IMG/VR virus record: IMGVR_UViG_3300030451_005868
Span: 1 to 64,000 of that record
From: a virus
DNA length: 64,000 nt
Direction: 5' to 3' (one strand)
Made by a program: the position numbers and the translations under genes
Shown: piece by piece, positions 1 through 64,000 of the stretch
Layout of the letters: each line of letters begins with the position of its first letter
How positions within the stretch are numbered: position 1 is the stretch's first letter
The notes under the pieces: model-generated
Databases searched by the model: none
The model's input: only the letters and a program-made list of their open reading frames with translations
Told to the model about the DNA's origin: nothing

Positions 1-261
1 GTGCCGGCAGTGAAAGCATTGAACAATGCGTATGAATTAGCAATGGATCAAGGACACACTGAACTGGCAACTAATATTAAACAGGACCTGTCAGCAGTAA
101 AAGTGCGTTTACAAAGTGGTAAGGATTTAGATTTTGTTAAATCCATGCAGGACAAATACAGTAAATTTGTAGATGCTGGTGGATTGCCATACGACATTGA
201 CACGGAATCAAAAGCATACGAATCAAAACTTGCTTTTATGCTGAATCAACAACTTAAATAA
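1..261 (+). CDS. Hypothetical protein, 5'-truncated by the window edge
   Basis: The reading frame is open at base 1 and stops at 259-261, leaving 86 residues. The GTG at base 1 may be an internal valine codon, so the true start probably lies upstream. The visible part is predicted to be helical, soluble and rich in Lys, Asp and Gln, with no motif I recognise. It is followed after 12 bases by a T4-like late-promoter box. Function unknown. Confidence 0.6.
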   Translation: MPAVKALNNAYELAMDQGHTELATNIKQDLSAVKVRLQSGKDLDFVKSMQDKYSKFVDAGGLPYDIDTESKAYESKLAFMLNQQLK

Positions 262-273
262 CATTGGAACAAT

Positions 274-281
274 TATAAATA
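274..281 (+). promoter_or_regulatory. T4-like late promoter box TATAAATA
   Basis: An exact TATAAATA, the T4 late-promoter consensus, ends 6 bases before the ATG at 287. In T4 the transcript starts about six bases after this box. By that rule the RNA would begin at or next to the start codon, almost leaderless. Placement and consensus are seen; activity is inferred. Confidence 0.55.
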
Positions 282-286
282 GTCAT

Positions 287-1087
287 ATGGCACGTAAAGA
301 TACATCAAATAACAGTTTTGCAGACCTAGTGGCTCGTTTGAAAGCAATGAGTGACATCACTCCCGAGCAAGAAAGAAGCCAGTTGATGGAAGCCGCAAGA
401 CAAGAGCCAAAAATTTTAGATGACAAAGAACTAAGTTTGTCAGATATTGCCAAACTGGCAGGTATCAAAGAATATGTTGAAGCACCAAAAGTGTCAAAAG
501 AGGCAGAAAAACTTGTGGAATCAATCACCACTGACAAAACAGAATCAGATATTACAAAAGCAATCAAAGAATCCGATGCTGACGATTCAATTTCAACTGC
601 TATAAAAAAGTCAGTCACTGAAGAATCAAATAGACTGGACAAGATTGCAGAATTGGAAGCACAGTTGGCTGAATTAAAATCAGAACAAAAAGAAGAACAA
701 ACATATGACTCAAAATCATTTAGAGAAGTTATCACAAAAGATATCGCAGAATATATCAAAAATGCAGAAGACTCTGCTCTCGTGGAACTTTACAACACGA
801 TCTCAGACAATGAAGCAGTTTACAACGAAGAATCATCAAACATTCTTATCAAGACTCCAGAAACTACAGAAATAATAGCAGACGCTGAAAAATCAGAAGC
901 ACCAGAAGAAGAGGTAGTTCAAGAAAAAGAAAAAGAAGAAGACAAAGAAGAAGACAAAGACGACACAGCAGGCGAAGTTCCTATGTTGGACCCAGAATTT
1001 GATGACGAAGATGAAATGGGCGAAGACGTAGAAATAGAACAGCCAGTCACAGACAAATTTACAAACGATTTAGATCCTCAAAAATAG
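287..1087 (+). CDS. Acidic low-complexity phage protein, unknown function
   Basis: This 266-residue protein is highly acidic. The first 60 residues look helical, the middle is predicted coiled coil with many Lys-Glu-Ser repeats, and residues about 195-250 are almost entirely Glu, Asp and Lys. No enzyme motif is visible. Such a composition is seen in scaffold-like or chaperone-like phage proteins, but nothing here assigns a role. The ATG follows a TATAAATA box instead of a clear Shine-Dalgarno site, which suggests late expression. Confidence 0.75.
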   Translation: MARKDTSNNSFADLVARLKAMSDITPEQERSQLMEAARQEPKILDDKELSLSDIAKLAGIKEYVEAPKVSKEAEKLVESITTDKTESDITKAIKESDADDSISTAIKKSVTEESNRLDKIAELEAQLAELKSEQKEEQTYDSKSFREVITKDIAEYIKNAEDSALVELYNTISDNEAVYNEESSNILIKTPETTEIIADAEKSEAPEEEVVQEKEKEEDKEEDKDDTAGEVPMLDPEFDDEDEMGEDVEIEQPVTDKFTNDLDPQK

Positions 1088-1099
1088 ATAATTACGTGT

Positions 1100-1741
1100 A
1101 TGCAACTGCACGTGACCACAAATAAGTTTGACCCAAATCCATACTACACTGAATCTATAAAAAGTATCTTTGCATGTCCAGACAAACAAAGTGTATCTCT
1201 GTTTGATCAAAACGGCTATGATCTCACACAGTTAGAACAATTATATGCAGTGGCCAACGGACATGATCCTATAGTGCATCGCAACAAAGACCACATAACT
1301 TTACGACAGGATTGGTTTGTAGACAATGATGGTCACAATGAACCTCACATCAACCATGCTGTCATGTTTGAAAGAAAAGGTTACACAGGCGACGCTCTTG
1401 CACAGTTGAAATCGTGGGCAAACGGAAATACCCACTTGCACAAATTGATTGCACTTAAACCCAAATGGGGATTGGATTTTTCAATTGATTATTGTGACGC
1501 CAAAGGCAATGTGTTTGAGGTACTGCATTGGGAATATGATGGATTTGATTATGAGGAAATTGCTGACAAAAAAGCAAAAATGGATGAATTTTTAGTTAAA
1601 CAAGATTGGCAACATGCCGCACAAAAGATATTACAGCATAAATCAGAATGGCATCACTTGGGTTTTTTTGAACAAAGCGAATGGAAGACTAAATTTTTTG
1701 GCATAGATAAAGAACGTTTCAAAGTGGTTTTATGGAAATAA
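1100..1741 (+). CDS. Conserved-type phage hypothetical protein (213 aa)
   Basis: The 213-residue product is rich in His, Trp and aromatic residues, lacks membrane segments and shows no motif I can name. It starts 12 bases after the preceding gene and its stop codon lies within the late box of the following gene. It therefore sits in a plus-strand block that looks late-expressed, close to other unnamed genes. Function unknown. Confidence 0.75.
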   Translation: MQLHVTTNKFDPNPYYTESIKSIFACPDKQSVSLFDQNGYDLTQLEQLYAVANGHDPIVHRNKDHITLRQDWFVDNDGHNEPHINHAVMFERKGYTGDALAQLKSWANGNTHLHKLIALKPKWGLDFSIDYCDAKGNVFEVLHWEYDGFDYEEIADKKAKMDEFLVKQDWQHAAQKILQHKSEWHHLGFFEQSEWKTKFFGIDKERFKVVLWK

Positions 1742-1744
1742 ATA
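1738..1744 (+). promoter_or_regulatory. T4-like late promoter box ATAAATA
   Basis: ATAAATA includes the TAA stop codon (1739-1741) of the upstream gene and ends 7 bases before the ATG at 1751. It matches the NATAAATA late element of T4-like marine phages. Activity is inferred from the consensus and from the same arrangement at several other junctions. Confidence 0.5.
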
Positions 1745-1750
1745 TACAAA

Positions 1751-2284
1751 ATGAGCAGTATACCCTACAACTATCACAAGTATTTGGATGATGTGACAAA
1801 GATGCGCCAAAGAGGTGCAATCAGTTCAGGAGAACAGATAGCGTCTCCAAGCAGTGCAGGTAGCAGAGGATTGGCCAAATTGGATCAATTCACTAGAGAT
1901 GCCAATCAATTGATGAAGGCCAACATTAGTGAAAGTGCCACAAGAGAATATAAAAATTTAGATAAAAAATCAATAGAGAAATTGCGAGAAAAATATCTAC
2001 CTGACTGGGAATACAAAGACAACAGTTTACAAAAAAGATACAAGTTTGAAGACTACTACGAGACCATAAAATTTTTAATTAACACCGTAAAACCACAGGA
2101 AGAACTGGACCATCATGCGGACATAGCCATATTTTTTGACGAGGTACTGGTGAAAATATACACACACAGAACCAATGATGTGTCAGATTTTGACTTCAAA
2201 CTGGCCGTACAGATGGATATGATAGCCAAAGAGAAGCATGGTGCCATAGAACCTTCTTATGGACTAGACGACTTACTAAAATAA
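1751..2284 (+). CDS. Hypothetical phage protein (177 aa)
   Basis: A soluble 177-residue protein with a charged, helical middle (about residues 55-110) and no recognised domain. It sits between two late boxes, each overlapping a stop codon, in the same late-type block as its neighbours. No Shine-Dalgarno site is evident before the ATG. Function unknown. Confidence 0.75.
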   Translation: MSSIPYNYHKYLDDVTKMRQRGAISSGEQIASPSSAGSRGLAKLDQFTRDANQLMKANISESATREYKNLDKKSIEKLREKYLPDWEYKDNSLQKRYKFEDYYETIKFLINTVKPQEELDHHADIAIFFDEVLVKIYTHRTNDVSDFDFKLAVQMDMIAKEKHGAIEPSYGLDDLLK

Positions 2285-2287
2285 ATA
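2281..2287 (+). promoter_or_regulatory. T4-like late promoter box ATAAATA
   Basis: ATAAATA contains the stop codon TAA (2282-2284) of the upstream gene and ends 7 bases before the ATG at 2294. The geometry is the same as at 1738-1744. Confidence 0.5.
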
Positions 2288-2293
2288 CACTAT

Positions 2294-3742
2294 ATGAGCA
2301 CAAATTTTGAAGATATCAGAACAATCTTAAACAGAATTGACGGTGTGAACGTGCCGGTGCAGGAAGACGACAATAGTGACTATATCAAACAAGCATATAT
2401 GTTGGCGGTCAAACATCACACAGATGGCTCAGGCGATGGAAACATAAATGAAGACATAGGTGACCTGATCGAAGACTATAACGAAAAAGCCGACAAAAAA
2501 ATATCTCCAGAACAAATAATGCGTATCAGTAAAAAATACAATGCCGGAGGCGATTACGTGGAAGTGTTATCCGCAGAAGGCATAGATGGCAAACTTTGGT
2601 TGGAGGTTGCAAAAGAATATTATGCCCAATTAGAATCAGCAGTGCAGGAAGATGACGGAGATGAAAGAGCAATCGCGGCAATGAAACTTGCCAAAGACGA
2701 AAACCGTAAAGAAGGTTTTGATTATCCACAAGGTGGCAAGTATGGCTACAAAGCAGAACGTGGATCAGGCACAGGTGCAATGGGCACGATGCAAGTCAAC
2801 GTGACAATTCACGACAGAGAAACTGATGAAACCATGTACATTAAGGACATGAATTACTTAGAATTAGAAAAAGGTGACGAACAAGAAACACTTGCAATGA
2901 TTTGGGATGAAAACAGAGACCTAATTCAAAGGGAATCAGCGGACTCAGGCGAACTGAGCAGGCTAAAAGAACTGTCAGGCATTGAAGAAAATGCTAAAGT
3001 AAACTTTTCTCCGGAACAGATCAAACAATTAATGATGTGGAATAAGAAATACAGTGTTTATTCAGGCAAGAACGGAGATGAACTTCCAAGTGGTTTAGTC
3101 AAGGCAAACACTGACTCAGGAATTACATCAGACGGATACGAAGAGAACGAGGTCAAACAATATGAAAAAATGTTTGGCAAGGAAGAATTTGACTGGGATG
3201 ATAGCCAGCACAGTGAGTTCCAGGAAAAATCAAAGATAACAGGCGGGATGATGAGTGACCTCGAGAAGATAGTTGGTGTTGGAAATGCTGACGATGAATA
3301 CACACTTGCCGAGATTGGAGAGAAGATACTTGGAATGAGTTTCGGTGACACTTACGAAGAGCAATACCAGCCATTCCCAGAAGGCGATGAATTCAACATA
3401 GAAGATGACGAAGACTTCGAAGAAGTGCTTGGTCCATTGGGTTTCCCAGAAGATGAAACAGAATTATTTGACGCAGAGTACAGAGGCAGGAAAGTGCCAC
3501 TGAACAAACCAATGCGTGGTGATGTAAAGAAATTCAAAGTGTATGTCAAAGATCCAAAAACAGGCAACGTTAAAAAAGTAAACTTTGGACACGGCGGCAG
3601 TTCAGCAAGAAAAGCCGGACAGAAAACAATGAAGATTAGGAAGTCAAACCCCAAAGCAAGAAAAAGTTTTAGAGCGCGTCATAATTGTGCCAACCCAGGA
3701 CCAAAGACCAAAGCAAGATATTGGTCTTGTAGAAAGTGGTAA
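2294..3742 (+). CDS. Acidic phage protein with a basic Cys-containing C-terminal tail
   Basis: This is a 482-residue protein. The first 400 residues are strongly acidic and Glu/Asp-rich. The last 80 switch to a very basic segment with Lys/Arg clusters and two cysteines, ending near KARYWSCRKW. Similar basic Cys-containing tails (the kind annotated DUF5872 in marine T4-like phages) recur in the next gene and at 4543-5598. The acidic-to-basic design might suit a nucleic-acid-associated or virion-internal protein, but this is inference. It starts after a late box and is followed one base later by the next gene. Confidence 0.75.
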   Translation: MSTNFEDIRTILNRIDGVNVPVQEDDNSDYIKQAYMLAVKHHTDGSGDGNINEDIGDLIEDYNEKADKKISPEQIMRISKKYNAGGDYVEVLSAEGIDGKLWLEVAKEYYAQLESAVQEDDGDERAIAAMKLAKDENRKEGFDYPQGGKYGYKAERGSGTGAMGTMQVNVTIHDRETDETMYIKDMNYLELEKGDEQETLAMIWDENRDLIQRESADSGELSRLKELSGIEENAKVNFSPEQIKQLMMWNKKYSVYSGKNGDELPSGLVKANTDSGITSDGYEENEVKQYEKMFGKEEFDWDDSQHSEFQEKSKITGGMMSDLEKIVGVGNADDEYTLAEIGEKILGMSFGDTYEEQYQPFPEGDEFNIEDDEDFEEVLGPLGFPEDETELFDAEYRGRKVPLNKPMRGDVKKFKVYVKDPKTGNVKKVNFGHGGSSARKAGQKTMKIRKSNPKARKSFRARHNCANPGPKTKARYWSCRKW

Positions 3743-3743
3743 A

Positions 3744-3929
3744 ATGAAAATTAACGAAGTAGTAGGAATCACAGAAGAACAATTTGAAAAACTAGCAGAG
3801 AAAAAAGATGCCTGCTATCACAAAGTCAAAGCAAGATATAAAGTTTGGCCTTCGGCCTATGCCTCTGGTGCTCTAGTGCAGTGTCGTAAAAAAGGTGCGG
3901 CCAACTGGGGTAACAAGAGCAAAAAATGA
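3744..3929 (+). CDS. Small basic Cys-containing protein (DUF5872-like)
   Basis: A 61-residue protein whose C-terminal half is basic, with two cysteines around a YKVWPSAYASGAL-type core typical of small phage DUF5872-like proteins. I chose the ATG at 3744, one base after the upstream stop. An in-frame ATG at 3687 would overlap the upstream gene by 56 bases. The stop overlaps the next ATG (ATGA at 3926), suggesting coupled translation. Function unknown; nucleic-acid binding is possible given the charge. Confidence 0.7.
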   Translation: MKINEVVGITEEQFEKLAEKKDACYHKVKARYKVWPSAYASGALVQCRKKGAANWGNKSKK

Positions 3930-4546
3930 AACTATACGAGTTAATTGAAAAATTAGATCCCGAAGAACAGTATTGGCAAAATCCAAATCCCGATACCATG
4001 TGGGTAACGGACAAATTGATCCTGGCCAGCAAAATGGGTTACAAATGTGGGCCTGCAGGAATAGATGTACCTGAGTCTGGACACTATTGTGTGCGTCCTG
4101 TTGTGAACGCATACGGTTTAGGTATAGGTGCCAAGAAAATGTACATCGAACAAACAACCACACACATACCACCAGGTTTCTTTTGGTGTGAATGGTTCGA
4201 AGGCAGACATCTTAGTGTTGACTACAAACAAGGTGAACAAAATTTGTGTGTTGAAGGTTTCAAAGCAGAAGACACATTTACCAAATGGGACAAATGGATT
4301 AAAACAGAGGATCAAATGCCAATGCCGGATGTGATTAAATCTGCTGTGGCTGAACATGATGTTGTCAACTGCGAATTCATTGGAGACAAGTTGATCGAAG
4401 TGCATCTTAGACATAATCCAGATTTTGAAGGAGATATCAACGAGTTTATTCCTGTTTGGGAAGGACAAGACACTACTGCTCCAGAAGGCTATAAATACAA
4501 AGAGTACCCAGATGTACATGGAAGAATTGGAGCATTTATAAAGTGA
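3926..4546 (+). CDS. Hypothetical phage protein (206 aa)
   Basis: A soluble 206-residue protein with no recognised motif, rich in Trp, Cys and His and mixed alpha/beta in appearance. It overlaps its upstream neighbour by ATGA and its downstream neighbour by GTGA, so the three genes 3744-5598 look translationally coupled. Function unknown. Confidence 0.75.
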   Translation: MKLYELIEKLDPEEQYWQNPNPDTMWVTDKLILASKMGYKCGPAGIDVPESGHYCVRPVVNAYGLGIGAKKMYIEQTTTHIPPGFFWCEWFEGRHLSVDYKQGEQNLCVEGFKAEDTFTKWDKWIKTEDQMPMPDVIKSAVAEHDVVNCEFIGDKLIEVHLRHNPDFEGDINEFIPVWEGQDTTAPEGYKYKEYPDVHGRIGAFIK

Positions 4547-5598
4547 AGATTTTAGAAATCACAACATTACAAGAAAAAGCATCATACGACAATTGGGATC
4601 ACCAAGAAAGTGCATCATATTCAAAATATTTGGAAAAACACTTTGGTGCACCAGATGAATTCACAGACGAACAAACTGTTTGGCACGGCATTGATGGATT
4701 CAAAAGAGTAGTATGCAGAGACGAATATATTCTACATGGATCGCCAGCACCACACTACGATTTTGTGTACTCATATATTGATCTAGAGGTGCCTGAAGAT
4801 CTATCAGACGAATTAGCCAAGTGTTCTGGAAGTATTCTAATTGATCATCTCAAAAATGAAGTTGGTGCTAGATGTGGATCATTAACTGCCAACGCTGTCA
4901 CACTGAATTTTTGTTTGGATGTAGTTGCTGGCAGAACAGAGCCAACCAAAGACGAATACGAAAAAAGAATATTAGAGATGAAAGCCATGTTTGATCGAGG
5001 TGAGAAATACGAATTGGAATGGTGGCCAGATGAGGCAGGTGATGCAGACCCTAACAACCCTTTCTACAAGGAAAACTATGAAATCACCGCAGAAGGCACA
5101 AGATGTTGGAAAGGCTATATGCGTAAAGGATTCAAAACCATGTTTGGAAAGAGAGTTCCCAACTGTGTGAAACGTGAAGGCAAATACTATGTCAATGACA
5201 TGTTTGGCGACACTGTGTTTGAATCTGAACACAAACAGGACGCTGTTGACTTTCTAAAACAAAACTATGCAGATTTGAAAACGTGTACAGTACACGGAAT
5301 CACAGAGTCACATCACTCAGGACTACGTGCTTGGTTCGGCAAAGGCAAAAAAGGCGGAGCAGGTGGTGGTGGCTGGGACCGATACAACACAAAAGGTGAA
5401 CGTATTGGCAAGTGTGGTGACAGGAAAAAAGGTGAAGGAAAACCAAAATGTTTATCAAAAGCCAGAGCCGCGTCACTGAGAGCATCTGGTGGTAAAAAAG
5501 CCATTGCGGCCGCAGTAAGAAGAAAAAGAAGAAAAGATAAGAATCCAGAGAGACGTGGTAAAGCCATAAACGTATCCAATAAGAAAAAGAAAAAATAA
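4543..5598 (+). CDS. Protein with Gly-rich linker and basic Cys-containing C-terminal module
   Basis: A 351-residue product starting at GTG 4543, overlapping the preceding TGA. The N-terminal 250 residues have no motif I recognise apart from a Cys-containing Lys/Arg-rich patch around 185-215. A glycine-rich linker (about 270-280) leads to a very basic tail beginning GGWDRYNTKGERIGKCGD and ending in poly-lysine. This tail is a common module in marine T4-like phages, often on virion or unknown proteins. A DNA-binding or packaged protein is a reasonable guess, not shown. Confidence 0.75.
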   Translation: MKILEITTLQEKASYDNWDHQESASYSKYLEKHFGAPDEFTDEQTVWHGIDGFKRVVCRDEYILHGSPAPHYDFVYSYIDLEVPEDLSDELAKCSGSILIDHLKNEVGARCGSLTANAVTLNFCLDVVAGRTEPTKDEYEKRILEMKAMFDRGEKYELEWWPDEAGDADPNNPFYKENYEITAEGTRCWKGYMRKGFKTMFGKRVPNCVKREGKYYVNDMFGDTVFESEHKQDAVDFLKQNYADLKTCTVHGITESHHSGLRAWFGKGKKGGAGGGGWDRYNTKGERIGKCGDRKKGEGKPKCLSKARAASLRASGGKKAIAAAVRRKRRKDKNPERRGKAINVSNKKKKK

Positions 5599-5627
5599 TT
5601 GACTCTATAATCAAATTGTTATATAGT
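5599..5627 (+). promoter_or_regulatory. Sigma-70-type promoter TTGACT-17-TATAGT
   Basis: The -35 TTGACT (5599-5604) and -10 TATAGT (5622-5627) are separated by 17 bases, directly after the stop at 5598. An AAGGAG ribosome site (5638-5643) precedes the ATG at 5649. This looks like a host-polymerase promoter for the DsbA-like, membrane protein and DNA polymerase genes. Confidence 0.7.
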
Positions 5628-5648
5628 ATACACTAACAAGGAGAAATT

Positions 5649-5906
5649 ATGGCAGTAAGAAACTTCAACGAAGCAGAAAAACAAAAATTAATTCAAATCA
5701 TTTCGCAAGGATCACAGGTATTAGGTGAAGTTGACGATCTCAGAGCAGGTTTAAGAGACACTGTAAAGGCAATTGCAGAAGAACTTGAACTGAAACCAGC
5801 ATTGATCAACAAAGCAATATCAGTGGCACACAAAGGCAATTATCAAAACATTGCTGACGAAATGGACACACTAGAAAGTATATTGAACTCAGCCGGCAAA
5901 CTTTAA
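5649..5906 (+). CDS. dsbA: DsbA-like double-stranded DNA-binding protein
   Basis: The 85-residue all-helical protein resembles T4 DsbA in length (89 residues in T4) and in its pattern of a helical middle followed by a short acidic C-terminal helix. T4 DsbA binds double-stranded DNA and aids late transcription. The gene lies just before gp43 in a replication context. It has a strong promoter and AAGGAG site, and its stop overlaps the next ATG. Identity rests on remembered similarity, so another small DNA-binding accessory protein is possible. Confidence 0.55.
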   Translation: MAVRNFNEAEKQKLIQIISQGSQVLGEVDDLRAGLRDTVKAIAEELELKPALINKAISVAHKGNYQNIADEMDTLESILNSAGKL

Positions 5907-6187
5907 TGTACAAATTACTCAAAGAATTTTGGGTAACAAGTTATAAATCAGACAAGTTGGCCTTTTACCTTGAAGTATTCTCGGTAACAGTTACAATTGC
6001 AGGTTCTTATCTACTAACTTTTACATCACCAGGCCCAGACATGCGTTTAATATTTCCACTGTACTTGATGGGATCAAGCACATTGGCAGTGGCGGCATGG
6101 CGTAGAAGAATAATTTGGACTTGCACTTTGGGGTCCTGGTTTACTATAATGAACTTGATAGGCAATTATAGAGTTTTTATTTTATGA
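5906..6187 (+). CDS. Small membrane protein, about three TM segments
   Basis: A 93-residue protein with hydrophobic stretches at about residues 20-40, 48-63 and 70-90, suggesting three membrane helices, and a basic loop (Trp-Arg-Arg-Arg) between the last two. It overlaps the DsbA-like gene by one base and the polymerase gene by four, so it is co-translated with them. No enzymatic motif. A membrane role for a gene embedded beside polymerase is unusual, and its function is unknown. Confidence 0.75.
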   Translation: MYKLLKEFWVTSYKSDKLAFYLEVFSVTVTIAGSYLLTFTSPGPDMRLIFPLYLMGSSTLAVAAWRRRIIWTCTLGSWFTIMNLIGNYRVFIL

Positions 6188-8847
6188 GTTACATAGACGC
6201 TTTATATAAAAAAGACGAAGATAAAATTTATGTGGTAGAACGTGACCCTAAGAAAGGTCGTGTGTTCGTGGAATATGACGCAAGGTATGTGTTCTACTAT
6301 CCAGACGCAAGAGGCAAACACAGATCAATCACTGGAGAACCATTGCAAAAAGTCCAGTGCGCCACTCAGAAAGAATTCATAAAAGAGCAACGCATAAGAT
6401 CAAACAAGCAACTTTATGAACAAGATATCAATCCAGTATTCAGATGTTTGGAAGAGAATTACTTGGGTAAGGAAACTCCAAAACTGAATGTGCTGTTTTT
6501 TGATATTGAAGTGGACTTTGATCCCGATAGGGGTTATTCCACAACAGATGATCCGTTCATGCCAATTACTGCCATTAGTTGTTATATGGGATGGACGGAT
6601 CAATTAGTTACATTTGCGGTGCCACCAAAGACATTGAGTATGAAAGAAGCACAAATATTAACACAGAGATTTGATAACACAGTTCTGTTTGAAAAAGAAA
6701 AAGATATGCTTGACGCATTTTTACAACTTGTAGACGAGGCTGATATTTTGTCAGGTTGGAACAGTGAAGGGTATGATATTCCATACACAGTTGGAAGAAT
6801 ACAAAAAGTGTTAAGTTCAGATGACACAAGACGTTTGTGTTTCTGGGGAGAAAAACCAAAGAAAAGAATATTTGAAAAATATGGCAAAGAAAACCTAAGT
6901 TATGATTTAATTGGACGTGTGCATTTGGACTTGTTAGAACTTTATAGGAAATACACATACGAAGAACGACACAGTTTCAGATTAGACGCAATAGGAGAAC
7001 ATGAATTAGGTGAAAAGAAAACAGTGTACGAAGGATCACTAGATAATTTGTACAACAACGATTTTGGTTTGTTTATAGAATACAACAGACAAGACACAAA
7101 TTTATTGGCAAAATTAGAAAAGAAATTGAAATTCATTGAACTGGCCAATGAAATTGCACACCAGAACACTGTGCTACTACAGACAACCATGGGTGCAGTT
7201 GCAGTAACAGAACAGGCCATAGTCAATGAAGCACACAGACGAGGCATGATTGTGCCAGGAAGAAAATACAGAGACAAAGATGCTGAGCCTGTGACAGCCG
7301 CTGGTGCATATGTGGCCACTCCTAAGAAAGGCCTGCATGATTGGATAGGATCCATTGACATCAATTCGCTGTATCCATCCGTGATTCGTGCTTTGAACAT
7401 GGGTCCTGAAACAATTGTTGGACAAATACGTCCAGTGATCACATCAGCAGAAATAAACAGAGCCAAACACGCAAAAAAATCATTTGCGGCGGCTTGGGAT
7501 AATCAATTTGGCAGTTGGGAATATCAAGCAGTGATGAACAAAGAAAGAGGCACAGAACTGATTGTGGACTGGTCCGACGGAACTAGTGTGCGTATGAGTG
7601 CGGCACAGTTGTATGATGTGGTGTTTGACGGAAACAACAAATGGATGTTGAGTGCAAATGGTACAATATTCACATATGAATTTGAAGCAATTATTCCTGG
7701 ACTACTAAAACGTTGGTATGCAGAACGAAAAGAAATGCAAAAGAAAATGCACGACGCGGGAGATAACGAGATAGAGCGAGAATATTGGGACAAAAGGCAA
7801 CTTGTGAAAAAAATTAATCTTAACAGTTTGTATGGCGCAATATTGAATCCTGGGTGCAGATTCTTTGACATGCGTATTGGACAATCCGTCACACTGACAG
7901 GTAGATGTATTACAAAACACATGGCCAGTAAGGTAAACGAGATTGTAGCAGGCAAGTATGATCATGTTGGTGAAAGCATTATATACGGTGATACAGATTC
8001 TGTGTATTTTTCCGCACACAAAACTTTGGCTAAGGAGATCGACAATGGCCAGATTCCATGGTCAAAAGAAAGTGTGGTCGGACTGTATGATCGAATAGCA
8101 GACGAAATCAATACATCTTTTGCTGGCTTTATGAGCAAAGCATTTCATTGTCCAACCACAAGAGGTGCAGTGATCAAAGCAGGTCGAGAACTGGTTGCAC
8201 TCAAAGGATTGTTCATAACCAAAAAAAGATATGCTGTGTTATACTATGACAAAGAAGGTGAACGTGTTGACACTGCGGGCAAAGAAGGCAAAGTGAAAGC
8301 AATGGGTCTCGATCTAAAACGTTCAGATACTCCTGTGTTTGTACAGGACTTTTTAAGTGATATATTGTATCAGGTATTGACAGGCTCTTCCGAAACAGAA
8401 GTGCTACAATCTATCACAGACTTTAGATCAGATTTCAAAGCAAGACCAGGTTGGGAAAAAGGGTCTCCAAAACGTGCAAACAACATTACTGAATACTGGG
8501 AGAAAGAAAAGAAGCAGGGCAAAGCCAATATGCCTGGACATGTTAGAGCCAGTATCAATTGGAACAACTGCAAAACTATGTATGACGACAAATACTCTTT
8601 GCCAATCACAGACGGAGCAAAAGTAATTGTGTGCAAACTAAAAAACAATCCTTTAAACTACACATCAATTGCATATCCTGTAGATGAACTGCGTATTCCA
8701 GAATGGTTCAAAGACATGCCTTTTGATGCTGATGCAATGGAGCAGACTATTTTAGATCAGAAATTAGATAATTTAATTGGTGTGCTAGGATGGGACGTGC
8801 AATCTACTGAAACCAGTAATACATTCAACAAACTGTTTGAATTTTAA
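6184..8847 (+). CDS. 43: DNA polymerase, family B (T4 gp43-like)
   Basis: An 887-residue replicative polymerase, close to T4 gp43 (898). The proofreading exonuclease has Exo I FFDIEVDF (about residue 105), Exo II around SGWNSEGYDIP and Exo III YNRQDTN. The palm carries motif A DINSLYPSVI (about 393), motif B KKINLNSLYGA (about 543) and motif C YGDTDSVYF (about 601). All catalytic Asp residues are present, so it should be active in both synthesis and editing. It would work with the sliding clamp at 9976-10713. Its start overlaps the membrane protein gene by 4 bases. Confidence 0.97.
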   Translation: MSYIDALYKKDEDKIYVVERDPKKGRVFVEYDARYVFYYPDARGKHRSITGEPLQKVQCATQKEFIKEQRIRSNKQLYEQDINPVFRCLEENYLGKETPKLNVLFFDIEVDFDPDRGYSTTDDPFMPITAISCYMGWTDQLVTFAVPPKTLSMKEAQILTQRFDNTVLFEKEKDMLDAFLQLVDEADILSGWNSEGYDIPYTVGRIQKVLSSDDTRRLCFWGEKPKKRIFEKYGKENLSYDLIGRVHLDLLELYRKYTYEERHSFRLDAIGEHELGEKKTVYEGSLDNLYNNDFGLFIEYNRQDTNLLAKLEKKLKFIELANEIAHQNTVLLQTTMGAVAVTEQAIVNEAHRRGMIVPGRKYRDKDAEPVTAAGAYVATPKKGLHDWIGSIDINSLYPSVIRALNMGPETIVGQIRPVITSAEINRAKHAKKSFAAAWDNQFGSWEYQAVMNKERGTELIVDWSDGTSVRMSAAQLYDVVFDGNNKWMLSANGTIFTYEFEAIIPGLLKRWYAERKEMQKKMHDAGDNEIEREYWDKRQLVKKINLNSLYGAILNPGCRFFDMRIGQSVTLTGRCITKHMASKVNEIVAGKYDHVGESIIYGDTDSVYFSAHKTLAKEIDNGQIPWSKESVVGLYDRIADEINTSFAGFMSKAFHCPTTRGAVIKAGRELVALKGLFITKKRYAVLYYDKEGERVDTAGKEGKVKAMGLDLKRSDTPVFVQDFLSDILYQVLTGSSETEVLQSITDFRSDFKARPGWEKGSPKRANNITEYWEKEKKQGKANMPGHVRASINWNNCKTMYDDKYSLPITDGAKVIVCKLKNNPLNYTSIAYPVDELRIPEWFKDMPFDADAMEQTILDQKLDNLIGVLGWDVQSTETSNTFNKLFEF

Positions 8848-8850
8848 ATA
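8844..8850 (+). promoter_or_regulatory. Possible late promoter box TTAAATA
   Basis: TTAAATA includes the polymerase stop codon (8845-8847) and ends 9 bases before the ATG at 8859. It follows the stop-overlapping pattern at other junctions but matches the T4 box less well and lies slightly further from the ATG. Confidence 0.3.
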
Positions 8851-8858
8851 AAAAAAAT

Positions 8859-9161
8859 ATGTCAGATCTGAAAAAAATCTATATGGATGCTCTATCTAAT
8901 CACATTTGGAACTATGATGCCCAATATGACACCAAGTTTGAGCAAGGACACAAACAAAGACAACACTTGATAAGATTAATCAATGAGATATACGAGTTAG
9001 GACACAATCCTGAAAAATTGTTCTATGAACACTGTCCCGAGCATTTGTACGCATACTCCGCAGATTACGATATACGCACATCATGGGAAGAATACAAACT
9101 GCACTTAGATATTTTGCAAGAAGAAAGACGTGCAGAATATAATAAAAATGTTAAGCATTGA
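8859..9161 (+). CDS. Hypothetical protein (100 aa)
   Basis: A 100-residue, highly charged helical protein with many Tyr, His and Glu residues and no motif I know. It lies between polymerase and a methyltransferase gene, whose start overlaps its last 14 bases. Function unknown. Confidence 0.65.
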   Translation: MSDLKKIYMDALSNHIWNYDAQYDTKFEQGHKQRQHLIRLINEIYELGHNPEKLFYEHCPEHLYAYSADYDIRTSWEEYKLHLDILQEERRAEYNKNVKH

Positions 9162-9945
9162 AGAAATTAAATTATTAATTGATAAACTTGAAAAACTCAA
9201 AGGTTCTGACTTTGACAAATTAATAAAAGATAATTTGAAAATTTTAAAAGACATTGCCACCACCGTTGATGCATACAATAACGAGCAGATAGATCGATTA
9301 GACAAAACACTAGAATGGTTCAATCACGATCGAAAACACAAAATTAGCCAACCTTTTGTGGATGACACTTTGTTTAAACAAGTTCAACAAAAAATTTATC
9401 AATTTGGTAGGAGTAACCATTACAAAAGTTTAGAAATAGGCCCCGGCAACGGAATGTTTTCAACCAGTTTTAAAGCATGGGCGGCCAATTATTTTATTGA
9501 TATCACCAACGGAGTTGAAATACCCATTAGGAGAATGTTTCCAAGACAGCATCAAAAATATTTGACATTTTATAAAACCAGAAAGCATGACTGTTACAAT
9601 ATACCACAGGCCAGTTGTAATTTTGTATTCAGTTGGGACACATTTGTTTTTTTCACCCAGAATCATATTCAACACTATCTACACGACATTCAAAGAATCA
9701 TGATTCCAGGAGCATATGGTTTTATACACTATGCAGACTGCCATTATGATCAAGATCTACAACTTGCCAAACGTGGTTATTGGAACTATAACACCAAAGA
9801 TGCCATGCAAAAACTCATAGAAGACGAAGGATACCAGGTTGTGGAAATGAACAGTTTTAGACCCACTGCCAGTTATGCCATTTTCCGTAAGCCTGGTAAA
9901 CAAAATCCTGTGCAGTATAAAGTTTTTGATTTTGTACTTGATTAA
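9148..9945 (+). CDS. Class I SAM-dependent methyltransferase-like protein
   Basis: A 265-residue protein when started at ATG 9148; an in-frame GTG at 9130 is an alternative. An N-terminal helical region (1-80) precedes a Rossmann methyltransferase core with motif I LEIGPGNG (about 95-102). A later block with an acidic strand and a Phe/His-rich segment (around 155-190) is also typical of the fold. The substrate is unknown; a glycan or small molecule is more likely than DNA, as no DPPY-type DNA methylase motif is present. The gene is AT-rich and sits oddly between polymerase and clamp genes, suggesting insertion as cargo. Confidence 0.7.
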   Translation: MLSIEEIKLLIDKLEKLKGSDFDKLIKDNLKILKDIATTVDAYNNEQIDRLDKTLEWFNHDRKHKISQPFVDDTLFKQVQQKIYQFGRSNHYKSLEIGPGNGMFSTSFKAWAANYFIDITNGVEIPIRRMFPRQHQKYLTFYKTRKHDCYNIPQASCNFVFSWDTFVFFTQNHIQHYLHDIQRIMIPGAYGFIHYADCHYDQDLQLAKRGYWNYNTKDAMQKLIEDEGYQVVEMNSFRPTASYAIFRKPGKQNPVQYKVFDFVLD

Positions 9946-9966
9946 AATCTAAATACATCGTATAAT
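9938..9966 (+). promoter_or_regulatory. Sigma-70-type promoter TTGATT-17-TATAAT with late box inside
   Basis: TTGATT (9938-9943) and a perfect TATAAT (9961-9966) lie 17 bases apart, with the ATG of the clamp gene at 9976. A CTAAATA late-like box (9949-9955) falls in the spacer. The predicted start leaves only a few bases of leader. The element suggests expression both early and late, as expected for a clamp that also supports late transcription in T4. Confidence 0.65.
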
Positions 9967-9975
9967 AAAAACATT

Positions 9976-10713
9976 ATGATAGATATCTTGAGAGACATAG
10001 TCAAGCACACGCATGGCTTGGGATTTTTGGATCTTGTGAAAATCACTGGTACCAGTGACGAAACCACTATTGATTCAATGGCTGAAGACAGATCAGTTAT
10101 CTTGCAAGGATCTTTTCACAAAGCACAAACTGAAATGGACGGTACGTTTGGAATGCCACAACTTGGCAAACTGGACATACACTTAAAATGTCCAGAGTAT
10201 AAAGACAAAGCAAAAATAACTGTACTAAAGGGCGAACGTAATGGCGCTCAAGTTCCAACAGGCATACACTTTGAAAATGAAAAGGGTGACTTCAAGAACG
10301 ATTACAGATTTATGAATGCTGAGATTATCAACGAGAAACTTAAAACTGTGAAGTTCAAAGGAGTTAAGTGGGACGTTGAAATTGAACCAACAGTGGCTAG
10401 TGTGCAAAGATTCAACTTTCAATCTGTGGCAAACACAGAACATAATTCGTTTGTGGTACGCACAGAAGATGGAAATTTAATTTTCACTTTTGGTGATGCG
10501 GCATCGCATGGTGGTGAATTTGTTTTTGCGGCAGACGTGAAAGGCACTCTAAATAAAGGATGGAGTTGGCCTGTTGCACAGGTATTGCAAATATTAAAAC
10601 TGAGTGATTCAGCAAAGGTAACTTTACACTTCTCGAACGAGGGTGCAATGATGGTTACTGTTGATTCAGGTTTAGGCAAGTATCAATACATAATTCCAGC
10701 ACAGGCGCAGTAA
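9976..10713 (+). CDS. 45: Sliding clamp, DNA polymerase accessory protein (T4 gp45-like)
   Basis: The 245-residue product matches T4 gp45 (228) in size and in its pattern of alternating strands over two clamp domains. It ends with a C-terminal strand typical of gp45 (KYQYIIPA). A trimeric gp45 ring tethers gp43 to DNA and, in T4, activates late promoters. Its own promoter sits just upstream, and its stop overlaps the ATG of the TGT-like gene. Clamp-loader genes are not in this window. Confidence 0.88.
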   Translation: MIDILRDIVKHTHGLGFLDLVKITGTSDETTIDSMAEDRSVILQGSFHKAQTEMDGTFGMPQLGKLDIHLKCPEYKDKAKITVLKGERNGAQVPTGIHFENEKGDFKNDYRFMNAEIINEKLKTVKFKGVKWDVEIEPTVASVQRFNFQSVANTEHNSFVVRTEDGNLIFTFGDAASHGGEFVFAADVKGTLNKGWSWPVAQVLQILKLSDSAKVTLHFSNEGAMMVTVDSGLGKYQYIIPAQAQ

Positions 10714-12161
10714 TGACAGATAAAAGGCAAGAACATTTAGGAGAATACAGCAGAGATTTTGCAGTGTTCTTGCCTGCTATTTCAAATTTTTTCAACACAT
10801 TCATTAGTAAACAAAGAGTATCTGAAGGCAAACACATACCAGCAGAACGTATTCCTAAAGGTTTTGAAAGTGGAGTTGAAGGACTTAACTTTATAAATCC
10901 TGAACAAGGTTACTTTACATATCCTACTGCACTGTATTCGGCAGGACACGCCTGTCTTGACGTAGAGAAGGCGCCCGACAGAGATTCCATGTGCATCAAC
11001 AGAGATAGAAAATTCAGCACAATAGTCGGAGACAGTGGTGGATATCAATTGGGTAAAGGTGTTATAAAATTTGATTGGAAAGATTTTGAAGGTACCAAAG
11101 CCAATACTGTTAGAAGCAACATACTGAACTGGTTAGAATTAACAGCAGACTGGTCAATGACATTAGATGTGCCTACGTGGGCGGCAGATGATTTGAATTC
11201 TCCAAAAACAGGATTAAACAGTTTCCAAGACACACTAGACGGTACAATATACAACAACAAATTTTTCCAAAAACACAGAATAGGTCAAACCAAATTTTTG
11301 AATGTTTTACAGGGCGATGATTGGGAAACTGCACAGATTTGGTACAACGCTGTCAAAGACTTTGAATTCGAAGGCTGGGCAATGGGAGGAATCAACATGT
11401 GTGACATGGAAGTTATGTTGAAACGTCTTATAATCATGAGAGATGAAAAGAAACTGGATGGCAAGGATTGGATACACGTATTAGGTACATCTCAACTGGA
11501 TTGGGCCTGTTTTTTGACACAGGTGCAAAGGCAGGTAAGACAGCACATAAATGAAAATTTAACAATTAGTTTTGATTCTGCATCAGCATTTTTATCAACA
11601 GCAAATGGATTAGTATACACACACAATTTGTTCACCCCTAAAAGATGGTCTTATATAATGGAAAAGGCTCCTGATGACAAGCGACTAAAAGGCAGTGATA
11701 TCAAGTTTCCTTTTCCATCGGCCATTGGAGATAGATTAAACATGGGAGATATTTGTTGGTACGGTCAAGGCGATCTAAATAAAAACAACAAAGAAGGCAA
11801 AACAAGTTGGGACAGTTTCAGTTATGTGTTAATGATGGCACACAATGTATACAACCATATCAGAGCAGTGCAGATAGCAAACGACATGAACGACATTGAA
11901 AAATTAAAATATCAACCAGATCCAAAGGCTTGGATTAAAACTAAAAACGCTGACAACACAGACGAACCAAGTGAATTTGTGCCAAGAAATATTTTGTATT
12001 TTAATACTTTAGTTGAACAAGTTTTTACCAGTGAGACTCCAATGGAAGTGATAAGCGGGGCCAAAGCATTTTTGGCAGACATAAGAGGCACAAGATGGCA
12101 GAGAGCCACAGGTGGTGGTAAGGGCAAAAACAATTTTTCAAGTTTATTTGATGGAGGATAA
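10713..12161 (+). CDS. TGT-superfamily base-exchange enzyme, DpdA-like
   Basis: A 482-residue protein with the order of motifs of the tRNA-guanine transglycosylase barrel: DSGGYQ (Asp107), LDVP (Asp152), LQGDD (Gln200), WAMGGI (222-227), HVLGTS (255-260) and SFDSAS (Asp288, the position of the TGT nucleophile). It lacks the CxCxxC zinc site of bacterial TGT. That absence and its size fit phage DpdA-type enzymes that insert 7-deazaguanine bases in DNA. Genes for FolE, a QueD-like protein and QueE lie nearby, so a DNA substrate is the better inference, although tRNA cannot be excluded. The start overlaps the clamp stop codon. Confidence 0.75.
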   Translation: MTDKRQEHLGEYSRDFAVFLPAISNFFNTFISKQRVSEGKHIPAERIPKGFESGVEGLNFINPEQGYFTYPTALYSAGHACLDVEKAPDRDSMCINRDRKFSTIVGDSGGYQLGKGVIKFDWKDFEGTKANTVRSNILNWLELTADWSMTLDVPTWAADDLNSPKTGLNSFQDTLDGTIYNNKFFQKHRIGQTKFLNVLQGDDWETAQIWYNAVKDFEFEGWAMGGINMCDMEVMLKRLIIMRDEKKLDGKDWIHVLGTSQLDWACFLTQVQRQVRQHINENLTISFDSASAFLSTANGLVYTHNLFTPKRWSYIMEKAPDDKRLKGSDIKFPFPSAIGDRLNMGDICWYGQGDLNKNNKEGKTSWDSFSYVLMMAHNVYNHIRAVQIANDMNDIEKLKYQPDPKAWIKTKNADNTDEPSEFVPRNILYFNTLVEQVFTSETPMEVISGAKAFLADIRGTRWQRATGGGKGKNNFSSLFDGG

Positions 12162-12163
12162 AA

Positions 12164-12364
12164 ATGGTAAAAAAGAAAAGTAAAAAATTGAAAAAACTAG
12201 AAGAAGAACATCAGTATCTAGATAAAAAGGTAAAAGAGTTGACTGAAGATCGAAAAAAAGATCGTAGTTCAGAAAGTAAGACTGTGCTACAAAGACTCAA
12301 AAAAACCAAACTGGCTCTAAAAGACGCTATTGCAAGAGCCAAAGCCACGTTGACAAAAGACTAA
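12164..12364 (+). CDS. Small Lys-rich coiled-coil protein
   Basis: A 66-residue protein, nearly all Lys, Glu, Leu and Asp, predicted to form one long coiled coil. A GGAGGA site (12151-12156) precedes the ATG. Its 3' end carries the -35 element of the next gene's promoter. No function can be assigned; a short helical DNA- or protein-binding accessory is possible. Confidence 0.65.
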   Translation: MVKKKSKKLKKLEEEHQYLDKKVKELTEDRKKDRSSESKTVLQRLKKTKLALKDAIARAKATLTKD

Positions 12365-12377
12365 AAATTAGTATAAT
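12350..12377 (+). promoter_or_regulatory. Consensus sigma-70 promoter TTGACA-16-TATAAT
   Basis: Both hexamers are perfect: TTGACA (12350-12355) inside the end of the upstream gene and TATAAT (12372-12377), 16 bases apart. The ATG at 12383 follows the -10 element by only 5 bases, so transcription should begin at or within the start codon. That implies a leaderless mRNA for the gene at 12383. Confidence 0.75.
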
Positions 12378-12382
12378 AAGAT

Positions 12383-12934
12383 ATGCTCAGAGATTACAAC
12401 ACAGGTACAATAGATAATGTAAAAGTATTTTCAGGACTGGAAGTAGAACATACTCCTGCTTTTGGTAAACAAACTTTGTTCTTGGCCACAAATGAATTGA
12501 CGTTTGAACAGATACACAACATGGCAGAATCAGTAAACGCTGAAGCCATATACTATGGCGCAAACAGAACATTTATGGTAAATCATGGAACACAGATTGC
12601 ACAAATGATTAAATTTTTAGACATGGATTACTATGTGACAATTGATTATCAATACAGCATACACTCGGAAGTTAAAAAAAGATTCAAGCAAGTCTGGAAC
12701 AGAGAAAAATTTATTCCTTTCTGCTCAATTATTTTTGAAGATACAGGCAATGATAACAATCTCTGTTTCAAAATTGATGATGTTGACTTTGACAAAACCA
12801 ACCCAGGCGTATGGACAATGAGCATGAACAAATTTAAGCAAACATCCGGATACACAAAATGGAACGAATACAAACAAGACAAACCAATGGAGAATGACAA
12901 ATGGATACTGAGCACCAGCACAATCAAGCATTAA
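12383..12934 (+). CDS. Hypothetical protein (183 aa), likely leaderless mRNA
   Basis: The 183-residue soluble protein shows no motif I can name. It is rich in aromatic residues and alternates predicted strands and helices. Its promoter leaves no room for a ribosome site before the ATG. It overlaps the QueD-like gene by 34 bases, and this pairing hints at a shared process, but no function is shown. Confidence 0.75.
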   Translation: MLRDYNTGTIDNVKVFSGLEVEHTPAFGKQTLFLATNELTFEQIHNMAESVNAEAIYYGANRTFMVNHGTQIAQMIKFLDMDYYVTIDYQYSIHSEVKKRFKQVWNREKFIPFCSIIFEDTGNDNNLCFKIDDVDFDKTNPGVWTMSMNKFKQTSGYTKWNEYKQDKPMENDKWILSTSTIKH

Positions 12935-13344
12935 TTGACAAGGCAAAAAAAGCAGATAAAATGATATGGGTAACATTTCGTAAAGAGGGTATACATAAGT
13001 TTCCTGCCGCACTTGATGATCCAAAATTAGCCACAGGCGATAGATATGATGTTAGTTTTTTAGGTTATCCACACAGACACATATTCCACTTCAAGGTAGC
13101 AATTCAAGTCTTCCATGATGACAGAGACATAGAATTTATTCAATTCAAAAGATGGATTGAAGACATGTACAGCGAAGGCACATTAAAATTGGACTACAAG
13201 AGTTGTGAAATGATGAGCGATGACTTGTATGTGGCCATAACAAAAAAATATCCTGGAAGAAGGATCACTATCGATGTCAGTGAAGATGGAGAAAATGGAT
13301 CTCACACAGTATACGAAGTAGAACAACCAGTGAGTGCGCTATGA
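12901..13344 (+). CDS. QueD/PTPS-like tunnelling-fold protein (putative)
   Basis: A 147-residue protein whose layout follows 6-carboxytetrahydropterin synthase. It has an HxH zinc-type motif (YPHRHIFHF, about 60-68) leading into a strand, DIEFIQFKRWI matching the QueD DF..LK helix, LDYKS in place of LDH, and a late acidic strand ending SEDGENGS. The usual catalytic Cys before HxH is not evident and the His of the Asp-His pair is replaced, so activity is uncertain. FolE and QueE are encoded nearby. I kept ATG 12901 because GGAG lies 8 bases before it; ATG 12961 is an alternative. Confidence 0.5.
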   Translation: MDTEHQHNQALIDKAKKADKMIWVTFRKEGIHKFPAALDDPKLATGDRYDVSFLGYPHRHIFHFKVAIQVFHDDRDIEFIQFKRWIEDMYSEGTLKLDYKSCEMMSDDLYVAITKKYPGRRITIDVSEDGENGSHTVYEVEQPVSAL

Positions 13345-13670
13345 AAAATTGGAAACAAATAACAATACCTGAGAAAAGACTTACCTCAAGACAAGGACAT
13401 ATTCCCATGGAAGGTGGTGCTTTAAATGCCTCGTATACCACTGTTGATGCGGTTGCCAATTTGTGTACCACAGCAGGAAATTTAGGTCTAGTGTATGGCA
13501 AAGACTTTATATGGAGCCATGTCGATTGGGACGATGACGATCAAGACTCAATTGTTATATCTGTAAAAGAAGAAAAATACTCGACCTTTTTACAACTAGC
13601 AATTAGAAATCAGCACAAAATCAAACACACAGCCTCAGGAGAAGTTGTTCTAACAAAGGAGACTGCATAA
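13341..13670 (+). CDS. Hypothetical protein (109 aa)
   Basis: A 109-residue soluble protein overlapping the QueD-like gene by ATGA and the peroxiredoxin gene by TAATG, so it lies inside a coupled three-gene unit. There is an acidic Asp run (about residues 61-67) and no recognised motif. Function unknown. Confidence 0.7.
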   Translation: MKNWKQITIPEKRLTSRQGHIPMEGGALNASYTTVDAVANLCTTAGNLGLVYGKDFIWSHVDWDDDDQDSIVISVKEEKYSTFLQLAIRNQHKIKHTASGEVVLTKETA

Positions 13671-14200
13671 TGAAAGTGCCATACACAAAGTTTAAAACTA
13701 GAGAAGGCGACACAGACGAAGTAGGTGGATGTACGTTTATAGGAGGCGAATGGAAAGATGTTGATACAACAGAAATTTTTGATAACAAAAAAGTCGTTGT
13801 TTTTGCTTTACCTGGAGCATTTACTCCAACCTGCTCAAGTCAACAAGTGCCTGGTTATGAGGCCAAATATGATGAGATTAAATCATTAGGAATAGATGAG
13901 GTGTACTGTTTGTCAGTTAATGATGCATTTGTAATGAATGCTTGGTTCAAAGATCAAAAGGTAGCCAAAGTAAAACCAATCGGAGACGGTGAAGGTGTAT
14001 TCACACAAGGCATGGGAATGTTGGTAAACAAACCCAAACAAGGTTTTGGTATGAGATCATGGAGATATTCAATGCTGGTTGATAACGGAGAAGTTGTAAA
14101 AATTTTTGAAGAGCCTGGTAAAAACAATGCCAGTGATGACAACGATCCATTTGAAGTATCAGACGCTGACACAATGATTAACTTCTTGAAGAATCAATAA
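13670..14200 (+). CDS. Peroxiredoxin, Prx5/AhpC-TSA type
   Basis: The 176-residue product contains the Prx5-family peroxidatic motif PGAFTPTC (Cys55) and the later conserved RSWRYS segment with an active-site arginine. Length and order match single-domain Prx5 enzymes of about 160-190 residues. It should reduce hydrogen or alkyl peroxides using host thiol donors in the cytoplasm. It is translationally coupled to the preceding gene. A phage peroxiredoxin may protect the infected cell from oxidative stress; that role is inferred. Confidence 0.9.
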   Translation: MKVPYTKFKTREGDTDEVGGCTFIGGEWKDVDTTEIFDNKKVVVFALPGAFTPTCSSQQVPGYEAKYDEIKSLGIDEVYCLSVNDAFVMNAWFKDQKVAKVKPIGDGEGVFTQGMGMLVNKPKQGFGMRSWRYSMLVDNGEVVKIFEEPGKNNASDDNDPFEVSDADTMINFLKNQ

Positions 14201-14214
14201 GAAAGTGCTATAAT
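14186..14214 (+). promoter_or_regulatory. Sigma-70-type promoter TTGAAG-17-TATAAT
   Basis: TTGAAG (14186-14191) lies in the end of the peroxiredoxin gene and TATAAT is at 14209-14214, 17 bases apart. The ATG at 14220 follows by 5 bases, again predicting a leaderless transcript. Confidence 0.65.
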
Positions 14215-14219
14215 AAGAT

Positions 14220-15386
14220 ATGAAAATTTTTTACATGGGCCTGGAGCCTTACGAAGGTAGATACACACTACAACTGACTGACTGGACTGAAAGAGCATAT
14301 AAAAAACGTGGCGTAGACTATGTTATAGTGCCTGGAACAACCATTGATGATTCCAAAGCAATTGTAACTGGGCAAGTGCTGGATGCACATGGCAGAAGTT
14401 ATTTTGGTATGAGTCAGATGATGAATCTTGTGCAGATGATGAAATCTGGAGAGATCACATCCAGAGATGCAATATTCTTCGAAGACATGTTCCAACCAGG
14501 AATAGAATCATTGCCTTATATTTTGATGCAGACTCCAGAAGAATTTAGGCCAAAAATTTATCTTAGATGTTTGGCACAGGCAATCGATCCTGATGATTTT
14601 GTACACGTATGGGGTATGAGCAAATGGATGAGTCTGTATGAAGAAATGTGCAACGAGATTCCTAATGTCACAATACTAGCCAGCAATGAAGAAATGGTTG
14701 CACATATGCGGATAGCAAACTGGAAAGCACCAATATACAATATATCAGGTTTGAGTTTTGGCAAACAAGAGGTTCAAGAAAGAGTTGAACAAAAAAAGTT
14801 TATTGAAAGAAAACAAAGAGTTGTGTTTGGAGCGAGATGGGATCAAGAAAAACAACCACAATTTTTTATGGACCTTGCACAGGCCTATAAAGAAAAACAT
14901 CCTGAAACTGAATTTGCAATTTGTTCAGGAGGGCCTTTAAGATCAAACAACCAATACTATGTAGACGAAGCAAGACATCTTGCAAAAGAGGGCGTAATCA
15001 CTATCAACGAAAATTTAAAGAAAAATGATTACTACAACATTTTGGCAGATTCGAGAGTGTTATTCAATTGTGCTTTACAGGACTGGACTTCAAACACAGT
15101 GTCTGAAGCAGACTCTCTAGGGTGTAATGTGTTGTTTCCTGCATATAGATCATTTCCAGAAGTGTTTGCAAATGATCATACAAGAATGTATATTCCATGG
15201 TCGCAACAAGATGCCATGGACAAGTTAGAAGTTTTATTAAGTAAACCATCCCCTAGTATGGGTCAAATATCTGATTGGACAGACGAAACAATCAATAGAA
15301 TGTTGGACATCATGACAGGCAAGGGAGAACAATGGAGAAGAGATGGACCCCACTACAGAACACCCGTTTCCGAAAAAAAATATTAA
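14220..15386 (+). CDS. GT-B fold glycosyltransferase-like protein
   Basis: A 388-residue protein with two Rossmann-like halves. The second half has the pattern of family 4-type glycosyltransferases: VVFGARWDQEKQP (about 203-215), a strand with CSGG, and a late segment around SEADSLGCNVLFP where the donor-binding acid and glycine-rich turn normally lie. It should transfer a sugar from an NDP donor, acceptor unknown. The following gene encodes a GalE-like epimerase and overlaps it by 44 bases, so donor supply and transfer look coupled. The promoter implies leaderless expression. Confidence 0.75.
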   Translation: MKIFYMGLEPYEGRYTLQLTDWTERAYKKRGVDYVIVPGTTIDDSKAIVTGQVLDAHGRSYFGMSQMMNLVQMMKSGEITSRDAIFFEDMFQPGIESLPYILMQTPEEFRPKIYLRCLAQAIDPDDFVHVWGMSKWMSLYEEMCNEIPNVTILASNEEMVAHMRIANWKAPIYNISGLSFGKQEVQERVEQKKFIERKQRVVFGARWDQEKQPQFFMDLAQAYKEKHPETEFAICSGGPLRSNNQYYVDEARHLAKEGVITINENLKKNDYYNILADSRVLFNCALQDWTSNTVSEADSLGCNVLFPAYRSFPEVFANDHTRMYIPWSQQDAMDKLEVLLSKPSPSMGQISDWTDETINRMLDIMTGKGEQWRRDGPHYRTPVSEKKY

Positions 15387-16374
15387 GAACTTTTCACGGT
15401 CTGTGCTAGTAACAGGAGGCGCAGGATATGTGGGTTCACACTGTTGCAAGTTTCTGGCCAAAAACGGTTACGTGCCAGTGGTGATTGATAGAAACTTGCG
15501 AAACCAGTCTGTTGAATTTGGTCCAAGTTTTCAAATAGATCTTCCAATAAACATACAGGCTTTAGATGATATCATAGTGAGATATAATATTGGCAGTTGT
15601 ATCCATTTTGCTGGCAGTGCCAGTGTGTCAGAGTCAGTGGCAGATCCAAGTGGTTACTACAAAAACAATGTGATTGCCACAATAGCACTATTGGATAAGT
15701 TGAGAGAACACGAGATAAAAACATTTGTGTACAGTTCCAGTGCGGCCACTTATGGCGATCCTGGTATACGTATGGCTAAAGAATCTGATACTGCCAAACC
15801 AATCAATCCATATGGTGCCACAAAACTAATGATGGAACAAATTTTACGAGATTACTACATAGCATACGGAATGAACAGTGTGGGATTGAGATATTTCAAT
15901 GCCGCAGGTGCTGATCCCGAAGCAGAGATTGGCGAACTTAGAGATAAAGAAACACATATTATTCCCATAGCAATTGGAGCCGCAAGACAGGGCAAAACAT
16001 TCAAGTTGTTTGGAGACCGATATCCCACAGAAGATGGAACCTGTGTAAGAGATTATGTACACGTGATGGATCTAGCAGATGCCCATGTGAAGGCTTTGAA
16101 CTATGCCAGTAAAAATTACGGTGCCAAAGTGTTAAACTTGGGTTCAGGACAGGCTACTTCTAACAAAAAGATATTGGAAGTCATACAACAACACACAGGC
16201 AAAATGCAAATTGAAATTTATGGTAATAGGCCGGGTGATCCGGCATACTTGGTTGCAGATATAACCAAGGCAAAAGAAATTTTAGAATGGGAACCAACAC
16301 AAAGTTCTATTGACAATGTGGTGGCGACTGCGTTAAAATGGTATAACAATGTTCACAAAAAGGAGATACAATGA
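15343..16374 (+). CDS. galE: UDP-glucose 4-epimerase (GalE-like)
   Basis: This 343-residue SDR enzyme has the NAD-binding motif VTGGAGYVGSH near its start, the serine segment SSSAATYG, the catalytic YGATK (YxxxK) and the GalE-typical LRYFNAAGADP. It should interconvert UDP-glucose and UDP-galactose or similar sugars. ATG 15343 is preceded by GGAGAAG but makes the N-terminus about 20 residues longer than most GalE; a GTG nearer the motif is possible. It overlaps the glycosyltransferase gene and is coupled to the next ORF by ATGA. Confidence 0.9.
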   Translation: MDPTTEHPFPKKNIKNFSRSVLVTGGAGYVGSHCCKFLAKNGYVPVVIDRNLRNQSVEFGPSFQIDLPINIQALDDIIVRYNIGSCIHFAGSASVSESVADPSGYYKNNVIATIALLDKLREHEIKTFVYSSSAATYGDPGIRMAKESDTAKPINPYGATKLMMEQILRDYYIAYGMNSVGLRYFNAAGADPEAEIGELRDKETHIIPIAIGAARQGKTFKLFGDRYPTEDGTCVRDYVHVMDLADAHVKALNYASKNYGAKVLNLGSGQATSNKKILEVIQQHTGKMQIEIYGNRPGDPAYLVADITKAKEILEWEPTQSSIDNVVATALKWYNNVHKKEIQ

Positions 16375-16571
16375 CAAACGTTGACGACAGAGATGTAGAT
16401 AGTACATTTGAGAACGAACAAAGTATGGTAACCATTCCATTGAAAGAATATGACAAATTGAAAGAGAGATCTAAATACATCACTGACAGAGACATGATTG
16501 CAGTGATTGACAAGATTGAAGAACTTGTAAGAGCACTTCGAAAACACATAGTAAGATTGGACATCGACTAA
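16371..16571 (+). CDS. Small helical hypothetical protein (66 aa)
   Basis: A 66-residue charged protein with a predicted C-terminal helix (about 40-63). It is coupled at both ends, by ATGA to galE and by a one-base stop/start overlap to folE. No motif is recognised. Confidence 0.65.
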   Translation: MTNVDDRDVDSTFENEQSMVTIPLKEYDKLKERSKYITDRDMIAVIDKIEELVRALRKHIVRLDID

Positions 16572-17281
16572 TGGATGATACACTAAAGGACAGTTGGGCA
16601 CCAAAAGGACCTGTCAGTAAAACTATCAAAGAAAGAATACAAAAAGCAGGCAAAAGATTTCATGCCAACGACAACATCTCAGAGTTCATAGAAGAAGGTG
16701 AAATGGAAGAATTACAAGCAGAGGTGCAGGAGAAACTGCAAGGTGTATTAGACAGTCTTGTGATTGACACAGAGCACGATCACAACACACAGGAGACAGC
16801 AAAACGTGTGGCCAAAATGTATATCAAAGAAACATTTGGTGGCAGATTTAAACCAATGCCGAGAGTGACAAGTTTTCCAAACATGGGTTACAAAAGTATG
16901 TACACGTCTGGTCCTATTTCCATAAGATCCACATGTGCCCATCACTTTCAGAACATTGTGGGCAAGGCTTGGGTCGGTATTATTCCAAATGGTGAAGTTA
17001 TTGGATTGAGTAAATTCAACCGTATTGTGCATCACATCGTGGAGCGTCCACAGATACAGGAAGAAATGACAACACAGATTGCTGAAGAACTTAAAAAATA
17101 TGCTAAGACTGAAAATATTGCTGTTGTGGTCAAAGCAGAACATCACTGCATGACACACAGAGGTGTACGAGAACACGAGTCTGACATGACAACAGCGATC
17201 ATGCTGGGAGCATTCAAACAAGATCCAGCAACCAGAGATGAATTTTATAAAATTTGTATGAGCATGAAAGGCCATGGGTAA
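16571..17281 (+). CDS. folE: GTP cyclohydrolase I
   Basis: The 236-residue enzyme carries the GTP cyclohydrolase I zinc motifs TCAHHF (Cys122, His125) and HHCMTHRGV (Cys193), plus GLSKFNRIV and the preceding ISIRSTC strand. It opens GTP to dihydroneopterin triphosphate, the first step of both folate and 7-deazaguanine synthesis. With QueE and a QueD-like protein in the same segment, 7-deazaguanine synthesis is the likely use. The N-terminal 45 residues are an extra, charged extension. It overlaps the next small gene by 8 bases. Confidence 0.95.
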   Translation: MDDTLKDSWAPKGPVSKTIKERIQKAGKRFHANDNISEFIEEGEMEELQAEVQEKLQGVLDSLVIDTEHDHNTQETAKRVAKMYIKETFGGRFKPMPRVTSFPNMGYKSMYTSGPISIRSTCAHHFQNIVGKAWVGIIPNGEVIGLSKFNRIVHHIVERPQIQEEMTTQIAEELKKYAKTENIAVVVKAEHHCMTHRGVREHESDMTTAIMLGAFKQDPATRDEFYKICMSMKGHG

Positions 17282-17540
17282 AAAAGGTAAAAAAATTACA
17301 ACAGATTATGACCCAGGATGGACTGAAGGCTTAATGACAGCAGGGGTGGTTACTACTGCAAAAGTGGAGATGCCTGACATGGACAGTGGTATGACCTATG
17401 CGTTTGGAGATTTGCAAATGGATCTGTTCTCAGAACAGGAACTCCGAGACAAATATCCTGCTTTACAACAGGCATACGAACACTATCAAAGTGTGTTAGA
17501 GGTTTGTAAGACTAAAGAAAGAGAAGACAATGAGAATTAA
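17274..17540 (+). CDS. Hypothetical protein (88 aa)
   Basis: An 88-residue protein with a Lys-rich start, a Met/Asp-rich middle and a predicted helical C-terminus. It overlaps folE by 8 bases and the GMP reductase gene by 11, so it belongs to the same operon. No recognised motif; function unknown. Confidence 0.65.
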   Translation: MGKKGKKITTDYDPGWTEGLMTAGVVTTAKVEMPDMDSGMTYAFGDLQMDLFSEQELRDKYPALQQAYEHYQSVLEVCKTKEREDNEN

Positions 17541-18582
17541 AGAAGACATCAAGTTAAATTTTGACGACGTGTTAATGGAACCTAAACGTTCTACACTGAG
17601 TTCACGACGCGATGTGGACATGACAAGAAATTTTAAATTTCACAATTCAGGGAAACTAATGAACTTTACTCCTATCTTTGCATCCAATATGGACGGAGTT
17701 GGCACATTCTCCATGGCGAAAGTGTTACAGGAATACAAAATGATGACTGTGATTACAAAGAGTACTACTGTTGATCAATGGCGTCATGCTGTTGGTACAG
17801 GACTGAGATTACAAAGTGTCAGCGTATGCACAGGCACAAACAAAATGTGGGATCCAGAAGCCGCTGATTACAAGAACATGGAAGAAGTCTTAAAGAGTTT
17901 TCCTGATGTAAAAATGATCACAGTAGATGTGGCCAATGCTTATCATCAAAATTTTGTGGATTTTATCAAAATGATTCGAGATGACTATCCTGAAAAGGTC
18001 ATTGTGGCTGGTAATGTGGTCACTCCTGAGATGGTTGAAGAATTAATAATCAACGGTGCTGACATGGTGAAGATTGGCATAGGGCCAGGTTCAGTTTGCA
18101 CAACAAGAACAATGACCGGTGTTGGAGTACCGCAATTTAGTGCAATTGTAGAGTGTGCCGATGCCGCTAATGGTGTAGATGGACACATAATGGCAGACGG
18201 AGGATGTGTGTATCCTGGTGATATTGCCAAGGCACTGGGCGGAGGCGCACACGCTGTAATGATAGGTGGCATGTTGGCAGGACATGATGAATCAGAACTT
18301 CCTGTCAAAGATGGCAAGGTTGAATTCTATGGTATGAGTTCAGATAGAGCAAGAGAACTGCATGGTAAAAGAAAAGACGGATACCGAGGCAATGAAGGTA
18401 GATGGATTGGATTACCACACAGAGGTGCTGTCAAAAATACAGTAGAGGACATACTTGGTGGAGTAAGAAGTGCCGCAACATATATTGGAGCAAGAAGATT
18501 AAAAGACATGCCAAAGTGTGCGACATTTGTCAGAGTAGAAAATAATATCAATAAGGTCTATGAGCGATACACAATCAGTTAA
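17530..18582 (+). CDS. guaC: GMP reductase
   Basis: A 350-residue TIM-barrel enzyme, close to the 347 of E. coli GuaC and lacking the CBS domains of most IMP dehydrogenases. The catalytic loop GIGPGSVCTTR (Cys190), ASNMDGVGTF (about 51-60), the MADGGC strand and GGMLAGH are all in the GMP reductase form. It should convert GMP plus NADPH to IMP and ammonia. It is followed by a purine phosphoribosyltransferase (overlap 23 bases) and a purine permease, making a salvage set. An IMP dehydrogenase-like activity cannot be fully excluded by eye. Confidence 0.88.
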   Translation: MRIKEDIKLNFDDVLMEPKRSTLSSRRDVDMTRNFKFHNSGKLMNFTPIFASNMDGVGTFSMAKVLQEYKMMTVITKSTTVDQWRHAVGTGLRLQSVSVCTGTNKMWDPEAADYKNMEEVLKSFPDVKMITVDVANAYHQNFVDFIKMIRDDYPEKVIVAGNVVTPEMVEELIINGADMVKIGIGPGSVCTTRTMTGVGVPQFSAIVECADAANGVDGHIMADGGCVYPGDIAKALGGGAHAVMIGGMLAGHDESELPVKDGKVEFYGMSSDRARELHGKRKDGYRGNEGRWIGLPHRGAVKNTVEDILGGVRSAATYIGARRLKDMPKCATFVRVENNINKVYERYTIS

Positions 18583-19030
18583 TAAAAGTTATTTTACCAC
18601 AGGTCAAATGCGTAATGCATTGATACAGATCGAAGATCAAATGGTGCACTCCAATTGGATGCCTTCGATTGTGCTAGGTATTAATAGAGGTGGATGTATC
18701 CCAGGAGTTTATCTAAGTCATCGTTTGAATGTACCACACGAAGTACTTGATATTAGATTGAGAGATCATACCAACAAACCAAATCTATCTGTGTTAGAAA
18801 AGTGCTTTGCTTATCAAAAAAAAATATTGATTGTTGACGACATCAATGACTCAGGGGCCACGTTCCAATACATATTAGACAACTTTGGTAAACATGAAGA
18901 TAGAATAAAATTTGCGGCACTGATCAACAACAAGCCATCCAAGGTGGAAATGGATTACCACGGCTATGAAATCAACAAAGATGAGGCGCCGGCTTGGATT
19001 GTATTCCCATGGGAAGAATGGGACAAATAA
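18560..19030 (+). CDS. Xanthine/guanine-type phosphoribosyltransferase
   Basis: The 156-residue protein has the PRPP-binding motif ILIVDDINDSGATF (about 93-106), the GINRGGCIPGVYLSHRL segment of Gpt-like enzymes and a C-terminal WIVFPWEEW, which resembles the purine-contact region of xanthine-guanine phosphoribosyltransferases. It would join guanine, xanthine or hypoxanthine to PRPP to yield the nucleotide. It overlaps guaC and precedes the permease gene, which has its own promoter. The exact base preference is not visible. Confidence 0.82.
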   Translation: MSDTQSVNKSYFTTGQMRNALIQIEDQMVHSNWMPSIVLGINRGGCIPGVYLSHRLNVPHEVLDIRLRDHTNKPNLSVLEKCFAYQKKILIVDDINDSGATFQYILDNFGKHEDRIKFAALINNKPSKVEMDYHGYEINKDEAPAWIVFPWEEWDK

Positions 19031-19043
19031 CGCCAAAGTTGTA

Positions 19044-19073
19044 TTGACTTTATCACACAAATACTGTTAAAAT
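19044..19073 (+). promoter_or_regulatory. Sigma-70-type promoter TTGACT-18-TAAAAT, extended -10
   Basis: TTGACT (19044-19049) and TAAAAT (19068-19073) are 18 bases apart, and a TGT immediately before the -10 gives an extended -10 element. AAGGAG (19091-19096) precedes the ATG at 19102. This would allow the permease to be expressed separately from the upstream genes. Confidence 0.55.
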
Positions 19074-19101
19074 TACATTGAGTTAAACAAAAGGAGATAA
19101 C

Positions 19102-20394
19102 ATGTTAGATAAACTCTTTGGTTTGACAAAAGCCAAGACTTCAGTGAAAACTGAAATCATGGCCGGAGTCGCCACTTTCCTAACAATGGCTTATATCACA
19201 GTGGTCAATCCTGCAATACTTTCTACAGAAGGTTCAGGAATGGACTTTGGTGCTGTATTCACAGCAACAATAATCGCCGCAGTGGTAGGGACATTGATTA
19301 TGGGGTTATGGGCCAATTGGCCTGTAGCATTAGCACCAGGTATGGGACTGAATGCGTTCTTTACATTTGGTGTGATCTTTGGAATGGGATATACTTTTCA
19401 ACAGGCACTAGCCGCTGTATTTGTAGCGGGTGTTGTGTTTATTGTTTTGTCAGTAACACCTGCCAGAAAGTATATTATTAATTCTATTCCGAAGAGTATG
19501 AAACTTGGAGTTGGAGCCGGTATAGGATTATTCCTTGCCATAATTGGTTTCAAAAATGCAGGCATAGTAGTAGATAATCCTGCAACTCTAGTAGGACTTG
19601 GAGATATTTCCAGTTGGCCTGTGCTATTAGCAGGTTTAGGTTTTGCTGTAATGGCAATTCTAGACAAAAGAAAGATTCCAGGTGCAATCATAATCGGAAT
19701 ACTAGCAGTCAGTGTCATTGCTTGGGTATTTGGAGTGTCTGATCTAAATGGAGTTGCTGGTGCTATACCTAGTCCGGCTCATGCTTTCAGTTTAGATTTC
19801 AGTCTGATTGCAACAGCAGGATTTATTGGTACAGCATTTGCATTCTTGTTTGTGGACTTTATGGACACAGCAGGTACTTTGACTTCAGTTGCTAACCTTA
19901 CAGGCAAAGTCAACAAAAACGGAGAAGTGGAAGGTATTGACAGAGCGTTGCTTTCGGATTCCGTTGCAACATCTGTTGGTGCACTTGCGGGAACATCAAA
20001 CACTACATCATATATTGAGAGTGGTGCTGGTATCAAAGAAGGTGGAAAAACTGGATTGACGGCAGTGACAGTTGCAGTGCTATTTTTGGCCTGTCTGTTC
20101 TTTGCTCCGTTGGCCCAAAGTATTCCAGCGTTCGCAACTGCTCCGGCATTGATATTCATCGCGACATATTTCTTGAGAAATCTTAAGGACATCGATTGGG
20201 ATGATGTAAGTGAATACGCACCGGCCGTACTAGCGGCTGTGATAATGCCTTTGACATTTAGTATTGCCTACGGTATTGCGTTAGGATTTATTGCTTATGT
20301 GGTCATCAAGGCTCTAAGTGGTAAACACGCTGAATTGAACGGCGGCAGTCTTGCAATCGCGGCAGTAAGTTTATTATACTTCATAGCCGTATAA
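19102..20394 (+). CDS. NCS2-family purine permease (AzgA-like)
   Basis: A 430-residue integral membrane protein with about 12-14 predicted segments. It has the AzgA-subfamily signatures FLTMAYITVVNPAIL (about 26-40), APGMGLNAFFTFG (76-88), FLFVDFMDTAGTL and TSNTTSYIESGAGI. AzgA-type carriers import adenine, guanine or hypoxanthine with protons. Together with guaC and the phosphoribosyltransferase it forms a purine capture and recycling module, which is rare to see in a phage. It has its own promoter and AAGGAG site, and a hairpin follows the stop. GC content appears higher than in the gene downstream. Confidence 0.93.
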   Translation: MLDKLFGLTKAKTSVKTEIMAGVATFLTMAYITVVNPAILSTEGSGMDFGAVFTATIIAAVVGTLIMGLWANWPVALAPGMGLNAFFTFGVIFGMGYTFQQALAAVFVAGVVFIVLSVTPARKYIINSIPKSMKLGVGAGIGLFLAIIGFKNAGIVVDNPATLVGLGDISSWPVLLAGLGFAVMAILDKRKIPGAIIIGILAVSVIAWVFGVSDLNGVAGAIPSPAHAFSLDFSLIATAGFIGTAFAFLFVDFMDTAGTLTSVANLTGKVNKNGEVEGIDRALLSDSVATSVGALAGTSNTTSYIESGAGIKEGGKTGLTAVTVAVLFLACLFFAPLAQSIPAFATAPALIFIATYFLRNLKDIDWDDVSEYAPAVLAAVIMPLTFSIAYGIALGFIAYVVIKALSGKHAELNGGSLAIAAVSLLYFIAV

Positions 20395-20399
20395 GTTAC

Positions 20400-20423
20400 A
20401 TGGGGGAATTAATTTTCCCCCAT
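20400..20423 (+). terminator. Strong hairpin after the permease gene
   Basis: An inverted repeat ATGGGGGAA / TTCCCCCAT with a TTAATT loop gives a 9-bp stem (20400-20408 and 20415-20423). It lies 6 bases after the permease stop. The trailing sequence is A/T-rich but has no clean T run, so it could be a terminator or an RNA-stabilising stem. Confidence 0.55.
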
Positions 20424-20434
20424 TCACAAAATAT

Positions 20435-20441
20435 CTAAATA
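20435..20441 (+). promoter_or_regulatory. T4-like late box CTAAATA
   Basis: CTAAATA ends 6 bases before the ATG at 20447, with no Shine-Dalgarno site between. The spacing equals that of the box at 274-281. Confidence 0.45.
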
Positions 20442-20446
20442 AAATT

Positions 20447-21139
20447 ATGTTAATCATTCCAGACCTAGTAAATGTTACTCGTTACTTTAAGGGTATGGAT
20501 AACCTTGAAAGATGTAAAGATAAAAAACATTGGCTTGATTACAATAAAAAAATTACATACAAATATAATTCAAGAGGATTCAGAGATGATGAATGGCCAG
20601 CAGATTTGTCAAATGTCATATGGTGTGTAGGTGATAGTTTTACTGTGGGTATAGGACAGCCTTTTAAAGAAATATGGCCGCGTTTATTACAAACCAAAAT
20701 TGGAAAACGATGCTTGAATATTTCCCGAGACGGTATGAGCAATGATACAATAGCATTAATGATAAAAGAAATAGTCAACACTTACAATCCAAAAAATGTT
20801 GTGGTCATGTGGAGTTACTTTCATAGAAGAAGAGTAAACGACCTCGATGTACACCATAATAAAAATGATTTTGGCGTTAAACAGGATCTTGAAAATTTTT
20901 GTAAAAATTACAAATCTGTAGAAAAATTACCTACAAACATAATACATACACTAATTCCAAATGCTTTTATGCATGATAGAAACTTTACCAAGTATGCAAT
21001 TGATAAACAACTTACAAAAAAAACTGAAATTATAGAGTGCCAACAATTAGACAGGGGAAGAGATGGAAGTCATTTTGATATCAAAACAAGTGAACTTATA
21101 TCAACAGAGATTACAAAACTTTTGAAAGATGATATATAA
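20447..21139 (+). CDS. SGNH/GDSL hydrolase-like protein
   Basis: A 230-residue protein with block I VGDSFTVGIG (about 62-71, Ser65), an Asn segment MSNDTI (about 97-102), a VVVMWSYFHRRR strand and a C-terminal DGSH (Asp-x-x-His), which together make a full SGNH triad. It resembles two other proteins in the window (36359-37159 and the N-terminus of 40939-42984). Substrates of such phage proteins are unknown; glycan O-deacetylation is one option. The gene is very AT-rich compared with the permease before it, and stands alone between a hairpin and a new promoter. Confidence 0.7.
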   Translation: MLIIPDLVNVTRYFKGMDNLERCKDKKHWLDYNKKITYKYNSRGFRDDEWPADLSNVIWCVGDSFTVGIGQPFKEIWPRLLQTKIGKRCLNISRDGMSNDTIALMIKEIVNTYNPKNVVVMWSYFHRRRVNDLDVHHNKNDFGVKQDLENFCKNYKSVEKLPTNIIHTLIPNAFMHDRNFTKYAIDKQLTKKTEIIECQQLDRGRDGSHFDIKTSELISTEITKLLKDDI

Positions 21140-21140
21140 T

Positions 21141-21169
21141 TTGACAAAACATCTAAATAATTATATAAT
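21141..21169 (+). promoter_or_regulatory. Perfect consensus promoter TTGACA-17-TATAAT
   Basis: TTGACA (21141-21146) and TATAAT (21164-21169), both perfect and 17 bases apart, lie in the short gap before the cupin gene. A CTAAATA late-like box (21153-21159) sits in the spacer. The ATG at 21181 is 11 bases after the -10, leaving at most a few bases of leader. This is the best promoter match in the window. Confidence 0.8.
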
Positions 21170-21180
21170 AAGATTACATT

Positions 21181-21579
21181 ATGGGAAACATAGCAGGAAA
21201 AATTTGGGGACAAACAGAACTTATTTTAGCAAATAGTTCTTGTGAATTTCACAGAATAGATTTTGTAAAAGGTGGTGTGTGTTCCAAACACAAACACGAA
21301 TGGAAATGGAATGGTTTCTACGTAATGGAAGGCGAGATGAAAATCCGTGTATGGCAAAAAGACTACGACTTAATAGACGAAACCATACTTAAAGCCGGTG
21401 ACTTCACAGCAGTAAAACCAGGACTATATCATTCTTTTGAAGGATTGGAGTCGGGAGTTGCGTTTGAATTATACTGGGCGGAATTCAGACACAACGATAT
21501 AGTTAGAGAATCAGTAGGTCATTTAAAATCCAGTAACGTAGTAAGACTAGATAAAAAAAATGACAAATCAAGAAAATAA
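21181..21579 (+). CDS. Cupin-fold protein
   Basis: A single-domain, 132-residue cupin. Motif 1 is the GGVCSKHKHEW segment with a His-x-His pair (about 36-46) followed by YVMEGEMKI; motif 2 has PGLYHSFEG with its His (about 80-88). The metal ligands of a cupin are therefore present. Cupins of this size include sugar isomerases and small dioxygenases, so function is open. It leads the group that ends with queE and is expressed from a perfect consensus promoter. Confidence 0.8.
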   Translation: MGNIAGKIWGQTELILANSSCEFHRIDFVKGGVCSKHKHEWKWNGFYVMEGEMKIRVWQKDYDLIDETILKAGDFTAVKPGLYHSFEGLESGVAFELYWAEFRHNDIVRESVGHLKSSNVVRLDKKNDKSRK

Positions 21580-21611
21580 AATTTTAAACCACAACAAACT
21601 GGAGTTTTGTT

Positions 21612-22037
21612 TTGGCTGACATCTATACAATTTACGCAGATCACAAAGAAGACATCAGTGCTCAAGATTTTGTTGCCAAGATGACTTTATTCTTGGACAA
21701 ATTAGTGCAACACAAAAAAATGATTTGTTATAGGATCACAAGAATGAAATTAGGTTTTAGATCTATGGATCTGCCAGAGTTTAGGATAGACATGGAATTT
21801 GAAAACATGCAACAGTTGGATGATGCTATGACCACTACTATTGCTGACAAAGGAATAGACAAGGTTCATGTTGGATTCAATCAATATGTAAACACAGACA
21901 CAATTCAACACTTTTTGTACAGAGATTTTCCAGACAACCTAAATACCAAAAAGTTGACAAAAACACAAGAAGCATTTACAATAGATGAAGTCGTACAGGC
22001 AACAAAAAATATAAAACCAGATTTATGGAAAAATTAA
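21612..22037 (+). CDS. Hypothetical protein (141 aa), TTG start
   Basis: A 141-residue protein beginning at TTG 21612, chosen because GGAG (21601-21604) lies 7 bases before it and the sequence is continuous with the rest of the frame. Predicted alpha/beta and soluble, with no motif I know. It overlaps queE by 13 bases, so it may take part in the same pathway. It is not a recognisable QueC, as it has no PP-loop. Confidence 0.65.
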   Translation: MADIYTIYADHKEDISAQDFVAKMTLFLDKLVQHKKMICYRITRMKLGFRSMDLPEFRIDMEFENMQQLDDAMTTTIADKGIDKVHVGFNQYVNTDTIQHFLYRDFPDNLNTKKLTKTQEAFTIDEVVQATKNIKPDLWKN

Positions 22038-22912
22038 GATATTCAGAGATATTTTATTCTGTGCAGGGCGAAGGCAGATTTGTGGGTGTGCCAAGTGTGT
22101 TCTTTAGAGTGTTTGGTTGCAACTTCAATTGTCATGGGTTTGGACAGGGCAGAGACAAAAGCAAATGGTTAAAGCCTGAAGAGATGCCTTACATGACACA
22201 GGACTTGTCACATGTCAAGCACGTGAGAGATCTGCCTGTAGTAGAAATAGGTTGTGATGCTTCAGCCAGTTGGGCATCAAGATACAAACATCTTGTTAGT
22301 TGGGACAGTGTGGAAAAGATAGCCACTGACGTAACAGCATACACGCCTGAGAATCGATGGACATGTAGCAACGGAAAAGATGTGCATTTCATAATCACCG
22401 GAGGCGAGCCTATGCTGTGGCAGAGAGAAACACAACAATTGTTAAGACAACCAGCGTTCAATGACTTGAAGAATCTCACAATTGAAACCAATTGCACACA
22501 GGCCTTCAAAGCAGATTTCCAAAGATTTTTGCATGGACTGGTTGCAGGCGATTACACAAAAGATCCTGTACACATCACTTGGTCCACTTCGCCAAAACTC
22601 ACAATATCCGGAGAGGCATGGAACAAGGCCATCAAGCCGGATGTGGCGAGACAGTATGCAGAAATACCAAACTCACACTTGTATTTTAAATTTGTCATAC
22701 AAGACGAACAAGATTTGGTAGAAGTAGACAAAGCCAGAGAATTGTATGCTAAAGCAGGTGTAGACGCAGATATATATTTGATGCCAGTTGGTGCAACACA
22801 AGAAGGTCAGGCAAAAACCAGTAGACAAGTGGCAGATATTTGTTTACAATATGGTTACAAATATTCACCAAGATTACACGTGGATTTATTTGGAAACAAA
22901 TGGGGAACATAA
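22025..22912 (+). CDS. queE: 7-carboxy-7-deazaguanine synthase QueE, with insertion in the cluster motif
   Basis: A 295-residue radical SAM enzyme starting with the QueE signature IFYSVQGEGRFVGVPS and RVFGCNFNC, then TGGEPML (about 125-131) and a late SPKL segment. It should convert 6-carboxytetrahydropterin to 7-carboxy-7-deazaguanine. Cys32 and Cys36 keep the CX3C spacing, but the third cysteine appears to be Cys77 after a 40-residue insertion, instead of two residues later as in most QueE. The stop overlaps the next ATG by one base. Its precursor would come from FolE and the QueD-like protein. Confidence 0.88.
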   Translation: MEKLRYSEIFYSVQGEGRFVGVPSVFFRVFGCNFNCHGFGQGRDKSKWLKPEEMPYMTQDLSHVKHVRDLPVVEIGCDASASWASRYKHLVSWDSVEKIATDVTAYTPENRWTCSNGKDVHFIITGGEPMLWQRETQQLLRQPAFNDLKNLTIETNCTQAFKADFQRFLHGLVAGDYTKDPVHITWSTSPKLTISGEAWNKAIKPDVARQYAEIPNSHLYFKFVIQDEQDLVEVDKARELYAKAGVDADIYLMPVGATQEGQAKTSRQVADICLQYGYKYSPRLHVDLFGNKWGT

Positions 22913-23232
22913 TGAAGGTTAAAAAAACAAAAAACAGCAAAGCAAAGTCAAAAAAGGGCACAAAGAAAAGCGAAGAGCCTATGGTCAAGGTTCTTAATAT
23001 GAACGTAAATCCAGATAATCCAAGAAATGGATTTTTTGAATTGGATTGGAATGACGAATTTGTTAACATGCTCACACAACACGGATATCAAGGAGAGTCG
23101 CAGGAAGAGATAGTTGATAGATGGTTCCAAACTCTTTGTAGAACGATTGGCAATGAGCAGGGCATAGATGTTACAGGTTCTGGATATGTGCAAGTAAACA
23201 GAAGAGAAGACGGCAAAACTGAAATATCCTAG
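22912..23232 (+). CDS. Small Lys-rich hypothetical protein (106 aa)
   Basis: I start this at ATG 22912, overlapping the queE stop by one base, which gives 106 residues; an upstream in-frame start would lie inside queE. The first 24 residues are nearly all Lys, Ser and Thr and the remainder is acidic and mixed. No motif is recognised. Confidence 0.65.
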   Translation: MKVKKTKNSKAKSKKGTKKSEEPMVKVLNMNVNPDNPRNGFFELDWNDEFVNMLTQHGYQGESQEEIVDRWFQTLCRTIGNEQGIDVTGSGYVQVNRREDGKTEIS

Positions 23233-23261
23233 TAGACATATAATCATACCTGTGTTATAAT
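23233..23261 (+). promoter_or_regulatory. Promoter TAGACA-17-TATAAT with extended -10
   Basis: TAGACA (23233-23238) and TATAAT (23256-23261) are 17 bases apart, with TGT before the -10. The ATG at 23267 follows by only 5 bases, as at 12383 and 14220. Confidence 0.65.
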
Positions 23262-23266
23262 TGCAT

Positions 23267-24253
23267 ATGACTCATATATTAGTGGACACAGCAAATACAT
23301 TCTTTAGAGCAAGACATGTGATCAGAGGTGATACTTCTGAAAAAATTGGCATGGCCATACATATTATGATGAATTCAATCAAAAAAGCCTGGCAGGACTT
23401 TGATGGCACACACGTTATATTTTGCTTAGAAGGACGTAGTTGGCGTAAGGATCATTATGCACCCTACAAACGCAATAGAAAAGATGCCGTTGATGCCATG
23501 ACCACACAGGAAAAAGAAGAAAACGAAGTATTTTGGGAATGTTATGATGACTTTTGCAAATTTATTACAGAAAAGACTAATGTTACTGTGTTGAGAAATC
23601 CAAGAACAGAAGCAGACGACTTGATTGCACGTTGGATTGACAGGCATCCTGATCAATCACATGTGATAGTCAGCACAGACAAAGACTTGAATCAGTTAGT
23701 AAAGCCTGGTGTGAAACAATATAACGGCGTTACAGAACAAACAATGACACATGAAGGATGGTTTGACAAAAAAGGCAATCCTGTGATAGACAAAAAAACT
23801 AAAGCACCAAAGCCTGCACCAGATCCAGAGTGGATCGTGTTTGAAAAAGCCATGAGAGGTGATCCAAGTGATAATATTTTTAGTGCATATCCTGGTGTAA
23901 GAACAAAAGGTACAAAAAACAAAATAGGACTACAAGAAGCCTTTGCTGATCGTAATGAAAAAGGATACACTTGGAACAATTTAATGCTGAGTAAATGGGT
24001 TGATCCAGAAGGAAAAGAACATAGAGTGCTAGAAGATTATGAAAGAAATAAATTGCTTGTAGATCTACACGCACAACCAGAAGCAATAGTTGAAGAATTA
24101 GATCAAACGATAGATCAAGCCAAGGCAGAAAATAAAAGCATAAGCCAAGTTGGAATCAGATTCATGAAGTTTTGTGCCAAGTATGATTTAAATAAAATTA
24201 GTGAGCAGGCTCAGTTGTATGTTGAGCCATTTAATGCGAGGTTAGGTGTATGA
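23267..24253 (+). CDS. rnh: 5'-3' exonuclease / RNase H (T4 Rnh-like)
   Basis: A 328-residue FEN-type nuclease. Metal-binding residues appear in HILVDTANTFF (about 3-13), the RKDHYAPYKRNRK helical arch (around 61-73), EADDLIA, STDKDLNQL and GDPSDNI, where the helix-hairpin region begins. T4 RNase H (305 residues) removes primers from lagging strands. I prefer ATG 23267 to the TTG six bases upstream. The promoter predicts a leaderless mRNA, and the stop overlaps the next ATG. Confidence 0.9.
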   Translation: MTHILVDTANTFFRARHVIRGDTSEKIGMAIHIMMNSIKKAWQDFDGTHVIFCLEGRSWRKDHYAPYKRNRKDAVDAMTTQEKEENEVFWECYDDFCKFITEKTNVTVLRNPRTEADDLIARWIDRHPDQSHVIVSTDKDLNQLVKPGVKQYNGVTEQTMTHEGWFDKKGNPVIDKKTKAPKPAPDPEWIVFEKAMRGDPSDNIFSAYPGVRTKGTKNKIGLQEAFADRNEKGYTWNNLMLSKWVDPEGKEHRVLEDYERNKLLVDLHAQPEAIVEELDQTIDQAKAENKSISQVGIRFMKFCAKYDLNKISEQAQLYVEPFNARLGV

Positions 24254-24762
24254 CAGTAAGAGCAAAAACACTTGTAAAAGATAAATTTTGGATTGTGGAG
24301 CAGAACGGACAAAAGTTAGGCACTCTACAAAAACAAGAAGGCAATGGTTGGATATTTCTTAGCAAAAAAGATTCAAGACAAGTTTTCCATACAAAAGAAA
24401 GTCTTTTTACACGTTTTGGATTTAACATTTTTGACAAAGCAAATGAAGTTAAAAGCGAGGCGTTAGAACAGACAGACAACTTTGATGTGCATGGATATCC
24501 AAGTAGTCAACATCCATACAATCCAATGTTTGATGTTCAAAAGCAGTTGCCTGTTTACACTAAAACACCAAAATCAAAAAGTCAATTTTGTGCAGGTTAC
24601 TACATAATCTGTTTTGAAAAGGGATGGCGTAAGGCATACTGTCCAAAAATGATAACCTTATCACGATATCCATACAAAGGACCAATGAAAACAAAACTAG
24701 AAATGCAACAGGTATTAAACAATGCAGTCAAAGAGTTCCAAAATACAAACACGTCCAATTGA
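24250..24762 (+). CDS. Conserved-type phage hypothetical protein (170 aa)
   Basis: A 170-residue basic protein with many Lys, Phe and Tyr residues and a predicted beta-rich first third that looks like a small DNA-binding or SH3-like fold, though this is only an impression. It overlaps rnh by ATGA. Similar proteins accompany replication genes in marine T4-like phages. Function unknown. Confidence 0.7.
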   Translation: MTVRAKTLVKDKFWIVEQNGQKLGTLQKQEGNGWIFLSKKDSRQVFHTKESLFTRFGFNIFDKANEVKSEALEQTDNFDVHGYPSSQHPYNPMFDVQKQLPVYTKTPKSKSQFCAGYYIICFEKGWRKAYCPKMITLSRYPYKGPMKTKLEMQQVLNNAVKEFQNTNTSN

Positions 24763-24979
24763 AGATTTTCTTGGCAGAGTTAGAACACTCAGGCAACAAG
24801 GACAAAAACAGATTATAATTCAAGCCGCTGAAGCAGATCGGTTGGCAGATAGTCTTAGTCAAGTAATGACTAGGTTGGCAGGTATACAAGAGGAAGTCAT
24901 AGACGCACTAAAGACCGCCCAGCAGGCCCAAACAGTAGACATCGAAATGGACGGTGGCGACTTTAAAAAAAGCAAGTAA
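24722..24979 (+). CDS. Hypothetical coiled-coil protein (85 aa)
   Basis: An 85-residue protein with a long predicted helix (about 25-70) rich in Gln, Ala and Leu. The ATG at 24722 lies in the end of the previous gene (41-base overlap) and lacks a good ribosome site, so the start is not certain. No recognised motif. Confidence 0.6.
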   Translation: MQSKSSKIQTRPIEDFLGRVRTLRQQGQKQIIIQAAEADRLADSLSQVMTRLAGIQEEVIDALKTAQQAQTVDIEMDGGDFKKSK

Positions 24980-25019
24980 TCACTAGCATTAAATTTTTTG
25001 GTAAATATAGTTATAAACT

Positions 25020-25307
25020 ATGAGTAGACCAAAACCAACAGTGCTGTTGCAACACAGCAATAAAACCACGTTCAAATTGGACGAGGTGTTAGCCGCTGAA
25101 GGAATATGGGCAGTGTTCTATGACGGAAAACCCATAAACCTTAAGTCGTCTAGCCTCGTGGCTAATTATCCAGGTCCAAAATACAAAAAGGTTAGTTTTT
25201 CAAATCCTGGACATGCAGAAAATCTAGCCAAAAAGTTGAACGCTCAACACAACACCGATAAATTTGGTGTATATCTTTTAAAAACTGGCGATAAATTCTC
25301 AAGATAA
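25020..25307 (+). CDS. Hypothetical protein (95 aa)
   Basis: A 95-residue basic protein with short alternating strands and no recognised motif. A 40-base A/T-rich gap precedes it, with TATAAAC directly before the ATG but no matching -35. Function unknown. Confidence 0.65.
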   Translation: MSRPKPTVLLQHSNKTTFKLDEVLAAEGIWAVFYDGKPINLKSSSLVANYPGPKYKKVSFSNPGHAENLAKKLNAQHNTDKFGVYLLKTGDKFSR

Positions 25308-25315
25308 TTAAGTGT

Positions 25316-25711
25316 ATGGATGTAAAGACAGCCTACACAAGAACCTTCTTGATGCTGAAAGACCAGCCAACACATGATGAAAGTGTGAAAGCCAGTTACT
25401 TTGCCTGGTGGCAGAATGTGCGTGAAAGTTACCAAGCACGTAGCCTTAGACTTACCAAACTTGGTTTAGAGTGGATCCAATCCTGTGACATCAAATGTTA
25501 TGAGATCAAATTTCCTGCAAAAATAATATTCACACCACAAACATATCTATGGTTAGATGAATTTGTTGACTGTCCATATTATGTAGACAAAAAAAGAATA
25601 CTAGTGACCATGGAAAAAATGGCTCTACAGTTGATGATGTTTGCAGGAGATATTACAAAATACGGTCTAGCACGGGCAATGAGCAAAGCGGACGAACAAA
25701 AAAGTCAGTAA
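25316..25711 (+). CDS. Hypothetical protein (131 aa)
   Basis: A 131-residue helical, Trp- and Lys-rich protein with no motif I recognise. It starts 8 bases after the previous gene and ends before a clear promoter. Function unknown. Confidence 0.65.
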   Translation: MDVKTAYTRTFLMLKDQPTHDESVKASYFAWWQNVRESYQARSLRLTKLGLEWIQSCDIKCYEIKFPAKIIFTPQTYLWLDEFVDCPYYVDKKRILVTMEKMALQLMMFAGDITKYGLARAMSKADEQKSQ

Positions 25712-25730
25712 AATAGCGACTTTTAAGCGG

Positions 25731-25758
25731 TTGACCTATAACATATTTCTGCTATAAT
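25731..25758 (+). promoter_or_regulatory. Sigma-70-type promoter TTGACC-16-TATAAT
   Basis: TTGACC (25731-25736) and TATAAT (25753-25758) are 16 bases apart. An AGGAG ribosome site (25780-25784) then precedes the ATG at 25793. It would drive the MoxR/VWA pair and the small membrane genes after it. Confidence 0.7.
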
Positions 25759-25792
25759 GATTATATAAACATTTAGAACAGGAGTGTACAAA

Positions 25793-26893
25793 ATGGTTAA
25801 GAAAAACAAAGAAACAGCAGTTGGTTCGCAGAACAGAACTGTTACACCAAACGAGGCAAAATCAGCATTAGAACATTGCATAAAATTACAAAGACCCATA
25901 ATGATGTGGGGTGCACCAGGTATTGGTAAGTCAGATATTGTTAAGCAGGTTGCAGATGGCGAGAACAGACCTGTGATTGACATTAGACTTCCATTATGGG
26001 AGCCAACAGACATAAAAGGTATTCCGTATTATAATTCTAAGGAAAATAACATGGTTTGGGCAAGTCCGGCAGAACTGCCAACAGATCCAAAATCCAATGC
26101 GATAGTGTTTTTAGATGAACTTAATTCGGCGGCGCCGGCTGTACAGGCGGCGGCATATCAACTAATATTGAATAGAAGAGTTGGACAATATGTGTTGCCA
26201 GAAGGAGTAGCAATAGTGGCGGCAGGTAACAGAGACTCAGACAAAGGCGTAACATACAGAATGCCGGCACCTTTGGCAAATAGATTTGTACACATTGAAC
26301 TAAGAGTAGACTATGACGATTGGTTACAATGGGCAACAGACAGAAAAATTCATGCAGATGTAGTAGGATACTGCACATTCGCAAAACAGGATTTATATGA
26401 TTTTGATCCAAAAGGATCAAGTAGATCATTTGCAACTCCAAGATCTTGGAGTTTTGTAAGCCAACTTCTATCGGATGACCTGCCAGAAAGTACGCTCACT
26501 GACCTCGTTGCAGGTTGCGTAGGAGAGGGATTGGCCGTTAAATTTATGAATCATCGTAAAGTTAGCGGTCAACTTCCAAATCCGTCCGATATATTGAGCG
26601 GTAAGGTCAAAGACCTTAAGACAAAAGAAATCTCAGCCATGTACTCACTTACTGTGTCGTTGTGTTATGAACTACAACAGGCACACGAAAAGAAAGTGAA
26701 GGATTGGAACGCACAGGCAGACAGGTACTTTAATTACATGATGGACAACTTTGAAACTGAGTTGGTTGTTATGGGTGCCAAAATTGCCTTGACCAACTAC
26801 AAACTTCCGTTTGATCCTAGCAAGTTGAAATCATTTGATAGGTTCCATAAGAAGTTTGGCAAGTATGTCATTACTGCTATGGAGTCTAAATAA
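25793..26893 (+). CDS. MoxR-type AAA+ ATPase
   Basis: A 366-residue AAA+ ATPase with Walker A WGAPGIGKS (about 39-47), Walker B AIVFLDEL (103-110), then AGNRDSD (sensor-type Asn) and an arginine-rich segment typical of MoxR proteins. MoxR ATPases act with VWA partner proteins to insert metals or remodel protein complexes. The next gene, overlapping by one base, encodes such a partner. I start at ATG 25793 with AGGAG upstream. The target in phage infection is unknown. Confidence 0.88.
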   Translation: MVKKNKETAVGSQNRTVTPNEAKSALEHCIKLQRPIMMWGAPGIGKSDIVKQVADGENRPVIDIRLPLWEPTDIKGIPYYNSKENNMVWASPAELPTDPKSNAIVFLDELNSAAPAVQAAAYQLILNRRVGQYVLPEGVAIVAAGNRDSDKGVTYRMPAPLANRFVHIELRVDYDDWLQWATDRKIHADVVGYCTFAKQDLYDFDPKGSSRSFATPRSWSFVSQLLSDDLPESTLTDLVAGCVGEGLAVKFMNHRKVSGQLPNPSDILSGKVKDLKTKEISAMYSLTVSLCYELQQAHEKKVKDWNAQADRYFNYMMDNFETELVVMGAKIALTNYKLPFDPSKLKSFDRFHKKFGKYVITAMESK

Positions 26894-28128
26894 TGGTAGA
26901 TTACAGAGAACAAAAAATCATAGACAAATTAGTCACAGCAAGGATTGCCTTACTACTAAAACATCCGTTTTTTGGTAACCTTGCCACTAGATTAAAACTG
27001 GTCAATGCAGACGATTGGTGTCCAACAGCAGGCACAGATGGTAGACACTTTTTCTACAACACCAAGTTCATAGATAGTCTATCTCCAAGAGAAGCAGAGT
27101 TCTTATTTGGACACGAGGTACTACACAATGTATTTGAACACATGATGGTTAGAATAGGCAGTAGGGATCCGCAACTTTGGAACATTGCGGCAGACTTTGC
27201 AGTGAATCAAATACTCAAGGATGCCAGCATTGGAGAAATGCCTAAAGGCAAAAAGGGCGAGAACAAAGGTTTCCAAGATGACAAATACAAGGACTGGCCA
27301 GCAGAAAGAATCTATGATGACATAATGAAAAACGCCAAGAAGATAGATATGAGTAAGATGGGCGAACTGTTGGACGAGCATGTGGACTGGGGCAAAGAAA
27401 GTGAAGGACAAGGTTCTGGTAAGAAAAATGGTAAAGGAAAAGAAGGCAAAGGCAAACCTGTTTATACAAAAGAAGAACTTAAGAAGATCAGAGACGAAGT
27501 CAAAGAAGCAATGGTCAGTGCCGCACAGAGCACAGGTGCAGGCAACTTGCCAGGTGCATTACAGAGATTGGTTGCAGATCTTACAGAGCCTAAAATGGAC
27601 TGGAGAGAAATACTGCAACAACAGATCATGAGTACTATTAAGAGTGATTATACTTGGATGAGACCGAGCAGAAAGGCTTGGCATACATCTGCCATACTGC
27701 CCGGACAAAACAACGACGAGATGATTGATATCTGTCTTGCATTGGATGCCAGTGGCAGTATCAGCAACGATCAGTGTAAAGAATTTTTGACAGAAGTAAA
27801 AAATATAATGGATCAATACAAAGACTTTCGAATACATCTTTGGAGTTTTGACACAGCGGTATTCAATCCAAAAGTTTTTACTCCTGACAATGCAGATGAA
27901 CTATTGGACTATACACTAGGTTCTGGGGGTGGTACAGAGTTTGAATGCAATTGGGACTATATGAAAGAACAAGGCATAGAACCTAAAAAATTTGTAATGT
28001 TTACAGATGGCTGGCCTTTTGATTCTTGGGGAGATGCGGACTACTGTGACACAATATTTCTTATCAACAATCCATACGAAAGAGACATAGAAGCGCCTTT
28101 TGGAATGACGGTACAGTACAATGATTAA
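26893..28128 (+). CDS. Metallopeptidase-VWA fusion protein, MoxR partner
   Basis: A 411-residue protein in two parts. The N-terminal region has HEVLHNVFEH (residues 74-83), a zinc-protease HExxH motif as in DUF2201-type putative metallopeptidases. A Gly/Lys-rich linker (about 165-190) leads to a C-terminal von Willebrand A-like domain with LALDASGSIS (about 283) as MIDAS. Its gene overlaps the moxR-type gene by one base, the usual pairing for these families. It may form a chaperone or protease complex with the ATPase; substrates are unknown. Confidence 0.85.
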   Translation: MVDYREQKIIDKLVTARIALLLKHPFFGNLATRLKLVNADDWCPTAGTDGRHFFYNTKFIDSLSPREAEFLFGHEVLHNVFEHMMVRIGSRDPQLWNIAADFAVNQILKDASIGEMPKGKKGENKGFQDDKYKDWPAERIYDDIMKNAKKIDMSKMGELLDEHVDWGKESEGQGSGKKNGKGKEGKGKPVYTKEELKKIRDEVKEAMVSAAQSTGAGNLPGALQRLVADLTEPKMDWREILQQQIMSTIKSDYTWMRPSRKAWHTSAILPGQNNDEMIDICLALDASGSISNDQCKEFLTEVKNIMDQYKDFRIHLWSFDTAVFNPKVFTPDNADELLDYTLGSGGGTEFECNWDYMKEQGIEPKKFVMFTDGWPFDSWGDADYCDTIFLINNPYERDIEAPFGMTVQYND

Positions 28129-28243
28129 AATGTTTTTTGTTAAGTTAAAAGAACTCATGACAGACTGGATGTATCATCCTGTGACTTTAGCCATAGCAGT
28201 AGTATTATTTTCACTTTTAATATTCGAGGTAGGTATTGGATAA
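28121..28243 (+). CDS. Small single-pass membrane protein (40 aa)
   Basis: A short frame of 40 residues beginning at ATG 28121 (or ATG 28130) inside the end of the VWA gene and overlapping the next ATG by one base. It has a hydrophobic stretch of about 18 residues near its C-terminus (VTLAIAVVLFSLLIF region), consistent with one membrane helix. Coupling on both sides supports it as a real gene. Confidence 0.55.
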   Translation: MIKMFFVKLKELMTDWMYHPVTLAIAVVLFSLLIFEVGIG

Positions 28244-28605
28244 TGATGTTGTTTCCCAACCAAAACCCGTATTCAGGAAAAATGAATAAAGTTAAGTGTC
28301 TACGTAATTGGATGATAGACACTGCAACAGTTTTGTTTGATGACAATCACAACGATTTAAGGTCACTGCCAAAAACTGTGAGATTACAGATATTAGTAGT
28401 CCTAAGTTTTGTTTGGAGCACAGTATTCACAGTGTATTTCTTTTCCATTTACACCATGCTTTGGGGTTGGGTTGGCTTAGTTATAGGACATTTGGGAGTG
28501 ATATTTGCGATGTATTACACTTTTAAACAGTTTCATAATAAACCGTACAAAAGAGAACCTGATCGGAATGAACCTCCGTTGTATGATGATGTGTGGGGTG
28601 CTTAA
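28243..28605 (+). CDS. Membrane protein, two TM segments (120 aa)
   Basis: A 120-residue protein with two hydrophobic helices (about 48-68 and 72-93) and a Lys/Arg/Pro-rich C-terminal tail that would be cytoplasmic. It lies in a chain of start-stop overlaps with its neighbours. No known motif; a holin-like function is possible from the topology but nothing specific supports it. Confidence 0.7.
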   Translation: MMLFPNQNPYSGKMNKVKCLRNWMIDTATVLFDDNHNDLRSLPKTVRLQILVVLSFVWSTVFTVYFFSIYTMLWGWVGLVIGHLGVIFAMYYTFKQFHNKPYKREPDRNEPPLYDDVWGA

Positions 28606-28796
28606 TGAACAAGTGGATTGTGTTTATAATGATGGCTGTGGTAATTGCTATGTTTTGGAAGGGCATAGAAATACTAGGGAGAAGTGACACTAATAAATCT
28701 GTATTGTACGAAGGTCCAAAAAAATCAACAGAGCAGAGATGGAACGCCGCTTTTGAATGGATGAAGAAAAGGCAAAATGAGAATAAATCCAAATAA
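28605..28796 (+). CDS. Small membrane-anchored protein (63 aa)
   Basis: A 63-residue protein with an N-terminal hydrophobic segment (about 4-20) followed by a charged tail. ATG 28605 overlaps the upstream stop by one base; an in-frame start 12 bases earlier is less likely. Third in a run of small membrane proteins. Function unknown. Confidence 0.65.
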   Translation: MNKWIVFIMMAVVIAMFWKGIEILGRSDTNKSVLYEGPKKSTEQRWNAAFEWMKKRQNENKSK

Positions 28797-29040
28797 TTTT
28801 TTTCAAAGAGAATTAAATGTATTACCTCCTCACTTTGTGAACACGGTAGTAAGAGCACACGAGGCAGATGTTGAATTGATGCGTAAATGGATATATGAAA
28901 ATTGTTCTGGTAGATATTCTATCACCAAAGATGTCATATTCAAAGACGGCAACAGTAGAAATGTCACAGTGCTTGGATTTGAAGATCCAGGCGATCTTAC
29001 ATTGTTCGCTTTATCAGGCGTGTTGCAGACCAGAGATTAA
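28777..29040 (+). CDS. Hypothetical protein (87 aa)
   Basis: An 87-residue soluble protein with no recognised motif, overlapping the previous gene by 20 bases. The first half is helical and the last third is beta-like. Function unknown. Confidence 0.65.
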   Translation: MRINPNNFFQRELNVLPPHFVNTVVRAHEADVELMRKWIYENCSGRYSITKDVIFKDGNSRNVTVLGFEDPGDLTLFALSGVLQTRD

Positions 29041-29047
29041 ATATTTC

Positions 29048-29635
29048 ATGGACACATCAGTATCCAAATTAGAAAAAAAATTAGCACGATTTACAGGAGC
29101 ACCATTTGTTGTCGCCACTGATTGTTGCACACACGCAATTGAATTGTGTTTAAGACTTGACAAAGTCAAAAAATTATCTTCAACTTGTTACACATATCTC
29201 AGTGTGCCCATGACATTTAAAAAGTTGAATATCAAATTTAAGTATACCGCAGAAAAATGGATTGGTGAATATCAACTGCACGGCACTAGGATTTGGGACA
29301 GTGCTAGATTATTACATCCAAGAATGTACCGAGAAGGTCAATTGCAATGTCTTAGTTTTGGACACGGCAAACCAATAGACAACAAAAGAGGAGGTGCAAT
29401 TTTGTGTGGATCAAAGAATGATTACGACCAATTAAAACAAATGAGTTATGATGGACGCGATCTCAAACACAAAAATTGGATTGATCAAAAAGTCTTCAAT
29501 TTAGGATTTCATTACAATATGCCTTTTGAACACGCAGAGCAAATAATAAAACTACTTGCAATCTACAAAAATCAATCAAGTCATTTACCAAAAATAATAA
29601 ATTATCCCGATTGTAGAAAAATCAAGATCAAATAG
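29048..29635 (+). CDS. Short DegT/DnrJ-type aminotransferase-like protein
   Basis: A 195-residue protein related to sugar aminotransferases. Its first part (about 5-35, LEKKLARFTGAPFVVATDCC) matches the PLP-enzyme N-terminus. LSFGHGKPIDNKRGGAI (about 105-121) matches the conserved block that carries the PLP lysine. Full enzymes have about 370 residues, so the C-terminal domain is missing and activity is doubtful. I start at ATG 29048, seven bases after the previous stop. It may be a degenerate or specialised protein, perhaps tied to the sugar genes elsewhere in the window. Confidence 0.65.
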   Translation: MDTSVSKLEKKLARFTGAPFVVATDCCTHAIELCLRLDKVKKLSSTCYTYLSVPMTFKKLNIKFKYTAEKWIGEYQLHGTRIWDSARLLHPRMYREGQLQCLSFGHGKPIDNKRGGAILCGSKNDYDQLKQMSYDGRDLKHKNWIDQKVFNLGFHYNMPFEHAEQIIKLLAIYKNQSSHLPKIINYPDCRKIKIK

Positions 29636-29658
29636 ATTGGTAATTTTCCATATCCAAG

Positions 29659-29688
29659 TTGACCAACATAATTAAATTATAGTATAAT
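29659..29688 (+). promoter_or_regulatory. Sigma-70-type promoter TTGACC-18-TATAAT
   Basis: TTGACC (29659-29664) and TATAAT (29683-29688) are 18 bases apart in the 93-base gap after 29635. AAGGAG (29715-29720) precedes the ATG at 29729. Confidence 0.65.
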
Positions 29689-29728
29689 ATGCGTATATTA
29701 TATTAATTGCAATTAAGGAGAAACTAAA

Positions 29729-30037
29729 ATGGCAACAGATAAAACCGAAGCAACTTCTGATACTCAAGCGGCCGCGCAACCAACTGAGCAACCAGCAAGT
29801 GCTCAAGTTCCACAACAGGACCCTATGGCTTTATCAATTGGAGATCTAAAAAATCTCGCAGTGATAATTGATGTGGCATCCAGTAGAGGTTCTTTCAAGG
29901 CCGCAGAGATGGCCAACGTTGGAACTTTGTACAACAAACTAACGGCATTTTTAGCCAAAGTGGCACCAGCAGATGGAAAACCTGCTGAGGCACCAATGAG
30001 TGCACCAGCAACCGCAGGTCAAACTCAGGAGAAATAA
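29729..30037 (+). CDS. Ala/Gln/Pro-rich hypothetical protein (102 aa)
   Basis: A 102-residue protein with disordered Ala, Gln, Pro and Thr-rich ends (1-30 and 80-102) around a helical core (about 34-75, MALSIGDLKNLAVIIDVASS). Similar core-plus-tails proteins occur in marine T4-like phages. It has a good promoter and AAGGAG, and its neighbour starts one base after its stop. Function unknown. Confidence 0.7.
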   Translation: MATDKTEATSDTQAAAQPTEQPASAQVPQQDPMALSIGDLKNLAVIIDVASSRGSFKAAEMANVGTLYNKLTAFLAKVAPADGKPAEAPMSAPATAGQTQEK

Positions 30038-30038
30038 A

Positions 30039-30581
30039 ATGGCAAATTTAATGAACCTTAACCAAATGGCCATGGGACCAGACGCAGGCAATCAAGAAGG
30101 ACAAGTTGAAAGAAAATACTTCAAACATGTTGGCGAACTTGCAGACGAATCCAAAGCCAAGGTTGTGGTGGTATTCAGAGTGGTTCCCGGCGAATCAAAC
30201 AACTGTCTTGTAGTTGGAACAAAATTCTTACCAGACATGTACCATAACGGATTAATGAAAGCAGTCGAATCAGAAGGTGGACAAGCCGCAGAAGAACTTG
30301 GCACTTTTCTTGCTAGACAAACATTCGCAGACGGTACAAACATGTTGGCTGTGCTGAACAACGACAACTACATCAAGAAGTTCAAAACCAAAGACATTGT
30401 GATGACATATGGTCCAACCGAAGAGGGTAAAATTACTCTCAACAAGTTGAACGAATTGATCGCAAAAGAAAAAGGTGTAAAAGTCAGCGAACTAGCAGTA
30501 GAAGACGACACACCAAAAGCAGAGGCACCAGCAAAAAAACCAGCAAAAAAAACTGATGCCAAAGAAGCCGCCAAAAAATAG
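30039..30581 (+). CDS. Hypothetical protein with Ala/Lys-rich tail (180 aa)
   Basis: I use ATG 30039, which follows GGAG and the previous stop, giving 180 residues. The body is mixed alpha/beta with no motif I recognise. The last 30 residues are repeats of Ala, Lys and Pro typical of histone-H1-like tails. A DNA-binding role is possible but not shown. Confidence 0.7.
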   Translation: MANLMNLNQMAMGPDAGNQEGQVERKYFKHVGELADESKAKVVVVFRVVPGESNNCLVVGTKFLPDMYHNGLMKAVESEGGQAAEELGTFLARQTFADGTNMLAVLNNDNYIKKFKTKDIVMTYGPTEEGKITLNKLNELIAKEKGVKVSELAVEDDTPKAEAPAKKPAKKTDAKEAAKK

Positions 30582-30945
30582 TAACTGGGTACAATTAACA
30601 AAAAATTTTGTTAAGGAATGGCCGGAAGTTTTGGAAGGACTAGAATTCCAAAACATGCCGGTCAAATACCTAGAAAAAGTAGAACTAATACTTAAAAACT
30701 GTGTTACAATTGTGATTGATATACGATCGCAAATGAAATCCACAAAATTTCCTTTAAGTGGACCAACCAGCATGTCAAAAACTTCCGTTGATAGACAGCA
30801 AAAAATTGCTAAATTTTTACAGGACACAATTAAAACAAACTACTACAAGATAAAACATGTAGAGTTAAAATTTGATATTCCAGCACTTAAAAAAGATATG
30901 GAATCAAAAACCAGTGCAATCTTACAAAAAACTTTTCAAAAATAA
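30556..30945 (+). CDS. Hypothetical protein (129 aa), last plus-strand gene
   Basis: A 129-residue Lys-rich helical protein overlapping the upstream gene by 26 bases. It is the last plus-strand gene; the next gene is on the opposite strand and their stop codons lie directly side by side at 30945/30946. Function unknown. Confidence 0.65.
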   Translation: MPKKPPKNSNWVQLTKNFVKEWPEVLEGLEFQNMPVKYLEKVELILKNCVTIVIDIRSQMKSTKFPLSGPTSMSKTSVDRQQKIAKFLQDTIKTNYYKIKHVELKFDIPALKKDMESKTSAILQKTFQK

Positions 30946-30959
30946 TTATTGATATTTTT
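30938..30959. terminator. Weak AT-only hairpin between convergent genes
   Basis: AAAAATA (30938-30944) and TATTTTT (30953-30959) form a 7-bp A/T stem with an 8-base loop that spans the meeting point of the two convergent genes. It gives T runs on both strands and could act as a bidirectional terminator, but the stem has no G or C and chance is possible in such AT-rich DNA. Confidence 0.3.
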
Positions 30960-33261
30960 GCTTGAACTGTTCGTTGAGCCAATCTAGTTCAAAACTCTTT
31001 TTTAATGCGCTCATATCATGTTTGTGTTGTTGATAATATTCTGTGGCGTCTTTGGCCGCAAGGTATACGTAATCTGCGTATTTGTCTGTACCTAATTGCA
31101 TCCATTTTTTTAATCTATACTTTGACTCCACCGTGGGTGTCATCTGTAATAATTTTAAAACTTCTCTGAAAGTTGTTCTCCAACTCATAATAGCAGTTTG
31201 ATTAAAACGATTTACACAACTTAGAATTGGCACATAATCATGAGGAGCGGACAATGTGAAATCCAAACCAGGCCTTGCTGTTTCCATGACTAATTTTTTG
31301 TTATACAGTAATACTGCTCCATGGCCATATTCTAAACCTGTCACAGGATTACGAGCATTAAAAATATAGTGGCAAGGATTCTTCATTCTATCAGGTTGGA
31401 AGTCAAATTTAAAACTTTCAACAAGATCCTGTTTAGGTGTCACAAAGAAAAAGTAATCTGTTTCACTCATTTGAGCCGCAGTGATGTAGGCCAATGATCT
31501 CATATTGATGCCTTTGCACCATTTTGCTCTTGGATAACTTTTGCGTAATTTTTCAAATTGACTTTGGGCATTTGGCTCATCGTAACTAAGAAACACAATG
31601 TCCATGGGTTTTACCTCATAATCATAGTCAAAATGCACGTGTCTATCAACATCATAAAACTGTGTGAATTTCTGCCTATAAGGAATCAACATGATATCTT
31701 TGGTGGGGCCCCATGAATATATTTTTTCATCTTCCCAATAACTAGGAAAAAAATTAGGCATTTTTTCAATGTTCAAGTCTTTGTTTACCATCCATCTGTA
31801 ATACTTAGGCTCATCATTCTGAAATGAACCAATTGGATCTTGTAGATCAAACACAGTCTTTGGCAACCAATTCTGGAAAAGGTTATCGTGTGCATGATAC
31901 TTGATGTCTTGATAATCACGTAAATAATTCAACTTGGATATTTGTTGTTTCAATGCCCTTGTTGGAATAAGAAATACATTTCCTTCCTTGTTCGTTCCGC
32001 CCAACGGATGCGTATTGTACCATACATGTATTTGATCGCTTTCTAGCACATCTGGAATAAAATTTTTATCTACAGTCTTTAGATCCATAAAGTTTGCAAA
32101 GAACCAAAAATATTCAGTTTTGATATCGTCAATTACGGATTTAAGCACAGTCAAATAACTGTCTACAAAGGGTACTATTCTAGTATTTTCAAAAGGTGAC
32201 GGCCATGTTTTTGTATTTTTAAAACGGACTTGCACACTATCAAAATTTTTATCCTTGATGCATATTTCACCTCCACTTGAGTTTTCCCAAAAACTAGGAT
32301 ACATCTTTGTGTTGTCAATATTACTCTCCGCATCAACTAACTTGATGTGTAATTTTTTACCTTTGTTGAAACGCTTATGTATTTCATAGATGTTACTACT
32401 GGATTTTTCTTGTAGTGTTTCGTTTTTATGGTAGTTAATCTGTTGGTAATCTCTAAGACATTTAAGTTTGGGTAGTTGCTGTTTGAAAGACTTTGTGGGT
32501 ATCAAAAACAGATTACCTTCTTTGTTACTCCCTGGCTTGTACCATGTGTGTATTTGGTCACTTTCAATTGCATCTGGCACATAATATATGTCTGCTGTAC
32601 TCATGTCCACAAAATCTGCAAACATCCAAAAGTATTCTGTCTTTATATCATCTATCACTGTTTTCACAGTATCTAAATAACTGTTTGTAAAGTCAACATC
32701 TCGAGTATTTTTCCAAGGCGATCTACTTGAATCAGTATTGAATCTTACCTGCACAGCATCAAAACTTTGATCATTTATAAAAACTACTCCGCCATAATCT
32801 GCTTCCCAAAAACTGCTGAATTTTCTAGTCATTTTTTTGTCGGTATAATGTATCCTATATTTTTTATTAGCGTTTACACATGGTGTTTCATTGATGTGTT
32901 TTACAGGATGATAATTTACGTGATCGTATTCTCTAAGTGCTTGTAACCTATTGATTTGTTTTTTAAAGGCGTTGGTTGGTATAAGAAACACGTTTCCTTC
33001 TTTACAGGCTACTTGATCTGAATTATTAAACCAAACATGTATTTGATCTTTTTCGTGTTGCTCAGGAATAAAATCAAAGTCTAAAAAAGAGATGTCAACG
33101 AAATCAGCAAACATCCAAAAGTATTCTGTTTTTATATTGTGTATTTCTTGTTTTAAAACATCTAGATAACTTAGATTAAATTGCACCTGCCTAGTGTTGG
33201 CAAATGGAGATTCGTAAGTTGTGTTACCAAAGGTTATCTGGATACTGTCGAATCCATTCAT
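30946..33261 (-). CDS. Triple-repeat protein with C-terminal glycosyltransferase-like domain
   Basis: A 771-residue protein built of three tandem repeats of about 165 residues (about 4-165, 167-338 and 340-510). Each carries IKTEYFWMFADFVD or a close variant (TEYFW at 45, 208 and 382), then DQIHVW, EGNVFLIPT and an SFWE/SYWE ending. Residues about 552-771 resemble the GT-A-like protein at 44338-45234, sharing the start DIVFLSYDEPN and a GLxYGxG block. The repeats show a similar order of elements, so I infer degenerate GT-A-like modules. No DxD is clear in the repeats. It is the last gene of the 16-gene operon and overlaps the upstream epimerase gene by 38 bases. Confidence 0.8.
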   Translation of the reverse strand: MNGFDSIQITFGNTTYESPFANTRQVQFNLSYLDVLKQEIHNIKTEYFWMFADFVDISFLDFDFIPEQHEKDQIHVWFNNSDQVACKEGNVFLIPTNAFKKQINRLQALREYDHVNYHPVKHINETPCVNANKKYRIHYTDKKMTRKFSSFWEADYGGVVFINDQSFDAVQVRFNTDSSRSPWKNTRDVDFTNSYLDTVKTVIDDIKTEYFWMFADFVDMSTADIYYVPDAIESDQIHTWYKPGSNKEGNLFLIPTKSFKQQLPKLKCLRDYQQINYHKNETLQEKSSSNIYEIHKRFNKGKKLHIKLVDAESNIDNTKMYPSFWENSSGGEICIKDKNFDSVQVRFKNTKTWPSPFENTRIVPFVDSYLTVLKSVIDDIKTEYFWFFANFMDLKTVDKNFIPDVLESDQIHVWYNTHPLGGTNKEGNVFLIPTRALKQQISKLNYLRDYQDIKYHAHDNLFQNWLPKTVFDLQDPIGSFQNDEPKYYRWMVNKDLNIEKMPNFFPSYWEDEKIYSWGPTKDIMLIPYRQKFTQFYDVDRHVHFDYDYEVKPMDIVFLSYDEPNAQSQFEKLRKSYPRAKWCKGINMRSLAYITAAQMSETDYFFFVTPKQDLVESFKFDFQPDRMKNPCHYIFNARNPVTGLEYGHGAVLLYNKKLVMETARPGLDFTLSAPHDYVPILSCVNRFNQTAIMSWRTTFREVLKLLQMTPTVESKYRLKKWMQLGTDKYADYVYLAAKDATEYYQQHKHDMSALKKSFELDWLNEQFKQKYQ
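31732..33252 (-). repeat. Three tandem protein-coding repeats, about 165 codons each
   Basis: The three repeat units lie at about 33252-32767, 32763-32248 and 32244-31732. They share motifs in the same order, and short identical DNA stretches can be seen between copies. The copies have diverged, so the duplication is old. This suggests growth of a modular protein by internal duplication. Confidence 0.75.
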
Positions 33262-34186
33262 AATATTTTTCTAATCCTTGTCGTAAGTTATATTCAGGTT
33301 GGTATTTGATTAGATCTTTTGCACGGCTTATATCTAGTGTGCCACGGGCAGGGTACAGACTATGATTACCTATGTCTTCAATATCTGACTTACTGCCTGT
33401 GATATCGATTATAGTTTCAGCAAGTGTTCTTAGACTTGTAGCATTTCCTGTGGTGATATTAAGACTAACATTGGCCACTTTGGATAGTGTGGCTTTTATG
33501 ATGCCTTGTGCCGCGTCTTCTCTATAGGTGAAATCAACTTTGTTGTTTCCGTTGTGTAGTGTAATTGGTTCGTCTTTCACTGCATTTGCAAAAAACTTTG
33601 ACACGACTCTATCAGGCAGATCACCTGGACCATACACTCCGCTGGGTCTCACAATTACATAATTTAAATTATCACGTTTTGAAAACAATTTTACTAGACG
33701 TTCACCTGCCAACTTGGCCTCTCCGTATATATTCATTGGTTTGGTTTTTGATCCTTCACGTGTGCCGTCTTTGAAGTTGCCATACACCATTGATGAACTA
33801 ATGTATACAAATTTTGACACACCAAATTTACTAGAATGCCAAAGCAGATTTGTAGTGGTGTTGATAACTTTGGGTATGCCATTGATTGGATCCTTATCAA
33901 CAATTTTTGCTCTTGGATATGTTGCTAAATGAATCACAGCATCTGGAATATGCGAAAATGCTTTTAAGCAAACTAACCTGTCCAGCACGTCGCCGTCTAT
34001 CACATTGATATTTTTATGATTCCAATTACGCATACGCCAATTCATTAAATTTTTCAATTGTTCGTCGTTCATTAATCCGTATGTGTCTCGGTTATCAACC
34101 ACAATTACTTTGTTATCTTGTGACAATTCTTCCACAATTTTTGAACCAATAAATCCTTTTCCGCCTGTGACTAATATTTTTTTCAT
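33224..34186 (-). CDS. NDP-sugar epimerase/dehydratase (extended SDR)
   Basis: A 320-residue SDR enzyme with NAD-binding VTGGKGFIGS (6-15), SSSMVYG before the catalytic YGEAK (Tyr154, Lys158) and VRPSGVYGPGD, as in extended SDR enzymes acting on nucleotide sugars. It should epimerise or dehydrate an NDP-sugar; the exact substrate is unknown. The gene lies 28 bases below the carbamoyltransferase gene in the cargo operon and its 3' end overlaps the triple-repeat gene. It is a different protein from the galE-like gene at 15343. Confidence 0.85.
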   Translation of the reverse strand: MKKILVTGGKGFIGSKIVEELSQDNKVIVVDNRDTYGLMNDEQLKNLMNWRMRNWNHKNINVIDGDVLDRLVCLKAFSHIPDAVIHLATYPRAKIVDKDPINGIPKVINTTTNLLWHSSKFGVSKFVYISSSMVYGNFKDGTREGSKTKPMNIYGEAKLAGERLVKLFSKRDNLNYVIVRPSGVYGPGDLPDRVVSKFFANAVKDEPITLHNGNNKVDFTYREDAAQGIIKATLSKVANVSLNITTGNATSLRTLAETIIDITGSKSDIEDIGNHSLYPARGTLDISRAKDLIKYQPEYNLRQGLEKYYEWIRQYPDNLW

Positions 34187-34214
34187 TTATTTGTATAGTT
34201 GCCTGTGATACCAA

Positions 34215-35696
34215 TCAACACACTTTTACTCCATACTTTTTGGAAAATGCTTCAGCATCTTCTCTGTCATTTACAATTGGCTGTCCCTTTATGTTCAAAC
34301 TGGTATTCAATAGTATCGGACAACCAGTCTGTTTCTTCCATTCTGTCAGTAGTGCATGAAAGCCTGGATTATCTGTTTTTCGCACAGTTTGTACCCTAGA
34401 AGTGTTATCATAGTGTATTATGGCAGGAAAGTCTTTACCATGCGTACACGCCGCTGTATATTGCATATAAGGGGTGTTTTTAACACCTGTAGGTAGGTCA
34501 AAATACTCGTTTACATCTTCTTCTAATATGGCTGGAGCAAACGGTCTAAACTTCTGTCTCTTCTTAATTGCATTTACCAAATCCTTAATTTCTTTGCCTC
34601 TTGGATCCGCCAACAGCGATCTATTACCAAGTGCCCGTGGCCCAAACTCTGCTCTACCATTTGCAACTCCCACCATTTTGTTTTCTTTCAATTCTTTAAT
34701 AATAGCGTCTACAGGATATTCGCCATCTATGTTGTGTCCCAAGAATGGATGTTGCCAATCAATCTGTTTACTTTCTGATGCCGCTATACATCCTATACTT
34801 GAACCTGCATCACCTGGATTGGGAATAATCCAAATATTTTCAAACAATCCTAAATTTGCAAGAGTTCTGTTTGCGGCACAGTTCAATGCAACACCGCCTG
34901 CATAAACTAAATTTTTGTTTCCAAATCCTGCATACTTGCTGGCACGTATCCATAAGTCTGTGAGACATTCTTCAGTGACTGCTTGTACACTTGCGGCTAG
35001 ATCCATTACGTCTGCATTGGGTTTCCAATTGCCTATACCTTTGTGTAGATTACGTTTTAATCTAAATGGATTACGTGTCACAAAATCTTTGTATATTTCA
35101 TCTTTGTATATTGGCCGACCATAAGCACTCATACCCATCAAAATATATTCTTCTTCAGCAGGTTTAAGTCCACATCGTTGTGTAAACGCCGAATACAATA
35201 TACCTATGCTGTGAGGATATTGTTGTGATTCCATGTGCTGTATTGCTTTCTGATTATAACCTTTTGAAATAGATATTGTTTCCCATTCTCCAATTGCATC
35301 CACGGTAAGAATTACTGCATCCTTAAATCCAGATGTAAAATATCCTGCGGCGGCATGAGAGGCATGATGTTTTACATATTGGTCAATTCTCAAACCAAAT
35401 TTTTTCATATGATGTTCTGGCATTTCTTTTCTGTCAAAAGCAGTTCTAAATTGTGTGGCATAAAATTGTCTTGTTTTTTTCAGTATAGGTTTTTCGTAAT
35501 AGACAACCTTATCAATAGGAACATAAGATACTGCTTCATTTACAATATCCCAATTTAGATAGTGATCATTTTTTATTTTTGAATATCTTTCACTATGAGC
35601 CGCCCATAATATCTTGCCAGGCGCTTTGTTGTCCTCAAACTCTACCACTGCCATAGCGGCATCGTGGTTCATACAATTTACCCCTAGTATTCTCAT
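34215..35696 (-). CDS. NodU/CmcH-type carbamoyltransferase
   Basis: A 493-residue protein with the family blocks in order: N-terminal GVNCMNHDAA, HHASHAAAGYF (His pair), LMGMSAYGRP, YAGGVALNCAANR, GRAEFGPRALGNRS and CPILLNTSLN near the end. Such enzymes use carbamoyl phosphate and ATP to carbamoylate hydroxyls of sugars or antibiotics. It overlaps the GNAT-like gene by 4 bases. In this operon the acceptor is probably a sugar built by the neighbouring glycosyltransferases and epimerase, which is inference. Confidence 0.9.
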   Translation of the reverse strand: MRILGVNCMNHDAAMAVVEFEDNKAPGKILWAAHSERYSKIKNDHYLNWDIVNEAVSYVPIDKVVYYEKPILKKTRQFYATQFRTAFDRKEMPEHHMKKFGLRIDQYVKHHASHAAAGYFTSGFKDAVILTVDAIGEWETISISKGYNQKAIQHMESQQYPHSIGILYSAFTQRCGLKPAEEEYILMGMSAYGRPIYKDEIYKDFVTRNPFRLKRNLHKGIGNWKPNADVMDLAASVQAVTEECLTDLWIRASKYAGFGNKNLVYAGGVALNCAANRTLANLGLFENIWIIPNPGDAGSSIGCIAASESKQIDWQHPFLGHNIDGEYPVDAIIKELKENKMVGVANGRAEFGPRALGNRSLLADPRGKEIKDLVNAIKKRQKFRPFAPAILEEDVNEYFDLPTGVKNTPYMQYTAACTHGKDFPAIIHYDNTSRVQTVRKTDNPGFHALLTEWKKQTGCPILLNTSLNIKGQPIVNDREDAEAFSKKYGVKVC

Positions 35697-36256
35697 TTAA
35701 TCTTGAACCAACCCTTTGCACGTTCCAGGTATTTCTCCCATTCTTCTAATTCAATATCATATTCAAAATTTTGTGAAGTTTCATTTACTTGTAATTCTTT
35801 AGCACCATTTTTAATATGAAAATTACGTGCCATGTCTGTTAATGGACTCAAGGTTACTAATCTGTTTAGATGATTAGACTTTTTAACCATTTTGTACACT
35901 TCATTTACAATAGCACGTCCACCGCCTCTTTTTTTGGCCCATACAGTGTAGGCTATTGCAATCGATCCTTGAACTCCCGCACGATGTACAGCCTTCATGG
36001 CGGCATCCTTACTTAGAACTTCCATTTCTTCAACTGTTTTAGGGACTTCATCAGTGAAAGCAAAACACATTACAGCGGCAATGTCTCCTTCGCTGTCCTT
36101 TAGTCCATAAATTTTTCTACCATATGCTTGTCTAAATTCGAGATTAAGTTCAGGACGTACCGGATCCTCCTCACAATCGATGTATGGTAATTCTATTAAT
36201 TCATACTTGGGTTTTTTCTCAAGTACTTTTGCAATTTTTTGTTTGATCGTATTCAT
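35693..36256 (-). CDS. GNAT-like acyltransferase
   Basis: A 187-residue protein whose C-terminal part fits a GNAT fold: a strand AIAYTVWA, the CoA-loop-like KKRGGGRAIVNEVY, and a late PLTDMARNFHIKNGA segment typical of the GNAT motif B helix. The substrate could be an amino sugar or protein. It overlaps the carbamoyltransferase gene by 4 bases and follows a small ORF by 1 base. The assignment rests on pattern only. Confidence 0.65.
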   Translation of the reverse strand: MNTIKQKIAKVLEKKPKYELIELPYIDCEEDPVRPELNLEFRQAYGRKIYGLKDSEGDIAAVMCFAFTDEVPKTVEEMEVLSKDAAMKAVHRAGVQGSIAIAYTVWAKKRGGGRAIVNEVYKMVKKSNHLNRLVTLSPLTDMARNFHIKNGAKELQVNETSQNFEYDIELEEWEKYLERAKGWFKIK

Positions 36257-36257
36257 A

Positions 36258-36362
36258 TTATTTGTATATAAATGGGTCTTTTTTCTTTAATTCTTTAAGT
36301 CTTTTTCTATAGGCCATTTCTTGTTTGATCTTTGTGATCAAGTTTTTAAGCCATGTGATCAT
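36258..36362 (-). CDS. Small Lys-rich helical protein (34 aa)
   Basis: A 34-residue frame beginning at ATG 36362-36360, which overlaps the TGA of the upstream gene (ATGA), and ending one base before the GNAT-like gene. The product is one charged helix ending KKKDPFIYK, a C-terminus I associate with tiny proteins common in marine T4-like phages. Tight coupling on both sides supports it. It contains no Cys and does not look like a modified-peptide precursor. Confidence 0.6.
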   Translation of the reverse strand: MITWLKNLITKIKQEMAYRKRLKELKKKDPFIYK

Positions 36363-37159
36363 GTTTGTCCTCCTATTATTCTTTTAAACTCTGGTAACAT
36401 TAATTTTACAGCATCTTCATGCGATTCGTCAAGTGGATGAGTTGTGCCACGGGCATAGTCATTCATAAGTGCCCACTGGTTGAATCCCATCATTCTTTCA
36501 CCAAAACTATACCAATTGGTTATATCAATCTCATTGAACATATTTTCCATCAGAGGATCTAACGACTTTTTATGATTTAAATTGTCATAAAACACACAGT
36601 TGTCTGCTAGAGTAAAAAAATATGGTATTTTTCTTTTTTCCAAAATATTTTGTAACCAAATAATACTCTTCCAACTTAGATAAGTTTCGTGGTAATCGTT
36701 AGCGGCGTATTTGTATAGACTACTTGCAAAAGGTCTTACTCCAGCATCCTGGAAATTTTTTTGTCTAATTTTATGTAGTTTCATTTGTACTTGATTATTA
36801 TGTAACATTGATTCTGCTTCAGCATCTCCGGCTTCTGTCTCCCACGGGGTAATTGACGCCCATCTATTATTTTCTAAAATTGCGTGTGGTGGCATGGCCC
36901 AGTCATATCTGGAAATAAAAGTCCACATCACTGCAACACATTTGACATCTGTGTTTTTGGTGACAGTTTCAAATACTTTTCTGGCTATCGCTTGGTTTCC
37001 GATACCACCTCTGGCACAGCAAAGATAATTGTCTGCCACTTGGCTTTGTTCGTAAATTTGATAGGCCCATGATTTTTTACTAGGGTACCTACTCTCAAAA
37101 TCATCACTCAATTCGTTTCCAAAAGTGAAACTACAACCGCCTGAAATAAAATTACTCAT
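36359..37159 (-). CDS. SGNH hydrolase-like protein (Cys for Asp in block I)
   Basis: I start at ATG 37159 (266 residues), overlapping the radical SAM gene stop region; an in-frame start 42 bases upstream is less likely. Block I is SGGCSFTFGNE (about 6-16), where the usual GDS reads GCS, followed by an Asn segment GIGNQAIAR, AVMWTFISR and a C-terminal DESHEDA with Asp-x-x-His. It resembles the SGNH protein at 20447 and the N-terminus of 40939-42984. Ester hydrolysis, for example deacetylation of a glycan, is possible. Confidence 0.65.
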   Translation of the reverse strand: MSNFISGGCSFTFGNELSDDFESRYPSKKSWAYQIYEQSQVADNYLCCARGGIGNQAIARKVFETVTKNTDVKCVAVMWTFISRYDWAMPPHAILENNRWASITPWETEAGDAEAESMLHNNQVQMKLHKIRQKNFQDAGVRPFASSLYKYAANDYHETYLSWKSIIWLQNILEKRKIPYFFTLADNCVFYDNLNHKKSLDPLMENMFNEIDITNWYSFGERMMGFNQWALMNDYARGTTHPLDESHEDAVKLMLPEFKRIIGGQT

Positions 37160-38354
37160 AAATTTTAAACTCCTTATCCAGTTCTGGAAAAGTTTTGGCA
37201 AAATTTTCCTTACGAATATAGTCCACAGATTTAATGGAACTTATTAATTTGTTATACCAATTTTCAACTTTTTTTCCAGGAGTATCTTTAAGGTAGTCCA
37301 AAGCAGACTGTAATTCAGATTTGTATATATCGCATTTTTTTATTTTTTCTAAAACTTTATTTTTGAACGAAGTTGGCAATTGCTGAACATCATAAACTTC
37401 AGGTTGGTGTAAAACATTTATATACCAAAAATCAGGCTCCCATTCTTTTACAACTTTTGCTAATTCGTCAAGATAAAAAATGTTGAAAAAATTAATTGTA
37501 GTGCAAACCTGAATAGATAAATTTTTTAATCCACTTGCCTTAAATTTTTCAATATTTTTCTTAACTTCGATCCATTTAGCATTTGTCCTTTGGTATTCAA
37601 AACGGTCTCCCACATCATCTATACTAAATGCTACTTCTATTCTTTTGAAATGCGGCCATATGTCCTTTATTGCTTTATCAGGATACTGTGTGCCGTTTGT
37701 ATTGTAATGTACGTCAATTAATTTTGAAGACCCTTTATCTATACACTTTTGTAAAATATCAAATTGTTCTTTTATCATTAAAGGCTCACCGCCTGTGATT
37801 TCAAAAAATCTAATTTGTTCCACATGCTCAGCAATACTATCTAAAAAAGCATTTTTTTCTCTCGGCCAGGCTCCCTCTTTATTATATTGTTTCCATTGTT
37901 TATCTTGGTCTGGATTTAATTTAATCATATCGGATACCCATTGCGAACTTGAATGTGGTGAACATATCCTACATTTCAAGTTGCAAATATTTCCAAGTTT
38001 TAGATCAATAAAATGCGGAGCAACGATGTTTTTCTTAATGGCATACTGACCTAACGTGCCCGCCTTATTCCACATGTGCTGTCTTTTTGAAGTTTTACCC
38101 ACTGCTTCCTCCTTCCAGCAACTGGAACATCCATCTGGCCTTTTTCCATCTAAAAACTCTTGCCTTAAAGTGTCCATAAAATTTGAATTTTGAACTTCTT
38201 TAATTTTGTTTTTTAATGTTGTGTATCTATTGTTATTACTATCTGTAATTGTTCCTTTGTATAGACAACACGGCCTATAGTTACCGGTTGCAGTGGTCTC
38301 TAGTGAAGTCCACGGAAGATGACACAAATTAGAATCTAAATACTGTGCCACCAT
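37152..38354 (-). CDS. Radical SAM protein with N-terminal twitch-like Cys module (1)
   Basis: A 400-residue protein. An N-terminal module has Cys11 in a C-x3-W motif, then Cys29-Cys30 and Cys76/Cys79 in GCSSCWKEE. The radical SAM core follows, with ICNLKCRIC (Cys124, 128, 131) and ITGGEPLM. Cysteines outside the CX3CX2C motif suggest a second iron-sulphur cluster, as in twitch/SPASM enzymes, but here the module precedes the core. The substrate is unknown, with peptide or sugar the main options. It overlaps both neighbours and is very AT-rich. Confidence 0.85.
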   Translation of the reverse strand: MVAQYLDSNLCHLPWTSLETTATGNYRPCCLYKGTITDSNNNRYTTLKNKIKEVQNSNFMDTLRQEFLDGKRPDGCSSCWKEEAVGKTSKRQHMWNKAGTLGQYAIKKNIVAPHFIDLKLGNICNLKCRICSPHSSSQWVSDMIKLNPDQDKQWKQYNKEGAWPREKNAFLDSIAEHVEQIRFFEITGGEPLMIKEQFDILQKCIDKGSSKLIDVHYNTNGTQYPDKAIKDIWPHFKRIEVAFSIDDVGDRFEYQRTNAKWIEVKKNIEKFKASGLKNLSIQVCTTINFFNIFYLDELAKVVKEWEPDFWYINVLHQPEVYDVQQLPTSFKNKVLEKIKKCDIYKSELQSALDYLKDTPGKKVENWYNKLISSIKSVDYIRKENFAKTFPELDKEFKIYE

Positions 38355-39670
38355 TGCAATACCTCTGGATCTCTCGCCAATATTTTTTTAATATCTGTAC
38401 CTCTTATTCTATCTATTCTTTCACACTCTGCTTTGCCATCTTTCCAACCTTGCCTGCAGGTCTTGTCATCATATTTTTCTTCATTTGTAGGAGTATCCAA
38501 AATATTTTGTAAATTTGTAAAAAAATTGAAATTTAAAACATTCTGTTTTTCATTTTCATATTTTTTAAGAGTTTTGTTTATAATTTTGTGTAATAATTTT
38601 TTTGGCAAAAAACTTGGACTACTGTAAGTGTCAGGAGAAAAGTTAAAAACTTTTTTACATAATAATGGAATTTTTAGTGTTTTATGTAAATCATACATTC
38701 CTTCTAAATCAAATAGTCCAGGCAAAGTAACTGTGAGATCTAGTTGTAATTGCCTTGGGTGTTTTGTAAATTTTTTTGCATACTGCATGTTTTCAAACCA
38801 TTGCTTGTAATTTAAGCCTGTCCTGACATATTCACCTACCTCTCCTGTTCCGTCGATGGAGGCATTGATTTGCCAGTCATTAAATTTTGATAAAAGATCG
38901 TCAAATAAATTTAAACCAAAAAAGTCTATTCTGCTCATGTTTGAATTATATCTTGCAAAAACTGAATTGGCATAGCCTAGTTCTACGACTCGTTGCATGG
39001 CTGTCCAATGTATTTTCCACATCAATGGCTCTCCCCCACACCAATAAAATTCTTTGATACTTTTATTTTCAACAGCATTCATAAATTCTTTAACCACATG
39101 CTGATCGTGAAATTTTTGTAGATGCTCTTTCACATCTTTTCTTCCCCATATGTGTTTTGTTTCGTAGCGTTCGGCCCTTCCGTGTTTTTTATTTTCTGCT
39201 TCCCAACTGCTTGAAAGCATGTCTCCACACATTCTACAACTAAAATTACAAAGATTTGAAAAACGATAGTCCCAACTTGTTACTTGCATAGTGGTTGCAC
39301 CTGTTTCATCTGTGCTCTCAAACGCCTCGTCAATTTGATTTTGATAAAACCTATTGAAATGCTGTCGATAAACATTGGCATTTAACAACTTATGATTACA
39401 TGTTGCACATTGCGATATCTCTTCACCAGCCATAAGTTTCAGTCTAATATCCTTCATGTAAGCACTATTCCAATGTTCATCTAAAGTGGTTAACTTTAAT
39501 TGGTCCGCATTTTTAGTCACAGACTCGGTATCAATATACTGATTAAAATTTTGCGATTGTTCACGACTAGCACAACACAATCTTCTTTCCATTTGCGGAG
39601 AAATAAATGTATGGGTCCACGGAGCCATACAAAACCTTTTGTTGCCTTCGTTTGGTTTAATTCTTTTCAT
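38336..39670 (-). CDS. Radical SAM protein with N-terminal twitch-like Cys module (2)
   Basis: A 444-residue protein from ATG 39670 (a TTG nine bases earlier is possible). The N-terminal module is FCMAPWTH (Cys about 14), Cys-Cys at about 32-33 and CATC at about 88-91; the core has LCNFSCRMCG (about 141-148) and WCGGEPLM. Its order of motifs matches the protein at 39657-40949, which is probably its closest relative here. It overlaps the upstream gene by 14 bases and the downstream gene by 19. Substrate unknown. Confidence 0.85.
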   Translation of the reverse strand: MKRIKPNEGNKRFCMAPWTHTFISPQMERRLCCASREQSQNFNQYIDTESVTKNADQLKLTTLDEHWNSAYMKDIRLKLMAGEEISQCATCNHKLLNANVYRQHFNRFYQNQIDEAFESTDETGATTMQVTSWDYRFSNLCNFSCRMCGDMLSSSWEAENKKHGRAERYETKHIWGRKDVKEHLQKFHDQHVVKEFMNAVENKSIKEFYWCGGEPLMWKIHWTAMQRVVELGYANSVFARYNSNMSRIDFFGLNLFDDLLSKFNDWQINASIDGTGEVGEYVRTGLNYKQWFENMQYAKKFTKHPRQLQLDLTVTLPGLFDLEGMYDLHKTLKIPLLCKKVFNFSPDTYSSPSFLPKKLLHKIINKTLKKYENEKQNVLNFNFFTNLQNILDTPTNEEKYDDKTCRQGWKDGKAECERIDRIRGTDIKKILARDPEVLQWWHSI

Positions 39671-40949
39671 ATTTGTCAAATAAATCTTTCCATTCTGGAA
39701 ATATATCTATAAAGTTTTCATCTCTTATTTTGTCATATCTTCTAGTTTGAGAGAAGAAATTATCAAGATGTTTTTGATTATCAGTTTTAAACATCCAATC
39801 CAGGGCAGATTGATAACCTTTCGTGGCCCTAGTCAAATGATCTTGTGTTGCAATCCATTTAATGTGTGTATCGTATTTTTCTTTGACCTGCTGTTTGAAT
39901 TCAGGTGGCAATATGTCCATTCTTTGCCATGTTGGATGTTGTAATAAATTAAAATTAAAATCTTGAGGTTTGATCAATCCTTGTTCGACCCAACTTTTAT
40001 GAAAATCACATACATGTAGACTGTTGGCTAAACCAACCGTAGAACTAATATAAAAATCAACTTGTGGACAAACTTGCATCATTCTTTTTCTATTTTCCAC
40101 AGTCTCTTCCCACTTGGTGCCTTTTCGCATAAGTTCTGCCCTATCCCATTCAGCGTCCAGACTGGCTCCAACAGATACAGAATCAAATTTATTCCAAAGT
40201 TCAAACACATCAATATCCTTAAATTTAGTACGACTGAAATTGGTGTTATAAATTAGTCTCACATGATACATTTTACGTTTGTCTAATTCTTTTAGAATTC
40301 TATAATGCTCCTCCATTATTATAGGTTCACCACCTGCAAAATAAAACTGCTCAGTATGATCAAATGACTCCAACATCTGTTCCCATAAGTCATTGGTGTG
40401 CCTTCCTACTTTCATTACCTTAGCATGTGGCGGTGGAGAACCTGTGAGTTTTTTATGGTCTTCATACCAATTAGAACTGAACCAAGTTCCACAACTTCTA
40501 CAAGCCATATTACATAGATTGGAAAAACGTATATCCCAATATTTCATTACAAAATCTGCAGTGCCGTCAGGCTTGGTTGAATCCACTAAGCCTATGTTGT
40601 GTCCAAAGTGTTTGTTAGAACTAAGACGCAGACTAAAAAAACCAGATTTCTCTTGATCATAACACTTTAAACATTCACGAGATTTTTTGTTGTTTAGCAT
40701 TCGAAGTCTCATCTCCTTCATTTTGTCACCATTGAAAACTTCTTTCAAACTGTTTTTGTTAAGATTCCCAACATCATAAGGGTCAAAAGCAAAACAGCAA
40801 GGATATGCCCTACCATCTGGATACGCATGAAGATGCATCCAAGGAAGCATACAAAAAGATTCTGATTCTATCAATAACTCCTTCTGTCTAGGAGTCATAT
40901 CTTTTATTTTTAATTTTTCAGGCTCTTTGGCCCCGTACTCATATGCCAT
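39657..40949 (-). CDS. Radical SAM protein with N-terminal twitch-like Cys module (3)
   Basis: A 430-residue protein. The N-terminal module has FCMLPWMH (Cys33), PCCFAF (Cys51-52) and ECLKCYDQE (Cys93, 96). The radical SAM motif is LCNMACRSCG (Cys146, 150, 153) followed by AGGEPIIM. The C-terminal third is helical and ends with an aromatic IFPEWKDLF-type segment also seen in its paralogues. It starts inside the end of the fused SGNH-radical SAM gene. Substrate unknown. Confidence 0.85.
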   Translation of the reverse strand: MAYEYGAKEPEKLKIKDMTPRQKELLIESESFCMLPWMHLHAYPDGRAYPCCFAFDPYDVGNLNKNSLKEVFNGDKMKEMRLRMLNNKKSRECLKCYDQEKSGFFSLRLSSNKHFGHNIGLVDSTKPDGTADFVMKYWDIRFSNLCNMACRSCGTWFSSNWYEDHKKLTGSPPPHAKVMKVGRHTNDLWEQMLESFDHTEQFYFAGGEPIIMEEHYRILKELDKRKMYHVRLIYNTNFSRTKFKDIDVFELWNKFDSVSVGASLDAEWDRAELMRKGTKWEETVENRKRMMQVCPQVDFYISSTVGLANSLHVCDFHKSWVEQGLIKPQDFNFNLLQHPTWQRMDILPPEFKQQVKEKYDTHIKWIATQDHLTRATKGYQSALDWMFKTDNQKHLDNFFSQTRRYDKIRDENFIDIFPEWKDLFDKYEKN

Positions 40950-42984
40950 TGTACCATTCTCCTATTATTGGAAAAGTTTTTTCAAAACTCTTGCCTCTAC
41001 GTGTATCGTATTGACTGTAGAAAACTTTAAAGTCTTTTTGTAATTTATCTTGTGTAGCCGCACCAGCGTGTGGAGTTTTAACCACATCCAAATAATCTAT
41101 CAGCCTTTTTGTGTGTTCTATTTCCATGCCCTCTAACCATTTCTCATTATTAGTTAAGAACTTTTCAATATCACCCTTAAATTTATTTCTAAGATCATCT
41201 GGTAGCACTAAAGGCGATTGAAAACTAGGAAACCTAAGTATATTCAACGTAAAGTTAATTGATCTTTTATGATGTTTCATGCCTACAAGTATTTCTAAAA
41301 ATTTTGATAATGACTCTAAACATAGTGCGTTAATTGTACACATATTATGGACACTGTTTGGCACTCCAGATAAAATTATATCATTTAAATTTTCGTACCA
41401 GTATTCAAAATCCATGCCATCCCTGATATATTCTGCCTGTTGAAATACTGATTCATTTGAGGTATATAAATCCACTGCATGAAAATTCCAAAGTTTTTTC
41501 TTAAATCTTTCTATTATTTCCTTTTTGGCACCAAGATTTGTGTTAATTGCTAGTCGCATATTTGGATTAATTTTATCACCTTGCGTTTCAATCCAATCTA
41601 AGAGACGCCATAAATTAGGAGACATCATTGGCTCTCCCCCAGTAATTCTTAATTCATCTAAAGTTTTATGAAGATCACTTTCCCACCATTTGTAAAATGC
41701 CTCCACATATGGATTGGTTTCATCTTTTTTATATGGCTCTGCAGATTCATGACTATGAGTAAAATGATTACGACCGTCTGATTGTAGTCCAGTATATGGT
41801 CCTTTTTGCTTGATGTCATTTGCCCAGGTTGTACTAAAAGCAGGATTACAATATGTGCAGGCAAATTGACAAGTTCTGTCAAACGCAATTTCTAAAGTTT
41901 TCAAGTTGTGATTTGCTTGATGATTGGTTGCAAAAGCAGTATGCAAATCTTCATTAGTAAAAATTTTACTTTTATATACTCTATCACTAATTGCATTACG
42001 ACCCATGTCCTCAATTTTCCAACAATATTCGCAACCAGCAGGTCTTTCGCCGCACTGCATCTGCCTACGCTGTTCTTTTTTTTGTTTGGTATTGTGTATT
42101 GCACTTGGGTTAGTTTTTATCTCTTCTAGATCAATTTTGTGTGGCAATGGATGATGACAACTTGTAGTCATACCTGAACCTAGCCATATAGTGGCATTAT
42201 ACCATTTGGCTCCGCAAAAACTTGCTGACTTTGTATCTAATACTTGTTTTTTATAATCTATATCATTCATGGTATTTTGCACATGGTCATCTTTTTTAAA
42301 TAATTTTTCAAACTTATCATTTGGCAAAAAATTTTCTGTCTTCAAAATAATGTTTTTTGCCCAATAGTACTGTGCCAACCTAGATGCATCATGTTCACTT
42401 TGACTGTTTTTATTTGCATAATCTGTAGTGAATTCTTTTATTCCTTTCTTGCCATCATAAAAAATAAACTTACTCCAATCAATTTCGTTGTATAATCTTT
42501 TTTCACTTATACTTGAGAATGTATTTCTTAACACATCTTTATGCTCAATCATCATTGTAAAACTAATGCTTTGACTAGTGAGAAATTGTTGTGTGCGTAA
42601 AATGTGTTCTAGTGTTCTATAATATTGTCTGTCTAAATTGAAAAAATGTTTATTATAAAACTCATGTTTCTCTTTCTGTGGGTGTTGTCCATAAGCAACC
42701 TTAAAATTAGTGTTTTGATCTTTAACAACTAATGATTCACTTCCTAAAACATAATCTTTTTGTACAACTTCATATTTCTCTGGTCCAGTCCACATCACAT
42801 AAAGATGACTTATTAAAGATCTTAATTCTAAAACGCTATCAATTACTTTCCTGCTGATTGTCTCATTACTTGCATTTTTAAAAGAAAAGGTTTCATAGTC
42901 TTTTCCTTGTAATTCTGCCAAATACCTTGGCCATGACCAACCAGTATTTTTGTACCCACCCCATCCGTGACAAACTATTTTCAT
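40939..42984 (-). CDS. Fusion of degenerate SGNH-like domain and radical SAM protein (4)
   Basis: A 681-residue fusion. Residues 1-210 align with the SGNH-like proteins of this window: SWPRYLAEL, NASNETISRKV (about 37-47), LYVMWTG (61-67) and SEHDASRLA (196-204). The GDS motif reads HGWGGY and the catalytic Asp seems replaced, so it is likely inactive as an esterase and may bind instead. From about 255 comes the Cys module (C257, C276, CEYC 318-321) and radical SAM CQFACTYC (372-379), then ITGGEPMM. The second part is closest to the protein at 42981-44351. Confidence 0.85.
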   Translation of the reverse strand: MKIVCHGWGGYKNTGWSWPRYLAELQGKDYETFSFKNASNETISRKVIDSVLELRSLISHLYVMWTGPEKYEVVQKDYVLGSESLVVKDQNTNFKVAYGQHPQKEKHEFYNKHFFNLDRQYYRTLEHILRTQQFLTSQSISFTMMIEHKDVLRNTFSSISEKRLYNEIDWSKFIFYDGKKGIKEFTTDYANKNSQSEHDASRLAQYYWAKNIILKTENFLPNDKFEKLFKKDDHVQNTMNDIDYKKQVLDTKSASFCGAKWYNATIWLGSGMTTSCHHPLPHKIDLEEIKTNPSAIHNTKQKKEQRRQMQCGERPAGCEYCWKIEDMGRNAISDRVYKSKIFTNEDLHTAFATNHQANHNLKTLEIAFDRTCQFACTYCNPAFSTTWANDIKQKGPYTGLQSDGRNHFTHSHESAEPYKKDETNPYVEAFYKWWESDLHKTLDELRITGGEPMMSPNLWRLLDWIETQGDKINPNMRLAINTNLGAKKEIIERFKKKLWNFHAVDLYTSNESVFQQAEYIRDGMDFEYWYENLNDIILSGVPNSVHNMCTINALCLESLSKFLEILVGMKHHKRSINFTLNILRFPSFQSPLVLPDDLRNKFKGDIEKFLTNNEKWLEGMEIEHTKRLIDYLDVVKTPHAGAATQDKLQKDFKVFYSQYDTRRGKSFEKTFPIIGEWYNGI

Positions 42985-44351
42985 GCGTTTTTACACTCCT
43001 GCCAAAATTCTATCATTTCTGGAAATGTGTTTTGAAAATTAGTGTTGCGTCTGCGATCGTGTTCGTTAAAAAATGCGTAAAAGTTCTTTTTTAGCATAGC
43101 ACTTGCGTTTGCGTTTTTTTTCCAGTAAGCAAGATTGCGAAGCATTTTTTGAATCTCAAAGTCCTTGAACTTGTCAAACCCTTTGCCCTCTCCAGAATTT
43201 TGCCTCATGTATTCTATGTTGTCCTCGTGAATGCTCATATATGACTCAGGTAACAGAGTGATCTGTTGCCACACCGGTTGTCTCAACAGGGGCACATCAA
43301 ACCACACACGTTGATACTCCTTGCTGTATTTCTGTCTAAGATCCAATATCTTTTCCAGTAGTTTGTCCATGCTGGTTATACTGAGGTTGTTGTATGTGCA
43401 AATAAACGTTATGCTGTTTCTGTAGGGTATTCGGTACAGAAATTCCTCCACATTGTCCATCATGCGATTGAAGTCCAGTCCGTTACGTATGTACTCAGCA
43501 CGTTTGCCATAAGCATCCACACTCACAAACTGCATCACGTGTTCAACTTTTTTTTGCAGGCATATCTCCTGCAACATGTTGAAATATCTAGTTTTCAACT
43601 TCACATCCGGTGGACACATGTTGCTGGTGATGTTCAAATGCAGATCCTGTTTGGGATGATCTATTATGTATTGAAACACCTTGTATGTGTTTTTGTCCAT
43701 CATGGGTTCACCTCCGGTCATACGAAAGTGTTTTAGATTTTTGTATAGGTCAGGCCACCACTTCCAGAATGCTTCCACGTAAGGATTTGATTCACGTTGT
43801 GGTATGGGTCTCTTCCTGCCTTGAAAGTGTTCTGGAGCGTTGTGTGGTGGCGATGTGGGAAACTCACCGTAAAGGTCTGTTTCTTTGCCCCAGGCAGTGG
43901 AAAACTGTGGCGAACAGTAACTACACTTGAAATTACAAGCATGGTTAAAATTGACTTCCACGTACCTGGGAGTCCAACTTGTGGTCATTGGATTTTGTTT
44001 GATGGCCTCAAAGTCCTGCATGGCCCATGGTTCACCTGATCTATAATGTCTGTCTGACATTTCACCGGTGTCTTCCATTTTCCAGCAGTAGGAACATCCG
44101 TCTGGACGTTCGCCTTGTAGCATCTTGAATCTTTGATCTAGTTTTTCTGCGGTGTTGTGCAGTGCCGCAGGATTGGTTTTCACTGCTTCTGCATCTATTT
44201 CGTGCAAGGGAGGGTGATAACAACTGTTGGTCAAACCAGTGGGCAGATGGAAACTGACTTGATTCCACTTGGCCAAACACATGGTAGGCGACACTTCCTG
44301 TAATTTTATCTGTGCCCGATGTGCATCTGCTTTATAATCACTGGTACTCAC
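42981..44351 (-). CDS. Radical SAM protein with N-terminal twitch-like Cys module (5)
   Basis: A 456-residue protein with N-terminal module MCLAKW (Cys25), Cys44 and GCSYCWKMED (Cys86, 89), then radical SAM ACNFKCSYC (Cys139, 143, 146) and MTGGEPMM. It is a close paralogue of the radical SAM part of 40939-42984, sharing the GERPxGCxYCWKxED pattern, yet its DNA is visibly richer in G and C. This points to separate origins for the two copies. It overlaps its neighbours at ATGA-type junctions. Confidence 0.85.
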   Translation of the reverse strand: MSTSDYKADAHRAQIKLQEVSPTMCLAKWNQVSFHLPTGLTNSCYHPPLHEIDAEAVKTNPAALHNTAEKLDQRFKMLQGERPDGCSYCWKMEDTGEMSDRHYRSGEPWAMQDFEAIKQNPMTTSWTPRYVEVNFNHACNFKCSYCSPQFSTAWGKETDLYGEFPTSPPHNAPEHFQGRKRPIPQRESNPYVEAFWKWWPDLYKNLKHFRMTGGEPMMDKNTYKVFQYIIDHPKQDLHLNITSNMCPPDVKLKTRYFNMLQEICLQKKVEHVMQFVSVDAYGKRAEYIRNGLDFNRMMDNVEEFLYRIPYRNSITFICTYNNLSITSMDKLLEKILDLRQKYSKEYQRVWFDVPLLRQPVWQQITLLPESYMSIHEDNIEYMRQNSGEGKGFDKFKDFEIQKMLRNLAYWKKNANASAMLKKNFYAFFNEHDRRRNTNFQNTFPEMIEFWQECKNA

Positions 44352-45234
44352 GATCTTGCACTCCTCTGTTGATGTGTGGTGGCATCACAAACCTATAAAA
44401 CACACTTTCACTATCATTGTATTCTGCTATGGGCATGGCCAGTTGCTGTCTAAGACTGTTGCCAAACAATTGAAGTTCTTCGTCTATGTCATTGTCTTTG
44501 ACTTCCTGAAAATATTTCGCCAACTCTGACAGATCTCTCACACTGAATATGTCATGTTTTTTTTCCAACACTGTGTAAAAGCAACCCATTCTTGCACCCA
44601 ACATTGCCCACTTGCCATAAGATTGGTCCGCACCAATTGTACACCATGTGCTCAGTATCCGCAAGTTATTGGGCCACATTTTTTTGAAATCACCTGCAGG
44701 AATAGGCTTGCCTTTGTCTGTGCTCATTTTTACACCTTCTCTCCATCCGGCCACAAATGCCTGCTCTGCGGAGGAATTGATCACAGTGGTTGAATAACAA
44801 TTGTGTAAATTTTCATGTGGAACTCCCCAACAAAAGTCAATTTGATTTTCTTCCGAGTCTGCGTTTTCGTGTGTTCTCATACCAAGGCAAGTCTGCTTGT
44901 CCCAACCCACGATGCCACCATTGCCGTACACCAATCCATTCACACTGTTACGGCCTCTCCATCTATGCACTGCTTTTCGATTGGTTTTGCTCCAGTCCAG
45001 TGTTTCAAGTAAGAATTTTTCGTCCAATATATTATCACCGTCTATGCTGATAAAAAAATCAGTCTGTGCCAGTTCCGCGGCGGCCTTGTGTGCAGAATCA
45101 AATCCCACAACACCGTCCACACGTTTTGCCCATGGCACTTTGTTTTTGAGGTCTGCCCAATTTTGTTCTTTGTTGGGTTCACGAAAACTTATAAAAACAA
45201 AATCTAAATCACTTACTCTGATTCTATCAGCCAT
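44338..45234 (-). CDS. GT-A-like glycosyltransferase (family unknown)
   Basis: A 298-residue protein starting with LDFVFISFREPN, then a helix and QTDFFISIDGDN with a DxD-type metal site (Asp65, Asp67), and later RGRNSVNGLVYGNGG. The order is that of GT-A nucleotide-sugar transferases. The same layout appears in the C-terminal domain of the protein at 30946-33261. It overlaps the radical SAM gene by 14 bases. Donor and acceptor are unknown. The GC content is higher than in most of the operon, like the next gene. Confidence 0.7.
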   Translation of the reverse strand: MADRIRVSDLDFVFISFREPNKEQNWADLKNKVPWAKRVDGVVGFDSAHKAAAELAQTDFFISIDGDNILDEKFLLETLDWSKTNRKAVHRWRGRNSVNGLVYGNGGIVGWDKQTCLGMRTHENADSEENQIDFCWGVPHENLHNCYSTTVINSSAEQAFVAGWREGVKMSTDKGKPIPAGDFKKMWPNNLRILSTWCTIGADQSYGKWAMLGARMGCFYTVLEKKHDIFSVRDLSELAKYFQEVKDNDIDEELQLFGNSLRQQLAMPIAEYNDSESVFYRFVMPPHINRGVQDREYQ

Positions 45235-45518
45235 GTGTCTCCTCCATCAACCACTGCGTTGGGCCAGTGAATATCACCCTGTTCAAAACTATACCCTCGT
45301 GTAGAACTTTGTAATACTGAATATTGTGTTTTGCGTTTTTGTTTTGTTCTTAAAGCAGGTCCAAATTTAGTCCATGCATAGTTTTCTTCACCTTGCTTGA
45401 TTATTTCTAATTTTTTCTGTAAACTAACTTCACACTTTTTGCCTTGAATCATAACAAAATGTTTTTTCTCCCTCACAGGCGGCAAGTTACGTATGGCGTC
45501 CAGCAAACTATCTGACAT
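45213..45518 (-). CDS. Hypothetical protein (101 aa)
   Basis: I use ATG 45518, overlapping the stop of the upstream gene, giving 101 residues; a longer frame from 45566 would run deeper into that gene. The product is Lys-rich with a helical middle and a basic KTKQKRK-like patch. No motif is recognised. It is coupled to glycosyltransferase-like genes on both sides. Confidence 0.65.
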   Translation of the reverse strand: MSDSLLDAIRNLPPVREKKHFVMIQGKKCEVSLQKKLEIIKQGEENYAWTKFGPALRTKQKRKTQYSVLQSSTRGYSFEQGDIHWPNAVVDGGDTWLIESE

Positions 45519-46296
45519 ACAAATCCTTTTCATGATAGTGCCACACACGTGTGATACGACTGTCACCTAAATATATGTTTTCTCCTGATCTGTTGGGATA
45601 GAGATACTCGTTTTGATTTTTGACATGCTGTAGATTGTTGACGGCTGGTTTGTGATGTAAAAATTTAAACCATTCATAGTCTATGAGATACTGATTTGTT
45701 GGGTCAATCAGTCTATAGGCCAAAGCATAAACCACATCTGTGCTTGGATATGTATCATGACAGTCAATCAACATGGTGGTTCTTACATATTTCCAGTTTT
45801 TGGTGATATATTCAGCCGTTTTAAAAAACTTTTGTGCCCATGTGCTTTTTCTAAAGTACATCAATCCATTGTAGATATTGGGCAATTGGTTTGTTTGCCA
45901 TAACTTTCTATATGGTGTATCTATGACCAGTTCGTCTTTGTAGTTTCTACAATTAACACTGAACACCAAGTTGTGTTGCCATAAGTGATACCACCACCAA
46001 TCAGTATTTGTGCTCCATAACATGTCACTTTCCAGTTTTATGGTGTGAGTAAAAGGTGAAACTGCAAATGCTTTGTATTCGTTTGCCCATTTTGTACTGT
46101 GTTCAGCACTTTCGTCGTTGTGCATCACTTTGACTAGATCAACAGCCGGATGTTCAAAAGCACTGGCCTTATCTGTAACCACGCAAATTTTGTTTTCTTT
46201 GTTGCAATATTTTATACTCTTGGCCAATTTGATACTGAGTTCAACATAATCTGTAGTTTCGTTATTTTGTGCAAACCATAAAAAACCCTTATGCAT
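45508..46296 (-). CDS. GT-A-like glycosyltransferase
   Basis: A 262-residue protein beginning GFLWFAQNN and running through a helix to HTIKLESDMLW (about 84-94), where a Glu-x-Asp replaces the usual DxD. A later stretch with TYPSTDVVYALAY and a His-rich end fits a GT-A fold such as family 8. It overlaps the next glycosyltransferase-like gene by 8 bases. The sugar and acceptor are unknown. Confidence 0.65.
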   Translation of the reverse strand: MHKGFLWFAQNNETTDYVELSIKLAKSIKYCNKENKICVVTDKASAFEHPAVDLVKVMHNDESAEHSTKWANEYKAFAVSPFTHTIKLESDMLWSTNTDWWWYHLWQHNLVFSVNCRNYKDELVIDTPYRKLWQTNQLPNIYNGLMYFRKSTWAQKFFKTAEYITKNWKYVRTTMLIDCHDTYPSTDVVYALAYRLIDPTNQYLIDYEWFKFLHHKPAVNNLQHVKNQNEYLYPNRSGENIYLGDSRITRVWHYHEKDLYVR

Positions 46297-47038
46297 TGGC
46301 CATCTCCTTGTTTAACACATGCACGTCTTGATTTTCTACATAATTTATTTCATCATTGTATTGCCATGCTATGCCCGTGTCTGACATTTTAACAATTTGA
46401 CAATCTGGCGGCAGTGTTGGCAACTTTAACGGGAGTGTGAAATACGGCATGAACCCATTAGACTGTTGTAGTGCAATGGCAAATGCATAGTCGTTACGAA
46501 ATTTTTTATCATATATTCTGTACATGTCTGTGAAATAAGCATAGAATGATTTTACATATTTTAAAGTATCAAAAACTCGTCTTGCACGTTTGCCTTTGCG
46601 GAAAATAAACACCGTGGCCCATACCATATCAATCATGCTGTATTTTCGGAAGTCAAAACTGTTCCTACCAGATAGGTCATGTGCTTGTTTACTGATTAAA
46701 AAATCGTAATCTGTGTCCAAAAATTGTTTTAGATTGTCAGTATAGACAAAATAATCTATATCCATAACCAATGTCACATCGTAGGGTGACAGTTCATACG
46801 CAAGATGTCTATCCACATTCAACCATTGTTCGCCATTTCTTGTGTTACCGTGTTCAGGTTCTACAAATTTGTAATTGATTAGGCCCAACGGCTTTAATTT
46901 TTTGAATGTATCAAAATTTGTAACAACTGTGATCTCTAATTGTAGATTTTTTTTGATTAGATACACACAGCGTTCTAATATTTTGTGATAATTTATTTTT
47001 TCTGTGTTAAAACAGAATAAAAGTACACCTTTTGTCAT
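46289..47038 (-). CDS. GT-A-like glycosyltransferase
   Basis: A 249-residue protein with a Rossmann-like start GVLLFCFNTEKINY and VMDIDYF (Asp93, Asp95) as a DxD motif. It resembles the protein at 45508-46296 in length and order. Its start overlaps the stop of the first operon gene by one base. A glycosyltransferase is the best reading, with donor unknown. Confidence 0.65.
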   Translation of the reverse strand: MTKGVLLFCFNTEKINYHKILERCVYLIKKNLQLEITVVTNFDTFKKLKPLGLINYKFVEPEHGNTRNGEQWLNVDRHLAYELSPYDVTLVMDIDYFVYTDNLKQFLDTDYDFLISKQAHDLSGRNSFDFRKYSMIDMVWATVFIFRKGKRARRVFDTLKYVKSFYAYFTDMYRIYDKKFRNDYAFAIALQQSNGFMPYFTLPLKLPTLPPDCQIVKMSDTGIAWQYNDEINYVENQDVHVLNKEMANA

Positions 47039-47355
47039 TAGCCTTCTCGTTTTGCAAATGTTTTAGACATTTGGTGATACGAACTAATGGCTTCTTGATT
47101 TCTTTGTATTAATGTTTGTATAAATTCTGTAGGACTATCGATTTCTACAGGATTTTGATTGGTATCTAAAATAAAAAACTTGTCATTTGTTTCTGCAAGT
47201 GTTTTAGCCAAACAGATTGTTTCCGCATCTGCACGAAAGATATGTTCCTTGTATACCACAACAAGTCGCGAGTGTGCTTTCTCAATGGCATTGCGTTTTG
47301 CCACAGCCACATTGTATGAAAGATCTGATTGTTTTTTTAGTTCGCCAATGTCCAT
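47038..47355 (-). CDS. Hypothetical protein (105 aa), first gene of the cargo operon
   Basis: A 105-residue helical protein with a basic N-terminal half and acidic C-terminal part, and no motif I know. The ATG at 47355 lies 6 bases after a TATAAT box, so its mRNA would be nearly leaderless. It is the first of 16 tightly packed minus-strand genes; being present with them does not show a shared role. Confidence 0.65.
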   Translation of the reverse strand: MDIGELKKQSDLSYNVAVAKRNAIEKAHSRLVVVYKEHIFRADAETICLAKTLAETNDKFFILDTNQNPVEIDSPTEFIQTLIQRNQEAISSYHQMSKTFAKREG

Positions 47356-47361
47356 ACCACA

Positions 47362-47390
47362 ATTATATTGTAATTATGGATGTAAATCAA
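47362..47390 (-). promoter_or_regulatory. Promoter TTGATT-17-TATAAT for the cargo operon
   Basis: On the minus strand TTGATT (47390-47385) and a perfect TATAAT (47367-47362) are 17 bases apart, in the 50-base gap after the structural gene. The ATG at 47355 follows by 6 bases. No other clear promoter is visible down to 30946, so this one may drive about 16 kb. Confidence 0.65.
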
Positions 47391-47405
47391 CCTGGATAAA
47401 ATAAA

Positions 47406-48365
47406 TTATGATACTGAGTTGCTGACTTCTGCGTTTGAAGACGACTGAATTGCGGCGGCTAAACCTTGTGCATCTGTTGGATGTACTTCAATTAAGGCCA
47501 TTGTCATGATAGGCGCTTCGTTGGGATTTGTCGGTACACCGGCAGTGTTACCAGCAGTGAATGTATCATCCCCAGCGGCATCAGTTGATACCATTTTGAC
47601 TGTCATTACCGTAGCACTGCCAACCGCGGCGTCTAATTTTGCTGAGATCTCCACCGTGTTTGAAGTGTAGCCTGAGTTGTCAGATGTCAATTTGATAATT
47701 GTTGTATAGCCTGTTCCTAAATCATGAAAGCCATTTGCTAGACCGTTAGTGGTCAATGTTTCACCTGATCCTGATCTTGTGCTGGCTTGAGACCCAATAT
47801 CTAAGTTTCCTATTGCTGTGGTGGTTAGATCATCAAAAACTGTGTCTTTGTCTCCGTCAATACCTGTTGTAGCACTAGGATCAACTCTTATTTTTCCACC
47901 TGCATTGAAAAAATGTCTCATAGCATCTGCACTGGCAAAGGTAACTGATCGTTCAATAGTAGATGTGTTATTCCATGTACTTGCATTTGAACTTGAACCT
48001 ACAGCGTTAGTTCCAAGTGCTGTTGCATTTGGTGAACCTGCCGCAACCGATGCCGCCAATGTGGCCAAATCCGCCTCTACTGCTGATTTGATTTCTATTG
48101 TTTGGCCTGCCGCAACTGAAGTTCTTGCTGTGAGTGAATCATTTGTGTGATTGGCAATGTTGTCCATTCCTGTTAGAAGTGAGTTCCATTGTGATGCATT
48201 GATTGTGCCTGCTCCTGCTGTCACTGTGGCTATGTGAGTCTGTCCTAATCCGTATTCTCCTGATCCTGTACCAGCAAAGTGGTTGTATCCAAACGGACTT
48301 GAACTGTTGTTCACAAACGTGTTATACGTGTCTGCTGTAATTGTATCACCTGATGCGTATGCCAT
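47406..48365 (-). CDS. Virion structural protein-like, low complexity
   Basis: A 319-residue protein rich in Ala, Thr, Ser and Gly with few charged residues, predicted mainly beta with regions of low complexity, as in phage fibre and baseplate proteins. It follows three fibre paralogues with a 1-base gap and has GGAG before its ATG. The start (MAYASGDTITADTYN) is also in the style of these structural proteins. Its precise role in the virion is unknown. Confidence 0.7.
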   Translation of the reverse strand: MAYASGDTITADTYNTFVNNSSSPFGYNHFAGTGSGEYGLGQTHIATVTAGAGTINASQWNSLLTGMDNIANHTNDSLTARTSVAAGQTIEIKSAVEADLATLAASVAAGSPNATALGTNAVGSSSNASTWNNTSTIERSVTFASADAMRHFFNAGGKIRVDPSATTGIDGDKDTVFDDLTTTAIGNLDIGSQASTRSGSGETLTTNGLANGFHDLGTGYTTIIKLTSDNSGYTSNTVEISAKLDAAVGSATVMTVKMVSTDAAGDDTFTAGNTAGVPTNPNEAPIMTMALIEVHPTDAQGLAAAIQSSSNAEVSNSVS

Positions 48366-48366
48366 T

Positions 48367-50013
48367 TTACTTAACTCCTATCACACATTCTGTTAAATTT
48401 GTTTCTTCGTTATATTTAGCCTTGATCACACGGCCTATGACGTTAAAAGCGGTACATTCGTCCAGTGAGGCCGCTCGTGCCACTCCGTTTCCAGCACTGA
48501 TTACTCTGTCGCCTGCTTTTGCTGTGCCTGAAATCTTCACAAACACCCGTCCTTTGAGTGCTATCATTGGATGTGTATCATTGTTACCTGCCTGTGCGTT
48601 CATCAAAACTGCTGGAGTTTCGGACACAACTCCAAACACTGCGTTACATGATTCTGTTATGCATTTGGTTATTTCTTCCGATCCGCCCAAACATACCAAA
48701 TCACCAACCTCAACTGGTGTGTCAGTGGCGTATCTCTCAGCCAAGTCCGCGTATTGTGCCGATGTTGATGTGGCATGTACCACGTTGGCTCTGATATCTA
48801 CCAGCGTGGCCGCTGATAATTCTTCACCTACACCTGCGGATTTGAATGCTGTCCAGGCGCCGCCTGCATTTCCAAACACAGTAGTGCCGTCGTCTGCAAA
48901 CGTTTCATCCCATACCCAGAACAAATCTTGTTCAGTGGCAACTGATGTCTCACCTCTGTTTACTTTTAATCCTGAAAAATTTGGCATGCCAGACGCACTA
49001 GAAATATTTCTATTCAATTCCAAAATGTTATCTTCAACAGACATTGTTGAAGTGTTCATTATCACCTGTGTGCCATCCACAGTAAGATTTCCTTTGACTC
49101 TTATATCTCCAACACTAGGCAGTTCCAAACGCCCTGTATCACCGTCCAGTGTCATCAGTGTTGTGGTTGTTCCGCCATCGTTGACTGTGAAAATAATATC
49201 TTTGTCTTGTGTGGTTTGTGCAATTGTGAGATTATCACTTGATAGACTCATAGTGATGTCTGAACCAGCACCTAATACCAATCCGTCGTCATTTTGGATT
49301 GTGAGTTTACCGGTTGTAGTGTCGTCTTCATTGGCACGTAAAAAGTTTGCCGCGACAACTCCGCCAAGTGCCTCAGAATCAGTTGCTGTACCTCTGAACT
49401 TTGCAGACGAAACAGTAGAAGACAATTGAATACCTTGTGCCACGGTGCTAAATCCTGCAGTGATCAATGCCGCTCCGTTTGTTTCTGTCGAACTTGGAGT
49501 GAATGCTATGTCAGATACTACGCCAACCACATTGTCGTTGGACACCATTTTAAGAATAGATCTGTTTACTCCGGTGTTATCTTGTACTGTGTCTGTTGTA
49601 AATTGTGTGACTCCAGATCCTGCAATTGTTGTTGGTCCAATTAGTGTAAAAGCAGATCCGTTATAAACATAAAGTTGTTTATTTGTTGTGTCAAACCACA
49701 TATCTCCTAACACAGCATTAGTAGGAGCAGTAGTTGAATTTGTAGATGATCCAACAGGTTTGAACTTTGTGCCTGTGTAAACGTTCAATTGCTTGTTTGT
49801 TTGATCATACCAAAGTTGTCCTGTGATCTTGTTGCTAGGTGCTGATGTGTTGTTAAAATTTTCTAGTAGTTTAACAAGGTTTTCGTTTAATGCTTCCCCA
49901 AACCCTGCATAACCTTTGCCTATTAGTGTAAGATCAGTTGCGGCTGTATCGATGGTGCCATCAGCCAATGTGACCAATAAGGTTCCAAATGTGTTGTTGA
50001 TTTTATATGCCAT
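48367..50013 (-). CDS. Tail fibre-like protein (paralogue A)
   Basis: A 548-residue protein and one of three tandem paralogues. The N-terminus (MAYKINNTFG, then DLTLIGKGYAGFGE) is shared by all three and probably binds the tail. A repetitive Thr/Ser/Asp middle follows. A WVWDETF-containing segment (about 370-400) is shared with the 50023 paralogue. The C-terminal domain starts near SAQYADLAERY (about 415) and resembles cleavable chaperone tips of other fibres, though I cannot confirm this. Host recognition is the likely role. GGAG precedes the ATG. Confidence 0.8.
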   Translation of the reverse strand: MAYKINNTFGTLLVTLADGTIDTAATDLTLIGKGYAGFGEALNENLVKLLENFNNTSAPSNKITGQLWYDQTNKQLNVYTGTKFKPVGSSTNSTTAPTNAVLGDMWFDTTNKQLYVYNGSAFTLIGPTTIAGSGVTQFTTDTVQDNTGVNRSILKMVSNDNVVGVVSDIAFTPSSTETNGAALITAGFSTVAQGIQLSSTVSSAKFRGTATDSEALGGVVAANFLRANEDDTTTGKLTIQNDDGLVLGAGSDITMSLSSDNLTIAQTTQDKDIIFTVNDGGTTTTLMTLDGDTGRLELPSVGDIRVKGNLTVDGTQVIMNTSTMSVEDNILELNRNISSASGMPNFSGLKVNRGETSVATEQDLFWVWDETFADDGTTVFGNAGGAWTAFKSAGVGEELSAATLVDIRANVVHATSTSAQYADLAERYATDTPVEVGDLVCLGGSEEITKCITESCNAVFGVVSETPAVLMNAQAGNNDTHPMIALKGRVFVKISGTAKAGDRVISAGNGVARAASLDECTAFNVIGRVIKAKYNEETNLTECVIGVK

Positions 50014-50022
50014 TGAACTCCA

Positions 50023-51642
50023 TTAACACCTTCCTACTACCATTTCTATTGTGCCTTCTGATTCTGAGTGTGAAGATAGTGCCTTGCCAATTACAGATCC
50101 AAATGTTGGATTGCTTTCTGCTCTGGCAAACCCGTCACCTGCTGACACTAACATGTCACCTGGTTGTACAGTACCTTTTACTTTTACTTTCACTCTTCCC
50201 ATCAAAGCAACAACTGCCGCGGAATTTGTTAATGAAGCGTTCATTAAGTATGCTGGATTTTCTGATATAACACCTGCAACTTTTGTACACATGTCTTGAT
50301 TACAAATAGTCACTTCTGGTTCGCCACTGAACATCATTACTGTGCCAGGCTCGTACTCAGCATCTGTTGTGTATTTTTCTGCCAAGTCAGCGTATTGTGC
50401 CGAAGTAGATGTGGCATGTACCACATTCGCTCTAATATCAACTAGATCTTTGTTTGTTAAGTCGTTGTCAGATCTATAAGCAGTCCAGGCACCACCAGCA
50501 TTTCCAAATGTAGTTGTGCCGTCATCTGAGAATGTTTCGTCCCATACCCAAAATAGATCTTCTTCTGTTCCTGATGCCGCTTCACCTCTATTGGCTTTGA
50601 TACCAGTAAAGTCCGGCATACCAGATGCACTTGATACGTTCCTGTTTAATTCTAATATACTGTCTTCTATACTAAGGTTTGTTGTGTTAAGAATCACTTG
50701 TTCACCAGTGACCTCTAAGTCTTTTACTCTAAGTCTACTAATTGCACCTTGCAATCTCATGACTTCTGTAGTGACACCTCCGTCATTGACAGTAAAGATC
50801 ATGTCTTTGTCTTGTTCGGTTTGTGCAAATGTCACATCGTTGCTGGATACTGAAATGGTCAAGTCTTGTGAATCACCAATTATCACTCCAGTGTCGTTGT
50901 CAATGGTTAAAGCGCCTGTTGTGGTATCTGATGCGTCTGCCCGTAAAAAGTTTCCGCCTGCTACTAAACTGGCAGAACTATTTGTTGTACCACTGACATC
51001 TACAAATGCGGCCGATGTGTTAGTCCCTTCGAATACTGCACTCAATGTTGAATTAAGTGTTAGTCCTGCCTTGATAGAAGCAAATCCTGTCTGCGATACT
51101 GATGGTGTGAATGTTTCTTTTGATAGTATGGCTACTCTTGTGCTATTAGCGTACATTGATGACACAACTTTATCACCACCAGAACTAGCAATTGTTTCTA
51201 TTACAAATCCTGACTCACCTTGTGAAGCAGTATGAACCGGACCTAATAGTTCCCATTTATCATTAATTTGGTGTGATCTTGAATCTCCTGTGTACACAAA
51301 CACTTGGTCATTTGTTGAGTCTAACCATAAATCACCTTGCCCTGGTGAAGTTGGTACTGATGTTGAAGGTTGAGCACCTCCTGCTGGTTCAAACTGTGAA
51401 CCGTTGTACACTTTCAGTTGTCCTGTGTTTGTATCAAACCATAATTGTCCACGTAACGGAGTTGTGGGTGCTGATGTTGATGCAGAATTTTCTAATAATT
51501 TTACAAGGTTTTCGTTTAAATTTTCACCCCATCCAGAATAACTTTTTCCTATTAGTGTAAGGTTGGTTGCGGTTGTGTTTATTGTGCCGTCTACTATTGT
51601 TGCTAGGATTGTTCCGTCTGTTTTGTTTATTGTGTAAGCCAT
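50023..51642 (-). CDS. Tail fibre-like protein (paralogue B)
   Basis: A 539-residue paralogue with MAYTINKTDG and DLTLIGKSYSGWG-type N-terminal blocks, a Ser/Thr-rich middle, a WVWDETF segment and the YADLAEKY C-terminal domain. It is the nearest relative of paralogue A, including a similar order of repeats. A CTAAATA box overlapping the upstream stop lies just before the ATG, so late expression is likely. Confidence 0.8.
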   Translation of the reverse strand: MAYTINKTDGTILATIVDGTINTTATNLTLIGKSYSGWGENLNENLVKLLENSASTSAPTTPLRGQLWFDTNTGQLKVYNGSQFEPAGGAQPSTSVPTSPGQGDLWLDSTNDQVFVYTGDSRSHQINDKWELLGPVHTASQGESGFVIETIASSGGDKVVSSMYANSTRVAILSKETFTPSVSQTGFASIKAGLTLNSTLSAVFEGTNTSAAFVDVSGTTNSSASLVAGGNFLRADASDTTTGALTIDNDTGVIIGDSQDLTISVSSNDVTFAQTEQDKDMIFTVNDGGVTTEVMRLQGAISRLRVKDLEVTGEQVILNTTNLSIEDSILELNRNVSSASGMPDFTGIKANRGEAASGTEEDLFWVWDETFSDDGTTTFGNAGGAWTAYRSDNDLTNKDLVDIRANVVHATSTSAQYADLAEKYTTDAEYEPGTVMMFSGEPEVTICNQDMCTKVAGVISENPAYLMNASLTNSAAVVALMGRVKVKVKGTVQPGDMLVSAGDGFARAESNPTFGSVIGKALSSHSESEGTIEMVVGRC

Positions 51643-51649
51643 TTGTGTA

Positions 51650-51656
51650 TATTTAG
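51650..51656 (-). promoter_or_regulatory. T4-like late promoter box CTAAATA
   Basis: Minus-strand CTAAATA covers the stop codon of the upstream fibre gene and ends 8 bases before the ATG at 51642. It repeats the arrangement seen on the plus strand at 1738 and 2281. Confidence 0.5.
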
Positions 51657-53146
51657 CACCTTCCCACTACAATATTAATCGTGCCAATTTCGCTGGAATC
51701 GTAGTCTTCTAATGCTTTTCCTATCACTGAGCCTACTGGTGGATAGTAAGATGATGTTGCACATCCTGTTTCACCTGATGAGACTAGCAGTGATCCTTTT
51801 GTAATTGTACCATGTACCTTGCATTTGACTTTTCCCGCCAAAGCCACCGGCTGTCCCTCAGATTTGCTGTTCATGATGTAAGCCGGGTTTTCACTGATCA
51901 CACCTGCTATTCTCGTATCATATTTTTGATCACTTACTGTAATTTCTTTTGCGCCGCCAAATACAACCACTGTACCTATTTCGTACTGAGTGTCAGTTTC
52001 ATAAATCTCAGCCAAGTCAGCGTATTGTGCCGATGTTGCTTTGGCATGAACTGTGCTGTAACCTTTTGAACTAGTTCCTATATCATAAGTGTCATCTAGA
52101 TCAGGCTCAATCTCTTGGGTGACCATTTTGTCTGTCATGGTCAATGTGGCCATAGTATTAGCGCCAGTGCTTGATATATTTCCTGTTACATTACCTGTCA
52201 ATGGACCTGCAAAAGCAGTTGATGTAGTAGTGCCTGATATGTCAAGTTTAGTGCTAGGTGTTGTTGTTCCTATTCCAATTCTTGAAGTGCTACCATCTAT
52301 TGTCATCATAGTAATTGTAGAACCGCCATCATTGACTTTGAATGTAATGTCAGTATCCTGTGTAGCATTTGAAATAATTGCTCCTCCAGAATCAACTGAA
52401 ATTGTTAGATCACTGTCAACTCCAACTATCACTCCACCATCGTTAGCAACTGTCACTGTACCTGATGTAGTATCATTAGCATTTGATCTAAAATAGTTTG
52501 CGGCCGCAACATCACCTAAAGCATCTGCATTAGTCGCTGTACCGTTGAATTTTGTGTCTGATATCGCAGTGGTTAAAGTGATACCCTTTTTAATTGTGGC
52601 AAATCCAGACATAGAAGTTTTTGGTGTAAACTCATCTTCACTTATTATTGCAATCTTATTTCCATCGTTGAATATATTGGTGACATTCTGAGTAACGTCT
52701 GATGTATCAACAATTGAACTGAATGTAAATCCATTTGTTGTACCTGTAGTGCCAGGAGGGCCTACTAACACAGACGCTGTTCCGTTGTAAAAAAACATCT
52801 GTCCGGTATCTGAGTCTATCCATATATCACCTGCAGACATTCCTGTAGGCGCGGACGATTGGTAAGGTGCACTACCGCCACTGTTTTGGAAAGTGGTACC
52901 TGTGTAGACTTTTAATTTGTTATTTGTACTGTCCCACCACAGTTGTCCAGTAATCGGTTTACTTGGTGCATCTCCATTTGCAAAATTTTCAAGTAGATGT
53001 AAAAAGTTTTCAGCAATCAGTTCACCATAACCTGCGTAACCTTTTCCAATAAAACTCAAATCAGTTTGTGCGTTGACCACACCATCTTGTACTGTGTACT
53101 GATTTGGAGACGCTGAACTATTAGTTTTGTTGACAGTATATGGCAT
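51653..53146 (-). CDS. Tail fibre-like protein (paralogue C)
   Basis: A 497-residue paralogue with the N-terminal MPYTVNKTNSS, DLSFIGKGYAGYGE and LWWDSTNNKLKVY blocks and the YADLAEIY C-terminal domain. It lacks the WVWDETF segment of A and B and has a different repetitive middle (TKLDISGTTTS). The three genes therefore share ends while their centres differ, typical of fibres that diversify their binding region. It begins 2 bases below the preceding structural gene. Confidence 0.8.
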   Translation of the reverse strand: MPYTVNKTNSSASPNQYTVQDGVVNAQTDLSFIGKGYAGYGELIAENFLHLLENFANGDAPSKPITGQLWWDSTNNKLKVYTGTTFQNSGGSAPYQSSAPTGMSAGDIWIDSDTGQMFFYNGTASVLVGPPGTTGTTNGFTFSSIVDTSDVTQNVTNIFNDGNKIAIISEDEFTPKTSMSGFATIKKGITLTTAISDTKFNGTATNADALGDVAAANYFRSNANDTTSGTVTVANDGGVIVGVDSDLTISVDSGGAIISNATQDTDITFKVNDGGSTITMMTIDGSTSRIGIGTTTPSTKLDISGTTTSTAFAGPLTGNVTGNISSTGANTMATLTMTDKMVTQEIEPDLDDTYDIGTSSKGYSTVHAKATSAQYADLAEIYETDTQYEIGTVVVFGGAKEITVSDQKYDTRIAGVISENPAYIMNSKSEGQPVALAGKVKCKVHGTITKGSLLVSSGETGCATSSYYPPVGSVIGKALEDYDSSEIGTINIVVGRC

Positions 53147-53148
53147 TT

Positions 53149-53874
53149 TTAATATCCTGTGCTACTACCTGAAGAAGTACCGCTGATTGTGTTTGAAGTT
53201 GACAACGCAGTTGAACTTGTTTCAGTAAATGTTGTTAAACTTTGTATTCTAAGTGTATAATCAATCTGTATCAATCTATTCAAAGATTTTTGAACTGGGT
53301 GAAATACCACGTGTGTCAACAATTTATTTGTTGATCCGTTTTCTGTACCTTCATAACTTTTTAATCCTAATTCATCAAAAACAAAGTCGCCATTAAAGTT
53401 TGTTGTGTTATCAAATGCTTCTTGTCCAGTAGGCTCACCATAATCTAAAGTACAAGTACAAACTATGTCTGTGTATTTGTTACCTGCTGTATGACGCACC
53501 TCCATTTTGTTTCTAGTTGTGTCTTTGTTTGTGACAGAGTTGTCATCTATCACTTTATAATAAGTTTGATTGTAAAGTGTGGCGTTGCTTCCTGTAGAGT
53601 TAGGCGTAAGATAAGTTATAATTCCTGTTGGATCCACTGAGGTTCCACCATTACCAAAAGCCATTTCATGTATAAATCCTGATGTCTTGTTGGCCAATGA
53701 ATTTGCAAGAGCCTGTGACATGTTTTCATAATGGATAGCATTTCTTTTATCCACTATCACCTCTCCAGTCTCAGGATCAAAAATTTTGATGTGACCCTGC
53801 ATCATCACACCTGACTGATCATTAGGCTTTTTGTTTTCTTCTTGTGATTCTGTGTGTTTATTTTCTTCTGTCAT
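53149..53874 (-). CDS. Virion structural protein, tail-associated (putative)
   Basis: I start at ATG 53874 (241 residues), which follows a late box; an ATG 36 bases upstream would overlap the giant gene. After an acidic, hydrophilic start comes a block GHIKIFDPETGEVIVDKRNA (about 29-48) common in marine phage tail proteins, then a beta-rich body and a Ser/Thr-rich end. The placement between the giant protein and the fibres suggests a baseplate or connector part. Confidence 0.7.
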   Translation of the reverse strand: MTEENKHTESQEENKKPNDQSGVMMQGHIKIFDPETGEVIVDKRNAIHYENMSQALANSLANKTSGFIHEMAFGNGGTSVDPTGIITYLTPNSTGSNATLYNQTYYKVIDDNSVTNKDTTRNKMEVRHTAGNKYTDIVCTCTLDYGEPTGQEAFDNTTNFNGDFVFDELGLKSYEGTENGSTNKLLTHVVFHPVQKSLNRLIQIDYTLRIQSLTTFTETSSTALSTSNTISGTSSGSSTGY

Positions 53875-53881
53875 CCTAGTG

Positions 53882-53888
53882 TATTTAT
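53882..53888 (-). promoter_or_regulatory. T4-like late promoter box ATAAATA
   Basis: Minus-strand ATAAATA contains the stop codon of the giant gene (53887-53885) and ends 8 bases before the ATG at 53874. Same design as the other stop-overlapping boxes. Confidence 0.5.
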
Positions 53889-56800
53889 TCAGGTGCATTT
53901 GTCGGCTCATCCGCTATGAAACGAGCCTGAACTGTGCTTGATGCTTGTAAACCTTTACCATCTGCAGGATTACCATCAGCCGCTGTATACCATACCTGTC
54001 CTCTCTTGTGTAGTATTTTGACCTGTGTATCTGCCGCTGGTGCTGTGCTTAATGTCACTGCCGCAGTCGATCCGTCCACAGAGTAGTTAATAGTTGATCC
54101 GTCTTCGCTAGTGAGCAACAATCGTTGGCCACCAATGAATATGTCTAACTCACTAGCAGAAGCGGGTGTTTGTGATAGATTAAACGTTGCAGTACTACCA
54201 TCACCAGTAAATGTATTGGTGTATACTGTGTCCGTATAAGGTATAGTTTGAGTACCAGACGCATCTACCACTGCTGTGCCTGAACTATGATCCTTAATTC
54301 CTGTACCAAGTGTGCCTCGTCTTAGTTGGCCTAAAGTGTCTCCTGACTTGGTAAAATATTCTATTCTTTCTTTATCAACAAAAATTACACCTGGTATGTT
54401 GTTGGCCGCATTTGGCTCCGGCAACACAGTTCCATCCTCAACTTGAATAACGATAGATTCGTCTGTTACATCTTGTGCAATTTTTGTTGTGGCATTTTTG
54501 TTTATTCGTTTGTAAAAAGTTCTATTCAACATGTCTTTGAATATTCTAAAACCTGTTGCTCCAATTGCAGATTCAACCGCAAAATACATCACATCCAATC
54601 TGTCTGAAGATGTGATACTTGTTTTGTTCAACACAGTTAAAGTATTGCCTGACACTGTGAAGCCAGTACCAGGAGTCAACTGTTCTCCATTGAACCATGC
54701 AAAAGTGTAACTTGGATTCAAGGTATCAAATCTCAGTTTGAATACATTATTAGTCTTGCCTTCCAATACCTCCCTACGTAGTTTCATTCCCAAAGCATTA
54801 TTAAATGTGGTGACATTTATCACATCACCACTGGATAAAGAATATCCATCTGAAGAAATTTGAGCAGGTTCTAGTATGACGTCTGTGCCATCAACTGTGT
54901 AATGATTATCAACTAATGTTGAAATTGCAATTAGGTCATTTTGTGCTGGTGCTGTAACAAATGAAATTCTGTCTGGAGATCCAGCCACATCTGTTGTGAC
55001 TAAAGTAGTGTCCACTGTGTCAGTTTCATCAGCAGTCAGAATAGTGCCTGCAAGATCCACCACATAATCTGTGTTCTGTACCTGTTTCACCCCATTGACA
55101 TGCACAACAATTTGTGATGGATCTGTGATAGTCTTCACAGGATCAATTGTGCTGTCTTCACCTAATGTGTTTGTAAATGTTGAATCTTCTCCCAAACCTG
55201 TCAATGGATTGAATCCATATCTAGTGGTAGTGCCATCTCCAACATAGTAACTGATGTCAGGACCACGTAACATTTTTCCGCCCACTTCGATCATTGTCAA
55301 ACCTGATAGAGGACCAATTGCTCCTGGAGGAAACGACAATGTGTATCTTGTTATGGCACTGTTAAATGTGATTAGTTCATTTCTAATACTTGCAAAACTT
55401 CTTGTGGACGTAGTTGATTTGTTGAAACCAGCGATCTGAACAAAAGCGTTTGCCGCTGGTGCACTGTCAAATGTAACTGTGATTGTGTTTGCAGTGGTTG
55501 TAGTTGAAAATAAAGTAGTTGGGCCTCCGTCAATGGTCACGTAGATGTCACTGGCAGTTGAATCCAAATTAAATTCTCCTCTGGTGCTTGTGGTGAATGT
55601 GGTAGTTGATCCGTCACCTCGGTATTGGTCCAATACTCTGTAGTTTTCACCTGATACAGCAAAAGTTCTAACACTGATTGCTTTTCCTAGTCCTGGCGCA
55701 CTTCCAAATGTGATTGTTTTGTCTCCAACATCAACTGTGTAGTCTGTGGTTAATCGTTTGACTGTGCCGTCTACAGAAACTGTTACTGATGCAAGAGATC
55801 CAGGGAAATCTCCTAATGCAAAAGTAGTAGTTACAGCATCTCCTGTATATAAATTTTCAGTTATAAATGGAACTCCAGACTCTGGTGATGTATAAACTTT
55901 GATATCAACTGTGTCAAACATTTGGCCTGGTACAGCCTCTTCTGGTGCGTAACTTGTTTCTGGTGATACAAATTGATCACCGTCGGTAAGTATATCACTG
56001 GCCGCTGTGCCTAATGCAGTGTTGAATAGGCCCCCTTTTAATAATGTATCAAGTGTTCTATCATCCGTTGGTGTCAGCACTCCGTCATCATCAATAGGAA
56101 TAAACTCTACTAAAGCATTTTCGTCTGGAGTGGTGCTGAGTTGGAAACTGGTTGTGGAGCCATCTCCTCTAAACACATCTGACAGTTTAGTTCTTGTGCT
56201 ATCGCCTAAAGTGGTGTATACAGAATATACATCTGACTTGGCAGGAGCAGTTGTGAAAGTATATGTGTTTGTAGAGCCATCTGCAATAAAGGCTTTGACA
56301 CGTGTGTCACCAAAATTGTCCCATGGATAATCATACCAATCAGCGTTATCCCATCCTTGTCCTTGACGGAATAGTAATCCTGTAACCATTGTGCCACCGT
56401 AATCTACACCCGCCATTAGTTGGGATAATTCATTACCAGGCATACCTGAACCTGGTGTGTAGAATCCTGCTGTTCTGTCTGCGGCAGTTAGGCCTGTTTC
56501 GTCACCTCGTATTTTATAAACTTTGCCAATGTTGTCATTGAATTTAGTATTTGAAGTGAAATGATCTGTAGCCTTATACAATTCATTGTTGTATCTAATT
56601 AATTGTCCGTAAGCATAGGAAGTGTTTATGGCCCAATCTACCACAGCATGAACTGGATGAACTCTGTCAAACTTGATAGTGGTATCAATATCTCTCACAA
56701 GATCATTCTGTAAATTAGCATATGCTCTCGCAGTGTCACTTGGTGTGGTGCCATCATTTTTTCCGCCAGTAAGAACCACAGTAGGAGTTGTAGTATAATT

Positions 56801-59800
56801 TTTTCCGTTACTGACCAATGTAATTTTTGTTACTCGGCCGTCAACAACTGTGGCTGTGGCTGTGGCCGCTGTGGTATCAGGCGTTTCGTACATTTTATAC
56901 ACTGTGCTTCTTGAACTTTGACCTGTGTTTGTTGTTGCATCCGGCATCCAAAAAGTGCCTTCATATTCATCAAAACTAAATTCTGTTGCAGTTCCGCTAC
57001 CACCGTTGTTTTGCGTATCCCAAGTTTTTGCCAATCGTTCACTAGTAAACAATGGATAGTAATATCCATAGGTGCCTGATGTTGCCCCTCTATTGCTGTT
57101 GCCTTGAATTTGGAATGGGCCAGTTGATGCTGTGGTTCCCCCAAGCACTGTAACTGTTGGCGCAGTTTCGTATCCTGTTCCGCTGTATGATACCGTAATT
57201 GATGTCACATATTTTTTATGATTATCGTACCAAATCTGATGAGGATATTCTGTTAACTTATCTGAATCAGAGGTTACATTTAGATTACGTATTTTACTTT
57301 CGGCTGAATCATAAAATGGTGGATTATCAAAATCAGAGAATATACCATCTTGGGTATCTGTTGACTCATAACCTAGTTTGTATTCACGTATTTTTGAATG
57401 AAATGGCTTGACTTCGTTTATGTAACTTTCTACCCAACTGTCTGTGCCAGCCGTGTAACTCTTTCTTTGATCTAGTTTTCTAACTGTGTTTGTAACATTA
57501 ATAAATGAAGTTTTAAACAACCAATCCACATATGTTTGTTCTTGTAAAACTTTTCTCAAACCTATGAAGAATAAATTGTTGTATTCTACTGCTAGTTCGT
57601 TTATAAACAAATCATCTCTTAGTGCTGTCAATATATTTCTAGTTTCTTTTGTTGGTTCCTGGTCAAAGAAATTATCATCAAAGTTATCTTCACCAGCAAA
57701 TCCAGTTGCATCTTGCGTGTAGTCATATAATTTTGTGCTTAATCTAATAGTGCCATTCTCTGTTCCTACGTTAGTATAACCTTTAGCAGTCTTCATAAAC
57801 AGTTTCCAACCTCCTGTGTCACCCTGAGTAACTTTGACGTGCTTCCCAACTGCTAGGTCAAGTGAATCTAACTCATATTCATACGTTACCTGGGCATCAA
57901 TAGGAGTATTCTCATCATGAATCATCTCATGTACCTCAGGATCAGTGCCATACCAGTCTACGTAACTCCAATATGCTCCTGTGTTGAAACCTTGTAATTT
58001 TGTTCTATTAAATTGTGTGCCATCCCATGTGTAGATTGACCAGAAATTGTTGGCTGTTTCGTCTGCTTTGACAAGATATTTCACAGCACCTGATAAGTCA
58101 GCAGTATTGATGTATGATAATTCTACATGTGTGTCTACAACGGCATCCCACTCGAGACTTGCCGCAGTTGGCTCAGGATCTGCCTTGTTAAGATTATCAA
58201 GTTTGATTGGTCCAGTCAATTGAATCTTTTTAAGAACTGTGTTAGAATAATCAATAATTTCTTTTAGTGCATTGTAACGATTCACGTACCAACTTTGTCT
58301 TGGGCGTATTTCATTTCCGTATCTTTCATTCAATGGCAAATTAATATCTGGAACCATGTCCCCTTCTATATTTTTTCCAACTAAACTATCCCACCAGCGT
58401 TGTTCAACCTGTGTGCTTGGACGTTGAGCAGGATCTCCTTCTTTGACTAATTTCCAAACAGAATGTGCTGATGCATCACTGTTATTAGTTCTAATATCAA
58501 TGTTAAGTTTGATTGTATCATTAGATAGGCCTCTAACATTTGCCAACAACATTTTGTTTGTATCTGTAGGTGCAAACCATTTGTGTCCTTGTCTCTGTGG
58601 ATTTTCAATTAAATTTTTAACAAAAGCAACTGTGTTTTTTCTACCAACCACACTGTTGAGAGGTATAGCATTATCATCTCTTACCCAATAGTAGTAGTAT
58701 CTAATGGTTCTATCAAGTCTGCCATTGTATCTGTCTTTGATAGTAAGATTGGAGTCGTCTGCATGTAAAGGAATTCCACCTGTGCCCAATTGTTGATACC
58801 TACTTGGAGGAACTGTTGATTCAACCCACTGATAAACATGTATCTGAGATCCAGGGAAAGTTTGTCCCCAATGATTTGTTTTGTATTCTTGGGTGTCTTG
58901 CTCATACCATAGCCACTTGACTTTGGATAGATCCCACCATACTTCACCAATATGTTTTTCTGCCCATGGGGTTTGTCTGTTAGCGTTGGCTCCAAAATTG
59001 TAAACTGCTGGATCCCATGTGGTTTTATATTGTATTTCTCTGTCTGCAATTCCTGGAATACGTCCTTGAACTGGATTATAAAGTTCATAAAAATCTCTGA
59101 TCTGTTTGGTGTTTACATTAAAGTCAAATGTTTGTCCTAATTTTGAAACATCCATAAGTGGAGTTTCAGTTGTAATATTTTTCCAAGCATACTCACCTGA
59201 TTTGTTCGCATCAAAAATTGTAACTGTTCCGTCATCCGCCACAAGTGAACTGCCGTCAGAGCCAACATTACCTTCATCGTCAGGTGCACCTACAAACACA
59301 CTATTATCAATTACGCACACGCCTCTGCCAAAATCGTCATTTGCAGATACACTAGTTGTGACTAATCTTTCATCTATAATAAATTTGGTATTGTATTTTG
59401 TGGCTGTGTATGCACCGCCTGAACCTGTATTTGAATCAACAAATCTAGTGTCCTGTAAATCGAAAGTTGTGGCGTCTAAATCAAACAACATCTGTCTGCT
59501 ATTACCGTTGTTTTCAGCGCCTATCACTAGTCTTGTTGCATCATCGTTTATGTCAATTGAACTTCCAAACTTGTTGTTAATCTGTCCGTCAGGAGCATTA
59601 ATTGTTTGTTGTAATGTATATGCCAGTGTACTGTCACCGTCTGCGTCCCATTTATAATAATAAACTGCTCCAGCATCTGCTTGGTTGCCAACATCTAAAC
59701 CAGGAGCCGTGATCATTAGTGTTGTGCCATCCTTGCTCATTGCTATACTGTCACCAAACTGTGTGTTCACTGACGATCCATCACTGGATACAGCAGAAAG

Positions 59801-62800
59801 TGTTTGCACCAGAGTAAAACTGTGATCAACACTGTCGTCGTTGCTCTGAGAAGTTCTTGTAAATATTTCTACCATACCTGCCTTGCCAGGTGCTTTTGAA
59901 CTTACTGCCAGTATGTCTCCGTTGTCGTTGGCCGCTAATGCATGACCAAATCTTTTATTACTGGCTGGATCATCTGAACTGATTGTTAAGTTTTGTGTCC
60001 ATGTGTCGTACGTAGATCCATCAGATCCTACACCCCATTCATACATGTACACTGCTCCAGTGTCTGTGGATATACCTGGTGCAGACACAAACAAATATTT
60101 CACAGGAGTGCTTCTAATAGAATCTATTGTTGGCTCACATATTTTGTGTGCCCATCCAAAATTTTGACTTGCTTCATCTGTGGGTGGTAATAATGTGTTA
60201 AGTGCTGAATATGTAAAACGAGTAGGATCCCAAACAAAAATTTCAATAAGGCCTGCATCAGCAAATCTTGTGCTACCATCAGAGCCTATGCTGTTGGCAA
60301 AAGGCGCACCTGCTACCACAAAGTTTTCATCTGTACTCATAGTCAGACTGTAACCAAGTCTACCTGTGTTGTCATTACCAGCAGTTGTGGTCACTGTGGA
60401 CTGTGTCTGAAATTCAGTGCCAGCGGATGCAGTACGCCTGAATAAAAAGTGTATTTCGCCTTGGCCTTTTTTAGGAGCAGAAACCACTGCTGTCCTTCCG
60501 TCGTTTCTAGCAACTATTTGTGTGCCAAAATCTTGTTGCGTTGTAGTAGTATCTGGTGAAAGTTGTCTAAACACACTGTAGGCGTTTTGTTTTTCGTATA
60601 CTCTCCATAGTCCTGTACTGTCTGCATCAGTGAATACTTTGTCTCCGGGAGTATCTAATGCATCATTCCTATTACGCCAAACATTGTAGGCAATGTTGTC
60701 ATTGACATTGTCCATTGAATCCATTCTTACAGAAATAAATTTGTATAAACTACCGTATAGATCTGCAGTGGACTCGTCAGCAAGAGTAGGCACGCCAGCA
60801 AGATCTCCATCAAAATCAATAATAACTGACTTGTGATTCACAACAGTTTTGACTTTATATACACCGTTAAGGTCTGGAATCTGAGCGTTGATTATTGCAA
60901 AGAAACTGGCTTCGGTTCTGTTAGTCTGCGCTGACAATCCATGAGAATCATTGAACGTTATAATTATTTCTAAATTATCATTTATTTTTTGCACAGTTAC
61001 AATCTGAACTCCTGCACTTGATAGCCGCAATACGTCCCAATCTTTATTTGATTTGTTTGCCACCCAGACCAGATCATTCCGTGTAATTGTGCTCACATCT
61101 AAATTCACTAAGTCAATTTCGTTAAATGCAGTCAGTTGCACTTGCGCTGGTTGAACATATCCTGCAGTTTTTAATTTTTGTACAGAGTCTCTGCTAACAC
61201 CTTGTGTGTCATAATTGTATTTGCTGAAAGTGGTTGCAGTATCATAATCAACTGGATCATGATAAAAATCTGTTTTGCTAATACCTAAACTTCTAGCGTA
61301 ATCTTTTGTAAAATTTGTAGTGCCGTAAAATTCTAAACTTTGTGGATTTGCTAAGATTTCATTTTCATTTAGAGTAATTTGAATATTTTCTCTGGCATCA
61401 ACATTTCCAAATCTTCCTGTTCTAATCATCCACTCGGGATACATGTTCAAGGTAATATCTTGATCTTCGTATTTGGCTTTTAACAATTTATCAATTGCAT
61501 TCTGCGTGCCTTTTTCTCTGATATAACCTTGATAAAATTTATACTGTGATACATCATTTACAAATAAATTTTCTAAATAATCTCTGCTTTGATAACCAAT
61601 AAGTCTTTGTGCAAGTTCTTGCTGAGACTCGTCAAAATTATTTGTTTCTAAATTATAAAAGTCGTTAAACTGCTGTATCTTGTAATCAAAATTTGGTATC
61701 AATTGTGGTTGAGGTTTTTCATCCTTCAATGTCCAATTACTTGCTTCGAATTGATCTGTGCTGGTGTGATTGCTTTTGGCCACATAAAACTTACCAGAAT
61801 ATTCAACAGTGTCTCCAATTTTGTAATCTTTGTTGCGTGACCAGTATTTTACTTCTGCACTATCAAATACAAATCCAGGAGCGTAGTAATCACCATTCCA
61901 ATTTGACGTTTTCCATCCAACTAATTTCAATCTTTCTTGTCTAAAGCCTGTGTAAGGATCATATATCACATCACTAAACACAGTTTTGTTATCAAATAGT
62001 AATAAATGTTCTTTCTGAACTGTGTTCAGAGATATATTATATAAACCAACGTCAGGCGATTTAATGTTGAGATCAAATGTTTTTCCTATACGCTTAGTTG
62101 ATACTTCTCTAATGTCAAGTTTTCTGCCTCCAGCATCCAACATAGAATAATCGCCGGCAATGTTTTTCAGCCTGCCTACAATAGTGTTGTTGGTGTCAAG
62201 TTCAAAACCATCAGCGGCCGGAGACACTGTAACTGCACTTCCTGGCGCCCAATTCTGTTCGGTCCAGTATAAAAATTCACTGACTGCGTTTCTCCAATTC
62301 AGTGTTTCTTTAATTTCTTTGCTGTATTTGTTGAAACGAAATCCCTGTTGTTCTAAATAATACCCATGCCCTAACAAGAAGTCAGCCACATCCTGTCTAG
62401 TTTCAAACACATATCCATACGGAATAGTTTGCACATCTTGTTGATAGTTGTCGTACACAGCCACTTCTGCATCAATTACACTAACTTTTTTCGCTGTCAA
62501 CGTTTTAATAGGATAATTGAATTTGAAGAATGGTTTAGTAGTTGAATAACCTAAAATTTTATAACCGCCTAACAATGTTGATCCGTCGCTGGATACGTCT
62601 GTGTTTTTTTCTATTAAAACACCTGAATAATCAAATGTTTCCACAGGATTGGAAGTTCTAAATAAAATTTTGTAGTTCTCATCTGGAATAAATTTTGAGC
62701 CTGAAGTTGAACCAGGTGACACTGAATCTGTCAAGACTTTTAAATTGTCTTTGTCTGAAAAGCCTCCCAACTTGTATGCCAACTGTGTTTTTAGTCCTTT

Positions 62801-64000
62801 ACACTTGTCATAAAAGAATGTTTTTGGATCTAAATTTTGCGATGTTAGATATCCAACCACTAGAGGTTGATATCCCGCAGTTGCATATCTGGTCACTGTG
62901 CCTGTTGTGTTGTCAGTTTCAGTCTCAAGATGGTACTTGGCTTTAGCGAGATTTTGTCTTACACCTGTGTCTTTATCTATGTAATTGTTGGCAGTGTTTA
63001 AAGTTAATCTACTGTTATCAAAAAATACTGAGAAAAATTTAGCAGGTTTTGTTAAGGCCAAAGTTTTTACGACAGTATACGGATAAGCACTGGATCTACG
63101 CCAGGCTGTTTCTGCCGGTGCTTGATCACCAAATTTCCAACTTGATCTTCGACCAGGCACATCATAATCTTCAACAAGTCCAGCCGCTATAGGATCTAAC
63201 AGATTTCCTGATGTATCAACTGGCAAATAATTTTTTATATCAGGTTTTCCATATCTACCAGATTCGTTTGCTATCGCACTCCACAACACATCATTGCCTG
63301 CTGTGTATGGTGCGGCACCATACGTGCTGTCCCAGTCACTTGGTTTTTCACTGTGACCCAAAATCTCCCATGGACGTAAATGCGGAGCATCTGTGTCGTA
63401 AAAATATTGATATATGCCTCTCCAATACCCTGGCAGTTTTTCATTATTGAGTCTGTCAGTGGAGTTGCTGTAATTGTAAGTGAAAGGCGAACCTTCTGTG
63501 AACACAGTGTTGTTGATGTATTGCACATTGTTTCTACCTGCCCATACATAAAAGTCAGTGGCCATTATGTCATCTATTTCACTTCTAGTGAATTCTGTTG
63601 ACGTAAATGCACTTGGTTTAACATCGTTGATGTCTAATATGGAAGCGTCATAGGCAGTTTTACAGTTGTTGTAAATTCTTTTTTCTAATTCAAGAATTAA
63701 ATCATCTCTTTCATCGCCATATGCTTTTATAATAGATCCATCATGCCTTCTAATCACATCGGTGGTTGTCAAATAAGTGTCATCAGAAAATAATTCTGGT
63801 TTGAATTTAGGATACATTCCTAATTTAGTAGGAGTAGGTGGAATAAAACTGCCAGTTGTGTCTGCATAGTCTTTGATAATAATTTTGTCTCCGTCTGTCA
63901 ATGTGGCTGATATGTTAATACTATCGTCTGTGGTACTAAACGTGTAATCGTTGCCTTCAAGCAGTTGGACGTCGTTAAGATAAACATACACAGCACGGTT
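53885..64000 (-). CDS. Giant tail-associated protein with FG-GAP propeller repeats, 5'-truncated
   Basis: The frame is open to the window edge, giving at least 3371 residues; the GTG at 63991 is probably internal. Residues about 1150-1600 hold seven FG-GAP-like blades (for example DFGTQIVARNDGRTAVVSAP, then FGHALAANDNG and FGDSIAMSKDG), suggesting an integrin-like beta-propeller. Two short modules around 715 and 2450 (GDTVEYSGKFYVAKS type) resemble carbohydrate-binding CBM5/12 units. The last 800 residues are repeated beta modules beginning GDGSTT. Such proteins are adhesion or tail components; sugar or surface binding is inferred. Confidence 0.8.
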   Translation of the reverse strand, partial: NRAVYVYLNDVQLLEGNDYTFSTTDDSINISATLTDGDKIIIKDYADTTGSFIPPTPTKLGMYPKFKPELFSDDTYLTTTDVIRRHDGSIIKAYGDERDDLILELEKRIYNNCKTAYDASILDINDVKPSAFTSTEFTRSEIDDIMATDFYVWAGRNNVQYINNTVFTEGSPFTYNYSNSTDRLNNEKLPGYWRGIYQYFYDTDAPHLRPWEILGHSEKPSDWDSTYGAAPYTAGNDVLWSAIANESGRYGKPDIKNYLPVDTSGNLLDPIAAGLVEDYDVPGRRSSWKFGDQAPAETAWRRSSAYPYTVVKTLALTKPAKFFSVFFDNSRLTLNTANNYIDKDTGVRQNLAKAKYHLETETDNTTGTVTRYATAGYQPLVVGYLTSQNLDPKTFFYDKCKGLKTQLAYKLGGFSDKDNLKVLTDSVSPGSTSGSKFIPDENYKILFRTSNPVETFDYSGVLIEKNTDVSSDGSTLLGGYKILGYSTTKPFFKFNYPIKTLTAKKVSVIDAEVAVYDNYQQDVQTIPYGYVFETRQDVADFLLGHGYYLEQQGFRFNKYSKEIKETLNWRNAVSEFLYWTEQNWAPGSAVTVSPAADGFELDTNNTIVGRLKNIAGDYSMLDAGGRKLDIREVSTKRIGKTFDLNIKSPDVGLYNISLNTVQKEHLLLFDNKTVFSDVIYDPYTGFRQERLKLVGWKTSNWNGDYYAPGFVFDSAEVKYWSRNKDYKIGDTVEYSGKFYVAKSNHTSTDQFEASNWTLKDEKPQPQLIPNFDYKIQQFNDFYNLETNNFDESQQELAQRLIGYQSRDYLENLFVNDVSQYKFYQGYIREKGTQNAIDKLLKAKYEDQDITLNMYPEWMIRTGRFGNVDARENIQITLNENEILANPQSLEFYGTTNFTKDYARSLGISKTDFYHDPVDYDTATTFSKYNYDTQGVSRDSVQKLKTAGYVQPAQVQLTAFNEIDLVNLDVSTITRNDLVWVANKSNKDWDVLRLSSAGVQIVTVQKINDNLEIIITFNDSHGLSAQTNRTEASFFAIINAQIPDLNGVYKVKTVVNHKSVIIDFDGDLAGVPTLADESTADLYGSLYKFISVRMDSMDNVNDNIAYNVWRNRNDALDTPGDKVFTDADSTGLWRVYEKQNAYSVFRQLSPDTTTTQQDFGTQIVARNDGRTAVVSAPKKGQGEIHFLFRRTASAGTEFQTQSTVTTTAGNDNTGRLGYSLTMSTDENFVVAGAPFANSIGSDGSTRFADAGLIEIFVWDPTRFTYSALNTLLPPTDEASQNFGWAHKICEPTIDSIRSTPVKYLFVSAPGISTDTGAVYMYEWGVGSDGSTYDTWTQNLTISSDDPASNKRFGHALAANDNGDILAVSSKAPGKAGMVEIFTRTSQSNDDSVDHSFTLVQTLSAVSSDGSSVNTQFGDSIAMSKDGTTLMITAPGLDVGNQADAGAVYYYKWDADGDSTLAYTLQQTINAPDGQINNKFGSSIDINDDATRLVIGAENNGNSRQMLFDLDATTFDLQDTRFVDSNTGSGGAYTATKYNTKFIIDERLVTTSVSANDDFGRGVCVIDNSVFVGAPDDEGNVGSDGSSLVADDGTVTIFDANKSGEYAWKNITTETPLMDVSKLGQTFDFNVNTKQIRDFYELYNPVQGRIPGIADREIQYKTTWDPAVYNFGANANRQTPWAEKHIGEVWWDLSKVKWLWYEQDTQEYKTNHWGQTFPGSQIHVYQWVESTVPPSRYQQLGTGGIPLHADDSNLTIKDRYNGRLDRTIRYYYYWVRDDNAIPLNSVVGRKNTVAFVKNLIENPQRQGHKWFAPTDTNKMLLANVRGLSNDTIKLNIDIRTNNSDASAHSVWKLVKEGDPAQRPSTQVEQRWWDSLVGKNIEGDMVPDINLPLNERYGNEIRPRQSWYVNRYNALKEIIDYSNTVLKKIQLTGPIKLDNLNKADPEPTAASLEWDAVVDTHVELSYINTADLSGAVKYLVKADETANNFWSIYTWDGTQFNRTKLQGFNTGAYWSYVDWYGTDPEVHEMIHDENTPIDAQVTYEYELDSLDLAVGKHVKVTQGDTGGWKLFMKTAKGYTNVGTENGTIRLSTKLYDYTQDATGFAGEDNFDDNFFDQEPTKETRNILTALRDDLFINELAVEYNNLFFIGLRKVLQEQTYVDWLFKTSFINVTNTVRKLDQRKSYTAGTDSWVESYINEVKPFHSKIREYKLGYESTDTQDGIFSDFDNPPFYDSAESKIRNLNVTSDSDKLTEYPHQIWYDNHKKYVTSITVSYSGTGYETAPTVTVLGGTTASTGPFQIQGNSNRGATSGTYGYYYPLFTSERLAKTWDTQNNGGSGTATEFSFDEYEGTFWMPDATTNTGQSSRSTVYKMYETPDTTAATATATVVDGRVTKITLVSNGKNYTTTPTVVLTGGKNDGTTPSDTARAYANLQNDLVRDIDTTIKFDRVHPVHAVVDWAINTSYAYGQLIRYNNELYKATDHFTSNTKFNDNIGKVYKIRGDETGLTAADRTAGFYTPGSGMPGNELSQLMAGVDYGGTMVTGLLFRQGQGWDNADWYDYPWDNFGDTRVKAFIADGSTNTYTFTTAPAKSDVYSVYTTLGDSTRTKLSDVFRGDGSTTSFQLSTTPDENALVEFIPIDDDGVLTPTDDRTLDTLLKGGLFNTALGTAASDILTDGDQFVSPETSYAPEEAVPGQMFDTVDIKVYTSPESGVPFITENLYTGDAVTTTFALGDFPGSLASVTVSVDGTVKRLTTDYTVDVGDKTITFGSAPGLGKAISVRTFAVSGENYRVLDQYRGDGSTTTFTTSTRGEFNLDSTASDIYVTIDGGPTTLFSTTTTANTITVTFDSAPAANAFVQIAGFNKSTTSTRSFASIRNELITFNSAITRYTLSFPPGAIGPLSGLTMIEVGGKMLRGPDISYYVGDGTTTRYGFNPLTGLGEDSTFTNTLGEDSTIDPVKTITDPSQIVVHVNGVKQVQNTDYVVDLAGTILTADETDTVDTTLVTTDVAGSPDRISFVTAPAQNDLIAISTLVDNHYTVDGTDVILEPAQISSDGYSLSSGDVINVTTFNNALGMKLRREVLEGKTNNVFKLRFDTLNPSYTFAWFNGEQLTPGTGFTVSGNTLTVLNKTSITSSDRLDVMYFAVESAIGATGFRIFKDMLNRTFYKRINKNATTKIAQDVTDESIVIQVEDGTVLPEPNAANNIPGVIFVDKERIEYFTKSGDTLGQLRRGTLGTGIKDHSSGTAVVDASGTQTIPYTDTVYTNTFTGDGSTATFNLSQTPASASELDIFIGGQRLLLTSEDGSTINYSVDGSTAAVTLSTAPAADTQVKILHKRGQVWYTAADGNPADGKGLQASSTVQARFIADEPTNAPE

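Follow-up and report, generated by a model that had tools for sequence, protein, structure and literature searches.

A candidate fibre-linked modification module of aquatic myoviruses and the micropeptide that accompanies its carbamoyltransferase

What might a virus make with a long run of radical SAM, glycosyltransferase-like, sugar and carbamoyl-transfer genes placed next to its fibre genes, and do these genes act as one unit? The question is raised by the window analysed here, namely the 64,000 nucleotides at positions 1 to 64,000 of IMG/VR record IMGVR_UViG_3300030451_005868, itself an 82,668-base fragment. With about even confidence, we regard the run as a modification module that is linked to fibre genes and conserved across a large group of aquatic myoviruses, and which contains, as a separate portable unit, a carbamoyltransferase and a micropeptide of 29-44 amino acids that are obligate partners.

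Layout and conservation of the operon

The operon consists of 16 co-directional open reading frames on the minus strand (47355..30946), listed below with the adjoining fibre-region gene.

g01, 47038..47355, minus strand: 105 aa, no family match; opens the operon; homologs in 45/80 related loci
g02, 46289..47038, minus strand: 249 aa, GT-A-like, conserved DxD; 74/80 loci
g03, 45508..46296, minus strand: 262 aa, GT-A-like (ExD); 75/80 loci
g04, 45213..45566, minus strand: about 100-117 aa, likelier start at internal ATG 45533 or 45518; 39/80 loci
g05, 44338..45234, minus strand: 298 aa, GT-A-fold glycosyltransferase-like; 77/80 loci
g06, 42981..44351, minus strand: N-twitch radical SAM 1 (NF033640, E 1e-97), an orthologous lineage of its own; 80/80 loci
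g07, 40939..42984, minus strand: N-twitch radical SAM 2 by NF033640, with an additional N-terminal domain (1-235)
g08, 39657..40949, minus strand: N-twitch radical SAM 3, N-terminus SPASM-like
g09, 38336..39679, minus strand: N-twitch radical SAM 4, likely start ATG 39670
g10, 37152..38354, minus strand: N-twitch radical SAM 5
g11, 36359..37201, minus strand: SGNH-like on the basis of a GCSFTFG motif alone, likely start ATG 37159
g11b, 36258..36362, minus strand: 34-aa micropeptide MITWLKNLITKIKQEMAYRKRLKELKKKDPFIYK, C-terminus DPFIYK near-invariant
g12, 35693..36256, minus strand: 187 aa, GNAT-like by inspection alone; 24/80 loci, missing from most relatives
g13, 34215..35696, minus strand: class III O-carbamoyltransferase, Kae1-like plus YrdC-like, of the peptide-linked subfamily
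g14, 33224..34186, minus strand: NAD-dependent nucleotide-sugar epimerase/dehydratase (Pfam Epimerase, E 1e-42; phrog_540)
g15, 30946..33261, minus strand: 771 aa, three repeats followed by a C-terminal domain homologous to g05
f1, 47406..48365, minus strand: fibre-region gene directly upstream of the operon in every core-complete relative

From 47355 down to 30946 the junctions measure -1, -8, -59, -22, -14, -4, -11, -23, -19, -50, -4, +1, -4, +28 and -38 bases; thus, 13 of the 15 are overlaps and the remaining two are gaps of 1 and 28 bases, as the first-pass annotation had described in speaking of near-continuous overlap or touching. The overlaps of 59 and 50 bases become smaller if internal ATGs serve as starts, and the fibre genes immediately upstream run in the same direction as the operon. 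The case for the single promoter that had also been proposed is weak: a promoter-like match (10/12) is present at 47390-47362, but such sites barely exceed those in shuffled sequence (84 observed versus 66 +/- 9). The late promoter TATAAATA was also searched for in the operon, and was absent.

Synteny was examined in 80 IMG/VR loci, collected with one radical SAM gene as bait. All eight core genes were present in 52 of these, where they kept an identical order (52/52) and lay directly behind fibre gene f1 (52/52). Chance can be excluded for this arrangement because it is conserved in relatives, and the genes are not scattered independently among the IMG/VR loci. The view of the operon as a coherent unit thus stands, while the term 'cargo' that had been applied to it does not, the operon being a fixed trait of the lineage and a conserved module. 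Related loci also carry sugar genes, namely a DegT aminotransferase, SGNH-like proteins and a nucleotide-sugar epimerase; these, together with the coherent syntenic unit, make a modified glycan the natural reading, and the product of the whole module is probably an O-carbamoylated glycan. Cultured phages gave no match when the operon was compared with them by megablast, and our literature search found no paper on this combination of genes.

Radical SAM, glycosyltransferase-like and sugar genes

All five proteins that had been taken for radical SAM enzymes are confirmed as such: each matches the N_Twi_rSAM family (NF033640, E 1e-87 to 1e-120) at 293-401 bits against a curated cut-off of 170, and the CX3CX2C motif is kept in all five translations. 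They represent five orthologous lineages that are retained as a set in relatives, the extra N-terminal domain of g07 being seen in some relatives only. That five radical SAM orthologs occur as a fixed set adjoining fibre genes strongly suggests a single, specific product; no literature was found on NF033640 in phages.

Of the three GT-A-like enzymes originally proposed, g05 has a GT-A-like fold, while g02 and g03 were assigned from their DxD and ExD motifs. The predicted structure of g05 (AF2, pLDDT 89.5) retrieved the GT-A enzymes RmlT, WrtF, BcsA and SunS in Foldseek (E 2e-4, at a low TM of 0.33), and its DGDN motif is invariant. In g02, D93 and D95 are invariant and a match to DUF5672 is weak and below cut-off; profile searches of solved structures with g02, g03 and g05 yielded no homolog. 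The predicted repeat protein with a glycosyltransferase-like domain (g15) is corroborated, since its C-terminus aligned to the g05 profile (44338-45234) in hhalign at 98.5%, and the sugar epimerase (g14) is secured by its Pfam match. The SGNH-like and GNAT-like labels of g11 and g12 come from motifs, and searches of Pfam and PHROG gave neither of them family support. Of 182 loci that bear the peptide, 80 have an SGNH-like cluster next to it.

The carbamoyltransferase and its micropeptide

The identification of g13 (493 aa) as a carbamoyltransferase was correct: it matches Pfam Carbam_trans_N/_C and is of the NovN/GdmN/TobZ type. Carbam_trans_C (E 4e-55) documents the C-terminal YrdC-like domain; Carbam_trans_N/_C and a YrdC-type match were the sole domains detected. 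In GdmN the catalytic base is H27 and the iron ligands are H133, H137, D156 and D333 (PMC9633730); in our subfamily alignment they correspond to the invariant H100, H195, H199, D218 and D384, short forms included, and in g13 itself to H11 (in NHDAA), H110 and H114 (in HHASH), D133 and D296 (in NPGDAG). A class III Kae1-like enzyme is marked by HxxxH, two iron-binding Asp residues and a His that acts as general base, and g13 has all of these. The subfamily resembles TobZ, GdmN, NovN, VtdB and NodU in its fold, its Kae1-like and YrdC-like domains and its iron-site residues, and differs from them in its micropeptide partner, its pocket motifs and its roughly 68 Kae1-like-only members, which are short, lack the YrdC-like domain and mostly lie in a replication context. 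The subfamily invariants YExPxxK, D-x-I-G-E and NLHxG align with helix 1, loop 2 and loop 4' of the GdmN acceptor pocket, and are kept in both genomic contexts and both enzyme lengths, the specific residues occurring in less than 10% of the cyanophage (Nol) enzymes. The shared pocket thus suggests one common acceptor for the subfamily, the peptide being the single partner seen in common, although a conserved pocket may also reflect descent.

The micropeptide gene g11b had not been named in the first-pass annotation, and is the main find of this study. Peptide loci were sought by DNA patterns and with the enzyme as bait. For the linkage analysis, loci were collected by enzyme sequence alone, the peptide not being used as bait; it was present in 79 of 80 loci of the g13-type enzyme, the 80th being cut at the contig start, and in 0 of 63 loci of the Nol enzyme. 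It also occurred in all 61 loci that hold both g07 and g13. The pair has a second context, between the primase and a DnaB-like helicase and devoid of radical SAM genes in the flanks examined; the peptide-carbamoyltransferase unit is therefore portable. Since the pair also occurs outside the fibre and glycan context, g13 is not merely one tailoring enzyme of a glycan line.

The dN/dS values of the peptide (about 0.15 and 0.32), together with the freedom of most wobble positions in the tail, indicate protein-level selection, and a Shine-Dalgarno-like site was found in 127 of 181 cases. The N-terminus is variable and yet maintains an amphipathic pattern, while the DPFIYK tail is near-invariant. 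Apart from viral contigs, the peptide was found solely in MAG contigs that look viral; among 84,980 genomes there were 8 hits, 2 of them by chance and the others phage-like. The cultured-phage collection yielded no match except one single-cell virus sequence, and tblastn against cultured phages found nothing, although the low-complexity filter may mask the peptide. When peptide and enzyme were modelled by AF2 as a linked chain, the peptide helix was confident (pLDDT 80-88), but docking was not supported, the block holding the tail reaching a pLDDT of only about 65.

By analogy with HypE, the peptide would be the protein partner of the carbamoyltransferase, and its likeliest role would be that of acceptor or of docking tail. 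In the maturation of NiFe-hydrogenase, the class II enzyme HypF acts on the Cys of PRIC at the extreme C-terminus of HypE, which accepts the carbamoyl group (PMC12130793, PMC4506123). The likeness is one of logic: a Kae1/YrdC carbamoyltransferase has a constant partner with a near-invariant extreme C-terminus. HypE is a large enzyme with a Cys acceptor, whereas the 34-aa peptide has a tail free of Cys and no sequence relation to it, and the acylphosphatase and zinc domains of HypF were not detected in g13. In the proposed mechanism, the GT-A-like, N-twitch radical SAM and sugar enzymes would build an unusual glycan. Judging from conserved residues, the YrdC-like domain would make carbamoyl-AMP and the iron-binding Kae1-like domain would transfer the carbamoyl group. 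The amphipathic, basic N-terminal helix may position the peptide through membrane or partner contact, and the DPFIYK tail would insert into the Kae1-like domain on its acceptor side. There its Tyr or Lys would accept or carry the carbamoyl group, or the tail would dock and so activate the enzyme. Enzymes that lack the YrdC-like domain would have to obtain carbamoyl-AMP or another donor from elsewhere. These YrdC-less enzymes count against the partner mechanism, as do the AF2 result, the possible descent of the pocket and the more than one-third of loci with over 100 bases, often whole genes, between peptide and enzyme. We propose only tentatively a previously undescribed, two-component viral carbamoyl transfer, in which the micropeptide would be acceptor or carrier of a dedicated enzyme, both in the fibre-linked module and alone beside replication genes, and in which the YrdC-less enzymes probably borrow the host's activated donor.

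Rival readings and described relatives

Could the entire operon, carbamoyltransferase included, be a glycan assembly line for virion (fibre) proteins, with the peptide as a minor accessory? Its fixed position behind f1, the fold of g05 and the sugar genes of relatives agree with this, but the pair is also found among replication genes with no glycosyltransferase or radical SAM gene nearby, and we consider this account rather unlikely. Remodelling of the host surface has a similarly low probability; here the enzymes would make or alter a glycan of O-chain type on infected cells, to exclude superinfection or to act against grazing. The closest described islands are read in this way, such a role having been proposed for the LPS genes of P-SSM2 (PMC2984593) and the host-recognition clusters of pelagimyophages (PMC7029224); those islands are hypervariable, however, and the fixed core order and content seen here better fit a virion-linked or essential function.

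These islands also correct the initial impression that no such system had been described, as similar fibre-adjacent islands exist in pelagimyophages, P-SSM2 and S-CAM1. The pelagimyophage host recognition cluster combines glycosyltransferases with radical SAM cassettes and is hypervariable and non-syntenic (Zaragoza-Solas et al. 2020, PMC7029224); the operon shares with it the place beside fibre genes, the presence of glycosyltransferase-like and radical SAM genes and the marine myovirus setting, but differs in its fixed core, its five orthologous N-twitch radical SAM genes, its peptide and its carbamoyltransferase. P-SSM2, S-SSM7 and S-CAM1 likewise have a NodU/TobZ-type (Nol-like) carbamoyltransferase with sugar-nucleotide genes, in a cluster that adjoins fibre genes in P-SSM2 and S-CAM1; this enzyme belongs to another subfamily (about 30% identity) and is accompanied by neither the DPFIYK peptide nor the radical SAM set. 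Among cultured phages, Pelagibacter phage Mosig has a carbamoyltransferase with MoaA-like radical SAM genes in its vicinity, and Vibrio phages K566 and K567 have radical SAM genes (in tandem in K566), all at low identity; the peptide was not found in the examined stretches of these three. Thus, the type of island is already known, and what is new is the fixed gene set of the operon.

A cofactor or natural product of the RiPP kind, as in mycofactocin (PMC7491314), would have the peptide as a precursor, on which the five radical SAM enzymes would act first, glycosylation and carbamoylation following. As in mycofactocin, one locus holds a short conserved peptide, SPASM/twitch radical SAM enzymes and glycosyltransferase-like genes, and radical SAM genes lie near the peptide in 91 loci. 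The precursor motif is not matched, however, the tail is near-invariant and the N-terminus variable instead of a conserved leader with a variable core, and the replication-context pair has no radical SAM genes in the examined flanks; a RiPP precursor is expected never to be without the radical SAM enzyme that matures it, which is not what the peptide loci present, and the reading is quite improbable. A role of the peptide as radical SAM substrate was accordingly rejected as the main reading, since the peptide-enzyme unit exists without these genes.

It is very doubtful that the micro-ORF is a regulatory leader, i.e., an arrest or attenuator peptide controlling translation of the carbamoyltransferase. 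The last six residues before the stop are near-invariant, the Tyr codon of the tail is strongly biased to TAC, and the peptide lies close upstream (within 100 bases) in 97 of 160 loci; but the distance exceeds 100 bases in the other 63, and 500 in 48 of these, with whole genes in between, all three stop codons are used, and the amphipathic N-terminal pattern is kept over the whole peptide. Hypermodification of phage DNA bases is extremely improbable: radical SAM, glycosyltransferase and carbamoyltransferase enzymes occur in known pathways of this kind and the pair's other setting is a cluster of replication genes, but the annotated genes of the operon include no methyltransferase, TET or hydroxymethylase, and the module is fibre-linked.

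The partner reading of the micropeptide matters beyond this locus, as the carbamoyltransferase or the radical SAM set is carried by hundreds of aquatic viral contigs, and a 34-aa gene is below the size reach of many gene callers. Leads to function that can be tested directly are rare, and a short peptide that is the obligate companion of a single enzyme offers one. The cyanophage carbamoyltransferase has been annotated as an auxiliary metabolic gene of pyrimidine metabolism (PMC9146016); the pairing described here recasts such a 'carbamoyltransferase, auxiliary metabolic gene' as a defined two-protein system, and points to a viral chemistry in two parts that would be new.

The module is a syntenic block

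The window comes from a viral contig of 82,668 bases, the DNA polymerase of which is closest to those of the jumbo myoviruses Phosso and Atu_ph07 (46-50%); no tRNA genes were found in the window. The following features of the window are discussed here:

53885-63991, ORF of 3368 amino acids matching the giant virion structural protein family phrog_10938
47406-48365 (-), fibre-region gene (f1)
47355-30946 (-), operon
40939-42984 (-), second N-twitch radical SAM gene (g07), with an extra N-terminal domain (residues 1-235) that is missing from many orthologs
36258-36362 (-), 34-amino-acid micropeptide (g11b)
28895-29635 (+), short DegT/DnrJ-type aminotransferase-like gene, the Pfam PF01041 alignment covering 40 residues only

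All 16 ORFs of the operon proposed by the first-pass annotation are present, one being the micropeptide frame, which was perhaps counted there, although not named. Near-continuous overlap was borne out at 13 of 15 junctions, the remaining two being gaps of 1 and 28 bases. The five radical SAM proteins all fall in N_Twi_rSAM (NF033640), far over the curated cut-off and with CX3CX2C retained; the carbamoyltransferase (g13) is of the NodU/TobZ type with both domains present, g14 is an NAD-dependent epimerase, and the C-terminus of the repeat protein g15 is homologous to the GT-A-like g05. Among the three GT-A-like assignments, that of g05 was supported by a GT-A-like fold and an invariant DGDN, while g02 and g03 were assigned by conserved DxD/ExD motifs; for the SGNH-like and GNAT-like labels, motifs are the sole basis.

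An IMG/VR scan with g07, which made no use of the peptide tail pattern, matched 482 stretches, of which the best 80 were retained. When all operon proteins were mapped on these 80 loci (contigs of up to 354 kb), a single architecture was found, consisting of f1, g02, g03, g05, five radical SAM genes, the peptide and the carbamoyltransferase. The order was identical in all 52 of these loci that had eight core genes, as expected of the proposed syntenic block; g09 and g10 were in reversed order in about half of the 80. In a maximum-likelihood tree, 94 radical SAM proteins separated into five orthologous lineages, needing no more than the minimum of four label changes; the five enzymes are thus old paralogs maintained together as a set. 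In cultured phages, the operon had no DNA-level match and g07 no protein match. The cultured Vibrio phage K566 (L086) carries several radical SAM genes in tandem at 10711-16200 and is a possible laboratory model.

The earlier statement that no such system had been described did not stand, since pelagimyophages are already known to carry islands next to fibre genes in which glycosyltransferases occur with radical SAM cassettes (PMC7029224). In P-SSM2, two clusters together comprise 24 LPS genes (PMC2984593), and the carbamoyltransferase clusters of the cyanophages P-SSM2 and S-CAM1 adjoin fibre genes, as does the operon. It is the fixed five-radical-SAM module that is a new form among these islands; for the peptide-carbamoyltransferase pair, no description was found in the literature searched.

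The micropeptide is linked to the carbamoyltransferase

Homologs of the micropeptide (33-34 amino acids) retain the tail DPFIYK even where the relatives' radical SAM proteins share no more than 57-60% identity. Scanning viral contigs for DPFIYK-stop, a set motif-selected by design, returned at least 120 stretches with mostly basic peptides of 29-44 amino acids. Taking these stretches and the radical SAM loci together, 160 of 184 peptides had a g13-type carbamoyltransferase downstream on their own strand, 97 of them at a distance of 100 bases or less; many exceptions were loci ending soon after the peptide. The claim of linkage is based on locus sets collected without the motif. Reciprocally, the peptide was present in 79 of 80 loci collected by the g13-subfamily enzyme alone, the sole exception having a carbamoyltransferase gene that begins 53 bases into its contig, in 61 of 61 loci with both g07 and g13 (among the best 80 of 482), and in 0 of 63 loci retrieved with the P-SSM2 Nol enzyme; all these counts include IMG/VR near-duplicates and denote loci, not independent events, although two sets contain 45 different peptides each. 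Across 84,980 genomes of bacteria and archaea, a search yielded eight hits; two are attributable to chance, and the other six are marine MAG contigs that carry the peptide, module-gene homologs being clear in five and weak in one. The virus sequence AG-345-D19, from a single amplified cell, has a peptide with the tail DPYIYEE, the carbamoyltransferase and a radical SAM gene consecutively.

The unit occurs in two settings. In the fibre context it follows radical SAM and SGNH-like genes; in the replication context, found in another phage group, it lies between DnaG-like primase and DnaB-like helicase genes near DNA polymerase genes, and radical SAM genes are absent from these loci. In about 68 loci (including L255-L304, L096 and L109) the peptide-linked enzyme has 300-345 amino acids, with the Kae1-like domain only and no YrdC-like domain; those examined were all of the replication context, usually with the helicase gene directly next.

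Several side observations were made. The peptide occurs twice in four loci (L016, L070, L074, L075), and in every pair the tail of one copy has diverged (KDPYEYK, EDPFIYF, KKPFIYW). The peptide-enzyme interval of locus L237 (about 1909-2050) contains, by inspection only, a short DUF1289-type Cys-rich-like frame (CIKVCRLDLDNMCTGC...), and in many replication-context loci peptide and enzyme are likewise about 250 bases apart. Full-length DegT genes (cluster 15) occur near the peptide in relatives.

Protein-level selection, enzyme fold and catalytic residues

Over the last 24 peptide codons, dN/dS was about 0.15 in the fibre context and 0.32 in the replication context, most of the wobble positions in the tail were variable, and a Shine-Dalgarno-like site preceded the peptide in 127 of 181 cases; together, these sequence patterns argue that the peptide is conserved at the protein level. 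Among peptides gathered independently of the exact tail pattern, DPFIYK is the exact ending in 54 of 59 and 46 of 49 non-identical DNA copies. The penultimate Tyr codon, at 36264-36266 (-) in the window, is TAC there and in 96 of 107 non-identical DNA copies (L006-L085, L225-L304), while TAT predominates at the other Tyr positions of those peptides and enzymes (Fisher p 4e-15 and 1e-19, the copies being related and not independent). As TAT AAA TAA would give a T4-type late promoter (TATAAATA), we would guess that TAC avoids it.

AF2 modeling of the L237 chain, read through the peptide into the enzyme, gave pLDDT 90 and pTM 0.83, with a helical peptide (pLDDT 80-88) and a tail-bearing block at about 65; Foldseek with the enzyme model placed GdmN, NovN, VtdB and TobZ at the top, followed by TsaD/Kae1, although AF2 results and E-values carry no information on chemistry. 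Residues that serve GdmN as iron ligands and general base (PMC9633730) are invariant in the alignment of peptide-linked enzymes, short forms included. Within the motifs YExPxxK, D-x-I-G-E and NLHxG, conservation of Y, E, P, K, I, E, N, H and G is 92-100% among the peptide-linked enzymes (77 long, 68 short), against less than 10% in 51 Nol-type enzymes. These motifs align with GdmN acceptor-pocket elements, loop 4' being placed by rough alignment only. With such subfamily-specific pocket residues in long and short peptide-linked enzymes alike, the simplest inference would be a single acceptor common to all contexts, and the only common partner seen across them is the peptide.

A possible role for the pair

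The nearest logical precedent, by analogy and not by membership, is HypF-HypE, in which a Kae1/YrdC-type carbamoyltransferase modifies the PRIC motif at the very C-terminus of its obligate partner (PMC12130793, PMC4506123). We propose that the peptide may bind the carbamoyltransferase, with its tail acting as acceptor, carrier or docking element and its helix localising the complex, and that the GT-like and radical SAM enzymes would build an unusual glycan.
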